Assembly (NCBI GenBank): GCA_963855995.1
Contig: OY979729.1
Coordinates: 10,000,115 to 10,064,114, forward strand
Source of the DNA: Muricea muricata
Lineage: Eukaryota; Cnidaria; Anthozoa; Malacalcyonacea; Plexauridae
Length of the DNA: 64,000 nt
Direction: 5' to 3'
Part shown: positions 1 to 64,000 of the stretch, piece by piece
Position numbering within the stretch: the stretch's first letter is position 1
How the letters are laid out: each line of letters begins with the position of its first letter
Program-made: the position numbers and the translations under genes
Notes under the pieces: generated by a model
The model's input: only the letters and a program-made list of their open reading frames with translations
Database searches by the model: none
What the model was told of the DNA's origin: nothing

Positions 1-167
1 ATATATAAAGGGAATGATGATACCAATTATCATACAACAACATACCCCTTCCCATCAACAACCAGTGTGGTCTTGAGAAAAATAAGGGTGTGTCTTTGTA
101 ACCCGTACTTGAGATTCATTATAAAATTGGAACAACTGAGACTACAAACAAACTGGTTTTATTTCAG

Positions 168-311
168 ATGCCAATAGACATACAATGCAGATTATGTGGT
201 CAGCTCATGGGTGTGGTCCAATTTTCTGAAACCCTGTTTGAATCTTGTCCAGCATTGTTCCGCTTTCAAAATGAAAAAATTGCTGTGAAACATGTCGGAA
301 AGTATTCTTTT
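168..311 (+). CDS. HPS4: HPS4 exon a (longin region)
   Basis: 48 codons, phase 0 at both ends, between acceptor TTATTTCAG and donor GTAAGT. It encodes CRLCGQLMGVVQFSETLFES and continues to KHVGKYSF, matching the HPS4 segment around its LCGQ motif. The exon opens with ATG, but family alignment says about 45 residues should precede it and an acceptor sits directly upstream, so I treat it as internal. Confidence 0.9.
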
Positions 312-3300
312 GTAAGTATTTTTTAAGTAATTCCGTCTCTGGTGCAGGTTTATAATCTTCCCATGTTTGCATTCCAGCACTCTGCCTTCTAATTAATTAT
401 GAGCAACACTCTAAGAATTTGAGCGTTAAATATACACCAAACAGCTTACAAATTTCAACTCAATGTGTTGTTACAACATGAATATACCAAAATGTTTGGT
501 ACAGGATAGCATTTGAAACAAAATCACTGATTTTTTATAATAGTTCAAACGAGATAAAACAGGCCTGACACTCTAGTTACCAAATCCAAGTAGCTTCGAA
601 TTATTATCACATTGGATCTTCACCTTATTGTAGACAGTGTTTTCACTTTTTAAATTTCTTGCTATTCAGAACATATTTTTTGTCCAGTTATAGGGTTCGT
701 CTAAAAAGCCCATACATACTGGTAATATCCCTACATTAATCAGATGTATCTACCATTACAATATTTTTGTAGGCTTTGGCAGGAAGTTCTGTTGAACCAG
801 ATTCAGCATTACTGACAACGGTTGATCAACTGTATTTTCTGTTTGCTTTTTATCATGGATCAATTGACCAAGTTGAATTGGTGAGTCTTAAGAAAGTCAC
901 ATAAACTTTTTCCAAGTGTTATATTCTAGCTTAAATTTTCCTTGTCCCCTTTATTCTTCATAATAGTCAAATTGTGGGAGTGAAGAAGTGCACACCTCAA
1001 TACTGATTGAGCTTATACAACCTATCCCTTTAAGCACAATTAGTCAACCCTTCTGATATATTTCTGTACCCCCCCCCCCCTCACCTGCTTACTTTTAAAA
1101 GGTTATTTAGGTTAGCGAATTGATCATCACCTCTTCCCCAATACCCATGATGAATGAGCCACCAGTATTATACCCCACGCCAACCATCCACCACTTACTG
1201 TAAGAAGTTTTTTTTGGGGGGGGGGTTAACATTGCATTCATATACATCATAGCATCTGTAAACCCTGGTCCTTGCTAGCAAAAGCTAAAACAACAAAAAA
1301 AAAACAAAGAAATGCAGTGAAGTGTGCAACATAAGCATTGACATAAACACAAGCATAAGACTACGGGCGTATGCTATGATGGAACAAAGCAAATTAGAAT
1401 GAAAATTCTTGATCTCAATTCATAAACCTCTTATCCTTTGTTATGTTACTTGTGATTATGTCGCTAGTGAAGACTCAACTAATTATCTGCCTCATGTTTT
1501 TCTAGGAATGTGACAATAATCGCGAGAAGTTCATTCCTGAAATTCGTGTCATATTTGAGCTATATTTGGCATTCATTCGTAACTATGGCGACAAGCTCCC
1601 TTCTGTTTTTAACCCTCTGCCGTATCAAACGTTGAAAAACGTACGTAGAAAACTGGGCAAAGCAAATTTAGTAGTGTACCAGAAAAAATTTGATTCAATT
1701 TTTCATCCTTTGTCGGTGCTGTTAGTTGAAATTTTTGTTTGGATGCAAAGTTTTTTTGTAACCAAAGGCCGGTTGTACAGAAGAACTTTTAAAGGACTCA
1801 CTTTTTAGTGATTAACAGTTCCTCAAACGTTCTTCTATGCAACCGACCCCCCTGGTAACAAAAAAACTTTACATCGAATTCTTAACTGGTATACTTCTAA
1901 GTGATTAAAATATCACTGTTTTGTAGCTAAATAGTGATTTAAGTACAAATTACGTGGTTCTGATATGTCGACGTTTCCACTAAAAATAGTTATCACTTTT
2001 TTATACAATGTAATAATCATGTCTAGCTTGCTATTTTTGTTATGTTTAACTGAGTAGAAAGCCTGATCGAATTGCCTTCACAAGCCAACTTTTCAACACT
2101 CCATTCTTAAGTGTCTTCATGAGGAGTGACCTGATGTTGCAGAGCTACTGATTGCTACACACTCGAGGGATGAGGTCATTTGCCAAGATGCTGGAAATGT
2201 TCTTGTGGCACATGGCTGCTACCACATTGAGTCATGCTCTTAATAGAGTCAGTGGTAGCTTGCCACAGGAACATAATTTTCCACCTTTTTAATAAGTGAC
2301 CTCAATCACCTCATCTAATGTGGTTGATTCACGTCTTGTGGACACCTCGTTATGGACCTTTTCCCTTTTACATGAAATTTTGAGAAAATTCAAAATAGGC
2401 AAAAATATCACCACAGCTTGAAAGAGCATCCTAAGTTTAGTAAGATTGCCAAGTTCGGCTGTGAAATGTTTTAAAATGTAGAAAATGTAGCCTTGCGAAA
2501 TAGGCAAATTTTGTATATATTTGTATTACGGGCGGAAAAGTGATGATCAGTTGATACTTTTGATTATCATTTTCCTACGCGTAATACAAATGTCTACAAA
2601 ATTTGCGAAATTTGCAAGGCTATATTTTCTACAGTTTACAACATTTCACAACCAAACTTCGCAACTTAAGTAAACTTGTGATGCTCTTTCAAGCTATGGT
2701 GATATTTTTGCCTATGTCGATTTTTTCAAAATTTTGTCTGAAAGAGGAAAGGTTCATTACGGACAACTTGCTGTTATTGATGCTGTTATAAACTGTATTG
2801 CAATACCTCTCGCTGTTACGGCACTGCAAACACTTTATGCGGTTTCTTTATGTGGTCGTGAATTCAATTCAATCGGACTTTTTCTAATCATTTAAACATA
2901 ACCAGATCAGCGAACGAAACAGGATAATTTTGGGTTCTCATGTCTGCTTTGCAATGCTTCTTCTCAACATATTTCTCCTTCAATACTCTAGGATCAAAAT
3001 TTTTACTTCTTAAAAGCCTCTCATATTTTGGAGTCGTGTCAACGTCGACCGCAAGTTATCGCCGGAGCAATTCTTTATAACAGATAGTAAGTGATTTGAA
3101 TGAGTTTGTTGTTGTAATTTTGTTTGGCTTCAGTGACGCAGTGATTAAACCTCTCAACTCTCATCTTTGACGCCTTGGCCACGCACGTGGACAGTTTTGT
3201 GTCACATTAGGCATGTCATTACCATAGGACCAACCAGTCATACATGCAAATCCTTTAGCCAGAGCTGCCTTAATGTGGTCTGACCACCACCCACTCCCTC

Positions 3301-6300
3301 CTGTTCAAAATGTTACAATTATTCAAAGCAAGGGGTGTCCAAGGCCTGGTCACACTGCTAAATGATACTAATGATATAGTTAATATATTTTTTAGTATTT
3401 TATGCAGCCAGTTGACTGATTCGATATCGCGATGTCTACTGCTCTTGAAACCGAATCAACAGCATGTAAGTAACTGCGTGCACACGCAGAAACCCTGCAA
3501 TCTAGTGGATTTTACCGGCTTCTGTTCATACTAGTAATTTGCATTGTTAAATGTTTCTGTTTTAATTTCCAGCATCCAGCAGTGCAAATCGAGACAGGTA
3601 TTTTATCTTAACAACATTTTTATATATGCTTAATGCCCTGTCACACGGTGCAATTTTTCTTGCAACTTGCAACGCAATGCTACTTTTAAGAGATGTAAAT
3701 TTGTGACAAATGTTTGCTATGTTAAAAATATATTAGCAAACTGTGATGGAAACATGTATTTGTCAATTTTAAATCTGCCAAGAGTAGAACTGCATTGCAA
3801 CTAGCAAAAAAAATTGCACCGTGTGACAGGGCCTTTAGTGTGGGTTACTTTATATATCAACTGATTGATTGTATAAATACTTATAAAAAGCTATAAAATA
3901 ATGAAAATGGGGCCGACCATTGATATGAAAAAGTCAATTTGGTTTATCAGTACAAGTTTAATCTGGGTCGGACTGATCCAGGGTGTCAGCTAGTCCAAGT
4001 TTTCGTTGGACTCTTCGCAGTTGAGATAATAAAAAACTTTCCCAATCAGATCTGAGTAGGAAGTTTTTATTTTACCAGATGAATGTGTTTATATTTTTAT
4101 TTGCTTGTATTGTCATATACTAAAACAACATACACTCGGTCAACAAAATACTAAAACAACATACACTCGGTCAACAAAATACTAAAACAACATACACTCG
4201 GTCAACAAAATACTAAAACAACATACACTCGGTCAACAAATACTAAAACAACATACACTCGGTCAACAAATACTAAAACAACATACACTCGGTCAACAAA
4301 TACTAAAACAACATACACTCGGTCAACAAATACTAAAACAACATACACTCGGTCAACAAAATACTAAAACAACATACACTCGGTCAACAAATACTAAAAC
4401 AACATACACTCGGTCAACAAATACTAAAACAACATACACTCGGTCAACAAATACTAAAACAACATACACTCGGTCAACAAATACTAAAACAACATACACT
4501 CGGTCAACAAATACTAAAACAACATACACTCGGTCAACAAAATACTAAAACAACATACACTCGGTCAACAAATACTAAAACAACATACACTCGGTCAACA
4601 AAATACTAAAACAACATACACTCGGTCAACAAATACTAAAACAACATACACTCGGTCAACAAAATACTAAAACAACATACACTCGGTCAACAAAATACTA
4701 AAACAACATACACTCGGTCAACAAAATACTAAAACAACATACACTCGGTCAACAAATACTAAAACAACATACACTCGGTCAACAGTCGTTTATTTTTCAT
4801 TTTATTCTGCACAAGTAAAGCTGTCATTCATGTCTAAGATATCCCAAAATATTTTCTGTCAAGCTCTAGGTGTCTTGCTATTCTCAGACAATATTAATGC
4901 TTTTCCAAACGACCTCAAACTGACTCAATTCCCGACTGGTTTTCTGGAACTGGTTGTTCAAAAGCTGGTTATTTTAACCTGGGTTTTTGTAAAAGTAGAA
5001 AGAAATTTCCCAGCATTTTGTTTTGTAAACTTGGAAATATTTCTTCAGAAATCTTGTCTGGATCAATAGTAGCTTTGGTTTCTGGTGTTTTAAAACGAAC
5101 GGCCATGCATAGAAATACGGAAAACATTGGGTGAAACTTGTATATATTTTCAGATGCGCCTGCGAGCAGGCTAGGTCAAACCTTGTCCCAGGGTTAGCGC
5201 GAACCCAGCTTTGAATATTTAGCCCCTTGACTACAACACTCAACGTACATGTCCAATATCACGGCATGATACCACTCTCCTCCGCAGAGGCTTTATTGGT
5301 ATAAAATAGTTTTAGTAGGATAATAGGGGGTAATGGGGTAATGAGGGATAGCATCTAGCGATGGGGGTACGATCGAAGAATTCAGAGGAAGCCTCTGCCA
5401 TATAATGTGCGTTTCTCGGGGATAGCTTTCGTTTCTACGGGATGGACGAGTTTACGAAGTTTTCAGATGCACACTACCTTGCCACAACGTTTAGCATTTT
5501 GAAATAGTCTATCAGACAAAAGGTGTTTTAAATCAGAGTCGCTGACACTCATACGCATGGGTTCCGCCATCATGAATAATGAATGAGCTTTTGTCTGGGC
5601 TCGCGCCAATCTCCCGCGGTAATTTGACACCATTTTGAAAACGTTTTGTTGCAGAGGCTTCTCAAATTTCAATTGTTTCCCTCCTCCCCTCCTCATTACC
5701 CCCTATTATCCTACTAAAAGCCTCTGCGGAGGAGAGTGGTATGATACCATTGATAAATAGAATATTACAATCGGTAAATCCGGTAATACGAGTAGCGATA
5801 CGATTAAGTCAATTGTGTTGGTGTATGATGACATACATGTGTGACATCATAGTTCAACGATTTAAGATATAGTCTTAATTTAAATGGTACCATTAACTCT
5901 TACGCTGACCCAAACTCTAAAACTCTAAACAGCCTACAATAGAAGTCTATCAGAGTTAATTATGAAAACCCCTAATTGCATGGTCTGTTGCTATCAAAAT
6001 GTATAAACACACGCATATCAGAGTTAACAGAAGTCTGGTCAGAGTTTATCAAAGTCTGCCTCGTTTTATGAAAATCCCTAATTGGTCTGTTGCTTATCAA
6101 GATGTATAAACACACGCATATCCGAGTTAATACAAGTCTGCCTCGTTTTATGCAAACCCCTATTGGTCTGTTGCTATCAAAATGTATAAAGACACGCATA
6201 TCCGAGTTAATACAAGTCTGCCTCGTTTTATGCAAACCCCTATTGGTCTGTTGCTATTAAAATGTATAAACACACGCATATCCGAGTTAATACAAGTCTG

Positions 6301-9300
6301 CCTCGTTTATGAAAACCCCTGTTGGTCTGTTGCTATCAAAATGAATAGCGTGGTCCACTGGATAGTGATTTTTTAAAACTTTCTAAACATGTTTAAAAAC
6401 AGGTAAAACCCCTATTAAAGTTAAATGTTTTCGAGTTCAAGTCACTTTTTATCTTCTCTGAGTTCAATTTCCCTGATATCATTGCTTTGTTATGCCCTTT
6501 TGTGACAGTTGAAAAATCACTCTCCAATGGATAACGCTGTCCACTTTTCCGACAATCAGCCCCAGGCCTTAAAAGTAATAAGAACCGCACTTCGTTATGT
6601 AGATTTTCAACTTCCGTTTGGCGTGAGACTGTTCGATGTATATCTAAAGAAAAGCGACTTAAAGGAAGTGCTAGAATATAATCACGTAAACTCTCCCTAT
6701 CAGTCACAAACTGACACGCTCTCATCACGTGATTGCTGTTGTGCTGAACACGGGACGCCTAGGAGTAGGACACCCAGAATGCAACCGTGTCGTATCACTC
6801 CGGATCGCATACCGACTGCCAAAGTTGGTGAATTTTTTCCACAGAGCGAAAAAGATCCTTTTAGTTCATCCGGTGATTCGGCCCCTAGACTTTGCAAAGC
6901 AATGCTGGAGGATTTGCTATTGAAAGGATTTACATGCTGCAAGTGTATAGACGAAACTGATGGGGAATTGGAAAACGGAAGCTCTTGTGATAATAGTATT
7001 GCCAGCGAATGTGTAGAGAAATCGTCCAAGCCCAAAAACGGTTTCATATATCCAACGGAAGATATAGAACAGGCCAGAGAAATGGGCGCACATTCCAGGA
7101 ACTCGTCACATTCTAGAAATTCGGAAAATTCTAGGAACAATTCTCGTAATTCTACCGTAGGACCTGAAAGTGGGATCGAAGTTACCGGGAGTGATTTCCA
7201 TAGTAGTGCCGCCACGCACATTGATCAGCGGTGTACTAGTTTCAAAAACGGTCATGTTGAGAGTGGGGAGAGTTCTAGGAATTTTCAAGGAAAGCAAGAG
7301 GTGGAGAAATGTGAACGGGACTTTGAAACCAGTCAGGTTAAGATCACAGACGATGAGGAAAGGATGTCGAAAACGCCAAGAAAGATTGGGAGTGATGCTG
7401 AAATAGTTAATAAAATTGCCGAATCGATCAAAGTTGTAAACAATTTTTGCGAAGGTGAGAATAAATCGGAAAAAGAAGTAAATTATGCGACAGAAATATA
7501 TAAGAGTGATATATTGAGTAAAAATGTAACTTCAGGCGATTATGAGGAGATTGATAAACAAGCGGACGCGAAGTCCTTTGATGAAACAGGTAATGAAAGA
7601 GGTAACATCCCTGCTGAAGTTCAGCATGAAATACGCCGTAAAACGTCTGTTCAAGTTGATGCAAATTACTCTGTAGAGAGGACAGAATACGGAGACGAAA
7701 ATGTCGATGGGATTTTGCCAGAGCGAGAACTCGCGAAGGAATTAAAGGAGGAGAATAATGATTCTGAAATGAAGCAAGGAAACCAAATGTGTGACAATCA
7801 ATTATATCATAATGTGCAATTAAGTTGTGTTGCGCCTCCAGAAAACTACAAAGAACAGAGAGAGCCGCCTAATTGTTCAGATTTAAGTCCCAACATTGGG
7901 ATATGCGCAGATGATTTGCCTAATGATAATTTAGATACGATTTCCAATAGCTCTCCTTCAGACAAGGTCGGGAAATTTGATAAAATGCCGAGGAAGTTGC
8001 ACAACCGGAATCTGGAAGTAGCGTATGGTTTAAGTAAGCCCAGCCAATACTCCTCATCCGAGGATAGTTACAGGACGGCTGATGATGTAATGGATACATC
8101 TGATAGTAGCGAGGGATCAAGCGAGATTGACGGGGTAGACAGTTTGGATATAAAGTTTCTGCTTGATGGAGGCCAAGGGGCTGGGGACAGTGTGCTTCAT
8201 GAAATAGATGGGGATATTATGCACGTTTGTAAACTCGAGAAGGACTTTGGGAGTCCGGAATCGACTGATGAAGATTGTCATGAAGGTGGCAAGGATGAGA
8301 AACGTCGCAAGAAGTGTTGTGCTGTAAGTGAATTTTTGAACTGCGTATTAAAATGCCTATGAAACGCTAAGAATTGTGTGAAAGAACGTGTAAAACTGCG
8401 GTACAAGTTCTTTTGGTAAAATTTTTGCTTTCAGCCCAACGCTTTGTCGATGAGCACACTGATTATGTCACACTTTGCGTAACAAGTCTTCAAAAAGTAA
8501 ACTACAATGCTGTTTTCCTAAACGAAAACATTTGGTAAATAGTATGATTATGTTTGTCCTCAACCTATAATATATCATACCAATATTTCAATAGATCTCA
8601 TCGACGAAGAACTGTAACAAAAGAACTTGTATTAGTTTTTAATGCTCTTTCACATCATGCAACAAAAATTTCGTTTAATGTGCACTTTAGAGATTTTCAG
8701 ATCGATATTCAAATGAAACTACCCGCAACGGTTTACTATGGTGACTTCATTTCTTTTGTTTTGTTGCCAGGTCGATGGAATGATCCACGCCAATCTATTT
8801 GTTCAAGCACATTCTGAAATAGCTTTGATTCTCCTTGCCAAGTGCGATCTCTATCAGAGCGAACATGCCGTGCGATCATTGGTGAGTGCTTTTTATTCAT
8901 CTTCGCCACAAGGGCAGGGTCACCACAACAGCGTGGGCCAATTACTGTGGGCCTACATTAGCCAACCCACACCGTCAACTTTCTCTGTTGGAGGAAACCT
9001 TGAGTACCCAGAGAAAACTTACTGCTTTTGGCAGAGCTTACTTGCACTTTTTTCGTATGAGGACTGAACCCTTTTCTGTCGCGTGGAGAAGCCTAAACTG
9101 AGAATCAAACCAGCTACTTTAACTGAAAATTGGACTCGATTAGACTTAATTTGACTTAATTTGTGTTGCCATTGGTTTGTTACCTGCTCTTTGAAATACA
9201 GGTGTAATTTTTGCCCGATAAATGCATGATCATGCATCCAAACAGCAGAAGCAATGATGAAAGTATCAAACAGATATTGACGATAGTTTGGTACTGTAGT

Positions 9301-11610
9301 ACCATAGTTTGCTTCTGTGTCACTAAACTCTTGTCACTATCTATATTTTGATCATTAGCGAGAACAGTGTATATTCTTAGTATCTCACCTGTTGTGCATT
9401 TGACATGTTTAGTGGAACACAACTTTATCGCAGATTGGAGAGCTGGATATCTTGATGAAAAACTGTGCTAAAGAGAACCAACAGGTGGGCGAACAGAGTT
9501 TCATTATCAGCTGTCACTCCTGTACGTATTCATTCTTGGATTAACTTCGCGACGAAAAGGCTTTGGCTAGCATTTCTTTTGTCCACTTTGATCTGCACAG
9601 CCACAAACGCCACAGACTTGATGCAAGCTGCGCATTTTGCCAAGTTGCATCAATCCTGTTGGCGTCGTCAAATTGCGTCAAGTCTGTGAAGATCAGACTT
9701 ACTTACTCACAGACTTGTTGCAGCAACTTGCACCAAGATTGTGGATAAAAAGTCTTGACAATCAACTTGCATCAAGCCTAAGCAAGCGATGCGAACACAT
9801 CCTGATATCAGCTTATATGAGTGAAAGGTGACAAGCCTGCAACATGTGTGCAAAACAAAATTTGGCCGGAGAAAGGAACAGGATATACATCCTACTTGGC
9901 ACCTAACCCATAATGTCTAATATATTTATAAGACAAAACACGAAATACAACTTTTAACAACAAGAAAGTTAAGTTTTTAGGAAACGTCTACACATTGCAA
10001 CTTGCTTACTTGTAGACTTGCTGAAACTTTTGCTTTTTTGGCTGTGTAAGCTAATTTGTATTTTGTTCTCTCCAGGATCCTCAAATGCCTTTCAATTTAT
10101 TGATTTACGACAATTTTGAGAAGACAATGTCAGGTATGAATTCGAGTTTCTCAGATCATGCTTTGTCCAGTGTTCTCGTGCGTATCAGTGGATCATCTTG
10201 ATTTGTTCTATTTTCAGGTAATCTTCGAGAGCCAACGTACGCTCCCGATCACGTGTTCTGTGAAACGGCAAGAACCCTCCATGACCACTTTAACAACGCA
10301 CCGCAGCTGTCCGACGTCACTTTGAGGTAAGCTGGGAATTCCCTAGTGTAGCAACATGAGTTAAAGTTAACTCAGCAATTTAACTGGGTAAATACCAACC
10401 TAAAATTATCAGACTTTGTGGTTGGCCGTTTGAAACAAAAGTCGTCCTTGTTTGTGATTCGTTCTGTAGAAAACCAAATTCGAATTAAAATATAATTTTG
10501 TGGAAACACCACGTAGTTTATTCGGATCGAAAGCTCTGCGATAATAAACTTACGTGGTGTTTCCACAAAATTATATTTTAACTTGATATTTACCATGCAA
10601 ACATATAAGGAACTTAAACTAAATTCTATAGTTTATTGTCTTTTAATTTATTTTTGAGTCGGTTTTCTTTGATGTACCGCGGGCTGTATATAGGTTATTT
10701 ACCTTGAATAAATAATTAGAAAGTCGGGATGTATGTCATATACAGTCCTCGGACGCTGCGCGTCCTCGGGGGTTGTATATGACATACATCCCTCCTTCTC
10801 GGTATTTAACTCTAACTTATTGTTATAACCAACCACTCACAAAGCGAGTTGCTGGGGCGACCCATTCAACTTTCTTGTCATTCCATGCATGATTACGGAC
10901 ATTAAACTTTATAGTTACTACAAAATCTGCAAATAAGTTGTAATAATGCTGTGTACGGAAATTTTTTTGCACTGCTTGCTCCAAGTTGTTGCAAGGACAA
11001 GTTTGGAACAAGCCGTTAATAACTTCCAGCACGCTTGATGGGAAGTCTGTCAAACTTGTCACTAGGTTGTTCCAACAAAGCTGGTACAGTCATGATATAG
11101 AAAGTCTTTTCTTGTCAACTTTGTGACAATCTTGTTGCAACAGGTCTGTTATTTAGATTTGGTAGAGACAACATTGTAACACGTCTGATGTTCATGTTAA
11201 GCATGTTGCAAGCTGTCAACAGTTGTTCCAATCTTGTTGATAACGTTCCGTTTACCGGACAAAATTCTCTTTCGAAAATTTCATGTGTCAAATGCTATCG
11301 GACCGTGTAAATTAGAAAATTTGGTCTTGTTACGTGGGACAAGAATTGCGAACGGAACACAAGTTGGTGACAGCTTTATGGCAGACTTGCTATCAACAAA
11401 TTTTGAGATTCTTGTGCGTAACGCCTATTTTTCTTTTCTAGGAATTTTCTCACGGGTATTTACGGTGAACGCACGCTCTCGAGGGAGGCTTATTACCAGG
11501 AACCTGTGAACGGTGCAACTCCCGGTAGCCTTACGCGAAACGTTTCTGGATATTTAGCAGAAAGAATGAGGGAGTGCATCGTGAAGGATCATGGACTGCC
11601 TTATGTATAG
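168..11610 (+). CDS. HPS4: HPS4 orthologue (BLOC-3 subunit), spliced, 5' partial
   Basis: HPS4 pairs with HPS1 to form BLOC-3, the guanine-nucleotide exchange factor for Rab32/Rab38 that acts in making lysosome-related organelles (known for the family). Joining the exons listed separately gives one open frame of about 956 residues ending at TAG 11608-11610. Family matches along the chain: LCGQLMGVV and FYHGSIDQ in the N-terminal longin region, ILESCQRRPQVIAGAILY, PFGVRLFDVYLKK, the block after DGMIHANLFVQAHSEIA, FNLLIYDNFEKT, and the C-terminal RNFLTGIYGERTLSREAYYQ. Exon phases agree at every junction. Human HPS4 is about 708 residues; the extra length is a low-complexity acidic/serine-rich middle in one 1.8-kb exon. 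The first ~45 family residues should lie in an exon upstream of position 1. No AATAAA was seen in the ~450 bases after the stop. All introns are repeat-rich. Confidence 0.93.
773..880 (+). CDS. HPS4: HPS4 exon b (longin region)
   Basis: 36 codons, phase 0/0, acceptor TTTTTGTAG and donor GTGAGT. Includes TTVDQLYFLFAFYHGSIDQ, which aligns with the HPS4 stretch containing LDQLVGFFNFYNG. Confidence 0.9.
1506..1640 (+). CDS. HPS4: HPS4 exon c
   Basis: 45 codons, phase 0/0, acceptor TTTTTCTAG and donor GTACGT. Starts ECDNNREKFIPEI and ends LPYQTLKN, matching the helical end of the first longin region of HPS4. Reading continues open past the donor to 1808, but that part is intronic and lies next to a hairpin repeat. 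Confidence 0.88.
1741..1876. repeat. imperfect hairpin in HPS4 intron
   Basis: GCAAAGTTTTTTTGTAACCA near 1745 pairs with TGGTAACAAAAAAACTTTAC near 1853. Inner arms share GGTTG(T/C)A(C/T)AGAAGAAC. Looks like a small TIR element or its remnant, close to the donor of exon c. Confidence 0.6.
2289..2800. repeat. foldback element in HPS4 intron
   Basis: Two ~200-bp arms in opposite orientation around ~2545. Both carry GATGCTCTTTCAAGCT followed by GGTGATATTTTTGCCTAT, and both read through as short antiparallel ORFs that are by-products of the repeat. A single diverged arm of the same family occurs at 12180-12440, outside the gene. Confidence 0.75.
2992..3086 (+). CDS. HPS4: HPS4 exon d
   Basis: 95 nt, entering in phase 0 and leaving two bases over. 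Acceptor ATACTCTAG, donor GTAAGT. Encodes KASHILESCQRRPQVIAG and AILYNR, a strong match to HPS4 (LKAARILQTCQR followed by LAGCILYKG). Confidence 0.92.
3408..3465 (+). CDS. HPS4: HPS4 exon e
   Basis: 58 nt that completes the split codon from exon d (TA+C, Tyr) and returns to phase 0. Encodes QLTDSISRCLLLLKPNQQH, matching the HPS4 segment after the ILYKG motif. Acceptor TTATGCAG, donor GTAAGT. Confidence 0.88.
3580..3597 (+). CDS. HPS4: possible HPS4 micro-exon (18 nt)
   Basis: Six codons (QCKSRQ) between an AG at 3578-3579 and the donor GTATTT at 3598. Phase 0 on both sides, so it can be included or skipped without breaking the frame. The stronger-looking acceptor at 3571-3572 would give a 25-nt exon that shifts the frame into a stop in the next exon. 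Exon e can also join directly to 6509. Transcript data are needed to decide. Confidence 0.4.
3635..3833. mobile_element. MITE with GCCCTGTCACACGGTGC termini
   Basis: About 200 bp bounded by GCCCTGTCACACGGTGCAAT and its reverse complement, no coding capacity. The same terminus recurs at 20695-20790 and 45820-45920 inside the giant inverted repeat, and the internal sequence recurs at 46184-46328 in the right arm only. Non-autonomous DNA transposon; superfamily not determined. Confidence 0.8.
4118..4784 (+). repeat. 22-copy 30/31-bp minisatellite in HPS4 intron
   Basis: Unit begins TACTAAAACAACATACAC and ends GGTCAACAAA or GGTCAACAAAA. I count 22 copies: nine full 31-bp, twelve 30-bp and a last one cut short. 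I saw no substitutions between copies; the only variation is one A in the terminal A-run. Order of lengths from the left: 31,31,31,30,30,30,30,31,30,30,30,30,30,31,30,31,30,31,31,31,30,end. Confidence 0.97.
5263..5748. mobile_element. ~490-bp TIR element in HPS4 intron
   Basis: The ends share ATACCACTCTCCTCCGCAGA and continue through GGCTTT and TAGTAGGATAATAGGGGGTA in inverted orientation. The left arm has a ~17-bp insertion between the two blocks. No transposase; target duplication unclear. Confidence 0.8.
5941..6352 (+). repeat. ~80-bp tandem repeat in HPS4 intron
   Basis: GGTCTGTTGCTATCAAAATG begins units at 5982, 6084 (with a small variant), 6165, 6245 and 6324. Spacing is 102, 81, 80 and 79 bp; the first unit carries ~20 extra bases. 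Each full unit contains ACACGCATATC and AAGTCTGCCTCGTTT. It ends about 155 bp before the acceptor of the large HPS4 exon. Confidence 0.9.
6509..8323 (+). CDS. HPS4: HPS4 large central exon
   Basis: 605 codons in one exon, phase 0/0, acceptor TTGTGACAG and donor GTAAGT. The first ~45 residues include LPFGVRLFDVYLKKSDL, matching the conserved strand of HPS4 just before its variable linker. The remainder is a hydrophilic, probably disordered linker: an SRN-rich stretch (SRNSSHSRNSENSRNN, about 7090-7150), long acidic/lysine-rich parts with few hydrophobic residues, a serine/aspartate-rich tract near 8060-8150, and a basic end (EKRRKKCCA). Human HPS4 also has a long variable linker here, but shorter. 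The reading frame runs past the donor to 8362 and stops in the intron. Confidence 0.9.
8771..8881 (+). CDS. HPS4: HPS4 exon g
   Basis: 37 codons, phase 0/0, acceptor TTGTTGCCAG, donor GTGAGT. Encodes DGMIHANLFVQAHSEIALIL and then LAKCDLYQSEHAVRSL, matching the start of the conserved C-terminal region of HPS4 ([20 protein letters not shown]). Confidence 0.9.
9434..9484 (+). CDS. HPS4: HPS4 exon h
   Basis: 17 codons, IGELDILMKNCAKENQQ, phase 0/0, acceptor TTTATCGCAG, donor GTGGGC. Its place between exons g and i and the match to the HPS4 'NGLEVHLKE' helix support it. Confidence 0.82.
10076..10133 (+). CDS. HPS4: HPS4 exon i
   Basis: 58 nt, enters in phase 0, leaves one base over. Encodes DPQMPFNLLIYDNFEKTMS, matching the HPS4 YNFTHYDRIQSLL segment. 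Acceptor TTCTCTCCAG, donor GTATGA. Confidence 0.88.
10218..10326 (+). CDS. HPS4: HPS4 exon j
   Basis: 109 nt. Completes the Gly codon, then NLREPTYAPDHVFCETARTL and HDHFNNAPQLSDVTL, ending two bases into an Arg codon. It aligns with the HPS4 stretch that ends just before the 'VRNAS' motif. Acceptor ATTTTCAG, donor GTAAGC. Confidence 0.88.
10486..10580. repeat. 95-bp hairpin with TGTGGAAACACCACGTA stem
   Basis: Perfect 30-bp arms (TAAAATATAATTTTGTGG continuing to AAACACCACGTA) with a ~35-bp loop whose edges also pair. It shares the stem core TGTGGAAACACCACGTAA with the 86-bp palindrome at 27298-27383, so both belong to one hairpin family. Located just after HPS4 exon j. Confidence 0.88.
10726..10792. 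repeat. hairpin with GC-rich loop in HPS4 intron
   Basis: GGGATGTATGTCATATACA pairs with TGTATATGACATACATCCC. The loop carries CCTCGGACGCTGCGCGTCCT, itself self-complementary. Similar AT-stem/GC-loop hairpins occur at 27404-27538 and 28078-28182. Confidence 0.8.
11442..11610 (+). CDS. HPS4: HPS4 terminal coding exon
   Basis: 169 nt including stop TAG. Completes Arg, then NFLTGIYGERTLSREAYYQE, and ends ERMRECIVKDHGLPYV. This matches the HPS4 C-terminus ([21 protein letters not shown] to KQKLLKHGVNLL). Acceptor TCTTTTCTAG. Confidence 0.92.
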
Positions 11611-11639
11611 AAGTGACACATCAACTCTGCGACCGGCGT

Positions 11640-12100
11640 CATGGCTGCTTGCACAAAGGGCTCCATAAACAACCACTCTAGGCGAGGGCACAAAAATTGT
11701 TTTAGCTTTATTAGGTTTTTGAAAACAGATTTACTGCCTCTTCATATGGACAGATATTATCTGCGTTACCGAGAAACTCTGCGTTTCGACAATTTTACTA
11801 GTGAGATCTTGCCTTGTGTTACATTGCGGTCATATGGGACGAAACGTTTTCCCGAGTGCCAAGATTTCGCTTGATGACAGGCGCGATCTCGGTAACCGAG
11901 ATCATTTTTGTCGCATATGAACACAACTTTCCCGCTTATCGAGAAAACTTTCTGTTCACGCTTTACAAAGTGTAATTCACAGCGGGAAACTTTACCAGGT
12001 AAGCGGGATTCTCCATATGAACCGATCAAAATTATTTGACTTGTCGAAATATTTTCTCGTCAACTGAGATAACTTCTGCCAATATGAACTGGCCCTTAAG
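11640..12100. repeat. degenerate repeat with spaced CATATG motifs
   Basis: CATATGGAC, CATATGGGAC, CATATGAAC (twice) and ATATGAAC recur every ~70-100 bp between the end of HPS4 and ~12090, with shared phrases such as ACCGAGA and GCGGGA. It ends AATATGAACTGGCCC. It looks like a dispersed repeat built from diverged sub-units. No gene seen. Confidence 0.4.
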
Positions 12101-12179
12101 CATTTGCTCATGGGTAATTTCATGTTCGACTAACTTTGAATCTAGGCACGTCTTTAACAACAGCTAGAAATGTTCATGG

Positions 12180-12440
12180 TGAAATTAGTAAAAGTTTGGT
12201 GACGAAATGTTTCAAAATACGCAAGATATAGCGCGGCATAATACAAATATGCACAAAACTGACAAACTTCACAAGGCTTTATTTTCCGTATTTTAAAACA
12301 CATCCCAACCAAACTCAGCTATTTTACTAATCCTAAGATGCTGTTTTTGGATGTGGTGATAGGTTTGATCTTTATGGCTTAGATCAAAATTTAGTCTAGC
12401 GCGCAAATAATCCATTATACTTAACATGCATTATTGTATT
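12180..12440. repeat. single arm related to the 2289-2800 foldback
   Basis: Shares with one arm of the HPS4-intron foldback the order CACAAGGCT...ATTTTAAAACA...ATCCTAAGATGCT...GTGGTGATA, with many substitutions. Solo, non-coding. Confidence 0.6.
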
Positions 12441-12656
12441 GAATTATACTGACAGTGATGTCGTAGGTCTTCTGAAATTTATTAAATTTCTTAATCTCTC
12501 GCAGCAAAACATCCCCTGAATTCTTAAAAGGAAGTATACGTACATTAACCGTACATAGTTACATCAATTTTATCACTTCGCCTGCCCGTAGAGCGTGGCA
12601 AAGTTATAAATTCGCGGCGCTCAGTTTTCCAGTTTTCTTTTTTTCAATGTCGGAAG

Positions 12657-13053
12657 TTGAACTGCCGCCCATGGGTGACAACCATCTATCTGTACAAGAC
12701 ACAGCAAAACACTCAGACTAGAAAAGTACGAACCTAGGCCTTCCAAGGTTTCTACTGTTGCCAGCCCCCTCCCATAAATATCAATTTGCTTCCGACGGCC
12801 TTTATAACGCAAGGCATTGTTTTGGAGTTTTAAACTGGGATCATCCTGTCAGGATATGTTTTTGTAAATAAGAACTAACATTGCATTATGTTTGTTAAAG
12901 GCCGTCGGAAGCAAATGGATATTGGGGAAGGGGGAGGGGCTAGCAACAGTAAAAACCTGGAGGGTTCTAGGTTCGCACTCTTCTATACTGAGTGTTTTGC
13001 TCTACCTTGTGCAGATAGAAATTATTGGGGACTCAAGCCCCTCCAGCCTTCTC
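12657..13053. repeat. foldback element with ~150-bp arms
   Basis: Left arm ends TTTGCTTCCGACGGCCTTTA (12786-12805), the right arm begins with its complement at ~12897. Both contain AGCAAAACACTCAG and the reverse complement of CTACTGTTG..AGCCCC. Spacer is about 90 bp. The ORFs at 12621-13293 are by-products of these arms. Confidence 0.78.
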
Positions 13054-13439
13054 CCCGCTTCCGAGGGCCCTGTTGTTAATTTCAAGCAAAATAGCCATTG
13101 CGAACACTTCAACTGCGTCACCAGCATATTGAAATTGAACATTGATGAAGGTGATACTAATGAATGGTTTGTCTTGATGCTCTTCCTTCATCACAACTCC
13201 GTCATACCAAAGACTAATCAGTGTCATTCACGCCTGCTCTCGCCATTCACAGGCAAAAACCGGAACTCAGACATGCCACCAAAGAGTCCCTAGAACTAGG
13301 GGTTTTCTTATGGTAGAGATCGTTTTACAAACTACCTGTATGAAATTAGGCATTAGTATGTGACGTTATCCATTCCTGATGAAGACTAAACAAGATCGAA
13401 ACGTTGACTCAAAATCCCGCGATTAAATGTGGTTTTTTG

Positions 13440-13990
13440 GCAAAAAATCTCAAAAAAATTTAGGTTAACTAACAACGCCTTGGGTTTTTTAGTCAAAAAT
13501 GCCTCCAAAAATGCCTTCCATAGGTTATTTGGTCAAAAATGCTTAAAAAGATTAAAGCAAAAGCGTTGTTAACCTTTAGTGTTTCGAGATATGTTTGACC
13601 AAACCAACCTTAGAGGTTAACTAACGTTTACTTTTTCGAGGCAAGTTTGAGCAAACCTTTACTATTTTAAGGCATTTTGACGAAATAGAAAGGGAATAAC
13701 CTATACTTTTTGAAACGCAAGTGGTTTAACTAACAAATATCGTAAGGAGTTATGTTTTTTTATCAAGAATTCTTGAAAAAGTATGGTTTAACCCCTTGGG
13801 TTTGTTTGGTCCAAAATGCCTGAAAAAAAGTCAAGATAAACCCCTCAGATTTTTGAGTCAAAAATACTTCAAATGTAAAGGTTAACTCCTTGCATTCTTT
13901 CGTCAAACATGCCTCAATAGAGTATTAAAAGGTTAATCCCGTCAAAATGCCTTAATTTACTATTGTTTTTCAAACTACTGTAGTTCTTTT
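13440..13990 (+). repeat. degenerate tandem repeat
   Basis: Roughly ten diverged repetitions of a phrase like GGTTAAC(T/C)..CTT followed by TTTNGTCAAAAATGCCT and an A-rich tract, spaced ~50-65 bp. No ORF of note. An old decayed satellite. Confidence 0.6.
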
Positions 13991-14897
13991 ATTATGAGTT
14001 ATATGTTATTTCTTTTAAGGAAAAAAGTTTAACAACATATGCCAACTAGAATGAAACCATAAACGGCATGGTAAAATGAGACCAAGGGAAGTCACGACGA
14101 TCCAATGGTAGAGTGAAAGTAAGTTTGTTGACTTTATTTTGTCGTTTATATTTTTTTCTGTTGGTTCAGCTTTCGTTTCAATACCGCTGGTTGCAGTCAA
14201 AAGCACATATTCAAAAACATAAGCGGTACATTTTCTACTGCGTAATCTTATTACTAGGTTGTAACCAAAAAATGCCCCTGGAGGGGACCTAATTAGAGTG
14301 GACCTAATTAGGTTTCCAGATTAAATTCCTGGAGAGTAAAATTGTACACCAACTAATTTACACCAACTATACTTACCAAAGTTAGTAGACTAAGGTAAGT
14401 ATACTAAATATAAACTAGTTCTAGATACTTAGATAGAGTTATACTAGATACAGTTATAACTAAATTTTTTCCTTGTTTGATGATGGTTGCGTGGATATGA
14501 GTGAGCTGGTTACCTACTGTTGTGATGTTCTATGAAGAGAGAATACCAACAAGATGAAGCCATAAACAGCATGATAAAACGAGACTAACCGAACCAACGA
14601 CGATCCAACGGTAGAGTGAAAGTAAGTTTGTTGATTTTATTTTGTCGTTTTTATTTTTCCATCGTTTCAGCTTTCGTTTCAATGGCGGTAGTTGCAGTCA
14701 AAAGCGCACAAATACATAGGTGGTGCATTACTGATTTTCTGCTATGTTTTTTTATGTCACGACAGTGTTTTGTGTTGTGTCACGCATGCAACCTTCTTAC
14801 TATATTTTCTACTGCGTTTTCTTCTGTCACGCCTGTAACTCATTACTGTTTTTTGTGGTGCGTTTTGTCTGCATTATTACTAAGTTTTAACAAAAAA

Positions 14898-14962
14898 ATG
14901 CCCCTGGAGGGGACCTAATTAGAGTGGACCTAATTAGGTTTCCAGGTTCAATTCCTGGAGAC
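14898..14962 (+). repeat. tRNA-like module (best of five copies)
   Basis: Starts ATGCCCCTGGAGGGGACC and contains GACCTAATTAGAGTGGACC. It ends with a perfect T-arm: CCAGG, loop TTCAATT, CCTGG. The loop fits the Pol III B-box GWTCRANNC. I could not fold a full cloverleaf, so this is not a functional tRNA gene. Other copies: 14272-14336 (B-box decayed), 47645-47709 (+), 48396-48460 (-), 50032-50096 (-). Confidence 0.65.
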
Positions 14963-15796
14963 AAAAAGATGTGCAAGCTAGCAGGTATACACTAACTATA
15001 CTCAGGTACAGATAGCAGACTGCAGGTACGTACACTAAATGTATAGGTACTTTTTTAATAGACTACAGTTAAGTATGGGTACTAAGTGTATGGGTAGCTA
15101 AATTTAAAACTAATTCCACACCAACCTAGCCCCCCCCCCGCCACACACACAGAGTATTTCACAGCTTTGCAGTTCTCACCGTTGTCTAGTTATTAGGGTT
15201 AGTATTACGGCCAACATTAGGTAAGTCTATATGATATGATATGCGCACAAGATAACTCTAGTCATATAGTTAGTATACGAGAGTTGCCTTGGTTAACTGA
15301 GGTAATTATCAATTAAGCAGTTATTAGTCATCTCTAGTCTCAAATGCTTATTAACGTCGTTTTCTGTGCTTATCTTGTAAAGAGTTTTCTAAACATCGTA
15401 ATTGTTTTTTTCTTCAAAGGAGCCAAGTAAAAAGTGAATACACCAACCAATGACACAACAATATTGGAAAGAAATAATATCGACCTGAGAAATGAATCAC
15501 TAGCCGTGTCCATCAGATATCAAGATGCAAATGCTACAACAATGTACGGTTTGTCAATGTCATTTTAGACATTTACAATTTTCGTTTAGTTTCCAATATT
15601 TTGAAATATTTTGTAACATTAATTTTTCCTTATTTTATGATGGTTGACTGGATACGAGTGAGCTTGTTACCTACTGGACCGGCGTGATGTTCTTTGAAGA
15701 GAGAATACCAACCAGCTTAAACAGCATGATAAAACGAGATCAACCAAAACCACGACGATCCAATGATAGAGTGAAAGTAAGCTCCATGACTTTATT

Positions 15797-16114
15797 CAGG
15801 GTTCGTACAAAACTTGAATGTCCTTAAATGTCCTTGAATTTGAAAACAAATATTCAAGGCCTTCGAAGTCCTTGAATATATAAGAAAGTGCTTGAAAGTC
15901 CTTAAATTCGTCCTGCTTTAGTTTGTAGGTATTTTTTTCCTTTAAAATCAAATTGTGATGGTTCATGACCTAAATAATGTGTTTCTAATTCGTTTAAATT
16001 GATGTTAGAGCATTATTTAACAACTCATTTTAGTCCATGCATTTCCTGATATGTGGTTTTGAAAGTCCTTAAAACGTCTTTGAATTTTACTCTTATTTAC
16101 ATGTACGAACCCTG
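15797..16114. mobile_element. MITE with CAGGGTTCGTACA termini inside an R block
   Basis: 318 bp from CAGGGTTCGTACA to TGTACGAACCCTG. It interrupts the R-block phrase GACTTTATTTTGTCG, which is intact in the other R copies, and leaves TTTATT on both sides as a likely target duplication. The interior has several copies of AAGTCCTT and its complement. Confidence 0.85.
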
Positions 16115-16363
16115 TTTATTTTGTCGTTTTCAATTTCTTTGTCCTTTCAGCTTTCGTTTCAATACCGGTAGTTGGTGTACGTAGGTGTACATTACTACAT
16201 TTTCTACTGTGTTTTGTCATGTCTCGCTGTAACATCTTTACTATATTTCCTACTATGTTTTGTTGTGTCACAAGTGGTAACCTTATTACGAACTTTTAGC
16301 AAAACAAGACGCCTGCTAAGGCGTTCACTCCGCCTGCCAAACGAAAATGGGCACAAGGCCAGG

Positions 16364-16440
16364 CAGGGCTGTAACTAGAGAGTTCATTGGGGGTGGGGTA
16401 CATTCACTTATTTCTGTTCTGTCCAACTAATTCCTTTTTA
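16364..16440 (+). mobile_element. solo left end of the CAGGGC hAT-like MITE
   Basis: CAGGGCTGTAACTAGAGAGT, a G-run, GGTACATTCA and CAACTAATT reproduce the left half of the complete element at 50679-50859. No right end found here. Confidence 0.6.
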
Positions 16441-16762
16441 AATCAATTATTATTACGGTACCTTCCAAGGCATTTTAAGACATTGCTAGCGCATCTTATG
16501 CAATCACTAAGATAACCAAAAATCAATGTCTGAGTGACCTGCCAGGCACTCTGTCCAGAGTCCTAGTAGGATTGCATTTTTTAGAATTTAATTTAGATTA
16601 AAGACTTTAATAGTACATATGTTAAACAAGATTCTTTTGCCATAATGCCACCAACAAATAGCTGTTTTATTTTGCAACTAAAGAAAATTTTACTAAAAGT
16701 GTATACAATACATCAGTCTATTAAATCCATCAATTTATTAAATCTATTCTGTAGCACACTGC

Positions 16763-16792
16763 CTGAAGTCTCCACGATATAATTTGTTGGGA
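16763..16792 (+). repeat. 30-bp direct repeat flanking 16.8-19.65 kb (left copy)
   Basis: CTGAAGTCTCCACGATATAA followed by TTTGTTGGGA occurs here and again at 19655-19684. The two copies enclose the tandem array and the TIR element. Confidence 0.85.
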
Positions 16793-16794
16793 AA

Positions 16795-17400
16795 ATGTTG
16801 GCTAGCCTTTTGATATATTGACCAGCTTTGAATTAGATATTTGATGTGTTGATAAGGTGTCAGGTAAATATTTGGCATGTTTATAAAATGTTGGTAAGGA
16901 TTTTGACTAGTTGACAAGTTTTCGAGCAGACTTTTGACATGTTGATAAGATCTGAGTTAGTCTTTTGATATGTGGACAAGCTTTGAAATGGACTTTTGAC
17001 ATGTTGATATGCTCCTAGTTAGATTTTTGGCATGTTGACAAGATGTCGGTTAGGTTTTTGGCTTGTTGGCAAGATGTCAGTTAGGCTTTTGGCTTGTTGA
17101 AAAGATGTTGGTTAGGCTTTTGGCTTGTTGACAAGATGCCGGTAAGGCTTTTGGCTTGTTGACAAGATGTCGGTAAGGCTTTTCACTTGTTGAAAAGATA
17201 TCAGTTAGGCTTTTGGCTTGTTGACAAGATGTCGGTTAGACTTTGACCTGTACATGCCCACAAGTTGTCAGTTAGACTTTCGACATGCTGACAAAGTATT
17301 TACTTCCAGAAAGCTTCAGGTGTCAGTTAAAACATTGGTATATAGGCAGGGTGTCTGATAAAGTTTTGGCAAATTGAGAAAGTGCCAGTTGAAATTTTAC
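16795..17400 (+). repeat. ~30-bp degenerate tandem array
   Basis: About 18-20 units with consensus TTTTGGCTTGTTGACAAGAT and GTCGGTTAGGC. Units are most alike in the middle (17030-17240) and degrade towards both edges. No coding sense. Confidence 0.9.
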
Positions 17401-17656
17401 TAAATTTAAGTCAGAATTTAAGTTAAATTTTGTTCCTTTTTTTATTTTGCATTTTTGAGTTTTTTTCTTGCTATTTTAATAATTATTGCAACAATCTTTA
17501 CAGTAATCGACTTAAAAGTATTTCTGTGATCTGTATTTTCTGTGATATCCAATTTGAAATCCTTTCTCTGAGTCAACTATTCAACGTGACGTTCTAACAA
17601 AACAAGTATTAAAATCGCTCATAAAAACAACAAAAATTAAAAATTAGACTAAGCTA

Positions 17657-19646
17657 TTCACAGGCGGCCCAAACGCGCGCTAGACTGTAACAATTATTGT
17701 ATATTTGATATATAGAAAAATATATCACTACTAAGAATACATGCATGCAGCAACCCCTCGCCACTAACTAAGAGCATGCAACTATATTTTCGGAATTACA
17801 TGAAGTACTGAGATAGGTTGTTGTCATAGCAACACGGCAATTGTTAATCTTTCTTTGTATTTTTTTCAAAATGACAAAATATCAGTTTTTAATCCTTGTT
17901 TTATTGACAATTTTTTTAAATGGCACAACATTTGTCATCAGTATGTTATTACGCCTAATGTAAGCTTAAATTTGGTATAAAATACAACCTATTAATTACA
18001 TTAGTAATAAGAAGACAGTCTTGCATTTACAAAACATAAACTTACTCTGGAATTTAAACAGTGATTAGACTGGATGAGTACGGCTACGCCGGCCTTTATA
18101 AAGCATTAAAACACAAGTATAAATACGCATTATCAACAAACTTGCCTTGTGTTTCACGCCATAGTCAATTCTTGGCGCTTCTCTGTATTTTCCCCGAATT
18201 AATCTCTCTTCAAGAGTCTTGTGGCAGTCGTTTTCGTCTTATTTGTCGCCTTTTTGGATGCCTTAGGTGTTTGCTACTCCTGATAGTCCGCCATATTCCT
18301 GAGATCAGAAATGACCACCCTTCGTTGGTTGTGAAAGTTGCCAAATCTTTTTGCAAAAATACGAAATATTGTAGTGCAATATAGTCCGCCATATTTTTGA
18401 GGCGGTGATATTTGATGAACTTCAGACTTCGCTATTCTTTCCTTTTCCCTGGTGTAAATAGCCGTGCGGAATTAGTACCCTCGCACGGCGCTTCGCGCCG
18501 TTGGCTCGGGGAAAATATATTTTAAAATGAAATTTACTTGCCTATTTGATTGTGTGTACTGCTTTTGTTGTTATTTTGCTGTTATAATATTTTTTAAAAG
18601 CTTTACAGTCGATGGTTGCGACGAGTCACTTGTGTACATATAATAAGTAAAAGGCTGCAGACTCCCGCCCGTCGATCCGTCGACGCGAGCACTTTGAGTC
18701 AAAAATTCGCCCACTTAAATAACTCCATTCTCAAAAAAAAAGTCGTCAGCATGTAGATCAGATGCCGTTCTTCGAAAATACTACGATACTTTGCCGAGAT
18801 CCACACGATTTCGACAATTATTCAACGATGAAAATCAAAATCGCTTTTATGTCGAACTTGGAAAGACCGATCACTGCTACGGCGGCGGCTTGGCAGCCAG
18901 GCCTTCTTGACCGTTGGGATTTACAGGGGGGGGCAGACAGCGCCAGCGCGCAGCATGCAAATACCAAGCAAATATTTCCGGTAACAGACAGCCAATGGCT
19001 ACGGAGCTAGAGACTGTTTACATAATTTGAAATCTGATCTTCGAAACTTTTTAAACTAATACTATGAACTCGATATGCTGTCGAAAAAAAGAAAATTAAA
19101 CGGAAATATTTGCTTGGTGTTTGCATGCTGAGCGCTGGCGCCGTCTGCCCCCCCCCCCCCTGTAAACCCCAACGGTCAAGAAGGCCTGGCTGCCAAGCCG
19201 CCGCCGTAGCAGTGATCGGTCTTTCCAAGTTCGACATAAAAGCGATTTTGATTTTCATCGTTGAATAATTGTCGAAATCGTGTGGATCTCGGCAAAGTAT
19301 CGTAGTATTCTCGAAGAACGGCATCTGATCTACATGCTGACGACTTTTGTTTGAGAATGGAGTTATTTAAGTGGGCGAATTTTTGACTCAAAGTGCTCGC
19401 GTCGACGGATCGACGGGCGGGAGTCTGCAGCCTTTTACTTATTATATGTACACAAGTGACTCGTCGCAACCATCGACTTCAAAGCGTTTAAAAAATATTA
19501 TAACAGCAAAATAACAACAAAAGCAGTACACACAATCAAATAGGCAAGTAAATTTCATTTTAAAATATATTTTAGTGATATATTTTTCTATATATCAAAT
19601 ATACAATAATTGTTACAGTCTAGCGCGCGTTTGGGCCGCCTGTGAG
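17657..19646. mobile_element. ~2-kb TIR element with nested foldback
   Basis: The termini share CACAGGCGGCCCAAACGCGC and continue for ~73 bp in inverted orientation. Flanking GCTAT/AGCTATT on both sides is a probable 5-7-bp target duplication. Inside, 18511-18980 and 19100-19575 form a second inverted repeat centred near 19043; both arms carry TACTATCG/CGATAGTA-like and GCCAGGCCTTCTTGACCGTT sequence, giving mirror-image ORFs of 82 and 105 aa that I do not regard as genes. No transposase recognised in the single-copy part (17733-18510). Confidence 0.75.
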
Positions 19647-19654
19647 CTATTAAG

Positions 19655-19684
19655 TCTGAAGTCTCCACGATATAATTTGTTGGG
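19655..19684 (+). repeat. 30-bp direct repeat (right copy)
   Basis: Second copy of the sequence at 16763-16792, starting eight bases after the end of the TIR element. Confidence 0.85.
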
Positions 19685-19831
19685 AACTTTAGACTAACAT
19701 ATGTATTTCTGGAATTGGAATGTAAAATGTCTCTTACCTTTTATTTGCCGTTTTAAAACATTTCTGGAGCAATTTTTTGATAAAGAACCTTCCTGTCCCT
19801 TTTTGTTGACTATTACATGTTAAAAATTGTG

Positions 19832-20236
19832 TTTTGTATGTAGATATTTCAGTAGAATTTGCGTTTGATTCTTGTGTAGAAATTTCTAAATTTCCTTAAA
19901 AGTAGGAATACAACAGAAAATGACGGAAGCACGCTCTCATCGCTCCTCGGTAAAGTTTCGCGGTAGAATTTGTCGTTTTAAAACATTTTGCATGAGAATT
20001 TTTGCACGTAAAACCTTCTTGCGGTTTAGATGTTCTAGCATACATGTTAAAATGCGTGTTTTGTTGACATATTCCGCTGGAAATTGAGTTTAAACGACGT
20101 GTTTAGGTCGGCTCACGCGGCTTGTGCCCAGCGGTATCACCCATTAGCGGCGGCACCGACTTCTGACACCGAAAAAAAAAAACAGAAACCGGGCGAATTT
20201 AAAACTCCGCCTCGCCTACGGCAGGCGGAGTAAAAA
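19832..20236 (+). repeat. ~400-bp direct repeat outside the left end of the giant inverted repeat
   Basis: Begins TTTTGTATG and TAGATATTTCAGTAGAATTT, runs through TTTTGCATGAGAAT, ACCTTCTTGCGGTTTAGATG and GGTCGGCTCACGCGG, an A-run (11 A here), and ends in a perfect 9-bp stem hairpin ACTCCGCCT / AGGCGGAGT at 20204-20231 followed by AAAAA. The same sequence, same orientation, is at 47231-47644. Its first half also resembles the 19740-19835 stretch, suggesting an internal ~220-bp duplication. Confidence 0.88.
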
Positions 20237-20435
20237 GGCAATTTAATTTTAATTTTGTGAATTTCGATTACAAAACATGCCTTGGACTGTCGACCAATTG
20301 ATTTCGTCAGGCGATTACAGACTTGTGAGAGGAGGGGGGTAGCCTAATCACTAAAATGTAGTGAAAAAAGGACTTTCCATCTAATGGTGGGAGCAGGTTG
20401 GCGGGAACACTGTAGCAAAAACACTGATTTTCCCT

Positions 20436-20671
20436 GTAGCAAAAAAGATGGCAAATGTCGATTTTACCAGAGTGCATGGTAGTCTGAAATTGTTTAAAAA
20501 GGCAAATTAACGTCTTTTAAAGAACAGACAGAAGACAATAGGTTATTTTCACACTTGTGTTAAAATTTCAATCCAGTAGCTTTGTTTCTTGTCATCTTTT
20601 CCCACGTATTCTTTCTTGATACCTGCAATGCATTCTGGTAAAATCGACATGTCGCCATCTTTTTTGCTACG
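20436..20671. mobile_element. MITE with GTAGCAAAAAAGATGGC termini (left arm)
   Basis: The ends GTAGCAAAAAAGATGGC and GCCATCTTTTTTGCTAC are inverted and continue through TGTCGATTTTACCAGA. A second, diverged member lies at 26128-26356. Both have mirror copies in the right arm (45936-46170 and 40253-40481), so they inserted before the large duplication. Confidence 0.85.
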
Positions 20672-22111
20672 GTGAATGCAAGGAAAAGTGCACCGTGTGA
20701 CAGGGCCTTAAGGGTAAGAGGTGGATAGAGAAGGAGACGGAGCAGTTACAAGTGCAAGAAAAATTGCACCGTGTGACAGGGCCTTGAGGGTGGGAGGTGG
20801 ATAGGAGGAGACAGAGCAGGATGTGGGAGTCGTGCAAGGTCGGGATGTTAAAAAAGAACAAGGAATGTTATGTTTTTAATGCCTTTAGACATTTCTTGAG
20901 GCAATTAAAATTCAAACTGTCAAATCCAAACACTGTACAGAATGGCCGACTTTACGTGGTCTTTAGTTTTTACACAACCACTTGCATTGTTATCTTTTGC
21001 AGTTTGTTTACCATTTCAGTTATCTATCTTCAATAGAATTCTTTGAAATTTGTTTGTAGATCAACAAAATGCTTAACCTCCTCTCAACAACTGGCAGATT
21101 ATGAAAAATGAAATTGTTAAAGGTATTGGAATATTGCATGTACAATATTGAATATGGGACAATTTGGGACAGTATAATTTTGGACATGACGGTTTCATTC
21201 TCACCTAATTTGACGATTATTTTGTGGGTACACATACCATGGAATCTCATGTGCTCCAGAAGCATTTTAATCTTAGAAAAAGTCAAATAATGATGAACTG
21301 TGTTTTAAAAGAAAGTTAGAATCTTATTTGGTTCAAATCAATTGAATTATGGCCCAAGAGTTCATGAAAACACATACAAAAGGCTTTCTTAAAAAACTGA
21401 AATATCAAATCTAGCAATTTTATATGTTATGCCTCTAAACAACACAATTCTGTTTCTAAAAATTGGTACCCTACTAGACCTATATGCATGATTATACTAA
21501 TTTGGACATATTTATTTTTACCCATTAAAATATAAATTTGTGTTTAATCATTCGTGTTTGTCATTATTTGACTTTGTAATGTTGATTAAACATAAGGAGA
21601 TTGAGGTGACTTTGCCAGAAACAAAAACATCCATTATTATACTAAAATTTCAATATATGTAGCAATTAAAACTAACCACAGGAAATATATTTCTACTTTT
21701 TAATTGAAATGTTTCTGTTATATGCACTATATCATATTTTTGATAAAAAATTACAACACCTATGTTATTTCCTGGTTTACTATCTCAATCATCTTTTGTT
21801 TAAGCTGGCTTTGAGTGTTCATTTGAAAGTTTGGAAAGTTCATTTGAAAATCACAATAGTTCTCAATGTTATATTGGACCCTTTAAAGTTAAAAAAATAC
21901 TTTGTAATATTTTATACTACTGGTAATTTATCTTAGATACAGACTTTGTGATTTTGTACTAGAATGTTGACTTTCAAACTTTAAGATGAACTACTTATTA
22001 AGGACAAAATAAGCTAGCATATTGTCTTTTGTTTACAAAGTGGAACTTGTTTGGAATTGAGATGAACTGATGCAGTTGTTCTTTAACTTTATCAATTAAT
22101 TACATATCTTA

Positions 22112-22297
22112 AATGAAAAAGAAAACCACAACTTGCCAAATAAATTCTGTGGGCTCTTTTTATTAGCAAAGAAAAGATGTGGCAGATGTAAGAATTTAAG
22201 AGTAAAAAAGTTTCCTTGGACTAAAAAAATTGACAGTATGCCAGATTTTCTAGATAAACAAGCAGTACAGATGTTGGCCAATAATAAGTATAAGTAA
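22112..22297 (+). pseudogene. possible coding fragment, unknown
   Basis: An open stretch without ATG reading ...LLAKKRCGRCKNLRVKKFPW, then KIDSMPDFLDKQAVQMLANN, then KYK and stop TAA at 22295. Composition (KRCGRCK pair of cysteines, balanced charged helix) looks more protein-like than neighbouring frames. Mirror copy at 44312-44497 (-). Not recognised; could be a transposon remnant or chance. Confidence 0.2.
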
Positions 22298-23874
22298 CTA
22301 CAATTTTTAATTTTAAAAGTTTTCTATTGATGCCTGGATACAGTAAATACTTTACCAGAGTTCTTCGTATTACATCAACTTGAAAAAGTTTTAAGTCACA
22401 TGAAGCTTTTAGTTGATACTATGTAATTTCAAATTTTACAGACTTCTTAATTAACATGCCAAATTTACCTTGTTGAACATAAGGTCTTTCCTGAGAAAAA
22501 GTAAAACTGTCTGGCATTATATGGAGTAGAATAATTTAAATTAGTTTGAGACTTTGATTTGATAACAATTTTGATTTGTACTATTTACAATACAAGTGAC
22601 CGGGTTGTATCGGATATACAAACCCAAGCTGAAGGCGAGATATCTGACATACACAGATGCGAATGTTGTAAATGGCTTGTGAAGCTCGTCAATTTTATAC
22701 ATCAGATCTATAGCAAAGTGATTTTGAAAATACCGATTCTGTAAGATGAGAAAATGATTTCTTTTGTGTTTCCTGTATGATTTATTACTTTATAAGTTTC
22801 TTAATTAAAATTACAACATATTGCCTACTGGAACTTTTTATATTGTTTGGTTGTGGTGAATTTGTATTTTGGCAATTGAAATATTTCTGAATTTGTATGT
22901 GCATTTCCTTTGCTTCAGTTCAAGTTTACATTTCAAATATTCCACTTTGTAATACTTGCGTGGTAATAATAATATAAGAAAACAGGTTTACATGGCTCTT
23001 GAATATAGTCTTTTCAACAAGTAAGTAAAGATGAATTTATACTTCAAAGAGATATGTTCCTAACCTGACAATGGTACCTTCCAAAAAGACTAAATTTAAA
23101 TTGATTCTTCGAATAAATTTTTTACTTTTCAATCCAAGATCAATCTAAGTTATGTATTTCTACTTTTATTTTGGTCTCTTTAACACTGAAACTATCAATT
23201 GTATATAAAGCAACTTCACTATCGAGTGACTTCATTAGTTGCTGGGCAAAGCCAAAGCATTGATTTTTCGGCTGTTTTCAATGAAAAATAGAATTTTGCC
23301 CAAAGTTATTTCAAATAAATTATCACAATTTGAACAAAAAGCTTCTGTTCTTGTGCCCACCAGAAAAATGAGATGTCTGAGACTTTCTTTGTATTTTTTT
23401 GCGAAAAATAGATCGCATGCACTGTTATGCAAAGAAAAGTGTAAGAGATTGGTTTCTGAAAAATGTCGTGCTACACACAATATTCTAAAAATGCTTGGTT
23501 TTTATTCTATGTATTTTTGAATTTTTTGTTAAAAAAAATAAAGGTAGCAATGTTTAGTGCATTTCACATTGTCAGGTTAGAAACGCAATAAGAAAAATGT
23601 GGCTCCGAACATTACAGCTTGGTCAATTTGGAATTTATAAAAAAATCGTTTCTTCGTTGTTTTTCGACGTTTTGAAGGGTTGTTTCGAGTACAAAAAAGT
23701 ATTTTTAGGAAGAATTATGTGCCCACGTTACATGTCTCAAAGCCATCAAAATTCGTTGGTAATTCGTGCATGTATTTTTTCTGACTTATAAAAGCACAAT
23801 TGATTAAAAATGATATTTTTCTTTTGACAAAAATACCTTTCTTCTGTGAGGCTGGCTGTATTTGAAAAAGCGTT

Positions 23875-23965
23875 GGTCAACGCTCCGCCAAAACTCGTGG
23901 GTTTTCTCCGGGTACTCCGGTTCTTCCCACTGGGAGAGTTGACAGGGTAGTTACATATGGTTATA
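23875..23965 (+). repeat. SINE-tail fragment
   Basis: GTGGGTTTTCTCCGGGTACT followed by CCGGTTC matches the region downstream of the B-box in the tRNA-derived repeat at 30185-30430. No Pol III boxes here, so a 5'-truncated copy. Mirror copy in the right arm near 42650-42735. Confidence 0.5.
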
Positions 23966-24433
23966 AAAATGTGACTAACTTTTGAAAACCTTTCTACTTA
24001 GACTTGTTAAGCCTTCTCGTCATCTCTATCAGTTGCATGTTTTGAGCCACATGTTTTTCTTTGTAATTGTGAAACAACTCGTTATATGCTGGGTAAACCT
24101 TTGCAAAACTCTCAAAATTTATCACTTCAAGTTGTTTCATTGTTATAATATATTTTGAAGTATAAACATTTACTTACGTTGAAAAGACCCAAGTTTTTTA
24201 GGACTTTGTTCATTCACTTGTGTTATTGTTCTCTCTGCCATGTTCTGTTTTCTTCTGTTGTTATTTTAATAAGTACAATGTGTGGTAGTTAATCTCTTTT
24301 TATTGTTATTCAAATTGTATGTAATCTTTACAAATTTTTTCAATAAATTGTTTACAAATTTTACTTGTGACCCCTTTTTAATTAAAAATTCAATTCCCAT
24401 GGGAATTGAGAAATTGAATAAAAAAAATCCCCC

Positions 24434-24549
24434 TACCCCGGCCAGCTCCCCAAGTGCCACTTCCACCTAAGTAGAAGTACTTATACATGTAGTACAAGTA
24501 CTTCTACTTATTCACGGTGGAAGTAGCACTCGGAGAACTGGCCGGGGTA
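24434..24549. repeat. foldback hairpin, TACCCCGGCCAG ends
   Basis: Arms TACCCCGGCCAGCTCC...GTGCCACTTCCACC and AAGTAGAAGTACTT pair across a short ACATGTAG loop. Mirror copy 42060-42175. Next to it (~24390) is the palindrome CAATTCCCATGGGAATTG. Confidence 0.85.
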
Positions 24550-25384
24550 GCCGGCAAAGAGAAGACCAACTTTGCAAGTGCTAATACAATTGCTAAGTTG
24601 ATCTTCCCTAGAGAGCAGCCGCGCGTACCTAACAAATTAAAACAACAAACGTTAGTGACTTAAGTACTTAGCATGCAAATTTGATTCCCAAAGCCAAAAT
24701 GTCAAGTGCCCCCCGCTGATCCTACCAACTGCCTACCTGCCTCAGTTCTAAGCTGTCTTCCTCAGTTCTAAGCTCCTGCATTCCATTCGTTACCTTCACT
24801 TTCCTCACCATCGCACAGTCACTCACAGCTGATAAACCCGCATGCACCACCACCACCCCGACTGCCACCCAATTTCGAAAATTAAAAGAGTTAAAATTTC
24901 GGTAAAGTATGCATTTTAAATGCAATTTATTTGGATATTTTAGATCAAACGTAAACAGAAAAAGCTCGTACATAAAAACAGGTGAGAATTCTATTTAAAA
25001 TTTGCTTGCAAAATATAAAACTTAATTCGCATTTTTCTTAGTTAATAGTATAGATCAATTTAGTTGATGTTGAAACCTACTCTTAACTGTTTTGTTAGAA
25101 GTGACGACAGATTTTGGTTTTTAAGCATACTTTCAAAAATTTTAATTCCTTTAATAAACCTAATCCCATGCAACTTACACACGGCGCACACCCTCGCAGT
25201 CCATACATTTAGCTAATAAATTACGTTATAAACAAAAAAGCAAAATAAAAAGATAAATTACGTTATCTCTAGCTACTTAAACCCACTTAGACTGAGTTTT
25301 TGATTGAATTTTCAAACGTAAAACCTTAGCTGAATGGGCATGGGCTTTTCGTTGTGTTAACTGTTCCGGAGTAAATATAAACCT

Positions 25385-25626
25385 GGGGCCGGTTGTATCA
25401 AAGGCGTTTAGCTTAAACGGTGGATAAGTGAAATTTAAAAATCAGTTTTACACCTAGTACGGAACCGAAATTATGAGTTGAAATAGAATAAATATTTAGT
25501 TTTATATATAATTGTTCTTCTCAGGTCAAATAACTTCAGCTGGTTTGTTTATACAACATGGAAACTTGTTTCATATTTTTGACTTATCCACCGTTTAAGC
25601 TAAACGCCTTTGATACAACCGGCCCC
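25385..25626. mobile_element. 242-bp MITE with ~45-bp perfect TIRs
   Basis: Begins GGGGCCGGTTGTATCAAAGG and continues CGTTTAGCTTAAACGGTGGA TAAGT; ends with the exact complement. Mirror copy 40983-41224, so it predates the inverted duplication. Confidence 0.9.
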
Positions 25627-26127
25627 TGATACTTACCAAAGTCCAAGGCTGGGTCAAATAAGCATGAGAATTAGGCAAAAATAAAAAGCAATTGAAACTC
25701 AACAGATTCACTAAAGTTGGTTTTTTTTTGGCAACTTATATCCTTAAGTGTAGATGACATGCAATTTTTAATGCCGTAATTCTCACACTTATTTAACCGA
25801 AACGCCTTCATTTGCATGGTACCTCGCAGCTGCTCTCAAACCACCTTCGTAATTTGCTTTAGTGTACACAAACAATGACTTCATTGTTCCTGCTTACCAA
25901 AACAAATCTGAAAGCACCAAGATACTTATCATATTAATAATCAAAGAGGATTCGCATTATGCAGTAATTACCATAAACAGACGCATCACCATTGAAACAA
26001 AGCATGCCGTATTCCCATGGGAATTTAAAATGCACAAAAAAATATAATGATCCTACTGATTTGCATGGATGTATGAACCAAATTAGCTAAGAAACAAAGA
26101 AATGATATATTCCCTTGGGAATTTAAT

Positions 26128-26356
26128 GTAGCAAAAAGATGGCGGGTGTTGATTTTACCAGAATGCCTTGCGGTCTGAAATCGTTTAAAAACTTAAGGTA
26201 AATTAACCTCGTTTGAGGAACAGACAGATAGGTTATTTTGTCACTTGTGTTAAAATTCCGTCCATTAGCTTATCTTAAATATCATTTCACTGGTATTCTT
26301 GATTGATACCCGCATTAAATTCTGGTAAAATCGACATGCCACCATCTGTTTTGCTA
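26128..26356. mobile_element. MITE, second member of the GTAGCAAAA family
   Basis: Ends GTAGCAAAAAGATGGC and ATGCCACCATCTGTTTTGCTAC-type complement, with GATTTTACCAGAATG / ATTCTGGTAAAATC inside. Related to 20436-20671 but clearly diverged. Mirror copy 40253-40481. Confidence 0.85.
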
Positions 26357-27297
26357 CGGTGAATTGGAATACAAGTCAAATTTTCTCGCTTTTTAACCAG
26401 AGAACACATTCTTTAAAGGTAGAACGACGGAATTGATCGTTTGCAATCGACGCCATCTTTGTTGACGTTTGAAACACATGGCAACCACAAAGTATCTATT
26501 CATTATATCTGATCCTATCGAGCCATACATCTTTAAAGTATCATTCATAATACGCTAAAACTAACGATGAAATAGTAAATTGACACAAGTACTTCGCTGT
26601 AAACAGCTGAAGTAATCTGCAGAGTCAACCAAGATGGCGCCCAATCACACGAAATGACGTCATGTGCAAACCAAGAATAGTGACAAAATGCATCAACTAT
26701 AATTTAGTGGCATTATTACGAAACTTATTTTTGTAAAACGTTCAATCCTACATGTTATTTTGTTTTGTTTTTAGAAATATCCAAATCCAAATGTTAGAGA
26801 CGAAATTTCCAGGTGTTAAGGTATTGTTTCTTTAAAAAATATTGTCGACATTTACCATATTTTTACCTGTTTTTTGACTCGAAAATTGACTGCCAAACTC
26901 CTAGGTATTCTATTTAATTATTTTGTTGAATGTATTTGATATCAATGTTATTTCAATCCAATTTTTTTCACTTAATTTGCTGTCTTTTCTTTTTCATTAA
27001 CGAGAAATATCTATTAAATCCTCTTTGATCCCTCAATAATAAGTATCTTGTTTTCTACTAACTTGCACATTACCACTACTTTCTATTACAATGTCGTGTC
27101 TTCTTATTCTTGTGGATTGTTGTTTTGTGGGTCTTGCCGTCCAGGATCGTTCATTCTTTTCTCTTCTTGTGCGTTTTTTTCACATCCCATCACCCTTTGC
27201 AATAGTAGAAAGAATTAAGTCATGAGATGATAGTTACGAATAATTTATAAACTATAACATGATAAGTTTCTTGTACGTTTGCATGGTGAATACAATA

Positions 27298-27383
27298 TAC
27301 TTATTAAGCTTTGTGGAAACACCACGTAAATTTATTATTGCAATAATAAATTTACGTGGTGTTTCCACAAAGCTTAATAAGTA
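27298..27383. repeat. 86-bp perfect palindrome, left arm only
   Basis: 43-bp arms with no spacer, centre between 27340 and 27341 (TTATTATTG|CAATAATAA), containing TGTGGAAACACCACGTAA. The enclosing ~133-bp segment is flanked by AAACTATAACAT on both sides and is absent from the mirror arm, where a single AAACTATAACAT is present (near 39365-39380, complement). Confidence 0.95.
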
Positions 27384-27403
27384 AACTATAACATATTAAG
27401 CAC

Positions 27404-27538
27404 TTATTGGATGAGGTTTTTGTGATATGCGAAATGATCAATGTCGAGGTAAGAGTTATCAGCCGAGCCGAAGGCGAGTCAGATAACTCTTACCAAGACA
27501 TTGATAATTTTGCATATCACAAAAACCGAATCCGATAA
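27404..27538. repeat. foldback hairpin with GC-rich loop
   Basis: Arms of ~57 bp (TTATTGGATGAGGTTTTTGT, then GATATGC, ATCAATGTC, GGTAAGAGTTATC) around the loop AGCCGAGCCGAAGGCGAGTC. Mirror copy near 39222-39356. The adjacent 70- and 87-aa ORFs overlap its arm and are not supported as genes. Confidence 0.85.
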
Positions 27539-27758
27539 TTGCTTTATTATACATTGTAAGTCTTTTTCCTCGAGCAATTGACGAATTTCGCCTTCGGAAG
27601 AGCTTAAAAAGCAAGATGCCATAACATGAAACAGAAAATATCGAAAAAATGTTGTTGCCATGCCAACCATTGATGCCAACGAATACCGCATACTGTAATA
27701 ATCTGCACCGTAGGCTCAACATGCAGATAACTCAGTTATCTGCTAGCAGATAACTGAG

Positions 27759-27982
27759 CCATAGAATAAGAATACATAGAAGGGCCACTCGCGTCGGAGC
27801 CTTTGGAGTTTTTGAAGCCGCGCATGTCGCATTACGCACGTTATTAGCATTTTCTCAGCCAGTCAATTGCATTTTCTGGCCTATAGGAATGCTGAACTGG
27901 CTGGTGGCAGCCAGTAAACTGCATAAACATAGTGTGACATGTTGCACTGCTGAGTGGCCCTTCTATGTATTCTTATTGTATG
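27759..27982. mobile_element. 224-bp MITE, left-arm-only insertion with empty site in right arm
   Basis: TIRs of ~31 bp ending AATAAGAATACATAGAAGGG CCACTC. ACTGAG stands on both sides (27753-27758, 27983-27988). The mirror arm has the uninterrupted sequence GATAACTGAGTTATCTG near 39015-39035, an exact empty site. The insertion broke a 42-bp palindrome made of CAGATAACTCAGTTATCTG units that is still intact there. Confidence 0.92.
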
Positions 27983-28068
27983 ACTGAGTTATCTGCAGAT
28001 TGTGTGATAGTCGCATTTATCTGCATACAACTGACCAATCACAACGCATAAAACAACTGCAATGTATA

Positions 28069-28433
28069 GTAATTAACACTTATTGACTGAGACCGAGGGA
28101 AACAGTATGTTTTGTGGACCAGAGACTGTCGATGTCGAGGGTCCACAAAACATACTGCTTTCCCGAGGTCTCAGTCAATAAGTATTTTATTATATACTGA
28201 GTGCCAAAAGAGAAGAAAAGTACCACAAATCAATCAAACATGTGTAAAAAGGATTACCTTTTACCTGACATGGCTACGTGAGGCTTTGTGGATTTGTTGT
28301 CTACCGGTGAATAAAAGTAATGTCCACCGCTTAGCTACGTTGCCAGGGAGACAATAGAATTTCTCCACTATCACGTGATACGTTCTTAACCAATAAGAAA
28401 CAGGAATAAATGAACTTTGACACTCAGTATATT
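28069..28433. mobile_element. second left-arm-only insertion: hairpin plus TIR segment
   Basis: 28078-28182 is a hairpin (CTTATTGACTGAGACC...AACAGTATGTTTTGTGGACC and complement). 28191-28433 has inverted ends ATATACTGAGTG(C/T)CAAA. The mirror arm joins GCAATGTATA directly to ATAAAATAG (near 38915-38935). Probably one composite insertion or two successive ones. Confidence 0.8.
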
Positions 28434-29009
28434 ATAAAATAGTATTAATTAGGCCGGCCAAATTATTGTGTAAGCTGTTAATATGAAATTTTTTTATTAA
28501 AATCTCGAGAATCATTAATAAATCGTGAGCAAAACACAAAAGAAAATCATAGCCGTGAAGGAGTCTTTATTTCTCACACGCACACAACTTGCAGCTGCCC
28601 TAATTTATGAATTTAGATTAAAATATCTCGAGAATTAAACAACACGTAAGGAGTGTGTAAATTCTTAAAGCTCTTTCGAACAATAAAAATTAATATCTCG
28701 CACTAATCTCTCTCAAAAGCTCTCTCAAATTTATTGCCGATATCTCTTTGAGAATTACTGTGCACGTGAAATGTAACTTATATCAAAACTAGCTTACTTC
28801 AAGCTGTTTGGGAATCAAGATTTTACGTGTCAACGAGATCAAATATGAATCTAAGATGGCAGACAGCGCATTAAATTTCTATCTTTACGACCAACTCCCC
28901 AACGAAAGGCTTTAATTCGCTCGAAAGTCGAATTTTGTTTTTTTTTATTGTTTCAGGTAGTGAAAGATCCTGTGTGCTTTTTACAGTACTACCGACACTA
29001 GCAACGTTA

Positions 29010-29540
29010 GTGCGAGATGTTAATTTTTATTGAAACAAAAGCTGAACTGCTAAAAAAATGGAAACGACAGGATAAAATAAAAAAACTTACTTTCACTCTA
29101 TCTTTGGATCTTCTTGGCTTCGGTTCTCGTTTCATCATGCTGTTTATGGTTTCATCTGGTTGGCGCACTCTCTTCATGGAGCATCAAGGCGGTCCAGTAG
29201 GTAACTAGCTCACTCGTGTCCAGTCAACCAACATAAAATAAGGAGAAAATTAATGTTACAAAATATTTTAGAATATAGGACACTAAGCTTCAATTGAATT
29301 GACTTTAACAAACCGTACATTGTGATAGTATTTGCATCTTAACATCTGATGGAGACGGCTTGTGATTTACTTCTTATGTCGATATGAATTCTTTCCCATC
29401 TTGTTGCATCATTAGTTGATGGTTGTTGTATTCACTTTTTACTTGGCATTCTTTGAAAAAAAAATTACGATGTTCAGAAAACTGTTTACAAGATAAGCAA
29501 AGAAAACTACGTTCACAAGCATTAGAGAGGACTAAGTAAT
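29010..29540 (-). mobile_element. R block in left arm
   Basis: Reverse-strand R block: the ATGAAGAGAGTGCGCCAACC segment runs into GTAAGT at about 29085, preceded by TACTGGACCG and followed by TTCAGCTTTTGTTTCAATA. The 30-codon segment is open and has lost exactly one codon relative to the mirror copy at 37840-38330 (+). The 128-aa ORF at 29374-29760 overlaps conserved R sequence that is not open in other copies. Confidence 0.65.
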
Positions 29541-30184
29541 TATAATAGGCGTGACAGGTCACAGAGGTTAGTCGACGAAGAAACTCATGGACAAATTCCC
29601 GGCATGATGATACCCCGATAGCAAGAAATACAGCAAGTGTAGAACGTGTACGTGTGAGCTTAAACTGTATGTATGCAACTCCAAGAAAAGCGCAACACAA
29701 AATGGCGGAATTTAAAGACATTTCTGGTGTCATTTCCAGTTCCCTAACTTTCGCGGACAAATATATTTATATATTTTTCTCAAATTTTTTTGAAGTAAAT
29801 CTAGATGGATTTTGTGAATAAACAAATTAAAAAAAGTATTGCCCACGTTAGGAAACTAGAACGGGCGCCCAAGAATGCCCACAATTTCTCCAATCTGGAT
29901 TATATTTATTGATTGCGCAAATGACTGATAAAAAATAAGAGAGTAATAAAATACCAAATGGTTTCCTCTTCAAGATAGTGTCATACATGCGCGCGGCATT
30001 TCGGGATATTTGGGAAAACTCGTGTTGAAGTTGAACCTAAGGCAACATGCCAAGTACATGGATGACGCTATCCTGCTCAGGAAACTATTTAGTAATTGTC
30101 TTACAAAATGATGACAGTGAAACACAAGTCAACGCCACGGCATTTAAATTTCTCGTGTAGGATTGTTTGATCCTGCACAGTAAT

Positions 30185-30430
30185 AGCCAAGTGGCGCAAT
30201 CGTCAGAGCAAACGCCTATCACATGTGAGGTCGTGGGTTCAATCCTTACTTCAGACTCGTGACACCCATGTGAGGAGTTAGTCAGTCGTGGGTTTATTCC
30301 GGGTACTCCGGTTTGCGAATGTTGACTGGATGGTTAAAATTGTAAAATATCAGTAATCACCGGAACACGGGTACTTAACTAAACTGCTGACGATGAGGCG
30401 GAACTCATAATGAATTAATGAAAATGTGTT
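30185..30430 (+). repeat. tRNA-derived SINE (left arm)
   Basis: A-box-like TGGCGCAATCGT (30192-30203) and B-box GGGTTCAATCC (30236-30246) at tRNA spacing. Downstream is a tRNA-unrelated body with CCGGGTACTCCGGTTT. Mirror copy on the minus strand at about 36990-37232. A SINE insertion older than the inverted duplication. Confidence 0.75.
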
Positions 30431-30559
30431 TCACTGTAGTTATCATATAATGTAATTGCCAAGCTGAATGAATAATTCTCCAGTAACTACGTCATATGAA
30501 TAACTTACAATTATGAGAGTAGTGGGGGGGGCAGCATAAAGATTGAAGTAGTGTCAAGG

Positions 30560-30790
30560 AAGGGGTACTACCCTGACGGGTACTAGGCGAAGAAGTAGAG
30601 TAAACAGGAGGAAGAAAATTAAATTGGAGTAAATAAGGGGGATTGGGGTAAAGAAGGGGAGAAGCAGGATAAAGAAACCAGTGGAAGGGGGTGCTATCCT
30701 GGAAGGAGTACCCGGGAAAGAAGAGGGTGAACAGGAGGAAAAGTAGATTGGAGAAAAGAAAGGGGAAATTAAACGGATCAGGAAATTCAG
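30560..30790 (+). repeat. purine-rich tract (left arm)
   Basis: About 230 bp dominated by G and A on the plus strand, with GGTACTACCCTGACGGGTAC near its start. Mirror tract 36620-36870. The Pro/Ser/Phe/Leu-rich ORFs here come from base composition. Confidence 0.7.
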
Positions 30791-31553
30791 ACTTGCAATT
30801 GAAATGAAAGGCAGCTCATTGGTCATGTAAACACTCGTTGAATCATGGTTCTCGCTTGCCTTTAGCTTGGAATCATCTTTGAATTTGAACTGAAAGTCTG
30901 AATTTGCATGTTTCTTGTATAGAGTGCAGTGTATCAGAACAGAAGAGGTTTTGAAGAAAAAGAAAGAAAGAATAAAAGTAAGTTAAAATTTGTAAAGAAT
31001 AATGAAGAAACTATTGGTACAGCACTTGATACATGATGATAATCATCATTATAAACTCTCTATTAATCCGGGGGGGGGGGTATAATAGAGAATTTGCAAT
31101 GATAGTAAGTATATTGTAATATTTGGGTTTTTACCACTAAATCCTCTTGAAAGTTCTTTTTGGCTGTGGCTTCTCTCATCACAGTTGTCTGTGCTTGTCT
31201 TGCAAAATCTCTGGAATATCTATAACGTGAAGGTCAATATTTAAGATTAGAAAAATAGAAACCGTAAAATAGAAAGAAATTTAAATCGTGGCGAATACTT
31301 TTTACGGTCTTGCTGGCATGACAAAAAGAGAGTATAGATTTATAAGATCATGTTGATTTATCCTTTATCTGAACTATATTTAACTTAGATTTTAAAATAG
31401 ATTTCACCCTGGTAAGCAGACCGAATGGGTTTTCAAACAAGATAACATTTAATGACTAAAACGTGCACAGAATAGTTAGAGAATGCTTACATGTCGAATA
31501 AAAATCCAATACTTTTAATGTCCAACTACACAATAGCGATTTTCGTTGCATTT

Positions 31554-31694
31554 CTAGACTGGAGAAGAAGACGACGCCATTTTGATTTTGATTTCTCCCG
31601 ACAACGGCAGATTTGTCTTCGCAATTTTTTTCCATTTCTTCGTCGTTTTAGCTCCAATTTGCTCGTTGTGTTTCTTTCGTACCTTCCTCGCCAT
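31554..31694 (-). CDS. 46-codon ORF, unknown (left-arm copy)
   Basis: Exact mirror of 35660-35800. Starts at ATG 31694 and stops at TAG (complement at 31554-31556). See the right-arm copy for the product. Identical sequence in both arms reflects the duplication, not selection. Confidence 0.22.
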   Translation of the reverse strand: MARKVRKKHNEQIGAKTTKKWKKIAKTNLPLSGEIKIKMASSSSPV

Positions 31695-32084
31695 TTCCGT
31701 ACAACCAATGGACATTTATACTCAAGATTAAGACTGTATTGAGACTTTCAAAATGTTCGTCAGGAGACATAAAAATCGAAGCTTCTTCTTCGGGTTGCAG
31801 AAGCAAATGACGTCAGACGACCTTTGTCCGCCAGCAAATACCCGTATGTATAACATTCAATGATCTTTTTAGGAAGCTGAAAATCAGTTTTTATTGCGCG
31901 AACGAAATGTTTTTGCCATTATTTCTTACTCAGGTCTTTGTTCTACTACTTTACTTCCAGTTTAGTTAGGTAACTTGCCAAAAGAAACGCCTGTAAGGGA
32001 CAATTTTGCAATTTTTTTTATTTGGATGCTGATGAACAAGGGAAGACTCGTTAAAGCTTTCATTGGCAAATATCTTTCCCTCCG

Positions 32085-32200
32085 TGGCCGAGAGGTAAAG
32101 ACAACTGTCTTGACTTCGATTTTGGGTGGATCGAGGACCGGTCCAGTTCAACTGAGTTTGGTAAGAATTTAATTCTGATCGGTGCTCGATCCACCCAAAA
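32085..32200 (+). repeat. tRNA-like A-box segment with hairpin (left arm)
   Basis: TGGCCGAGAGG fits the Pol III A-box, in a tRNA-Leu/Ser-like context (CCGTGGCCGAGAGGTAAAGA). It is followed by TTTTGGGTGGATCGAGGACC, whose start pairs with CTCGATCCACCCAAAA at ~32183. B-box only approximate. Mirror copy 35155-35275 (-). Confidence 0.35.
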
Positions 32201-32351
32201 CTGAATTCAAAGCTGGGCGTGGAGTGCAGGAAAACACTAGGCAGTACCGCGAGGCCAAGGAGGCAAACGTTATTTTCCTAGTGTTGTTAACTAATATTTA
32301 AGCAAATTTCATTAACTTGACTGTTGGGGACAGACCTGTAGGGTTGGTGCA

Positions 32352-32500
32352 TTGAAGACTTCTCGTCGTTATTTCCCTTCGTTCAAGAAGACAAGTTGTC
32401 TTCATCGAGAAATAACGACGAAAAGACTTCAAGACACCACTAAACCACTACACTTTAAAGCTACAGTGTAGTGGTTTAGCTAGCTAAACCACTACACTGT
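32352..32500. repeat. hairpin plus 38-bp perfect palindrome (left arm)
   Basis: 32352-32432: TTGAAGACTTCTCGTCGTTA TTTC pairs with GAAATAACGACGAAAAGACTTCAA. 32463-32500: perfect palindrome with half-site ACAGTGTAGTGGTTTAGCT. The phrase AAACCACTACAC occurs three times here. Mirror copies at about 34854-35002. Confidence 0.88.
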
Positions 32501-33403
32501 GCCAATAATATATGGCTGACTTCTTCCTAACGCTTACGGTACGACCATGGATGCGCAAAGATGCGCAAACACATTAAAGCCTTGAAAGCAAGTGTTTTCT
32601 TTTAGGAAAGAATCAAGGACGACAACGCTTACTAAATCAAAGCCGTCTAGTCATGTTTTAAGTACTTCAGCTATGTTTAACGATCTTTTACCAGATCTTT
32701 GCAAGAGGAAAAGTAAAATTTTGCATCATTATTATTAACTTTCCGTCAGTCGTTTCTGTCTTGATCGAGCATTATATGCCATTGTGTTCAGTGTCCTTGA
32801 TATAGGAGCCATATACTTATGGCCTTGGGTTTAATTCCCAAACACTGAATGGCAGTGTTTTGCTCTTCCAATGAGATAACAAGATGGCACTGTAGAACGC
32901 GTGGTTTTATATAAGCTACGAGCGTCAAGATATCCTTGATAGGTAACTATTGATCCTACAATGGACACTTATGTTCACTGCCAATAGGAACGTTTCCAAC
33001 TCACAGCTTGTACATAATGGATTTTATAGGTTGTGTCACAAGGAAACTGCAGTTCGGTCGTAAAATCAACTTGTTTTCAAGGTTGCCGGGTTTTAAACAT
33101 TACTGACACTGTTAATGTTGTAGCTCGGAATTGTAAAACAACGGCGGCAATGCAGTTTTCTTGTGCCATAACCTGTAAAATGGGTGGTTTTATCATTTAT
33201 ATAAGCTACGACCGCCAAGCTTTATCCTTGATAGGAAACAATTGATCCCACCAACGACATTTGTATTCTCTACCGATAGGAACGTTTGAGACTTACAGCT
33301 TGTACATAACGCATTTTATCGGTGAGTCGTAAAACCAACCTGTTAGTGCTCAGCAAACTACCAGTTCCCTCGATCAACGATAGTCGATGAAGCTTGGCGC
33401 TCG

Positions 33404-33978
33404 TAGGTTGTGTAAAACCAAGCATTTTACAGGTTATAGCCAGGTTAGCAGTATCTGCAATGTTTCAAAGCAACCACGAATAGAAACTGACAGCCAACGT
33501 TCTGAGTTAAGGTTTGTAGAATATACTACATGATTAGTTACAGCATGACCAGGCATATAGTAAATAACGCATTGCCATCTTGTTCCAAAGTTATCTTATT
33601 ACTTGAAAGAGCTGAAGACTGCCATGCAGTGTTTGGGAATCAAACCCAAGGCCATAAATACATGACTCCTATATCAAGGACACTGAACACAATGACATAT
33701 AAAGCTCGATCAAGAAAGAAACGACCGACGGAAAGTCAATAGTATATGCAAACTTCGACTTTCCTTCTTGCAAAGGCCTGGTCATAAAAGATCGTTAAAC
33801 ATAGCTGAGCAACTTAAAACATGCCTACACAGTTTTGATTTAATAAGCGTTATCGTCTTTGACTCTTTCCCGAAAGAAGACATATTCTTTACAGGCTGTA
33901 CAGTGTTTGCGCATCTATGCTTCATGCCTTCTTGAAAAGACCTCGCCATAAAAGATCGTTTAACTTAGCTGAACAACT
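33404..33978. repeat. spacer between the giant arms
   Basis: 575 bp not matched by its own reverse complement. About 33560-33960 is, however, a diverged direct copy of 34470-34810 in the right arm (shared: CAGTGTTTGGGAAT, CTCCTATATCAAGGACACTG, GCTCGATCAAGAAAGAAACG). The centre therefore grew by direct duplication as well as inversion. Confidence 0.9.
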
Positions 33979-35659
33979 CGAGCGCCAAGCTTCATGGACT
34001 ATCGTTGATCGAGGGAAATGGTAGTTTGCTGAGCAGTAACAGGTTGGTTTTACGACTCACCGATAAAATGCGTTATGTACAAGCTGTAAGTCTCAAACGT
34101 TCCTATCGGTAGAGAATACAAATGTCGTTGGTGGGATCAATTCTTTCCTATCAAAGATAAAGCTTGGCGGTCGTAGCTTATATGGTTATGGCACAAGAAA
34201 ACTGCATTGCCGCCGTTGTTTTACAATTCCGAGCTACAACATTAACAGTGTCAGTAATGTTTAAAACCCGGCAACCTTGAAAACAAGTTGATTTTACGAC
34301 CGAACTGCAGTTTCCTTGTGACACAACCTATAAAAGCCATTATGTACAAGCTGTGAGTTGAAAACGTTCCTATTGGCAGTGAACATAAGTGCCATTGTAG
34401 GATCAATAGTTACCTATCAAGGATATCTTGACGCTCGTAGCTTATATAAAACCACGCGTTCTACAGTGCCATCTTGTTATCTCATTGGAAGAGCAAAACA
34501 CTGCCATTCAGTGTTTGGGAATTAAACCCAAGGCCATAAGTATATGGCTCCTATATCAAGGACACTGAACACAATGGCATATAATGCTCGATCAAGAAAG
34601 AAACGACTGACGGAAAGTTAATAATAATGATGCAAAATTTTACTTTTCCTCTTGCAAAGATCTGGTAAAAGATCGTTAAACAGCTGAAGTACTTAAAACA
34701 TGACTAGACGGCTTTGATTTAGTAAGCGTTGTCGTCCTTGATTCTTTCCTAAAAGAAAACACTTGCTTTCAAGGCTTTAATGTGTTTGCGCATCTTTGCG
34801 CATCCATGGTCGTACCGTAAGCGTTAGGAAGAAGTCAGCCATATATTATTGGCACAGTGTAGTGGTTTAGCTAGCTAAACCACTACACTGTAGCTTTAAA
34901 GTGTAGTGGTTTAGTGGTGTCTTGAAGTCTTTTCGTCGTTATTTCTCGATGAAGACAACTTGTCTTCTTGAACGAAGGGAAATAACGACGAGAAGTCTTC
35001 AATGCACCAACCCTACAGGTCTGTCCCCAACAGTCAAGTTAATGAAATTTGCTTAAATATAAGTTAACAACGCTGGGAAAATAACGTTTGCCTCCTCGGC
35101 CTCGCGGTACTGCCTAGTGTTTTCCTGCACTCCACGCCCAGCTTTGACTTCAGTTTTGGGTGGATCGAGCATCGATCAGAATTAAATTCTTACCAAACTC
35201 AGTTGAACTGGACCGGTCCTCGATCCACCCAAAATCGAAGTCAAGACAGTTGTCTTTACCTCTCGGCCACGGAGGGAAAGATATTTGCCAATGAAAGCTT
35301 TAACGAGTCTTCCCTTGTTCATCAGCATCCAAATAAAAAAAATTGCAAAATTGTCCCTTACAGGCGTTTCTTTTGGCAAGTTACCTAAGTAAACATGAAG
35401 TAAAGTAGCAGAAGAAAGACCTGAGTAAGAAATAATGGCAAAAACACTTCGTTCGCGCAATAAAAACCGATTTTCAGCTTCCTAAAAAGATCATTGAATG
35501 TTATACATACGGGTATTTGCTGGCGGACAAAGGTCGTCTGACGTCATTTGCTTCTGCAACCCGAAGAAGAAGCTTCGATTTTTATGTCTCCTGACGAACA
35601 TTTTGAAAGTCTCAATACAGTCTTAATCTTGAGTATAAATGTCCATTGGTTGTACGGAA

Positions 35660-35800
35660 ATGGCGAGGAAGGTACGAAAGAAACACAACGAGCAAATTGG
35701 AGCTGAAACGACGAAGAAATGGAAAAAAATTGCGAAGACAAATCTGCCGTTGTCGGGAGAAATCAAAATCAAAATGGCGTCGTCTTCTTCTCCAGTCTAG
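35660..35800 (+). CDS. 46-codon ORF, unknown (right-arm copy)
   Basis: MARKVRKKHNEQIGAETTKK, then WKKIAKTNLPLSGEIKIK and MASSSSPV, stop TAG. Good start context (GGAAATGGCG). Very basic N-terminal half with a helix-like spacing, hydroxylated tail. Not recognised. Could be a small protein or a first exon; could equally be chance within repeat DNA. Confidence 0.25.
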   Translation: MARKVRKKHNEQIGAETTKKWKKIAKTNLPLSGEIKIKMASSSSPV

Positions 35801-37839
35801 AAATGCAACGAAAATCGCTATTGTGTAGTTGGACATTAAAAGTATTGGATTTTTATTCGACATGTAAGCATTCTCTAACTATTCTGTGCACGTTTTAGTC
35901 ATTAAATGTTATCTTGTTTGAAAACCCATTCGGTCTGCTTACCAGGGTGAAATCTATTTTAAAATCTAAGTTAAATATAGTTCAGATAAAGGATAAATCA
36001 ACATGATCTTATAAATCTATACTCTCTTTTTGTCATGCCAGCAAGACCGTAAAAAGTATTCGCCACGATTTAAATTTCTTTCTATTTTACGGTTTCTATT
36101 TTTCTAATCTTAAGTGTTGACCTTCACGTTATAGATATTCCAGAGATTTTGCAAGACAAGCACAGACAACTGTGATGAGAGAAGCCATAGCCAAAAAGAA
36201 CTTTCAAGAGGATTTAGTGGTAAAAACCCAAATATTACAATATACTTACTATCATTGCAAATTCTCTATTATACCCCCCCCCCGGATTAATAGAGAGTTT
36301 ATAATGATGATTATCATCATGTATCAAGTGCTGTACCAATAGTTTCTTCATTATTCTTTACAAATTTTAACTTACTTTTATTCTTTCTTTCTTTTTCTTC
36401 AAAACCTCTTCTGTTCTGATACACTGCACTCATAGATAATATACAAGATATACATGATATACAAGAAACATGATATACAAGAAACATGATATACAAGAAA
36501 CATGCAAATTCAGACTTTCAGTTCAAATTCAAAGATGATTCCAAGCTAAAGGCAAGCGAGAACCATGATTTAACGAGTGTTTACATGACCAATGAGCTGC
36601 CTTTCATTTGAATTGCAAGTCTGAATTTCCTGATCCGTTTAATTTCCCCTTTCTGTACTCCAATCTACTTTTCCTCCTGTTCACCCTCTTCTTTCCCGGG
36701 TACTCCTTCCAGGGTAGCACCCCCTTCCACTGGTTTCTTTATCCTGCTTCTCCCCTTCTTTACCCCAATCCCCCTTATTTACTCCAATTTAATTTTCTTC
36801 CTCCTGTTTACTCTACTTCTTCGCCTAGTACCCGTCAGGGTAGTACCCCTTCCTTGACACTACTTCAATCTTTATGCTGTCCCCCCCCCACTACTCTCAT
36901 AATTGTAAATTATTCATATGACGTAGTTACTGGAGAATTATTCATTCAGCTTGGCAATTACATTATATGATAACTACAGTGAAACACATTTTCATTAATT
37001 CATTATGAGTTCCGCCTCATCGTCAGCAGTTTAGTTAAGTACCCGTGTTCCGGTGATTACTGATATTTTACAATTTTAACCATCCAGTCAACATTCGCAA
37101 ACCGGAGTACCCGGGATAAACCCACGACTGACTAACTCCTCACATGGGTGTCACGAGTCTGAAGTAAGGATTGAACCCACGACCTCACATGTGATAGGCG
37201 TTTGCTCTGACGATTGCGCCACTTGGCTATTACTGTGCAGGATCAAACAATCCTACACGAGAAATTTAAATGCCGTGGCGTTGACTTGTGTTTCACTGTA
37301 ATCATTTTGTAAGACAATTACTAAATAGTTTCCTGAGCAGGATAGCGTCATCCATGTACTTGGCATGTTGCCTTAGGTTCAACTTCAACATGAGTTTTCC
37401 CAAATATCCCGAAATGCCGCGCGCATGTATGACACTATCTTGAAGAGGAAACCATTTGGTATTTTATTACTCCCTTTTTTTTTATCAGTCATTTGCGCAA
37501 TCAATAAATATAATCCAGATTGGAGAAATTGTGGGCATTCTTGGGCGCCCGTTCTAGTTTTCTAACGTGAGAAAAATATATAAATATATTTGTCCGCGAA
37601 AGTTAGGGAACTGGAAATGACACCAGAAATGTCTTTAAATTCCACCATTTTGTGTTGCGCTTTTCTTGGAGTTGCATAGATACAGTTTAAGCTTACACGT
37701 ACACGTTCTACACTTGCTGTACTTCTTGCTATCGGAATATCATCATGCCGGGAATTTGTCCATGAGTTTCTTCGTCGACTAACCTCTGTGACCTGTCACG
37801 CCTATTATAATTACTTAGTCCTCTCTAATGCTTGTGAAC

Positions 37840-38330
37840 GTAGTTTTCTTTGCTTATCTTGTAAACAGTTTTCTGAACATCGTAATTTTTTTTTCAAAGA
37901 ATGCCAAGTAAAAAGTGAATACAACAACCATCAACTAATGACGCAACAAGATGGGAAAGAATTCATATCGACATAAGAAGTAAATCACAAGCCGTCTCCA
38001 TCAGATGTTAAGATGCAAATACTATCACAATGTACGGTTTGTTAAAGTCAATTTCAATTAACGCTTAGTGTCCTATATTCTAAAATATTTTGTAACATTA
38101 ATTTTCTCCTTATTTTATGTTGGTTGACTGGACACGAGTGAGCTAGTTACCTACTGGACCGGCGTGATGTTCCATGAAGAGAGTGCGCCAACCAGATGAA
38201 ACCATAAACAGCATGATGAAACGAGAACAACCGAAGCCAAGAAGATCCAAAGATAGAGTGAAAGTAAGTTTTTTGATTTTATCTTGTCGTTTCTATTTTC
38301 TTTAGCAGTTCAGCTTTCGTTTCAATAAAA
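37840..38330 (+). mobile_element. R block in right arm
   Basis: Mirror of 29010-29540. The segment from ATG at ~38177 reads MKRVRQPDETINSMMKREQP and KPRRSKDRVK up to GTAAGT. A pyrimidine-rich tract and CTTTAGCAG follow, the arrangement expected of an exon-donor-intron-acceptor. Confidence 0.65.
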
Positions 38331-41300
38331 ATTAACATCTCGCACTAACGTTGCTAGTGTTGGCAGTGCTGTAAAAAGCACACAGGATCTTTCACTACAT
38401 TAAACAATAAAAAAACAAAATTCCACTTTCGAGCGAATTAAAGCCTTTCGTTGGGGAGTTGGTCGTAAAGATAGAAATTTAATGCGCTGTCTGCCATCTT
38501 AGATTCATATTTGATCTCGTTGACACGTAAAATCTTAATTCCCAAACAACTTGAAGTAAGCTAGTTTTGATAGAAGTTACATTTCACCTGCAAAGTAATA
38601 GTTGAAGAGATATTGGTAGTAAATTTGAGAGAGCTTTTGAGAGAGATTAGTGCGAGATATTAATTTTTATTGTTCGAAAGAGCTTTAAGAATTTACACAT
38701 TCCTTACGTGTTGTTTAATTCTCGAGATATTTTGATTTAAAATCATAAATTAGGGTAGCTGCAAGTTGTGTGCGTGTGAGAAATAAAGACTCCTTCACGG
38801 CTATGATTTTCTTTTGTGTTTTGTTCACGATTTACTAATGATTCTCGAGATTTTAATAAAAAAATTTCATATTAACAGCTTACACAATAATTTGGCCGGC
38901 CTAATTAATAAACTATTTTATTATACATTGCAGTTGTTTTATGCGTTGTGATTGATCAGTTGTATGCAGATAAATGCGACTATCACACAATCTGCAGATA
39001 ACTCAGTTATCTGCTAGCAGATAACTGAGTTATCTGGATGTTGAGCCTACGGTGCAGATTATTACAGTATGCGGTATTCGTTGGCATCAATGGTTGGCAT
39101 GGCAACAACATTTTTTCGATATTTTCTGTTTCATGTTATGGCATCTTCCTTTTTAAGCTCTTCCGAGGGCGAAATGCGTCAATTGCTCGAGGAAAAAGAC
39201 TTAAAATGTATAATAAAGCAATTATCGGATTCGGTTTTTGTGATATGCAAAATTATCAATCTCTCGGTAAGAGTTATCTGACTCGCCTTCGGCTCGGCTG
39301 ATAACTCTTACCTCGACATTGATAATTCCGCATATCACAAAAACCTCATCCAATAATTGTTTAATATGTTATAGTTTATAAATTACTCGTAACTATCATC
39401 TCATGATTTAATTCTTTCTACTATTGCAAAGGGTGATGGGATGTGAAAAAAACGCACAAGAAAAGAAAAGAATGAACGATCCTGGACGACAAGACCCACA
39501 AAACAACAATCCACAAGAATGAGAAGACACGACATTGTAATAGAAAGTAGTGGTAATGTGCAAGTTAGTAGAAAACAAGATACTTATTATTGAGGGATCA
39601 AAGAGGATTTAATAGATATTTCTCGTTAATGAAAAAGAGAAGACAGCAAATTAAGTGAAAAAAATTGGATTGAAATAACATTGATATCAAATACATTCAA
39701 CAAAATAATTAAATAGAATACCTAGGAGTTTGGCAGTCAATTTTCGAGTCAAAAAACATGTCGACAATATTTTTTAAAGAAACAATACCTTAACGCCTGG
39801 AAATTTCGTCTCTAACATTTGGATTTGGATATTTCTAAAAACAAAACAAAATAACATGTAGGATTGAACGTTTTACAAAAATAAGTTTCGTAATAATGCC
39901 ACTAAATTATAGTTGATGCATTTGGTCACTATTTTTGGTTTGCACATGCCGTCATTTCGTGTGATTGGGCGCCATCTTGGTTGACTCTGCAGATTACTTC
40001 AGCTGTTTACAGCGAAGTACTTGTGTCAATTTACTATTTCATCGTTAGTTTTAGCGTATTATGAATGATACTTTAAAGATGTATGGCTCGATAGGATCAG
40101 ATATAATGAATAGATACTTTGTGGTTGCCATGTGTTTCAAACGTCAACAAAGATGGCGTCGATTGCAAACGATCAATTCCGTCGTTCTACCTTTAAAGAA
40201 TGTGTTCTCTGGTTAAAAAGCGAGAAAGTGTGACTTGTATTCCAATTCACCGTAGCAAAACAGATGGTGGCATGTCGATTTTACCAGAATTTAATGCGGG
40301 TATCAATCAAGAATACCAGTGAAATGATATTTAAGATAAGCTAATGGACGGAATTTTAACACAAGTGACAAAATAACCTATCTGTCTGTTCCTCAAACGA
40401 GGTTAATTTACCTTAAGTTTTTAAACGATTTCAGACCGCAAGGCATTCTGGTAAAATCAACACCCGCCATCTTTTTGCTACATTAAATTCCCAAGGGAAT
40501 ATATCATTTCTTTGTTTCTTAGCTAATTTGGTTCATACATCCATGCAAATCAGTAGGATCATTATATTTTTTTGTGCATTTTAAATTCCCATGGAAATAC
40601 GGCATGCTTTGTTTCAATGGTGATGCGTCTGTTTATGGTAATTACTGCATAATGCGAATCCTCTTTGATTATTAATATGATAAGTATCTTGGTGCTTTCA
40701 GATTTGTTTTGGTAAGCAGGAACAATGAAGTCATTGTTTGTGTACACTAAAGCAAATTACGAAGGTGGTTTGAGAGCAGCTGCGAGGTACCATGCAAATG
40801 AAGGCGTTTCGGTTAAATAAGTGTGAGAATTACGGCATTAAAAATTGCATGTCATCTACACTTAAGGATATAAGTTGCCAAAAAAAAACCAACTTTAGTG
40901 AATCTGTTGAGTTTCAATTGCTTTTTATTTTTGCCTAATTCTCATGCTTATTTGACCCAGCCTTGGACTTTGGTAAGTATCAGGGGCCGGTTGTATCAAA
41001 GGCGTTTAGCTTAAACGGTGGATAAGTCAAAAATATGAAACAAGTTTCCATGTTGTATAAACAAACCAGCTGAAGTTATTTGACCTGAGAAGAACAATTA
41101 TATATAAAACTAAATATTTATTCTATTTCAACTCATAATTTCGGTTCCGTACTAGGTGTAAAACTGATTTTTAAATTTCACTTATCCACCGTTTAAGCTA
41201 AACGCCTTTGATACAACCGGCCCCAGGTTTATATTTACTCCGGAACAGTTAACACAACGAGAAGCCCATGCCCATTCAGCTAAGGTTTTACGTTTGAAAA

Positions 41301-44300
41301 TTCAATCAAAAACTCAGTCTAAGTGGGTTTAAGTAGCTAGAGATAACGTAATTTATCTTTTTATTTTGCTTTTTTGTTTATAACGTAATTTATTAGCTAA
41401 ATGTATGGACTGCGAGGGTGTGCGCCGTGTGTAAGTTGCATGGGATTAGGTTTATTAAAGGAATTAAAATTTTTGAAAGTATGCTTAAAAACCAAAATCT
41501 GTCGTCACTTCTAACAAAACAGTTAAGAGTAGGTTTCAACATCAACTAAATTGATCTATACTATTAACTAAGAAAAATGCGAATTAAGTTTTATATTTTG
41601 CAAGCAAATTTTAAATAGAATTCTCACCTGTTTTTATGTACGAGCTTTTTCTGTTTACGTTTGATCTAAAATATCCAAATAAATTGCATTTAAAATGCAT
41701 ACTTTACCGAAATTTTAACTCTTTTAATTTTCGAAATTGGGTGGCAGTCGGGGTGGTGGTGGTGCATGCGGGTTTATCAGCTGTGAGTGACTGTGCGATG
41801 GTGAGGAAAGTGAAGGTAACGAATGGAATGCAGGAGCTTAGAACTGAGGAAGACAGCTTAGAACTGAGGCAGGTAGGCAGTTGGTAGGATCAGCGGGGGG
41901 CACTTGACATTTTGGCTTTGGGAATCAAATTTGCATGCTAAGTACTTAAGTCACTAACGTTTGTTGTTTTAATTTGTTAGGTACGCGCGGCTGCTCTCTA
42001 GGGAAGATCAACTTAGCAATTGTATTAGCACTTGCAAAGTTGGTCTTCTCTTTGCCGGCTACCCCGGCCAGTTCTCCGAGTGCTACTTCCACCGTGAATA
42101 AGTAGAAGTACTTGTACTACATGTATAAGTACTTCTACTTAGGTGGAAGTGGCACTTGGGGAGCTGGCCGGGGTAGGGGGATTTTTTTTATTCAATTTCT
42201 CAATTCCCATGGGAATTGAATTTTTAATTAAAAAGGGGTCACAAGTAAATTTTGTAAACAATTTATTGAAAAAATTTGTAAAGATTACATACAATTTGAA
42301 TAACAATAAAAAGAGATTAACTACCACACATTGTACTTATTAAAATAACAACAGAAGAAAACAGAACATGGCAGAGAGAACAATAACACAAGTGAATGAA
42401 CAAAGTCCTAAAAAACTTGGGTCTTTTCAACGTAAGTAAATGTTTATACTTCAAAATATATTATAACAATGAAACAACTTGAAGTGATAAATTTTGAGAG
42501 TTTTGCAAAGGTTTACCCAGCATATAACGAGTTGTTTCACAATTACAAAGAAAAACATGTGGCTCAAAACATGCAACTGATAGAGATGACGAGAAGGCTT
42601 AACAAGTCTAAGTAGAAAGGTTTTCAAAAGTTAGTCACATTTTTATAACCATATGTAACTACCCTGTCAACTCTCCCAGTGGGAAGAACCGGAGTACCCG
42701 GAGAAAACCCACGAGTTTTGGCGGAGCGTTGACCAACGCTTTTTCAAATACAGCCAGCCTCACAGAAGAAAGGTATTTTTGTCAAAAGAAAAATATTATT
42801 TTTAATCAATTGTGCTTTTATAAGTCAGAAAAAATACATGCACGAATTACCAACGAATTTTGATGGCTTTGAGACATGTAACGTGGGCACATAATTCTTC
42901 CTAAAAATACTTTTTTGTACTCGAAACAACCCTTCAAAACGTCGAAAAACAACGAAGAAACGATTTTTTTATAAATTCCAAATTGACCAAGCTGTAATGT
43001 TCGGAGCCACATTTTTCTTATTGCGTTTCTAACCTGACAATGTGAAATGCACTAAACATTGCTACCTTTATTTTTTTTAACAAAAAATTCAAAAATACAT
43101 AGAATAAAAACCAAGCATTTTTAGAATATTGTGTGTAGCACGACATTTTTCAGAAACCAATCTCTTACACTTTTCTTTGCATAACAGTGCATGCGATCTA
43201 TTTTTTGCAAAAAAATACAAAGAAAGTCTCAGACATCTCATTTTTCTGGTGGGCACAAGAACAGAAGCTTTTTGTTCAAATTGTGATAATTTATTTGAGA
43301 TAACTTTGGGCAAAATTCTATTTTTCATTGAAAACAGCCGAAAAATCAATGCTTTGGCTTTGCCCAGCAACTAATGAAGTCACTCGATAGTGAAGTTGCT
43401 TTATATACAATTGATAGTTTCAGTGTTAAAGAGACCAAAATAAAAGTAGAAATACATAACTTAGATTGATCTTGGATTGAAAAGTAAAAAATTTATTCGA
43501 AGAATCAATTTAAATTTAGTCTTTTTGGAAGGTACCATTGTCAGGTTAGGAACATATCTCTTTGAAGTATAAATTCATCTTTACTTACTTGTTGAAAAGA
43601 CTATATTCAAGAGCCATGTAAACCTGTTTTCTTATATTATTATTACCACGCAAGTATTACAAAGTGGAATATTTGAAATGTAAACTTGAACTGAAGCAAA
43701 GGAAATGCACATACAAATTCAGAAATATTTCAATTGCCAAAATACAAATTCACCACAACCAAACAATATAAAAAGTTCCAGTAGGCAATATGTTGTAATT
43801 TTAATTAAGAAACTTATAAAGTAATAAATCATACAGGAAACACAAAAGAAATCATTTTCTCATCTTACAGAATCGGTATTTTCAAAATCACTTTGCTATA
43901 GATCTGATGTATAAAATTGACGAGCTTCACAAGCCATTTACAACATTCGCATCTGTGTATGTCAGATATCTCGCCTTCAGCTTGGGTTTGTATATCCGAT
44001 ACAACCCGGTCACTTGTATTGTAAATAGTACAAATCAAAATTGTTATCAAATCAAAGTCTCAAACTAATTTAAATTATTCTACTCCATATAATGCCAGAC
44101 AGTTTTACTTTTTCTCAGGAAAGACCTTATGTTCAACAAGGTAAATTTGGCATGTTAATTAAGAAGTCTGTAAAATTTGAAATTGCATAGTATCAACTAA
44201 AAGCTTCATGTGACTTAAAACTTTTTCAAGTTGATGTAATACGAAGAACTCTGGTAAAGTATTTACTGTATCCAGGCATCAATAGAAAACTTTTAAAATT

Positions 44301-46183
44301 AAAAATTGTAGTTACTTATACTTATTATTGGCCAACATCTGTACTGCTTGTTTATCTAGAAAATCTGGCATACTGTCAATTTTTTTAGTCCAAGGAAACT
44401 TTTTTACTCTTAAATTCTTACATCTGCCACATCTTTTCTTTGCTAATAAAAAGAGCCCACAGAATTTATTTGGCAAGTTGTGGTTTTCTTTTTCATTTAA
44501 GATATGTAATTAATTGATAAAGTTAAAGAACAACTGCATCAGTTCATCTCAATTCCAAACAAGTTCCACTTTGTAAACAAAAGACAATATGCTAGCTTAT
44601 TTTGTCCTTAATAAGTAGTTCATCTTAAAGTTTGAAAGTCAACATTCTAGTACAAAATCACAAAGTCTGTATCTAAGATAAATTACCAGTAGTATAAAAT
44701 ATTACAAAGTATTTTTTTAACTTTAAAGGGTCCAATATAACATTGAGAACTATTGTGATTTTCAAATGAACTTTCCAAACTTTCAAATGAACACTCAAAG
44801 CCAGCTTAAACAAAAGATGATTGAGATAGTAAACCAGGAAATAACATAGGTGTTGTAATTTTTTATCAAAAATATGATATAGTGCATATAACAGAAACAT
44901 TTCAATTAAAAAGTAGAAATATATTTCCTGTGGTTAGTTTTAATTGCTACATATATTGAAATTTTAGTATAATAATGGATGTTTTTGTTTCTGGCAAAGT
45001 CACCTCAATCTCCTTATGTTTAACCAACATTACAAAGTCAAATAATGACAAACACGAATGATTAAACACAAATTTATATTTTAATGGGTAAAAATAAATA
45101 TGTCCAAATTAGTATAATCATGCATATAGGTCTAGTAGGGTACCAATTTTTAGAAACAGAATTGTGTTGTTTAGAGGCATAACATATAAAATTGCTAGAT
45201 TTGATATTTCAGTTTTTTAAGAAAGCCTTTTGTATGTGTTTTCATGAACTCTTGGGCCATAATTCAATTGATTTGAACCAAATAAGATTCTAACTTTCTT
45301 TTAAAACACAGTTCATCATTATTTGACTTTTTCTAAGATTAAAATGCTTCTGGAGCACATGAGATTCCATGGTATGTGTACCCACAAAATAATCGTCAAA
45401 TTAGGTGAGAATGAAACCGTCATGTCCAAAATTATACTGTCCCAAATTGTCCCATATTCAATATTGTACATGCAATATTCCAATACCTTTAACAATTTCA
45501 TTTTTCATAATCTGCCAGTTGTTGAGAGGAGGTTAAGCATTTTGTTGATCTACAAATTTCAAAGAATTCTATTGAAAATAGATAACTGAAATGGTAAACA
45601 AACTGCAAAAGATAACAATGCAAGTGGTTGTGTAAAAACTAAAGACCACGTAAAGTCGGCCATTCTGTACAGTGTTTGGATTTGACAGTTTGAATTTTAA
45701 TTGCCTCAAGAAATGTCTAAAAGGCATTAAAAACATAACATTCCTTGTTCTTTTTTAACCTCCCGACCTTGCACGACTCCCACATCCTGCTCCGTCTCCT
45801 CCTATCCACCTCCCACCCTCAAGGCCCTGTCACACGGTGCAATTTTTCTAGCACTTGTAACTGCTCCGTCTCCTTCTCTATCCACCTCTTACCCTTAAGG
45901 CCCTGTCACACGGTGCACTTTTCCTTGCATTCACCGTAGCAAAAAAGATGGCGACATGTCGATTTTACCAGAATGCATTGCAGGTATCAAGAAAGAATAC
46001 GTGGGAAAAGATGACAAGAAACAAAGCTACTGGATTGAAATTTTAACACAAGTGTGAAAATAACCTATTGTCTTCTGTCTGTTCTTCAAAAGACGTTAAT
46101 TTGCCTTTTTAAACAATTTCAGACTACCATGCACTCTGGTAAAATCGACATTTGCCATCTTTTTTGCTACAGGGAAAATCTAC

Positions 46184-46328
46184 TCTTAAGTAAATTTGTG
46201 ACAAATGTTTGGTACGTTAAAAAACCCCAGCAAACTGTGATGGAAACTTGCATTTGCCAATTTTACATCTCCCAATAGTAGAATTGCATTTCAAGTTGCA
46301 AGAAAAATTGCATTGTGACAGGACCTTT
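46184..46328. mobile_element. truncated GCCCTGTCAC-type MITE, right arm only
   Basis: Matches the interior and one end of the element at 3635-3833 (TTTGTGACAAATGTTTG, CAAACTGTGATGGAAAC, TTGCATTGTGACAGGACCTTTA). The left arm has a short unrelated stretch at the mirror site (~20410-20435). Confidence 0.7.
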
Positions 46329-46505
46329 ATTCTCCAGTGTTCCCGCCAACCTGCTCCCACCATTAGATGGAAAGTCCTTTTTTCACTACATTTTAGTAAT
46401 TAGGCTACCCCCCTCCTCTCACAAGTCTGTAATCGCCTGACGAAATCAATTGGTCGACAGTCCAAGGCATGTTTTGTAATCGAAATTCACAAAATTAAAA
46501 TTAAA

Positions 46506-46808
46506 TTGCCTTTTTTCAATAAATTTGAACCAGAACCAACTCTATACATAGAACTGTCTCAGCATACTTTCTTCGACAATCTCAACAATTCAAGACCTCA
46601 TTCAGTTTCTATAGCGGATTTCATGGTATTATTATCGAACCAACTTCAACTGAAAACGGTAGCCTTAATCTTACATGCGACCATAGCCATGCTTGGAAAG
46701 CACAAACTTACAATACTCGAAAATTGTACTTATTTCCAGTCTGATCTCTCAAAAATCGATCTCTATGCACAATCTAAGTACTTTGCTACAAATAATGATA
46801 GAAAATAA
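46506..46808 (+). pseudogene. possible coding fragment in 46.5-47.2 kb single-copy segment
   Basis: The frame starts in arm sequence and continues as FEPEPTLYIELSQHTFFDNL, SVSIADFMVLLSNQLQLKTV and LILHATIAMLGKHKL to stop at 46806. Amphipathic, even composition, no low complexity. No family recognised, no ATG of its own in the single-copy part. The rest of this segment (46810-47230) has no feature I can name. Confidence 0.2.
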
Positions 46809-47230
46809 AGCATATTACCTTAAAACAAAGTTAGGATGCATGAAAATTTAGAGGACTTTCAAGGAGCAAAATCTTCGAGCTAGAGAAAAATTTTGAAAAA
46901 ATAGTATTCGGAAAATCTTCGAGCAGCGTCGGAAACCGACGAATTCCGAGGAACGCCGAAACTACCACTTTGTGTCGACATGCTCCGAGCAAGTTCCTTG
47001 TTCCTGATTCAGAAAAAGCTGTATCACAGATCAGATATATACAGATAGGGAACTCGCACTCATTAACCTCAATTTTTGTGTCCCCGTGCTCACGTCATTC
47101 CACGCGCCACGCAAATTGCTCTGGCAAGTGTCGTTCGTCGTGTTTTCAGTCAAAAGCATAGGAAAAACGCCGTTCGAAAGTACAAAAATGAATATTTTTG
47201 CGAAGTTCCTTCACCGATCTTCATTTTGTA

Positions 47231-47644
47231 TGTATGTAGATATTTCAGTAGAATTTGCGTTTGATTCTTGTGTAGAAATTTCTAAATTTCCTTAAAAGTA
47301 GGAATAAACCAGAAAATGACGGAAACACGCTCTCAAAACTTCACCGCGACACATCGCTGGAATTTGTCGTGTTAAAGCATTTTGCATGAGAATCTTTGCA
47401 CGTAAAACCTTCTTGCGGTTTAGATGTTCTAGCATGCACGTTTAAATGCGTGTTTTGTTGACACATTTCGCTAGAAATTGAGTTTAAACGCCGTGTTTAG
47501 GTCGGCTCACGCGGTTTGTGCCAGCGGTATCACCCATGAGCGCTGCACCGACTTCTGACACCAAAAAAAAAAAAAAAAAAAAAAAAAAACAGAAACGGGG
47601 CGAATTTAAAACTCCGCCTCGCCTACGGCAGGCGGAGTAAAAAA
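47231..47644 (+). repeat. ~400-bp direct repeat beyond the right end of the giant inverted repeat
   Basis: Same sequence and orientation as 19832-20236, with an A-run of about 31 instead of 11 and the same terminal hairpin ACTCCGCCT / AGGCGGAGT. It abuts the tRNA-like module at 47645 directly, whereas the left copy abuts the arm. Confidence 0.88.
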
Positions 47645-48460
47645 ATGCCCCTGGAGGGGACCTAATTAGAGTGGACCTAATTAGGTTTCCAGGTTCAATT
47701 CCTGGAGACAAAAAGATGTGCACTAACAGATATACACTAACTATACTAAGGTACAGTTAGTAGACTACAGGTAAGTACACTAAATGTACCAGGTACTTAC
47801 AGTTAAACATAATCCCACTAACCACCATTTGAATTTCCACCCCTACCAGTTTTCGTAGCTTTATAGTTCTCACTGTTGTCGGATTGTTACGGTTACTGTT
47901 GGGTAGGTAAGTCTATCTGACATGCTCAGAAGGTAACTCTAATCTGCTATAGTTAGCATACTAGAGTTACCCTTAGTTGACTAAGGTTACTCTGGTCTAC
48001 ATAAGTGGTAGACTAGAGTTGCGTTAGTTAACTAAGGTAGAGTTATCTTAGGTAACTCTACCTTAGTTAACTAACGTAACTCTAGACTGCCACTGAGGTA
48101 GACCAGAGTAACCTTAGTCAACTAAGGGTAACTCTAGTATGCTAACTATAGCAGATTAGAGTTACCTTCTGAGCATGTCAGATAGACTTACCTACCCAAC
48201 AGTAACCGTAATAACTAGATTGTTTTGAGAACTATAAAGCTACGAAAACTGGTAGGGGTGGAAATTCAAATGGTCGGGGGTGGTTAGTGGGATTATGTTT
48301 AACTGTAAGTACCTAACACATTTAGTGTACTTACCTGTTGTCTACTAACTGTACCTTAGTATAGTTAGTGTATATCTGTTAGTGCACATCTTTTTGTCTC
48401 CAGGAATTGAACCTGGAAACCTAATTAGGTCCACTCTAATTAGGTCCCCTCCAGGGGCAT
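47645..48460. mobile_element. ~816-bp foldback capped by tRNA-like modules
   Basis: Arms of ~400 bp centred near 48052. Each outer end is a tRNA-like module (47645-47709 plus, 48396-48460 minus). Arms consist of short alternating repeats such as GTTAGTAGAC, GGTAACTCTA, TTAGTTAACTAA. The 78- and 79-aa ORFs reading LSPGIEPG come from the module's T-arm. Confidence 0.88.
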
Positions 48461-50325
48461 TTTTTTGTCAAAAGTTAGTAATAAGGTTACATTCGTTACA
48501 CAACAAAAACATAGTAGTAAAAATAGTAAAGATGTTACAGCGAGAAATAACAAAACATAGTAGAAAATGTCGTAATGTATACCTATATACACCAACTACC
48601 GGTATTAGAGACCTTTAGATTGGCGTTTACGGCAAACCTCAAGCATGTTCATTCTTATAAAATCGAAATCATGAAGTGCTCAAACTACACGATTTTATTC
48701 AATAAATCGAAAATACTGATCTACGATGTATTGAGATGACCACCGAAAGGTATCACTGGCGGATAATAATTTAGGGCCTTCGAGTTGACGTTTGTAGTGA
48801 GCCGCTATGAGCATGTCTAGCAGTTGATTGTAAAATTCAAACATGAAACGCCACAATTCAAACGTGACGTTATGTGAGCAGAAAAATCATTGAGCAGCAA
48901 GTGTCTGTGATCGAACGACTTGTCTATGTGCGGTGTAATTCGTACAGGTAAAACATTTCACGGTCACTAGTTTTATTTCTACCTCAAAGGACGAGTCTCA
49001 GGTTTGTCGTTTGCCGTAAACGCCAATCTGAAGGTCGCTATTGAAACGAAAGCTGAACGGACAAAGAAATTGAAAACGACAAAATAAAGACACCAAACTT
49101 ACTTTCGCTCTATCATTGGATCGTTGTGGTTTCGGTTGGTCTCGTTCTATCATGCTGTTTATGGTTTCAACTGGTTGGCATTCTCTCTTCATACAACATC
49201 ACGCCGGTCCAGTAGGTAACAAGCTCAGTCATATCCAGTCAACCATCATAAAATAAGGAAAAATTAATGTTACAAAACATTTCAAAACATTATAAACTAA
49301 ACGAAAAAAATTTGATTGTAAATGTCTAAAATGACATTGACAAACCGTACATTGTTGTAGCATTTGCATCTTGATGTCTGATGGACACGGCTAGTGATTC
49401 ACTTCTTAGGTTGATATTATTTCTTTCCCATATTGTTGTGTCATTGGTTAGTGTATTCACTTTTCACTTGGCATCCTTTGAAAAAATAAACTATTACGAT
49501 GTTTAGAAAACTGTTTACAACATAAGCAAAGAAAACTTCGTTAATAAGCATTAGAGACTAGAGATGAATAATAATTACTTAATTGATACTTACCTTAGTT
49601 CACCAAGGCAACTCTCGTATACTAACTATAGTAGACTAGAGTTATCTTGTGCGCGTGTCATATAGCAAAAATATATATATATACCTAAAACAAACCGTAA
49701 TACTAACCCTAATAGAGAGGTTCAAATTTCACTTAATACCACTACCACAACCTTTTCCCGATTTTTAAACAATTTGATAGGTAAATTAGGTATGTCTTAC
49801 ACATCTGATTGGATGAAAGATAGATGTAGAGAACGGTGGAGGTATTGGAAGCCAAATCTGAACGTCTCTAATAACTAGACAACGGTTAGAACTACAAAGT
49901 TGTGAAATACTAGGGTGAGGCTAGGGTCGTGGGAGATTAGTTATAAATGTAACTACCCATACAAGTAAGTACCCACATATTTAGTATACTTACCTGCAGT
50001 CTAGTGTATATCAGTTAGTGCACATCTTTTTGTCTCCAGGAATTGAACCTGAAAACCTAATTAGGTCCACTCTAATTAGGTCCCCTCCAGGGGCATCTTT
50101 TTGTTGTTAAAACTTAGTAATAAGGTTACATGTGTGACAAAACACTGTCGTGACATAACAAAACATAGCAGAAAATATAGCAATGCACCACCTACTGTAT
50201 ATTTTTGTGTGCTTCGCTGATTAAAAAACCACATGAAAAATAAAATCAACAAATTTACGCCAACTCTATCATTGCATCGTCGTGGCTTCGGTTGGACTTG
50301 TTTGATCATTCTGTTTATGGTTTTA
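48395..50325 (-). mobile_element. composite unit: R block - tRNA-like module - arm (minus copy)
   Basis: Read on the minus strand: R block remnant (50325-50100), module (50096-50032), arm (~50030-49600), R block (~49600-48461, split by a MITE), module (48460-48396). The order equals that at 14.5-16.3 kb. The exon-like segment at ~49190-49105 is open: MKRECQPVETINSMIERDQP and KPQRSNDRAK before GTAAGT. Confidence 0.7.
48607..49039. mobile_element. MITE with AGATTGGCGTTTACGGCAAA termini
   Basis: Left end AGAGACCTTTAGATTGGCGT, right end the near-perfect complement. It interrupts the R-block phrase CCGGTATTGAAACGAAAGCT and leaves ATT (or TATT) on both sides, as seen by comparison with the uninterrupted R blocks at 14 and 16 kb. 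Confidence 0.88.
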
Positions 50326-50332
50326 TAGTCGC

Positions 50333-51060
50333 CAATATGCTGATGATACGAGTATATAACTATATATTGTTGCTTGAAGCCAGCAGATATTCCACAGTCC
50401 ATTACACTAATGCAAGCTACTTTGGCAAAGCTTGAAAGATGGTCAGACATTCAAATTTGGTTATAAGTCCTAAAAAGACAATGCTAATTTCTACTGTCCA
50501 AATGTCAACAGTACATTTTTTTGGCAAATGCTGATATAAATCGCACAATCAATGGAATAACATTAGAAAGAGTTAAATCGGTTAAGAAATAGGAGGAGAA
50601 CGTGAAACCTGTAGCTTGGTCATGCTTAATACTTTGGTACTTTAGCTGCACTTTGCAAGCTTAATAATGTATTACCATCAGGGCCGTAGCTACAGCATTA
50701 ATTGGGGGGGGGGGGTATATTCATATATTCGCGTTATGACCAACTAATTTCTTTTGAAATCAGTTGTCATTAGGGTTAATGTCAAAAGAAATTAGTCGGG
50801 CATAACACGAATATATGAATATACCCCCCCCCCCAACTAACGCTCTAGCCACGGCCCTGATTACCATTCCACATCCTGGTTCTGTCGGGACTTTATTTTA
50901 ATGATATAGTTTACAATAAGATACCAGAGTATATCATAAAACGACTGCAGAGAGCGCAAGAAGCGACGGCAAGTTTTGCCCTGGGATATTACTGTACAAC
51001 AACAGGTCTTTAGAAATTGAGATGGCTTCCATTTAAGGCGCCGCCTACGATACTACAGCG
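50333..51060 (+). pseudogene. dead LINE reverse-transcriptase fragment
   Basis: CAATATGCTGATGAT (50333-50347) encodes QYADD, the reverse-transcriptase catalytic motif C. Degraded downstream frames give DIPQSITLMQATLAKLERWS, NADINRTINGITLERVKSV, and after the MITE, IIKRLQRAQEATASFALGYY and KLRWLPF, the order typical of the C-terminal part of LINE reverse transcriptases. Multiple stops and frameshifts; 5' part missing at the junction with the R block. Confidence 0.7.
50679..50859. mobile_element. hAT-like MITE with exact 8-bp target duplication
   Basis: 181 bp, CAGGGCCGTAGC...GGCCCTG, G-run/C-run arms. ATTACCAT immediately precedes and follows (50671-50678, 50860-50867). Eight-bp duplication and CAGGG start fit the hAT superfamily. 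It sits inside the LINE fragment. Confidence 0.92.
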
Positions 51061-51193
51061 GTATCGGCATCGCTACTAAATCGTATATTCCAAAAGGCGA
51101 ATATTTAATATGCAGAAAATTTTAGCAGTACTTTAAATAATATACATATTATGCAAATTGGCGGGAAATATGTAAACAATACTTTCGAAATCA

Positions 51194-51418
51194 TGGCCTC
51201 TCCCGCAGAGAGCGATGTTATGGCAGAAATTTCTTCACACCAACTTTTCTGATGTTCGATTCTCCGACGGTTACTGTTTTGCGACTTACGAAGGCAGCGA
51301 AGATACGTTTAATGACCGTCTAGAAAAATTTATATCTATTACTGTATTAGTTTACGAAGGTCAAAAGTCCAGACTGCAGAGCATGGCAACTGTACACCCA
51401 AGATTTTTTTTCGGGTAA
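51194..51418 (+). pseudogene. possible gene fragment, unknown
   Basis: ATG at 51194 gives MASPAESDVMAEISSHQLF then stop. A second frame continues FSDVRFSDGYCFATYEGSED and TFNDRLEKFISITVLVYEG, as if a frameshift separates two parts of one sequence. Product not recognised. Confidence 0.22.
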
Positions 51419-51894
51419 AAAATAGCGCACCTTGCAAGAAAATAGCGAAGAATTTCAGGGCACCTGCCGCACCTAGTCAACTTCGTCTGGTGTTTTAGAA
51501 GACCTCAGAAACACTTCATTTTCACTTTTTATGTTCACAATTAGTTACATTATAACCAAGCTTTGAAATATAATGCAGTCCTTAAAGTGCATATGAAAGA
51601 ATTTTTATTTGTTCCCTAAAAAATCGGCCATGAAGAGACGATTCGAATGATGCATATCATTATTTGATAGGACAAATACTTCCAGAGATATTTAGCTTCG
51701 AACACGCCAAAAAATAGGTTTTTTTAAATCAGGCCGGGAGAAAAGAAGCTGGGTACGAATTAAGGTTTGTGACGTCAAATCGGGAACGGAAGTAATTTGA
51801 CCTCCTAACTGTTCTTTAGTGTTTTGTACAAACAGCGCAATTAAATTAGAAAAATTTGAGAAAATTTGTTTTATTTTACGAAAGTTATACTAAT

Positions 51895-52224
51895 ATGAGT
51901 AGTTCTAAGGTGTACTCCGATGACACGTTTTCATCTAATGAATCAGAGCCGGATTATGTTGATGAATACGAACTTGAAGTCGAGCAATTTGATGTAGCCC
52001 TGTAGGTTTCACTTCGCCATCGCACGAGGCAAAGGTGAAGGCATCGGAAGACAGTGTAGCTGCGGCAGCTTCAATTTCTTGGATCATACAGGAAAGCCAG
52101 TGATGTGTAGCACACCATTCAGGATTTAGGATTACCTGTTTAAAGAAATGGTCACTCCGGATGGCCGCAAGTAAATATCGAACAATATCTCGCCGAGCAT
52201 TTCGCCGAATGGTTCAGAAGAGAC
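51895..52224 (+). pseudogene. P2X7-C-like ORF, frame-broken
   Basis: Starts MSSSKVYSDDTFSSNESEPD and YVDEYELEVEQFDVAL, stop at 52003. Further frames give RQCSCGSFNF, PVMC and CVAHHSGFRITCLKKW then SKYRTISRRAFRRMVQKR up to a GTAAGT donor at 52225. The C-x-C-G and C-x2-HxGF-x3-CL-x3-W pattern resembles the zinc-binding P2X7 intracellular-like domain that is expanded in cnidarians. Needs two frame corrections, so I call it a pseudogene; family assignment tentative. Confidence 0.42.
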
Positions 52225-52868
52225 GTAAGTATTAGGCTGAGCTTTTGTTGCAATTAAAAGTAATTGACATGTTTTACACAAACACGCTATACTCACTTTA
52301 AGAAATAGACTACATAAATTATAACCCTAATAGAGCTAACAATACGCTCGCAGATACATAGATAGACCGCAGATTAAAAATGCATGCAGTGGTTGTTTGC
52401 AATTTGCTTTTCTTCATGTTATTGCTCAAATTACTGTACATAATTTTGTTTCCAATATTTTTTGCTTAACCATGAAAAATATACCACCAGATACCACAGC
52501 ATTCTTCACAGATGCTATCTAATTTATTTGCCTTTATTTTGTTTTTGTATACTTACTATTTCTAATCTTTTTTTAGGTTCTAGCAGGCAAGATCGTATAG
52601 AGACCGGAGTTTTCTCAACTTGTCTACAGCATGTGTATACCAACCAACTCAAACAAAATTTAGAGAAAATTCAGATGTATTTACAGGTTTTGATGAGGAT
52701 ATTGACTCAGAATAATAAACTGTTTTACAAATACAACATACTATTTTTACACTTTGCCCCAAATGGCCTTTGTTCAACTGTTTTAATAGCATAGTCAAAG
52801 TTTGCTTCCCCTCCCTGAGGTTGAGCCAAATATTGTTTAGTGCATTAAATCTATTGTGCACAGAATTA

Positions 52869-53796
52869 AGCTCTAAATCCGGCCAGATCACCCTAAATCC
52901 GGCCGGATTTAGCCCTAAATCCGGACGGATCAACCCTTAATCCGGCCGGATCAACCCTAAATCCGGCCGGATCAACCCTAAATCAGGACGGATTAAGCCT
53001 AGATCTGGCCGGATTAAGCCCTAAATCCGGACGGATTAAGCCTTGATCTGGCCGGATTAAGTCCTAAATCCGGCCAGATCAACCCTAAATCCGGCCGGAT
53101 TTAGCCCTAAATCCGGACGGATCAACCCTAAATCCGGCCGGATTTAGCCCTAAATCCGGACGGATTAGCCCTTAATCCGGATGGATTAAGCCCTGATCTG
53201 GCCGGATTAAGCTCTAAATCCGGACGGATCAACCCTTAATCCGGCCGGATCAACCCTAAATCACGACAGATTAAGCCTTGATCTGGCCGGATTAAGCCCT
53301 AAATCCGGCCGGATCAACCCTAAATCCGGCCGGATTTAGCCCTAAATCCGGACGGATTAAGCCTTGATCTGGCCGGATTAAGCCCTAAATCCGGCCGGAT
53401 CAACCCTAAATCCAGCCGGATTTAGCCCTAAATCCGGACGGATCAACCCTTAATCCGGCCGGATGAACTTTAAATCCGGCCGGATTTAGCCCTAAATCCA
53501 GACGGATTAAGCCTTGATCTGGCCGGATTAAGCCTTAAATCCGGCCGGATCAACCCTAAATCCGGCCGGATTTAGCCCTAAATCCGGAAGGATTAAGCCT
53601 TGATCTGGCCGGATTAAGCCCTAAATCCGGCCGGATCAACCCTAAATCCGGCCGGATTTAGCCCTAAATCCGGACGGATTAAGCCTTGATCTGGCCGGAT
53701 TAAGCCGTAAATCCGGCCGGATCAACCCTAAATCCAGACGGATTAAGCCTTGATCTGGCCGGATTAAGCCCTAAATCCGGCCGGATCAACCCTAAC
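52869..53796 (+). repeat. ~21-bp satellite with palindromic ATCCGGCCGGAT core
   Basis: About 44 monomers of 20-22 bp. Recurrent types: TCAACCCTAAATCCGGCCGG, TTTAGCCCTAAATCCGGACG, TTAAGCCTTGATCTGGCCGG and TTAAGCCCTAAATCCGGCCG; these often follow each other in that order, a ~85-bp higher-order unit. Almost every monomer holds a complete or near-complete ATCCGGCCGGAT palindrome. Confidence 0.96.
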
Positions 53797-54888
53797 ACAG
53801 GTTAATAAATTATCTTGTACATACACTTTTTCTATCTATTTCCATCACATTTGTTGTATTAAATATCTATTTGTTAATAAAATAAAACTACAGAATTTAA
53901 TATACAATATCTACAATATCATATAGTCATTTGCCACTCTGCTTATTCCTTGGGCAATCCAGGACATTTTCATGTCCCTTCTGGTTTCTCAACAATTTTC
54001 AGACACTATAAAATAATTATATAATGTTAGGAATTTATGTGTTTTTACTGGTCAAGACAGACACAGAATTGCACCACACAAAACTGTATTTCAAAATGTT
54101 TAATGCTGTTTTCTTGGTATAAAATAAATAAATAAATAGATAAGATTTTGCTTTGTCTGTTCAGTTATAGATGAACAGTATGAATTCATAATGTGGGAAG
54201 AACAAAAATGTGATAACTTAGCCCTGGTGACTTTCAAGCTGTTTTAAACGAAATCTGTCACTAACAATGGCAAAATACAATTATTCTTTTATTAAACCGA
54301 CATACAGAAACATTCATTGCACCAAACAAATTCTATTGCTGGTTTGTATATAATGTCATAGCAGCCATGTTGGAGGTATAACACAGAATAAAGAATATGT
54401 TATTAGTACTATTGTCGGATCTGGCTGGCGTGGATGGCCGACATTGTCTGCGCTTTCCTAGCGATTGACTGCAAATCAGGAATAAAACCTTATGAGCGTG
54501 CCTCCTACTAGATCTAAGTATATATATAACTGAAAACACTTACTAGAACGTAAGTCGGCAGAGATTTTCTTCTCGTGGGTCAACTTTTGTTCTTCGTCAA
54601 CAGTTCATGGCGAAGAAGCCTGTTTTCTTTTCGTAATATGACACATTCGTCACACACGTATGTAGCCATTGTTTGGGTAAATTTCTCACGTTATATCCCT
54701 TCATTTAGTTCCTTCGGGTTCAAACAAAAACAATTGTTAAACTGTGGACACTCTACTCGTACAAGTAGTGTAAACCGTTCTTACAATGTCTAGTTAACAA
54801 CAAGGTCAATAAAGCTAAGTTTGTAGCAAACCGATTTGCGGTATGCAAATGAAAGAATTAACTTAAAGTGTTAACAGTGTTAAATTAC

Positions 54889-55002
54889 CGAAACAATGGT
54901 TTCTGATGCTGTAGTTTCGTCCATTACAACACCAGTTTCCTCGAACTCTATTGATGTAGAGGGTTGAGGCTCTTCTACTGCAGTATGTTCTCCCTTCGCA
55001 AT
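54889..55002 (-). pseudogene. linker exon of THAP gene
   Basis: 114 nt, phase 0/0, between minus-strand acceptor TTTTTTTAG and donor GTAATT. Encodes IAKGEHTAVEEPQPSTSIEF and EETGVVMDETTASETIVS, an acidic linker. It continues in frame from the THAP exon. Confidence 0.5.
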
Positions 55003-55104
55003 CTAAAAATTTTTTTAATGGTAACATAAGTTAGAAATACTTGCGATATATCATCATCATATATGCAATTTTGCTTTATAAATTGTTTGCCTCAGCAATC
55101 TCAC

Positions 55105-55459
55105 CTTGTGTTGAAGTGTTCTAGCTGTTCTCTTCGTCATCTCTTGGCCGCCTTCGCTTGCAGCGAACAATGTTGGGAACGATGAAACATCGATCTCATC
55201 TTTTTTTAGCCACGGAATGTAAGTTTGCCCCGGCAAATTTACTTGGCGAACAAATGCGTCCAGCCTCCAGATGCTTCGAGTATATCCAGCTTGAACTGGA
55301 GGCTCCAATTTAGCGTGTTTGCGCTTAACGAAATCTACCCAGCGCTTGACTCGCTTCATCGCCTCTGATCTGGAATTCCCATCACAAAGAATCTTAATGA
55401 AGAATTATACCGCTTTTTGTATCCGGCGTGTTAGAACACCCAAAAACAACGCAAAGCGA
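55105..55459 (-). pseudogene. THAP zinc-finger domain, frameshifted
   Basis: Minus-strand reading: PSLCVVFGCSNTPDTKSGII, a one-base shift at an in-frame TAA near 55394, then MKRVKRWVDFVKRKHAK, a second scrambled stretch where the CSxHF part should be (a third frame gives IYSKH), then LPGQTYIPWLKKDEIDVSSF. C-x4-C, the tryptophan and the PWLKKDE tail are THAP features. Donor GTGAGA at 55104. Likely transposase N-terminus. Further coiled-coil remnant CDECVILRKENRLLRHEL at ~54670-54610 (-). No catalytic domain found between 53.8 and 54.5 kb. Confidence 0.7.
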
Positions 55460-55949
55460 AGGTATTTTACACTCATATTTGTGCTCATATGCTGCGCCAA
55501 ACAATATTGATTTATAGCAAATTGATACTTGCAAAATTACTTCCGTTCCCGATTTGACGTCACGAGCTTTATTCGGACTCAGTCTTATTTTTCCCGGCCA
55601 CTTTTGAAAATTGGCGGGTTTAAAGTCAAATATCTGCGAAAATATTTTTCGGATTGGGAAATGCAACATGTCATTCGAATCGTCTCGCCACGGCCGATTT
55701 TTAGTGAAAAAATCAAAATTCTTTCATATGCACTTTAAACTATCATACTTAACTTTACATACTCTATCCACTAGTATCGAAAAAACTTTTACTTTTAAAA
55801 ATCTCATAGATTATCTCATATGTTTATATCAACTGAAATATAATCACTAGTTTGTAAAAGTTGAAATAAATATTTTTTAAACCTACATTGCATTTCTCTC
55901 TGATACACATGCCCTGCTTGGGATCGCCCTAGGAACCAAATTTGTAATG

Positions 55950-56066
55950 TGCACGTGCTGATCACGCGCTATGACCCCAAACCAATGTGCATGTGCTGTT
56001 CACGTGCTATGACGTCAATTCTATGTGCATGCGCTGTTCACGTGCTGTTCATGCGCTATGACGTCA
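55950..56066 (+). repeat. short tandem repeat carrying E-box and CRE palindromes
   Basis: Two to three ~50-bp units with GTGC(A)(C/T)GTGCTG(A/T)TCACG and GCTATGAC. CACGTG at 55952, 56001 and 56040; TGACGTCA at 56010-56017 and 56059-56066. These match E-box and cAMP-response-element core sites, but with no gene next to them a regulatory role is unsupported. Confidence 0.5.
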
Positions 56067-56116
56067 TTGTCGGCATTTCTTTGAACGCTATATGGGGGGG
56101 GGGGGGAATCTACTCT

Positions 56117-58640
56117 GGTCTCTTAAGAATAAACTAAGTTTGGACTTGTTTCATTATATTTTACCTGAAATTTGGAAAATGTAGAAATTGTGATGGAATT
56201 CAGTGAAACTTGGTGAAAATGACCAAATGGCGCACTGTTTTTAAAAAAACTTAGTTTGGAGTACTGAAAATGCATTATAGTTATGTTTCAGCTTGTCCAT
56301 GATTTTACCCATTTAGCCTCCCAACTGCTCTTTCTACGTGCTACCTGTCTTGATTCAGAACCTTTTCATTTTTTATCGAAATAAGCTGAAATTTTGCATG
56401 CATCACTGTACCTCTGGTCTCTTAAGAATTAACTAAGTTTGGATTTGTTTCATTATATTTGGAAAAGATTAATTGAAGATACGTCTTGTTGTAACTTTTT
56501 CATCATTGTTAATTATCCCAATATTGTACCTGAAATTTGTAAAATGTAGAAATTGTGATAGAATTCAGTGAAACTTGGTGAAAATGATCAAATGGCGCAT
56601 TGTTTGTGAAAAGACTTTGTTTGGAGTACTGAAAATGCATTATAGTTATGTTTCAGCTTGTCCATGATTTTACACATTTAGCCCCCAATGGCTCTTTCTA
56701 TGTGCTACCTTTCTTGATTCAGAATGTTTGCATTTTTCATCGAAATACGTTGAAATTATGAATGCATCACTGTATCGCTGGTCTCTTAAGAATAAACTAA
56801 GTTTGGACTTGTTTCATTATATTTGGAGAAGATTAGTGGGAGATACCTCTTGTTGTTACTTTTTCATCATTGTTAATTATCCCAATATTGTACCTGAAAT
56901 TTGAAAATGTAGAAATTGTGATGGAATTCAGTGAAACTTGGTGAAAATGACCAAATGGCGCATTGTTTTTGAAAAAACTTTGTTTCGAGTACTGAAAATG
57001 CATTATAGTTATGTTTCAGCTTGCATATGATTTTACCCATTTAGCGTCCCAATGGCTCTTTCTATGTGTTACCTGTCTTGATTCAAAACCTTTGCATTTT
57101 GAATCGAAATAAGTTGAAATTTTGCATGCATCACTGTACCCCTGGTCTCTTCAGAATAAACTAAGTTTGGATTTTTCTCGTTATATTTGGATAAGATTAA
57201 TGCGAGATACCTCTTGTTGTTACTTTTTCATCATTGTTAATTATCCCAATATTGTACCTGAAATTTGGAAAATGTAGAAATTGTGATGGAATTCAGTGAA
57301 ACTTGGTGAAAATGATCAAATGGCGCATTGTTTTTGAAAAAACTTAGTTTGGAGTACTGAAAATGCATTATAGTTATGTTTCAGCTTATTCATGATTTTA
57401 CCTATTTAGCCTCCCAACTGCTCTTTCTACGTGCTACCTGTCTTGATTCAGAACCTTTGCATTTTGCATCGAAATAAGCTGAAATTTTGCATGCATCACT
57501 GTACTCCTGGTCTCTTCAGAATAAACTAAGTTTGGATTTTTCTCGTTATATTTGGGGAAGATTAGTGGGAGATACCTCTTGTTGTTGCTTTTTCATCATT
57601 GTTAATTATCCCAATATTGTACCTGAAATTTGGAAAATGTAGAAATTGTGATGGAATTTAGTGAAACTTGGTGAAAATGACCAAATAGCGCATTGTTTTT
57701 GAAAAAACTTTGTTTGGAGTACTGAAAATACATTATAGTTATGTTTCAGCTTGTCCATGATTTTACCCATTTTTCCTCCCAATGACTCTTTCTATGTGCT
57801 ACCTGTCTTGATTCAGAACCTTTGCATTTTGGATCGAAATAAGTTGAAATTTTCCATGCACCATTGTACCGCTGGTCTCTTAGTTTAAGAATAAACTAAG
57901 TTTGGACTTGTAATAGTTTCGTTATATTTGGGGAAGATTAGTGGGAGATACCTCTTGTTGTTACTTTTCCATCATTGTTAATTATCCCAGTATTGTACTT
58001 TAAATTTGGAAAATGTAGAAATTGTGATGGAATTCAGTGAAACATGGTGATAATGACAAAATGGCGCATTGTTTGTGAAAAAACGTAGTTTAGAGTTCTG
58101 AAAATACATTATTGTTATGTTTCAGCTAGCCCATGATTTTACCCATTTGGCCTTGTAATGGCTCTTCCTGTCTTGATTCAGAACCTGGATTTTGCATCGA
58201 AATAAGTTGAAATTTTGCATGCATCACTGTACTGCTTGTTTTTTAAGGATAAACTAAGTTTGGATTTGTCTCAATATATTTGGAAAAGCTTTGTGGGAGA
58301 TTTTGTGGGACCTCTTTTTGTAACTTTTTTCTTCATTGTTAATTGTGTCAATACTTTTGTACCTGAGTTTTGGAAATGTGGAAATTGTGATGGAATTCAT
58401 TGAAACTTTTTGGAAATGACCAAATTACACATTGTTTCTGAAAAACTTAGTTGTGTGTTCTGGAAATGCATTATTGTCATGTTTCACCTTGTCCATGATT
58501 TTACATATTTTGCCCCCGAATTGCTTTGTATGCCCTACCTCTCGTGATTGAGAACTTTGCATTTTGTATCAGATTAGTTGAAATTCTGCACTGTACCAGT
58601 AATCCCTTACGAATGAACTAACTTTTGTTTTGTGTTTGAT
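56117..58640 (+). repeat. seven-copy ~364-bp tandem satellite
   Basis: GGTCTCTTAAGAATAAACTA (or variants) marks starts at 56117, 56416, 56780, 57144, 57509, 57874 and 58237; a last remnant is near 58592. The first unit is ~299 bp because a ~65-bp block (GGAAAAGATTA...CCCAATATTGTACCTG) is missing; the others are 363-365 bp. Copies 2-5 are very alike; copies 6-7 have more differences. No ORF. Confidence 0.96.
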
Positions 58641-58925
58641 AATGATTCTGTGACTACAATACATCAAATTAAATCTTAATCTAAACCAGAATTCATCTTT
58701 AACTCTATAAATATGATCAATATAACATATCTTAATTGGTTTACTTTAGGGTTGAGGACTATATTATCTTCAAGGGTTGGGTCTAATTTTCTGTATTGTG
58801 AAATGTTGGGCATGGAATCATAGCAAGAGAGGTAAAGCCATTTTTTACAATGTAGACAGGATGAGAACGTTTCCTAAAGGAGAAAGTTTGCAAGATGTTG
58901 CTGCAAAATTTTATCAATGCTATAA

Positions 58926-59745
58926 CTGAATTGTTATAACAAAGAGGGGAAACTGATACTATTTGCTAGTGATGTTGCGACAAACCCTGGCCCTAGCTCT
59001 TCTTCGCATTGTGCAGAAACTTCATCCTACGTTACTAATATTCGCAATATGGAATGCCTATGCCTCTACGCTAGAAGTTTAAGCAACAAAACTAGCGAAC
59101 TTCAAACTTTCGTAAGTGACATTGATCCACTTGCTGTATCCGAAACCTTGCTTAAACCTAAAGTTGCAAATTGTGAGTTCTTGCATGGAAATGACTATAC
59201 CATCCATGGTAAGGATAAGATTGACAGAACTGGTGGTGGAATATTGTTAAATACCACCCTAAGCGTCAGAAGAAATGTCCTCGAAAGTAATGCACAAATG
59301 AGAGTGTGCAAAATTCATCCAGAAAGTAAGAAAAGAATTTTACTGACTGTTTCTACAGACCACCCAACACGAACTTGAATTACTCCAAGCAATTCAAAAA
59401 ACCCTTCAATTTATTCGTAACAGCAACAAATTTGCTCTGCTACTTGTTTGTGGTGTCTTTAACTTGCCTCACATTGACTGGACTGCCTGAACATCTACAA
59501 CCAACGATCTCATTCACAATTACTTTGCGAAAACCGTGAAAGACAATTTCTTGTGGCAACTAGTGAACTTTCCTACTAGAGCTGACAATACTCTGGATCA
59601 TATCCTCACCAATATCCCAGCCAGAGTAATACTAAACACAGATCACAAGCTAATAAGTTTTGAAATTGATTTCAAAGTTGCGAAGAAACCCAAGGTAAAA
59701 CGTGACGTCTACAATTTTCAAGAAAGCTACCTGGACCGGTCTTAA
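58926..59745 (+). pseudogene. LINE endonuclease domain with 2A-like N-terminus
   Basis: Opens after TAA 58923-58925 with KLILFASDVATNPGP (58971-58994 encodes DVATNPGP; 2A consensus is D-V/I-E-x-NPGP, so E is A here). The endonuclease part has LYARSLSNKTSELQ, AVSETLL and RTGGGILL. A frameshift near 59370 leads to LLVCGVFNLPHIDW, the family's GDFNLP-type motif with the catalytic Asp replaced by Val, and a stop at the following TGA. The last part, FPTRADNTLDHILTN and TDHKLISFEI, is the endonuclease C-terminus. Confidence 0.8.
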
Positions 59746-59759
59746 AGACAAGCTCACAA

Positions 59760-60760
59760 ATGTCCCCTGGGATGAAAGTTTGGTTTCTGACAACGTCAAC
59801 TAGTCACTTTCGAACTGGTGCGGCCTACTTCCATGCATCAACTGTCAATGAATATATCCCGAAATATCGTGTTAAGAATGTAAACAATCACCCACGCATT
59901 GACAAGGAATTATCCAACCCAATTAAAGAGAAAAACATCCAAAGAAAGAAATCAAAGAAATCTGATTTCTTGGTCGATTTTGAAAAGCATAAGTTGTTAC
60001 GGCATGAGACCAAAAAACTGTTTTCAAAGAAAAAGAAAGATTACAACAAAAATCTTGCTGAGTCTTTGGTGAAGAAGCCTATACGTTTCTGCTCCGCTGT
60101 AAAATCATCAACGAAAACCTGCCAGTCTCTGCACTCTTTGCTAATGATTCTAAGCTCTTGACTCTAACTCCAGCACGTCACTTAAGCACGATCTTAATGG
60201 CTTACAGAATTGGAGCGCTGCTATGAAAATGAAATTTAACACAAAATAAATGCAAGGTTATGTACATATCCAGAAAGAATTTGAAAAACCGAACAACGTA
60301 TCATCTTGATGGTCAACAACTTGAACAAGTGTCACATATCACGGACATTGGTATCACAGTTTCCAACGATTTATCGTGGTCAAGGCACATCGAACTCACA
60401 AAAGCAAAAGCCAGCAAGACATTGGGCCTAATCAAAAGGATCTGCAGGGACATTAACGACTTCCCCACAAAAATATTGTACCGCACCCTCGTCAAACCCA
60501 AGTTGGAGTACGCAAGTAGTATATGGTCACCTGACACTGTCAAACACCGATCATTAATTGAGAAGATTCAGCGGAGAGCGACCAAATTTATCTTGAACTA
60601 CCCAAAAGAAAGACCATATACAGAAAGATTAATGAAGACCAATCTCCTTCCACTAGAATTCCGCCAACAGTTCTCCGACCTACTTTTGGTGTTTAAATCT
60701 AAAACGGGACACATTCCTATGGATATCAATAATTATTTGTGCACCTACGAACCAGGCTAA
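59760..60760 (+). pseudogene. LINE reverse transcriptase, internally deleted
   Basis: Linker with KELSNPIKEKNIQRKKSKKS and KKPIRFCSAVKSS. It then jumps directly to LPVSALFANDSKLLTLTP at ~60120-60180. The fingers and most of the palm that normally lie between are missing (roughly 200 codons). The catalytic FADD is FAND. From 60260 the frame is open for 166 codons: KVMYISRKN, ITDIGITVSNDLSWSRHIE, TLVKPKLEYASSIWSP, IEKIQRRATKFI, all typical of the RT C-terminal region. Confidence 0.85.
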
Positions 60761-61408
60761 GTGTCTCGCAATTAAAATGAAAATAATTTCAAACTTTCTC
60801 ATAAAACATAAACAGAACTACTTTAGAAATTTATTCTTAAATTCAAATCTATGGAACAACATTCCATCGTACTTGAAAACTTGTAAGACGCTATCTTCAT
60901 TTAAAACCAACCTTCGCAAATATTAGTTACCATCATACAGACCTCCTGACCGTAATTAATCTTAATATTGTATTATCACTGTAAATTTGTAAAACTTATT
61001 TTTTAACAGATATAAGTAGAATAAGTTTATATATAAGGGGTCAAGTGTCAATTTGGATGCAAGTCCTGCTTTTTTACCCAGTCACACCTATTTTGTCTTT
61101 GCATGCATGTTGTCTGCATGTTTGTGAATTTAATACTCTGTATTGTCAATGACAAATCATTGAATTAAATTAAAATTATCTTGTATAAACACATGTAAAT
61201 TCAACTTGCTGGACTGTCGTTTCAAGTGGGACAGCCTATTAAAAGCTCATTTTACATGAAATGAGGTTGTCTTGCCTTGTTATGCTTTGACAGCGACATC
61301 CTCAATGACAAAGCCCAAACTTGCCACTAATTGTGAATAAAATATTATTTCTGTCGGACTGTTGAGCAAGATTTAAGAAGTATAAAACATTTTCCGTGTT
61401 GATATACA

Positions 61409-61572
61409 GTTTTAGTATTTTTACATAAGTGAACATAAGAAATCCGACGTTGTGATTGGTCCAATATGACGTGACATTCCTTTATATTCACCTGAATATA
61501 ACAGTAAAAACAAGTTTACAAAATCGCGACTATATAACAAATTTAAAATAACTTGTGTAAAAATACTAAAAC
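61409..61572. repeat. short TIR hairpin
   Basis: GTTTTAGTATTTTTACATAA GT at 61409-61430 and ACTTGTGTAAAAATACTAAA AC at 61551-61572 are inverted with one mismatch. Between them ~120 bp without coding. Possible MITE. Confidence 0.6.
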
Positions 61573-62046
61573 AATTATTCGCCAAATTTGTGGTGTTCCG
61601 GTTTCGATTTGGTTATCGCCCTGATAAAGGCACAAGTATGTGATAATATATTATATTTACATATGTTCTTCTGTTTTTTGAAACACAAAAATAGTTTTGT
61701 CACTTTGTTAGCGAAATGTTCAGTCATACAAATGCTTCGGACATTCGTGTTTGTCATGTTTCAACTACAAGACTAAAACCGTCTTTTTTTTCACTTTTCA
61801 AGACGACTGTAGTTAAATAAACTGTAAATCTGACGCACTATACGCACTCTAGCGACGTTCGACTCCTGGTCAAATTCAATATGGCAGATTGATGCGGGCA
61901 CTCGCGAGAAAAGTAGAGACATGATTCATGACAGAACTGTCAGAAGTACGCATCCTATGTCTATTATTTCTGTAGCTGTACACATCCCTACAATTCAACC
62001 AGGTTATAAAAAAAGAAAGATTGTTCTAAATAAATTATAAATCGGA

Positions 62047-62130
62047 TCCCCCTTCCCCTCCTCTCCCCCTTCCCCTCTACATTCCCTCCCCTTTTCCCCT
62101 TTCCCTTCCCAACCACCTCCCCCTGCCTGC
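62047..62130 (+). repeat. polypyrimidine tract
   Basis: About 84 bp almost entirely C and T (CCCCCTTCCCCTCCTCTCCC and similar), with a purine complement. Such tracts can form triplex DNA; no gene adjacent. Confidence 0.85.
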
Positions 62131-64000
62131 AACTACGCCCCCTGCGGTATATTCATGCGCGAAACTAGAGGGGATAAAGTTTTAAACTTTTAGCGCATGA
62201 AAATTTTCAATACATCTAAAACACGCTTCAAGGTGGTTTACCAAAGGAAACGTTCCCAATTACTTTTAGCCGAAATTATAAAAAAATCACTGTTTCTTAT
62301 CGACTCTTACTACATCACCTATATGCATAACAGCTAAACGGAAAATAGTAAAATTTTATTGGCTCAAAGTTTTCATGGTCAATATACGAAGAAAGTCATT
62401 TCGACAGATTATAACTCACAGTAATCTAGCGACCGATGGGATTATTGTTTAATTTTGCTTTTGCTACAGTGTCAGTAGATAATTGGCAGATAAAAAAACT
62501 CTAGTTGCGGATCTGTTAAAATTATAAAAACATTGCGGATAAAGCAAGTTAGTGCATGTAATTTGCCTTTTGCAACTGGAGAAAACTCCCCCGCGTTCGC
62601 CGCCCACGGCCAAAGACGGACGACGAAATCATTAAAATTGCATTGAATGTTTTGTTTCTCAGTCTGAATGATATTTTTCTGGTGTTATAATTTTCCATCA
62701 CCGTGAATCTATGCCTAAAACACGTGATGAAATCAAGTTGAACATTGTTTAAATTGTTTAGGAAATTGTGATTGCTAAAAGGATCGTTTTGGTACGGATA
62801 GGAAGTTAGGAACAGACAGAACGGTTTCTTGTGTAATAAAATCACCAGAGCGAAACTGATGTGACGATATAAATAATGGGAACTTTCGTATGGAAACTAC
62901 CAGCCTTGAAAGCTCACATGCAAATATAATAATTTTATGTCTAGTACACGGGCCACAGAGAAAACGATATATTTCTTAAGAGTTATTAACGTAATGTTCA
63001 TATTCGGCTAGGTATACACACACAATAAAGTTTGAGGTGTTTAAGCCTGAAGTGATATAAGGTCGTTTTCGTCCTTAGATGAAGGAATTGATGATATGGT
63101 GTTGAAGGAATTGCGATTACTCCTCAACACCCATAACTGAATAACTATCATTCTCTTTTTGTATATTATATTGAATATACTACGATGAAAAACAAACTCG
63201 GGGAACGCAAAGCGACTTATACTGCGAAATTTCAACAAACACGTTTGCAAACTTTAAAAATTATACTTTGTACAAGAATACATACCTAGTCGAGTCGTCG
63301 TCGAGGCCGAGAAGCAACAGCTCTTGTTAAATATTATTTCCAATTGAAAGTCCCGTCCTGAAAGAAGAATTTTTTAAACAAAAATAGCTTCACACATGAT
63401 CAAACTTGCTTCTCGCTTCAACGATAACGAACAAACAAAACAAAAGTTGTGAAATTCTAAGTATGTACCACGCCGAACACGAAGCGACCCGTCGATTCGA
63501 CAAGAAATTCTGAATGTTGAAACATACAATGTACAATATGTGTAGAATACAAAAATGCACACCTTCGAGCTCTCTTCAAGGCCGACATGCAACAGTTCTT
63601 GTGGAGTCTATGTTTAAAGCTCGAGGAAACAGTAGGCTTCTTTGCTCGCCATTTTCTTCGAAGACGAAGATGCCAGTAACCACGACGTTGAAATATTATG
63701 CCGTATCTTCGCTCTAAAACGACAAATTTGAGCCAAAATTAGTTCAAAATCACCACCAATATCTCATTCAACTATTTTTGTACAAATACACATGAAATAT
63801 AGCCAAAATCAAAGACAAATTGAACACCTTTTGGCCAGAAAAGACGAATGTCAAAGCGACTTGAGGTCGCAAAGTGGAACACAATCTGTAAAGCATCTTT
63901 GCTTGCCTAAATAATAACATTCTAAGCAAAATATGAATAACATACGTCAATGCCAGCTGCGAGCTTTACTCAACGTTTGAATTTGAACATTTCGTCTTCA
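62131..64000. other. no gene recognised
   Basis: AT-rich, short ORFs under 100 codons on both strands without family resemblance. GGCCGA(G/C)A(A/T)GCAACAG(C/T)TCTTGT occurs at ~63308 and, similar, at ~63581, a possible short dispersed repeat. I see no splice-supported exon. Confidence 0.5.

Follow-up and report, generated by a model that had tools for sequence, protein, structure and literature searches.

The giant near-palindrome in the window, as we call here the whole stretch of 64,000 nucleotides that was analysed, is best explained as the central part of a 29-kb repeat, dispersed and with fixed ends. This repeat is likely to have spread as a non-autonomous Helentron of composite type, and the arms of the palindrome are probably still converting each other. 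With somewhat less confidence, we favour the account in which a rolling-circle transposon captured the 26-kb palindrome and gave rise to hundreds of copies whose arms convert, invert, and overshoot, mirroring adjacent host DNA. If this rolling-circle reading is true, an inverted repeat of 26 kb can be cargo of such transposons, a rolling-circle intermediate able to fold into a giant hairpin would still be mobilisable, and host DNA next to an insertion can afterwards be duplicated as its mirror image. The family would then offer hundreds of replicates of a natural experiment in palindrome evolution. Conversion-maintained palindromes are known mostly from a few, unique sex-chromosome loci; here, since the same palindrome is found in many chromosomal settings, replicate measurements could be made of the length and direction of tracts, of overshoot, and of how often the centre inverts.

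The palindrome and the unit that contains it

The initial annotation had described one sequence followed by its reverse complement, and self-comparison of the window (80 of 325 matches listed) bears this out: the left arm, from 20232/20237 to 33411, aligns with 46515-33973 at 98.99% identity over 12,334 aligned bases. Inverted matches within the core were found for 19,160 of its 26,250 30-mers, versus none in one shuffled sequence. The constant coordinate sum of 66609 that had been claimed for 21100-26000 holds at 4894 of 4901 positions, the neighbouring sums 66608 and 66610 giving 1664 and 1663 complementary positions. Identity between the arms along their length, which had been proposed as a check, is 99.7-99.9% in every 1-kb bin between 21 and 26 kb (five bins), the lowest value of the palindrome (95.9%) being that of the 28-kb bin. 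The right arm has gaps of 134, 230, and 365 bp against the extra sequence of the left arm, and smaller indels of 141, 63, 58, and 25 bp are distributed on both sides. The asymmetric part of the spacer measures 561 bp, close to the 575 bp first given. The limits originally given (20237 and 46510) are not where the unit ends, since other copies continue to 16303 and 47643. We place the ends there because the flanks of other copies differ beyond both, the 5' end being at 47643 and the 3' end at 16303 when the unit is read from right to left on the minus strand (Table 1).

Table 1. Coordinates of the unit, its parts, and its empty site in the window
Feature	Position	Strand	Description	Basis
Whole mobile unit	16303..47643	-	31,341 bp, of which 29,354 bp remain once the nested insertion is subtracted	Differing flanks, empty site
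5' terminus (B)	47580..47643	-	T-run and hairpin; 12-bp sub-terminal repeat at 47627-47638	
B block	46516..47643	-	First 1.1 kb past the 5' end, outside the palindrome	
Right arm	33973..46515	.	'Short' type	Self-comparison, arm comparison
Spacer	33412..33972	.	Asymmetric, 561 bp; its first 40 bases are the genome tag	259 occurrences of the tag
Left arm	20237..33411	.	'Long' type, extra sequence at about 27.2-28.4 kb	Self-comparison, arm comparison
Second 5' terminus	20176..20236	-	Hairpin as at B; 12-mer at 20220-20231; coincides exactly with the border of the arm	
A element	16303..20236	-	Small, non-autonomous, with a 5' and a 3' end of its own; about 1.95 kb, to which the nested insertion is added	
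Nested insertion	17659..19645	.	73-bp inverted ends, 7-bp duplication AGCTATT	
Tandem repeats	16897..17251	-	31/62-bp repeats within the A element	
3' terminus	16303..16338	-	12-mer (16327-16338), then hairpin, ending CTTGTT(T)	
Intact paralogue of insertion site (empty site)	48340..48620	-		Empty-site comparison

The exact 12-mer occurs at only three sites in the window (16327, 20220, and 47627), which are the three termini; one mismatch adds a single match at 12575, where 0.05 are expected at up to one mismatch. It lies 2-8 nt from the 5' ends (5 in the window) and about 25 nt from the 3' end. The hairpin folds with a z of -4.4 at the B terminus (0 of 200 shuffles equally good) and of -3.7 at the second 5' terminus (1 of 200), and the one at the 3' end, a 6-bp stem with a 4-nt loop placed 6-7 nt from the end, modestly beats its shuffles (z of -2.05, 9 of 200). 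Part of the B block (47231-47643) resembles the 5' portion of the A element at 88%. The nested insertion, which came from a search with four tandem-array regions excluded, is missing from the A ends of copies C10, C6a, C6b, C4, and L036.

The earlier remark that no obvious gene explains the palindrome holds as far as tested, since none of the 20 frames searched out of 91 (of at least 60 aa) has a Pfam match above the curated cut-off. Pfam searches on 8 of the 17 window ORFs of at least 100 aa, as well as Rfam and tRNA scans (the last with the bacterial code), gave nothing useful, the weak Pfam matches to Pox_F12L and TIG_SUH being far below cut-off.

Dispersed copies with common ends

The 40-base spacer tag has 259 exact occurrences in the 453-Mb genome. 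Copies were compared through matches of at least 150 bp to window positions 17.5-50 kb, and in two further comparisons through matches of at least 60 bp and of more than 150 bp, with 10 of 28 unpaired matches followed up. Both arms were found in all 16 copies examined, and other copies have the same two arm types and spacer, from which it follows that the palindrome is older than the amplification. These results bear on the origins that the initial annotation had offered. Palindromes of Y chromosomes and ampliconic regions combine near-identical long arms and a short spacer with arm-to-arm conversion and inversion, all of which the unit shares. Sex-linked ampliconic palindromes are gene-bearing and lie on a sex chromosome; no gene domains were found in 20 of 91 frames here, and the unit forms a dispersed family on many contigs. 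With 259 dispersed spacer tags, a single sex-linked or ampliconic palindrome is not supported. A local recent inverted duplication finds no support, given the arm types and spacer common to other copies. Misassembly of the window locus would be rejected, judging from the sequence, since none of the 16 copies examined lacks an arm, their flanks vary, and an intact empty site exists.

The 60 bases beyond 14 B ends and 7 A ends are mutually different, with the sole exception of the two B ends of C7, which share a flank, and the boundaries vary among the 14 B ends. Among the matches listed, an A end is present in 9 of the 16 copies; the A terminus itself was inspected in six of these nine B-A copies, and all six end in different flanks. 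The B-to-A spacing is 27.8-29.1 kb at seven loci other than the window, and in C10 the B block is broken off at 46990. In one of the 16 copies (L038/L048), both ends are of the B type and lie in different flanks, with no A end among the matches listed, and three further loci have a B-B spacing near 27.9 kb; the A end may therefore be dispensable. At the insertion site of the window, comparison with the empty paralogue revealed no target-site duplication at this one site, which lies within an A/T run, and three more relatives of the insertion-site repeat also run unbroken through it. None was visible by eye in four B-A copies (the window, C6a, C6b, and C4).

Likeness to Helentrons and the proposed spread

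According to the excerpt of PMC4067079 on which we draw, Helentrons and HINEs have sub-terminal inverted repeats of 11-15 bp common to both ends, a short palindrome near the 3' end, and insertion into T-runs with a varying number of boundary Ts and no target-site duplication, together with autonomous partners that have the same ends and a Rep/helicase-endonuclease; composite transposition is proposed there as a route of capture. Compared with that excerpt, the unit resembles these DINE-1-like elements in its 12-bp sub-terminal inverted repeats and terminal hairpins, its variable T-run boundary, the absence of a target-site duplication at the tested site, the tandem repeats of the A element, and the lack of any coding capacity found. 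It differs in its length of 29 kb, whereas the known elements described there are short, in its body, which is the 26-kb palindrome, and in its 3' repeat, located about 25 bases from the end and not 38-60 nt as in the mite families, whose 5' repeat lies 2-4 nt from the end (PMC4067079, same excerpt). It also differs in its autonomous partner, not found on C1: of 105 scored Rep hits there, none is followed on its own strand by the 3'-end 30-mer in the next 15 kb. Rep domains are abundant in the genome: all 150 Helitron_like_N candidates scored, out of 352, exceed the cut-off, with a longest open frame of 2738 aa. No giant palindromic Helentron was found in the literature surveyed, mostly consisting of the beginnings of abstracts.

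A canonical Helitron, which would have 5' TC and 3' CTRR and be inserted between A and T, was rejected, as the unit has T-run/ACTCCGCC and CTTGTT(T) instead. We initially considered the reversed polarity, with the B hairpin as the 3' end, and abandoned it in favour of the orientation that agrees with published Helentrons. In the composite Helentron that we prefer, copying would set out from element B at its 5' end, run through the palindrome beside it, pass the second 5' end at 20236, and terminate at the 3' hairpin of A, the complete element next to it. The palindrome would be carried along by this read-through, and the Rep/helicase would be supplied from elsewhere in the genome.

An unlikely alternative, albeit the strongest one, is a cut-and-paste DNA transposon similar to foldback elements or Galileo, with B-B ends and terminal inverted repeats of great length, of which the A-ended copies would be derivatives. 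The unit is largely an inverted repeat, L038/L048 and the three B-B loci have the expected ends, and long-TIR transposons of such a kind are known; like them, at least as the portion of PMC2775673 consulted presents them, the unit has long inverted repeats, no coding capacity found, and a proneness to recombination. Nevertheless, it departs from that portrayal (PMC2775673) in its asymmetric ends, its arms of about 13 kb, and the missing target-site duplication at the tested site. The A end of 9 of 16 copies, with six inspected termini in different flanks, also argues against this alternative, as do the Helentron-like anatomy of the ends and the absence of a transposase domain from the 20 of 91 palindrome-region frames searched with Pfam.

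Probable recombination between the arms and distribution of the copies

Gene conversion between the arms, which had been suggested from the sequence of the window, is supported by identity within copies and by a pairing test. On average, arms are more alike within than between copies in two of the three tested blocks: out of 10,395 pairings of 12 arms, those as good as the true one number 3 for the outer block, 1 for mid1, and 1 combined. In the block at 28.4-29.5 kb, arms do not cluster by copy (equally good pairings number 7245 of 10,395). The four arm blocks were chosen by us, the one named 'inner', in which one C6b arm is missing, staying outside the test. C6b clusters in neither outer nor mid1, the outer arms of C4 are identical to arms from other copies, and the within-copy distance of C7 in mid1 merely ties. 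Within-copy identity and patchy conversion, together with the inverted centre and the mirrored B-side sequence described below, suggest that the arms recombine after insertion, and conversion within each copy is probably ongoing. In the proposed mechanism, breaks on the A side would be repaired from the opposite arm; such repair could convert the arms, flip the centre, and overshoot into flanking DNA on the B side.

The window is alone in the orientation of its centre, 15 copies having the opposite one, which makes one inverted centre in 16 copies with placeable centre and A end. Among the matches listed, B-side sequence is repeated on the other side in 6 of 16 copies, in five of them with flanking DNA. 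In C7, 3.7 kb of flank are mirrored with 1 mismatch before the sequence rejoins the A element, and L031, L032, and L035 also have, among the matches listed, an A remnant outside the B copy. Mirrored B-side sequence is present without such a remnant in L030 and L033; these may be inverted duplications of another kind, since no A sequence was seen beyond the mirrored tract in the stretch read.

The palindrome exceeds many reads in length, and an assembly artefact affecting at least the mirrored flanks, which hardly differ in C7, L031, and L035, is an unlikely explanation. Contrary to it, those of L030 differ by 17 bases plus gaps in 1.17 kb, three copies pass from the mirrored tract into A-element sequence at differing positions (17004, 17300, and 19843), and B-A copies are flanked differently on their two sides. 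Spread through large-scale duplication or ectopic recombination instead of transposition, to which mirror-image duplicated flanks in some copies and the older relatives of the centre (76-87% similar) adjoining several copies might point, is disfavoured as highly improbable, because identity breaks off at the same pair of termini, beyond which the bases differ, and the insertion site is intact in a paralogue.

The 30-mer of the 3' terminus occurs 639 times in the genome, 93 of them on contig C1, where no spacer tag is listed, so that this terminus also exists without the palindrome. In the contig-ordered list, the spacer tag is absent from C1-C2 and occurs twice on C3; contigs holding at least 55% of the assembly carry just 2 of the 259 tags, a genome-wide pattern that offers a test of where these elements insert or survive.

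The palindrome and the larger unit that carries it

The palindrome structure is real and unusual. Self-alignment bears out the giant near-palindrome reported in the initial annotation, with arms at 20237-33411 and 33973-46515 that share 98.99% identity over 12,334 aligned bases and enclose an asymmetric spacer of 561 bp; the constant coordinate sum of 66609, also described there, holds for 4894 of the 4901 positions in 21100-26000. Between 21 and 26 kb, each of the five 1-kb bins gives an arm identity of 99.7-99.9%; the value falls to 95.9% near 28 kb, a minimum that adjoins large arm length differences.

The palindrome is a dispersed repeat. When the genome was searched with 601 bases of the left arm, 40 of 744 candidates were scored matches of about 100%, and 12 of these 40, window included, form facing pairs 24-27 kb apart. 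We took the five other paired copies whole (named C7, C10, C6a, C6b and C4) and, from 10 of the 28 matches outside such pairs, the outer parts. Both arms are present in all 16 copies compared, window included, and a 40-base spacer tag is found in all six that were read through. This tag has 259 exact occurrences in the 453-Mb genome (reversed control, 0), and 259 full copies at about 29 kb each would arithmetically amount to near 7.5 Mb, with 16 copies checked. The first 100 of the 259 exact matches, in contig order, comprise 2 on contig C3, 16 on C4, 28 on C5, 24 on C6, 20 on C7 and 10 on C8, with none on C1 or C2. Since C1-C3 account for at least 251 Mb (55% of the genome, judged from the largest match coordinates) and hold 2 of the 259 tags (binomial about 5e-87), the spread is far from uniform. 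Chaperonin matches fall into about 13 loci by our own grouping, roughly one animal set; three of these loci lie on C2, with C1 and C3 having none, so that at least C2 is likely part of the same genome. Among the matches listed, inner gaps between tag copies are seen on C4 (6.7-15.4 Mb), C5 (9.6-13.1), C6 (4.0-7.3), C7 (6.0-9.6) and C8 (3.3-9.0).

The mobile unit is larger than the palindrome. Sequence common to other copies runs to 47643 on the B side, outside the right arm, and to 16303 on the A side, where a small element adjoins the left arm, and similarity stops at both points. The 60 bases beyond 14 B ends and 7 A ends all differ, except for both B ends of copy C7, which have one common flank, and the B and A query pieces lie 27.8-29.1 kb apart in seven loci besides the window. 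When joined, the flanks of the window unit align, without duplication, with an intact relative of the insertion site on the minus strand (48340-48620), the junction falling at a run of A; three further such relatives in the window continue unbroken across the same place. A self-palindromic repeat of 835 bp (93%), at 47639-48466, adjoins the 5' end; related sequences lie at 14-16 kb and around 50 kb.

Features of the window and of other genomic copies (L numbers)
Feature	Position	Description
Whole unit in window	16303-47643	31,341 bp, including the 1,987-bp nested insertion
Nested insertion in A element	17659-19645	73-bp inverted ends; 7-bp duplication AGCTATT
Tandem array	56156-58590	365-bp units
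Tandem array	52865-53795	43/64/150-bp units
Tandem array	4117-4784	30-bp units
Diverged centre relatives adjoining young copies	L009 1-4636; flanks of L017, L021, L028	

Termini and likeness to Helentrons

The unit is best read, with good probability, as a composite, palindrome-carrying Helentron-like element, whose mode of spread we infer from its anatomy. Its ends resemble Helentron termini. In right-to-left reading, the 5' end consists of Ts followed by ACTCCGCCTGCC within a stable hairpin (dG -12.8, z -4.4), and the 3' end of an inverted copy of the 5' 12-mer, a hairpin with a 6-bp stem (z -2.05; equalled by 9 of 200 shuffles) and a final CTTGTT(T). The 12-mer has four matches in the window allowing one mismatch, three of them exact, at 47627, 20220 and 16327. 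The middle one (20220) belongs to a second 5' end, which lies at 20236, exactly at the palindrome start, so that 20236-16303, which contains 31-bp tandem repeats, is a small element with its own two ends. The 3' terminus also exists without the palindrome, since 93 of the 639 genomic occurrences of the 3'-end 30-mer are on C1, a contig with no listed spacer tag. Helitron_like_N domains are abundant (150 of 150 scored, of 352 candidates, above the cut-off). An autonomous partner was not found on C1, where none of 105 Helitron_like_N matches has the 30-mer within 15 kb downstream on the same strand.

Exchange between arms and apparent overshoot into the flanks

Comparison of six copies supports arm-to-arm conversion, with arms recombining within copies. 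In the outer block (20840-22100), arms of the same copy differ by 0 bases in C10, C4, C6a and C7, 1 in C6b and 3 in the window (between-copy mean, 3.67); in the block at 24900-26000, by 0 in C10 and C6a, 1 in C4 and the window, 3 in C7 and 4 in C6b (mean, 4.50). The 12 arms can be paired in 10,395 ways, of which only 3 and 1, respectively, are as good as the true one. The exceptions are C6b, whose arms cluster in neither block, C4, whose outer arms equal those of four other copies, and C7, whose distance in the second block is no better than a tie. Within-copy clustering is absent in 28430-29527 (7245 of the 10,395 pairings as good), where two arm types, long and short, differ at 25-36 bases; the long type occurs twice in C6a and in C7, and both C4 arms are nearer the short one. 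The inner block is homogenised in C4 (1), C6a (0) and C7 (0) and not in C10 (17) or the window (11). As the arm differences by block change from copy to copy, conversion tracts vary between copies, and the large arm length difference seems to hinder exchange nearby. In the window, the centre is inverted with respect to the ends; the opposite orientation is found in 12 of 12 A-spacer pairs in the scored lists and in C10, C6a and C6b.

Repair seems to overshoot into the flank. Nine of the 16 copies count as B-A (A terminus inspected in six), including C10, with a B block that breaks off at 46990, and L029/L039, with an A-side deletion; one (L038/L048) has B at both ends with different flanks. 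B sequence stands on both sides in six. In copy C7, 3.7 kb of outside DNA is mirrored before the A element resumes from 17004; in L035/L045, about 540 bp past a truncated B, before A from 19843; and in L031, 537 bp, with arm and A sequence (about 0.75 kb) kept outside. L032 passes into A at 17300 while still within B. The mirrored tract is about 1.6 kb long in L030 and about 1.2 kb in L033, and the few hundred bases read past it contain no A sequence. Six such copies versus zero A-A among the 16 is a weak asymmetry (two-sided 0.03), an A remnant being present in only four of the six. A B-to-A direction of repair would be consistent with breakage close to the A border. The mirrored flanks of L030 show 17 base differences plus gaps over 1.17 kb; mirrored flanks are thus not always mere duplicates of one assembly path. 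Within 46980-47101, breaks or inserts near 46990 occur in several copies (L030, L032, C10), and L033 lacks 47034-47100; the spot near 46990 is perhaps fragile.

Older relatives and neighbouring features

The palindrome probably long predates its present burst, because older relatives, one of them palindromic, adjoin copies. Diverged relatives of its centre (76-87% similar) adjoin several copies, as do pieces 91-93% similar to 24.2-25.4 kb, and an old centre in the C7 flank forms a palindrome of its own, whose arms are 79-85% alike.

The genome is likely that of an octocoral: the named relatives of a 617-aa ORF elsewhere in the window, at 6509-8362, come from Paramuricea clavata (46%) and, over 48% of the ORF, Dendronephthya gigantea (47%), both octocorals. 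The ORF also has nearer relatives (87%, 61%), and some of its relatives carry Pfam PF19031.
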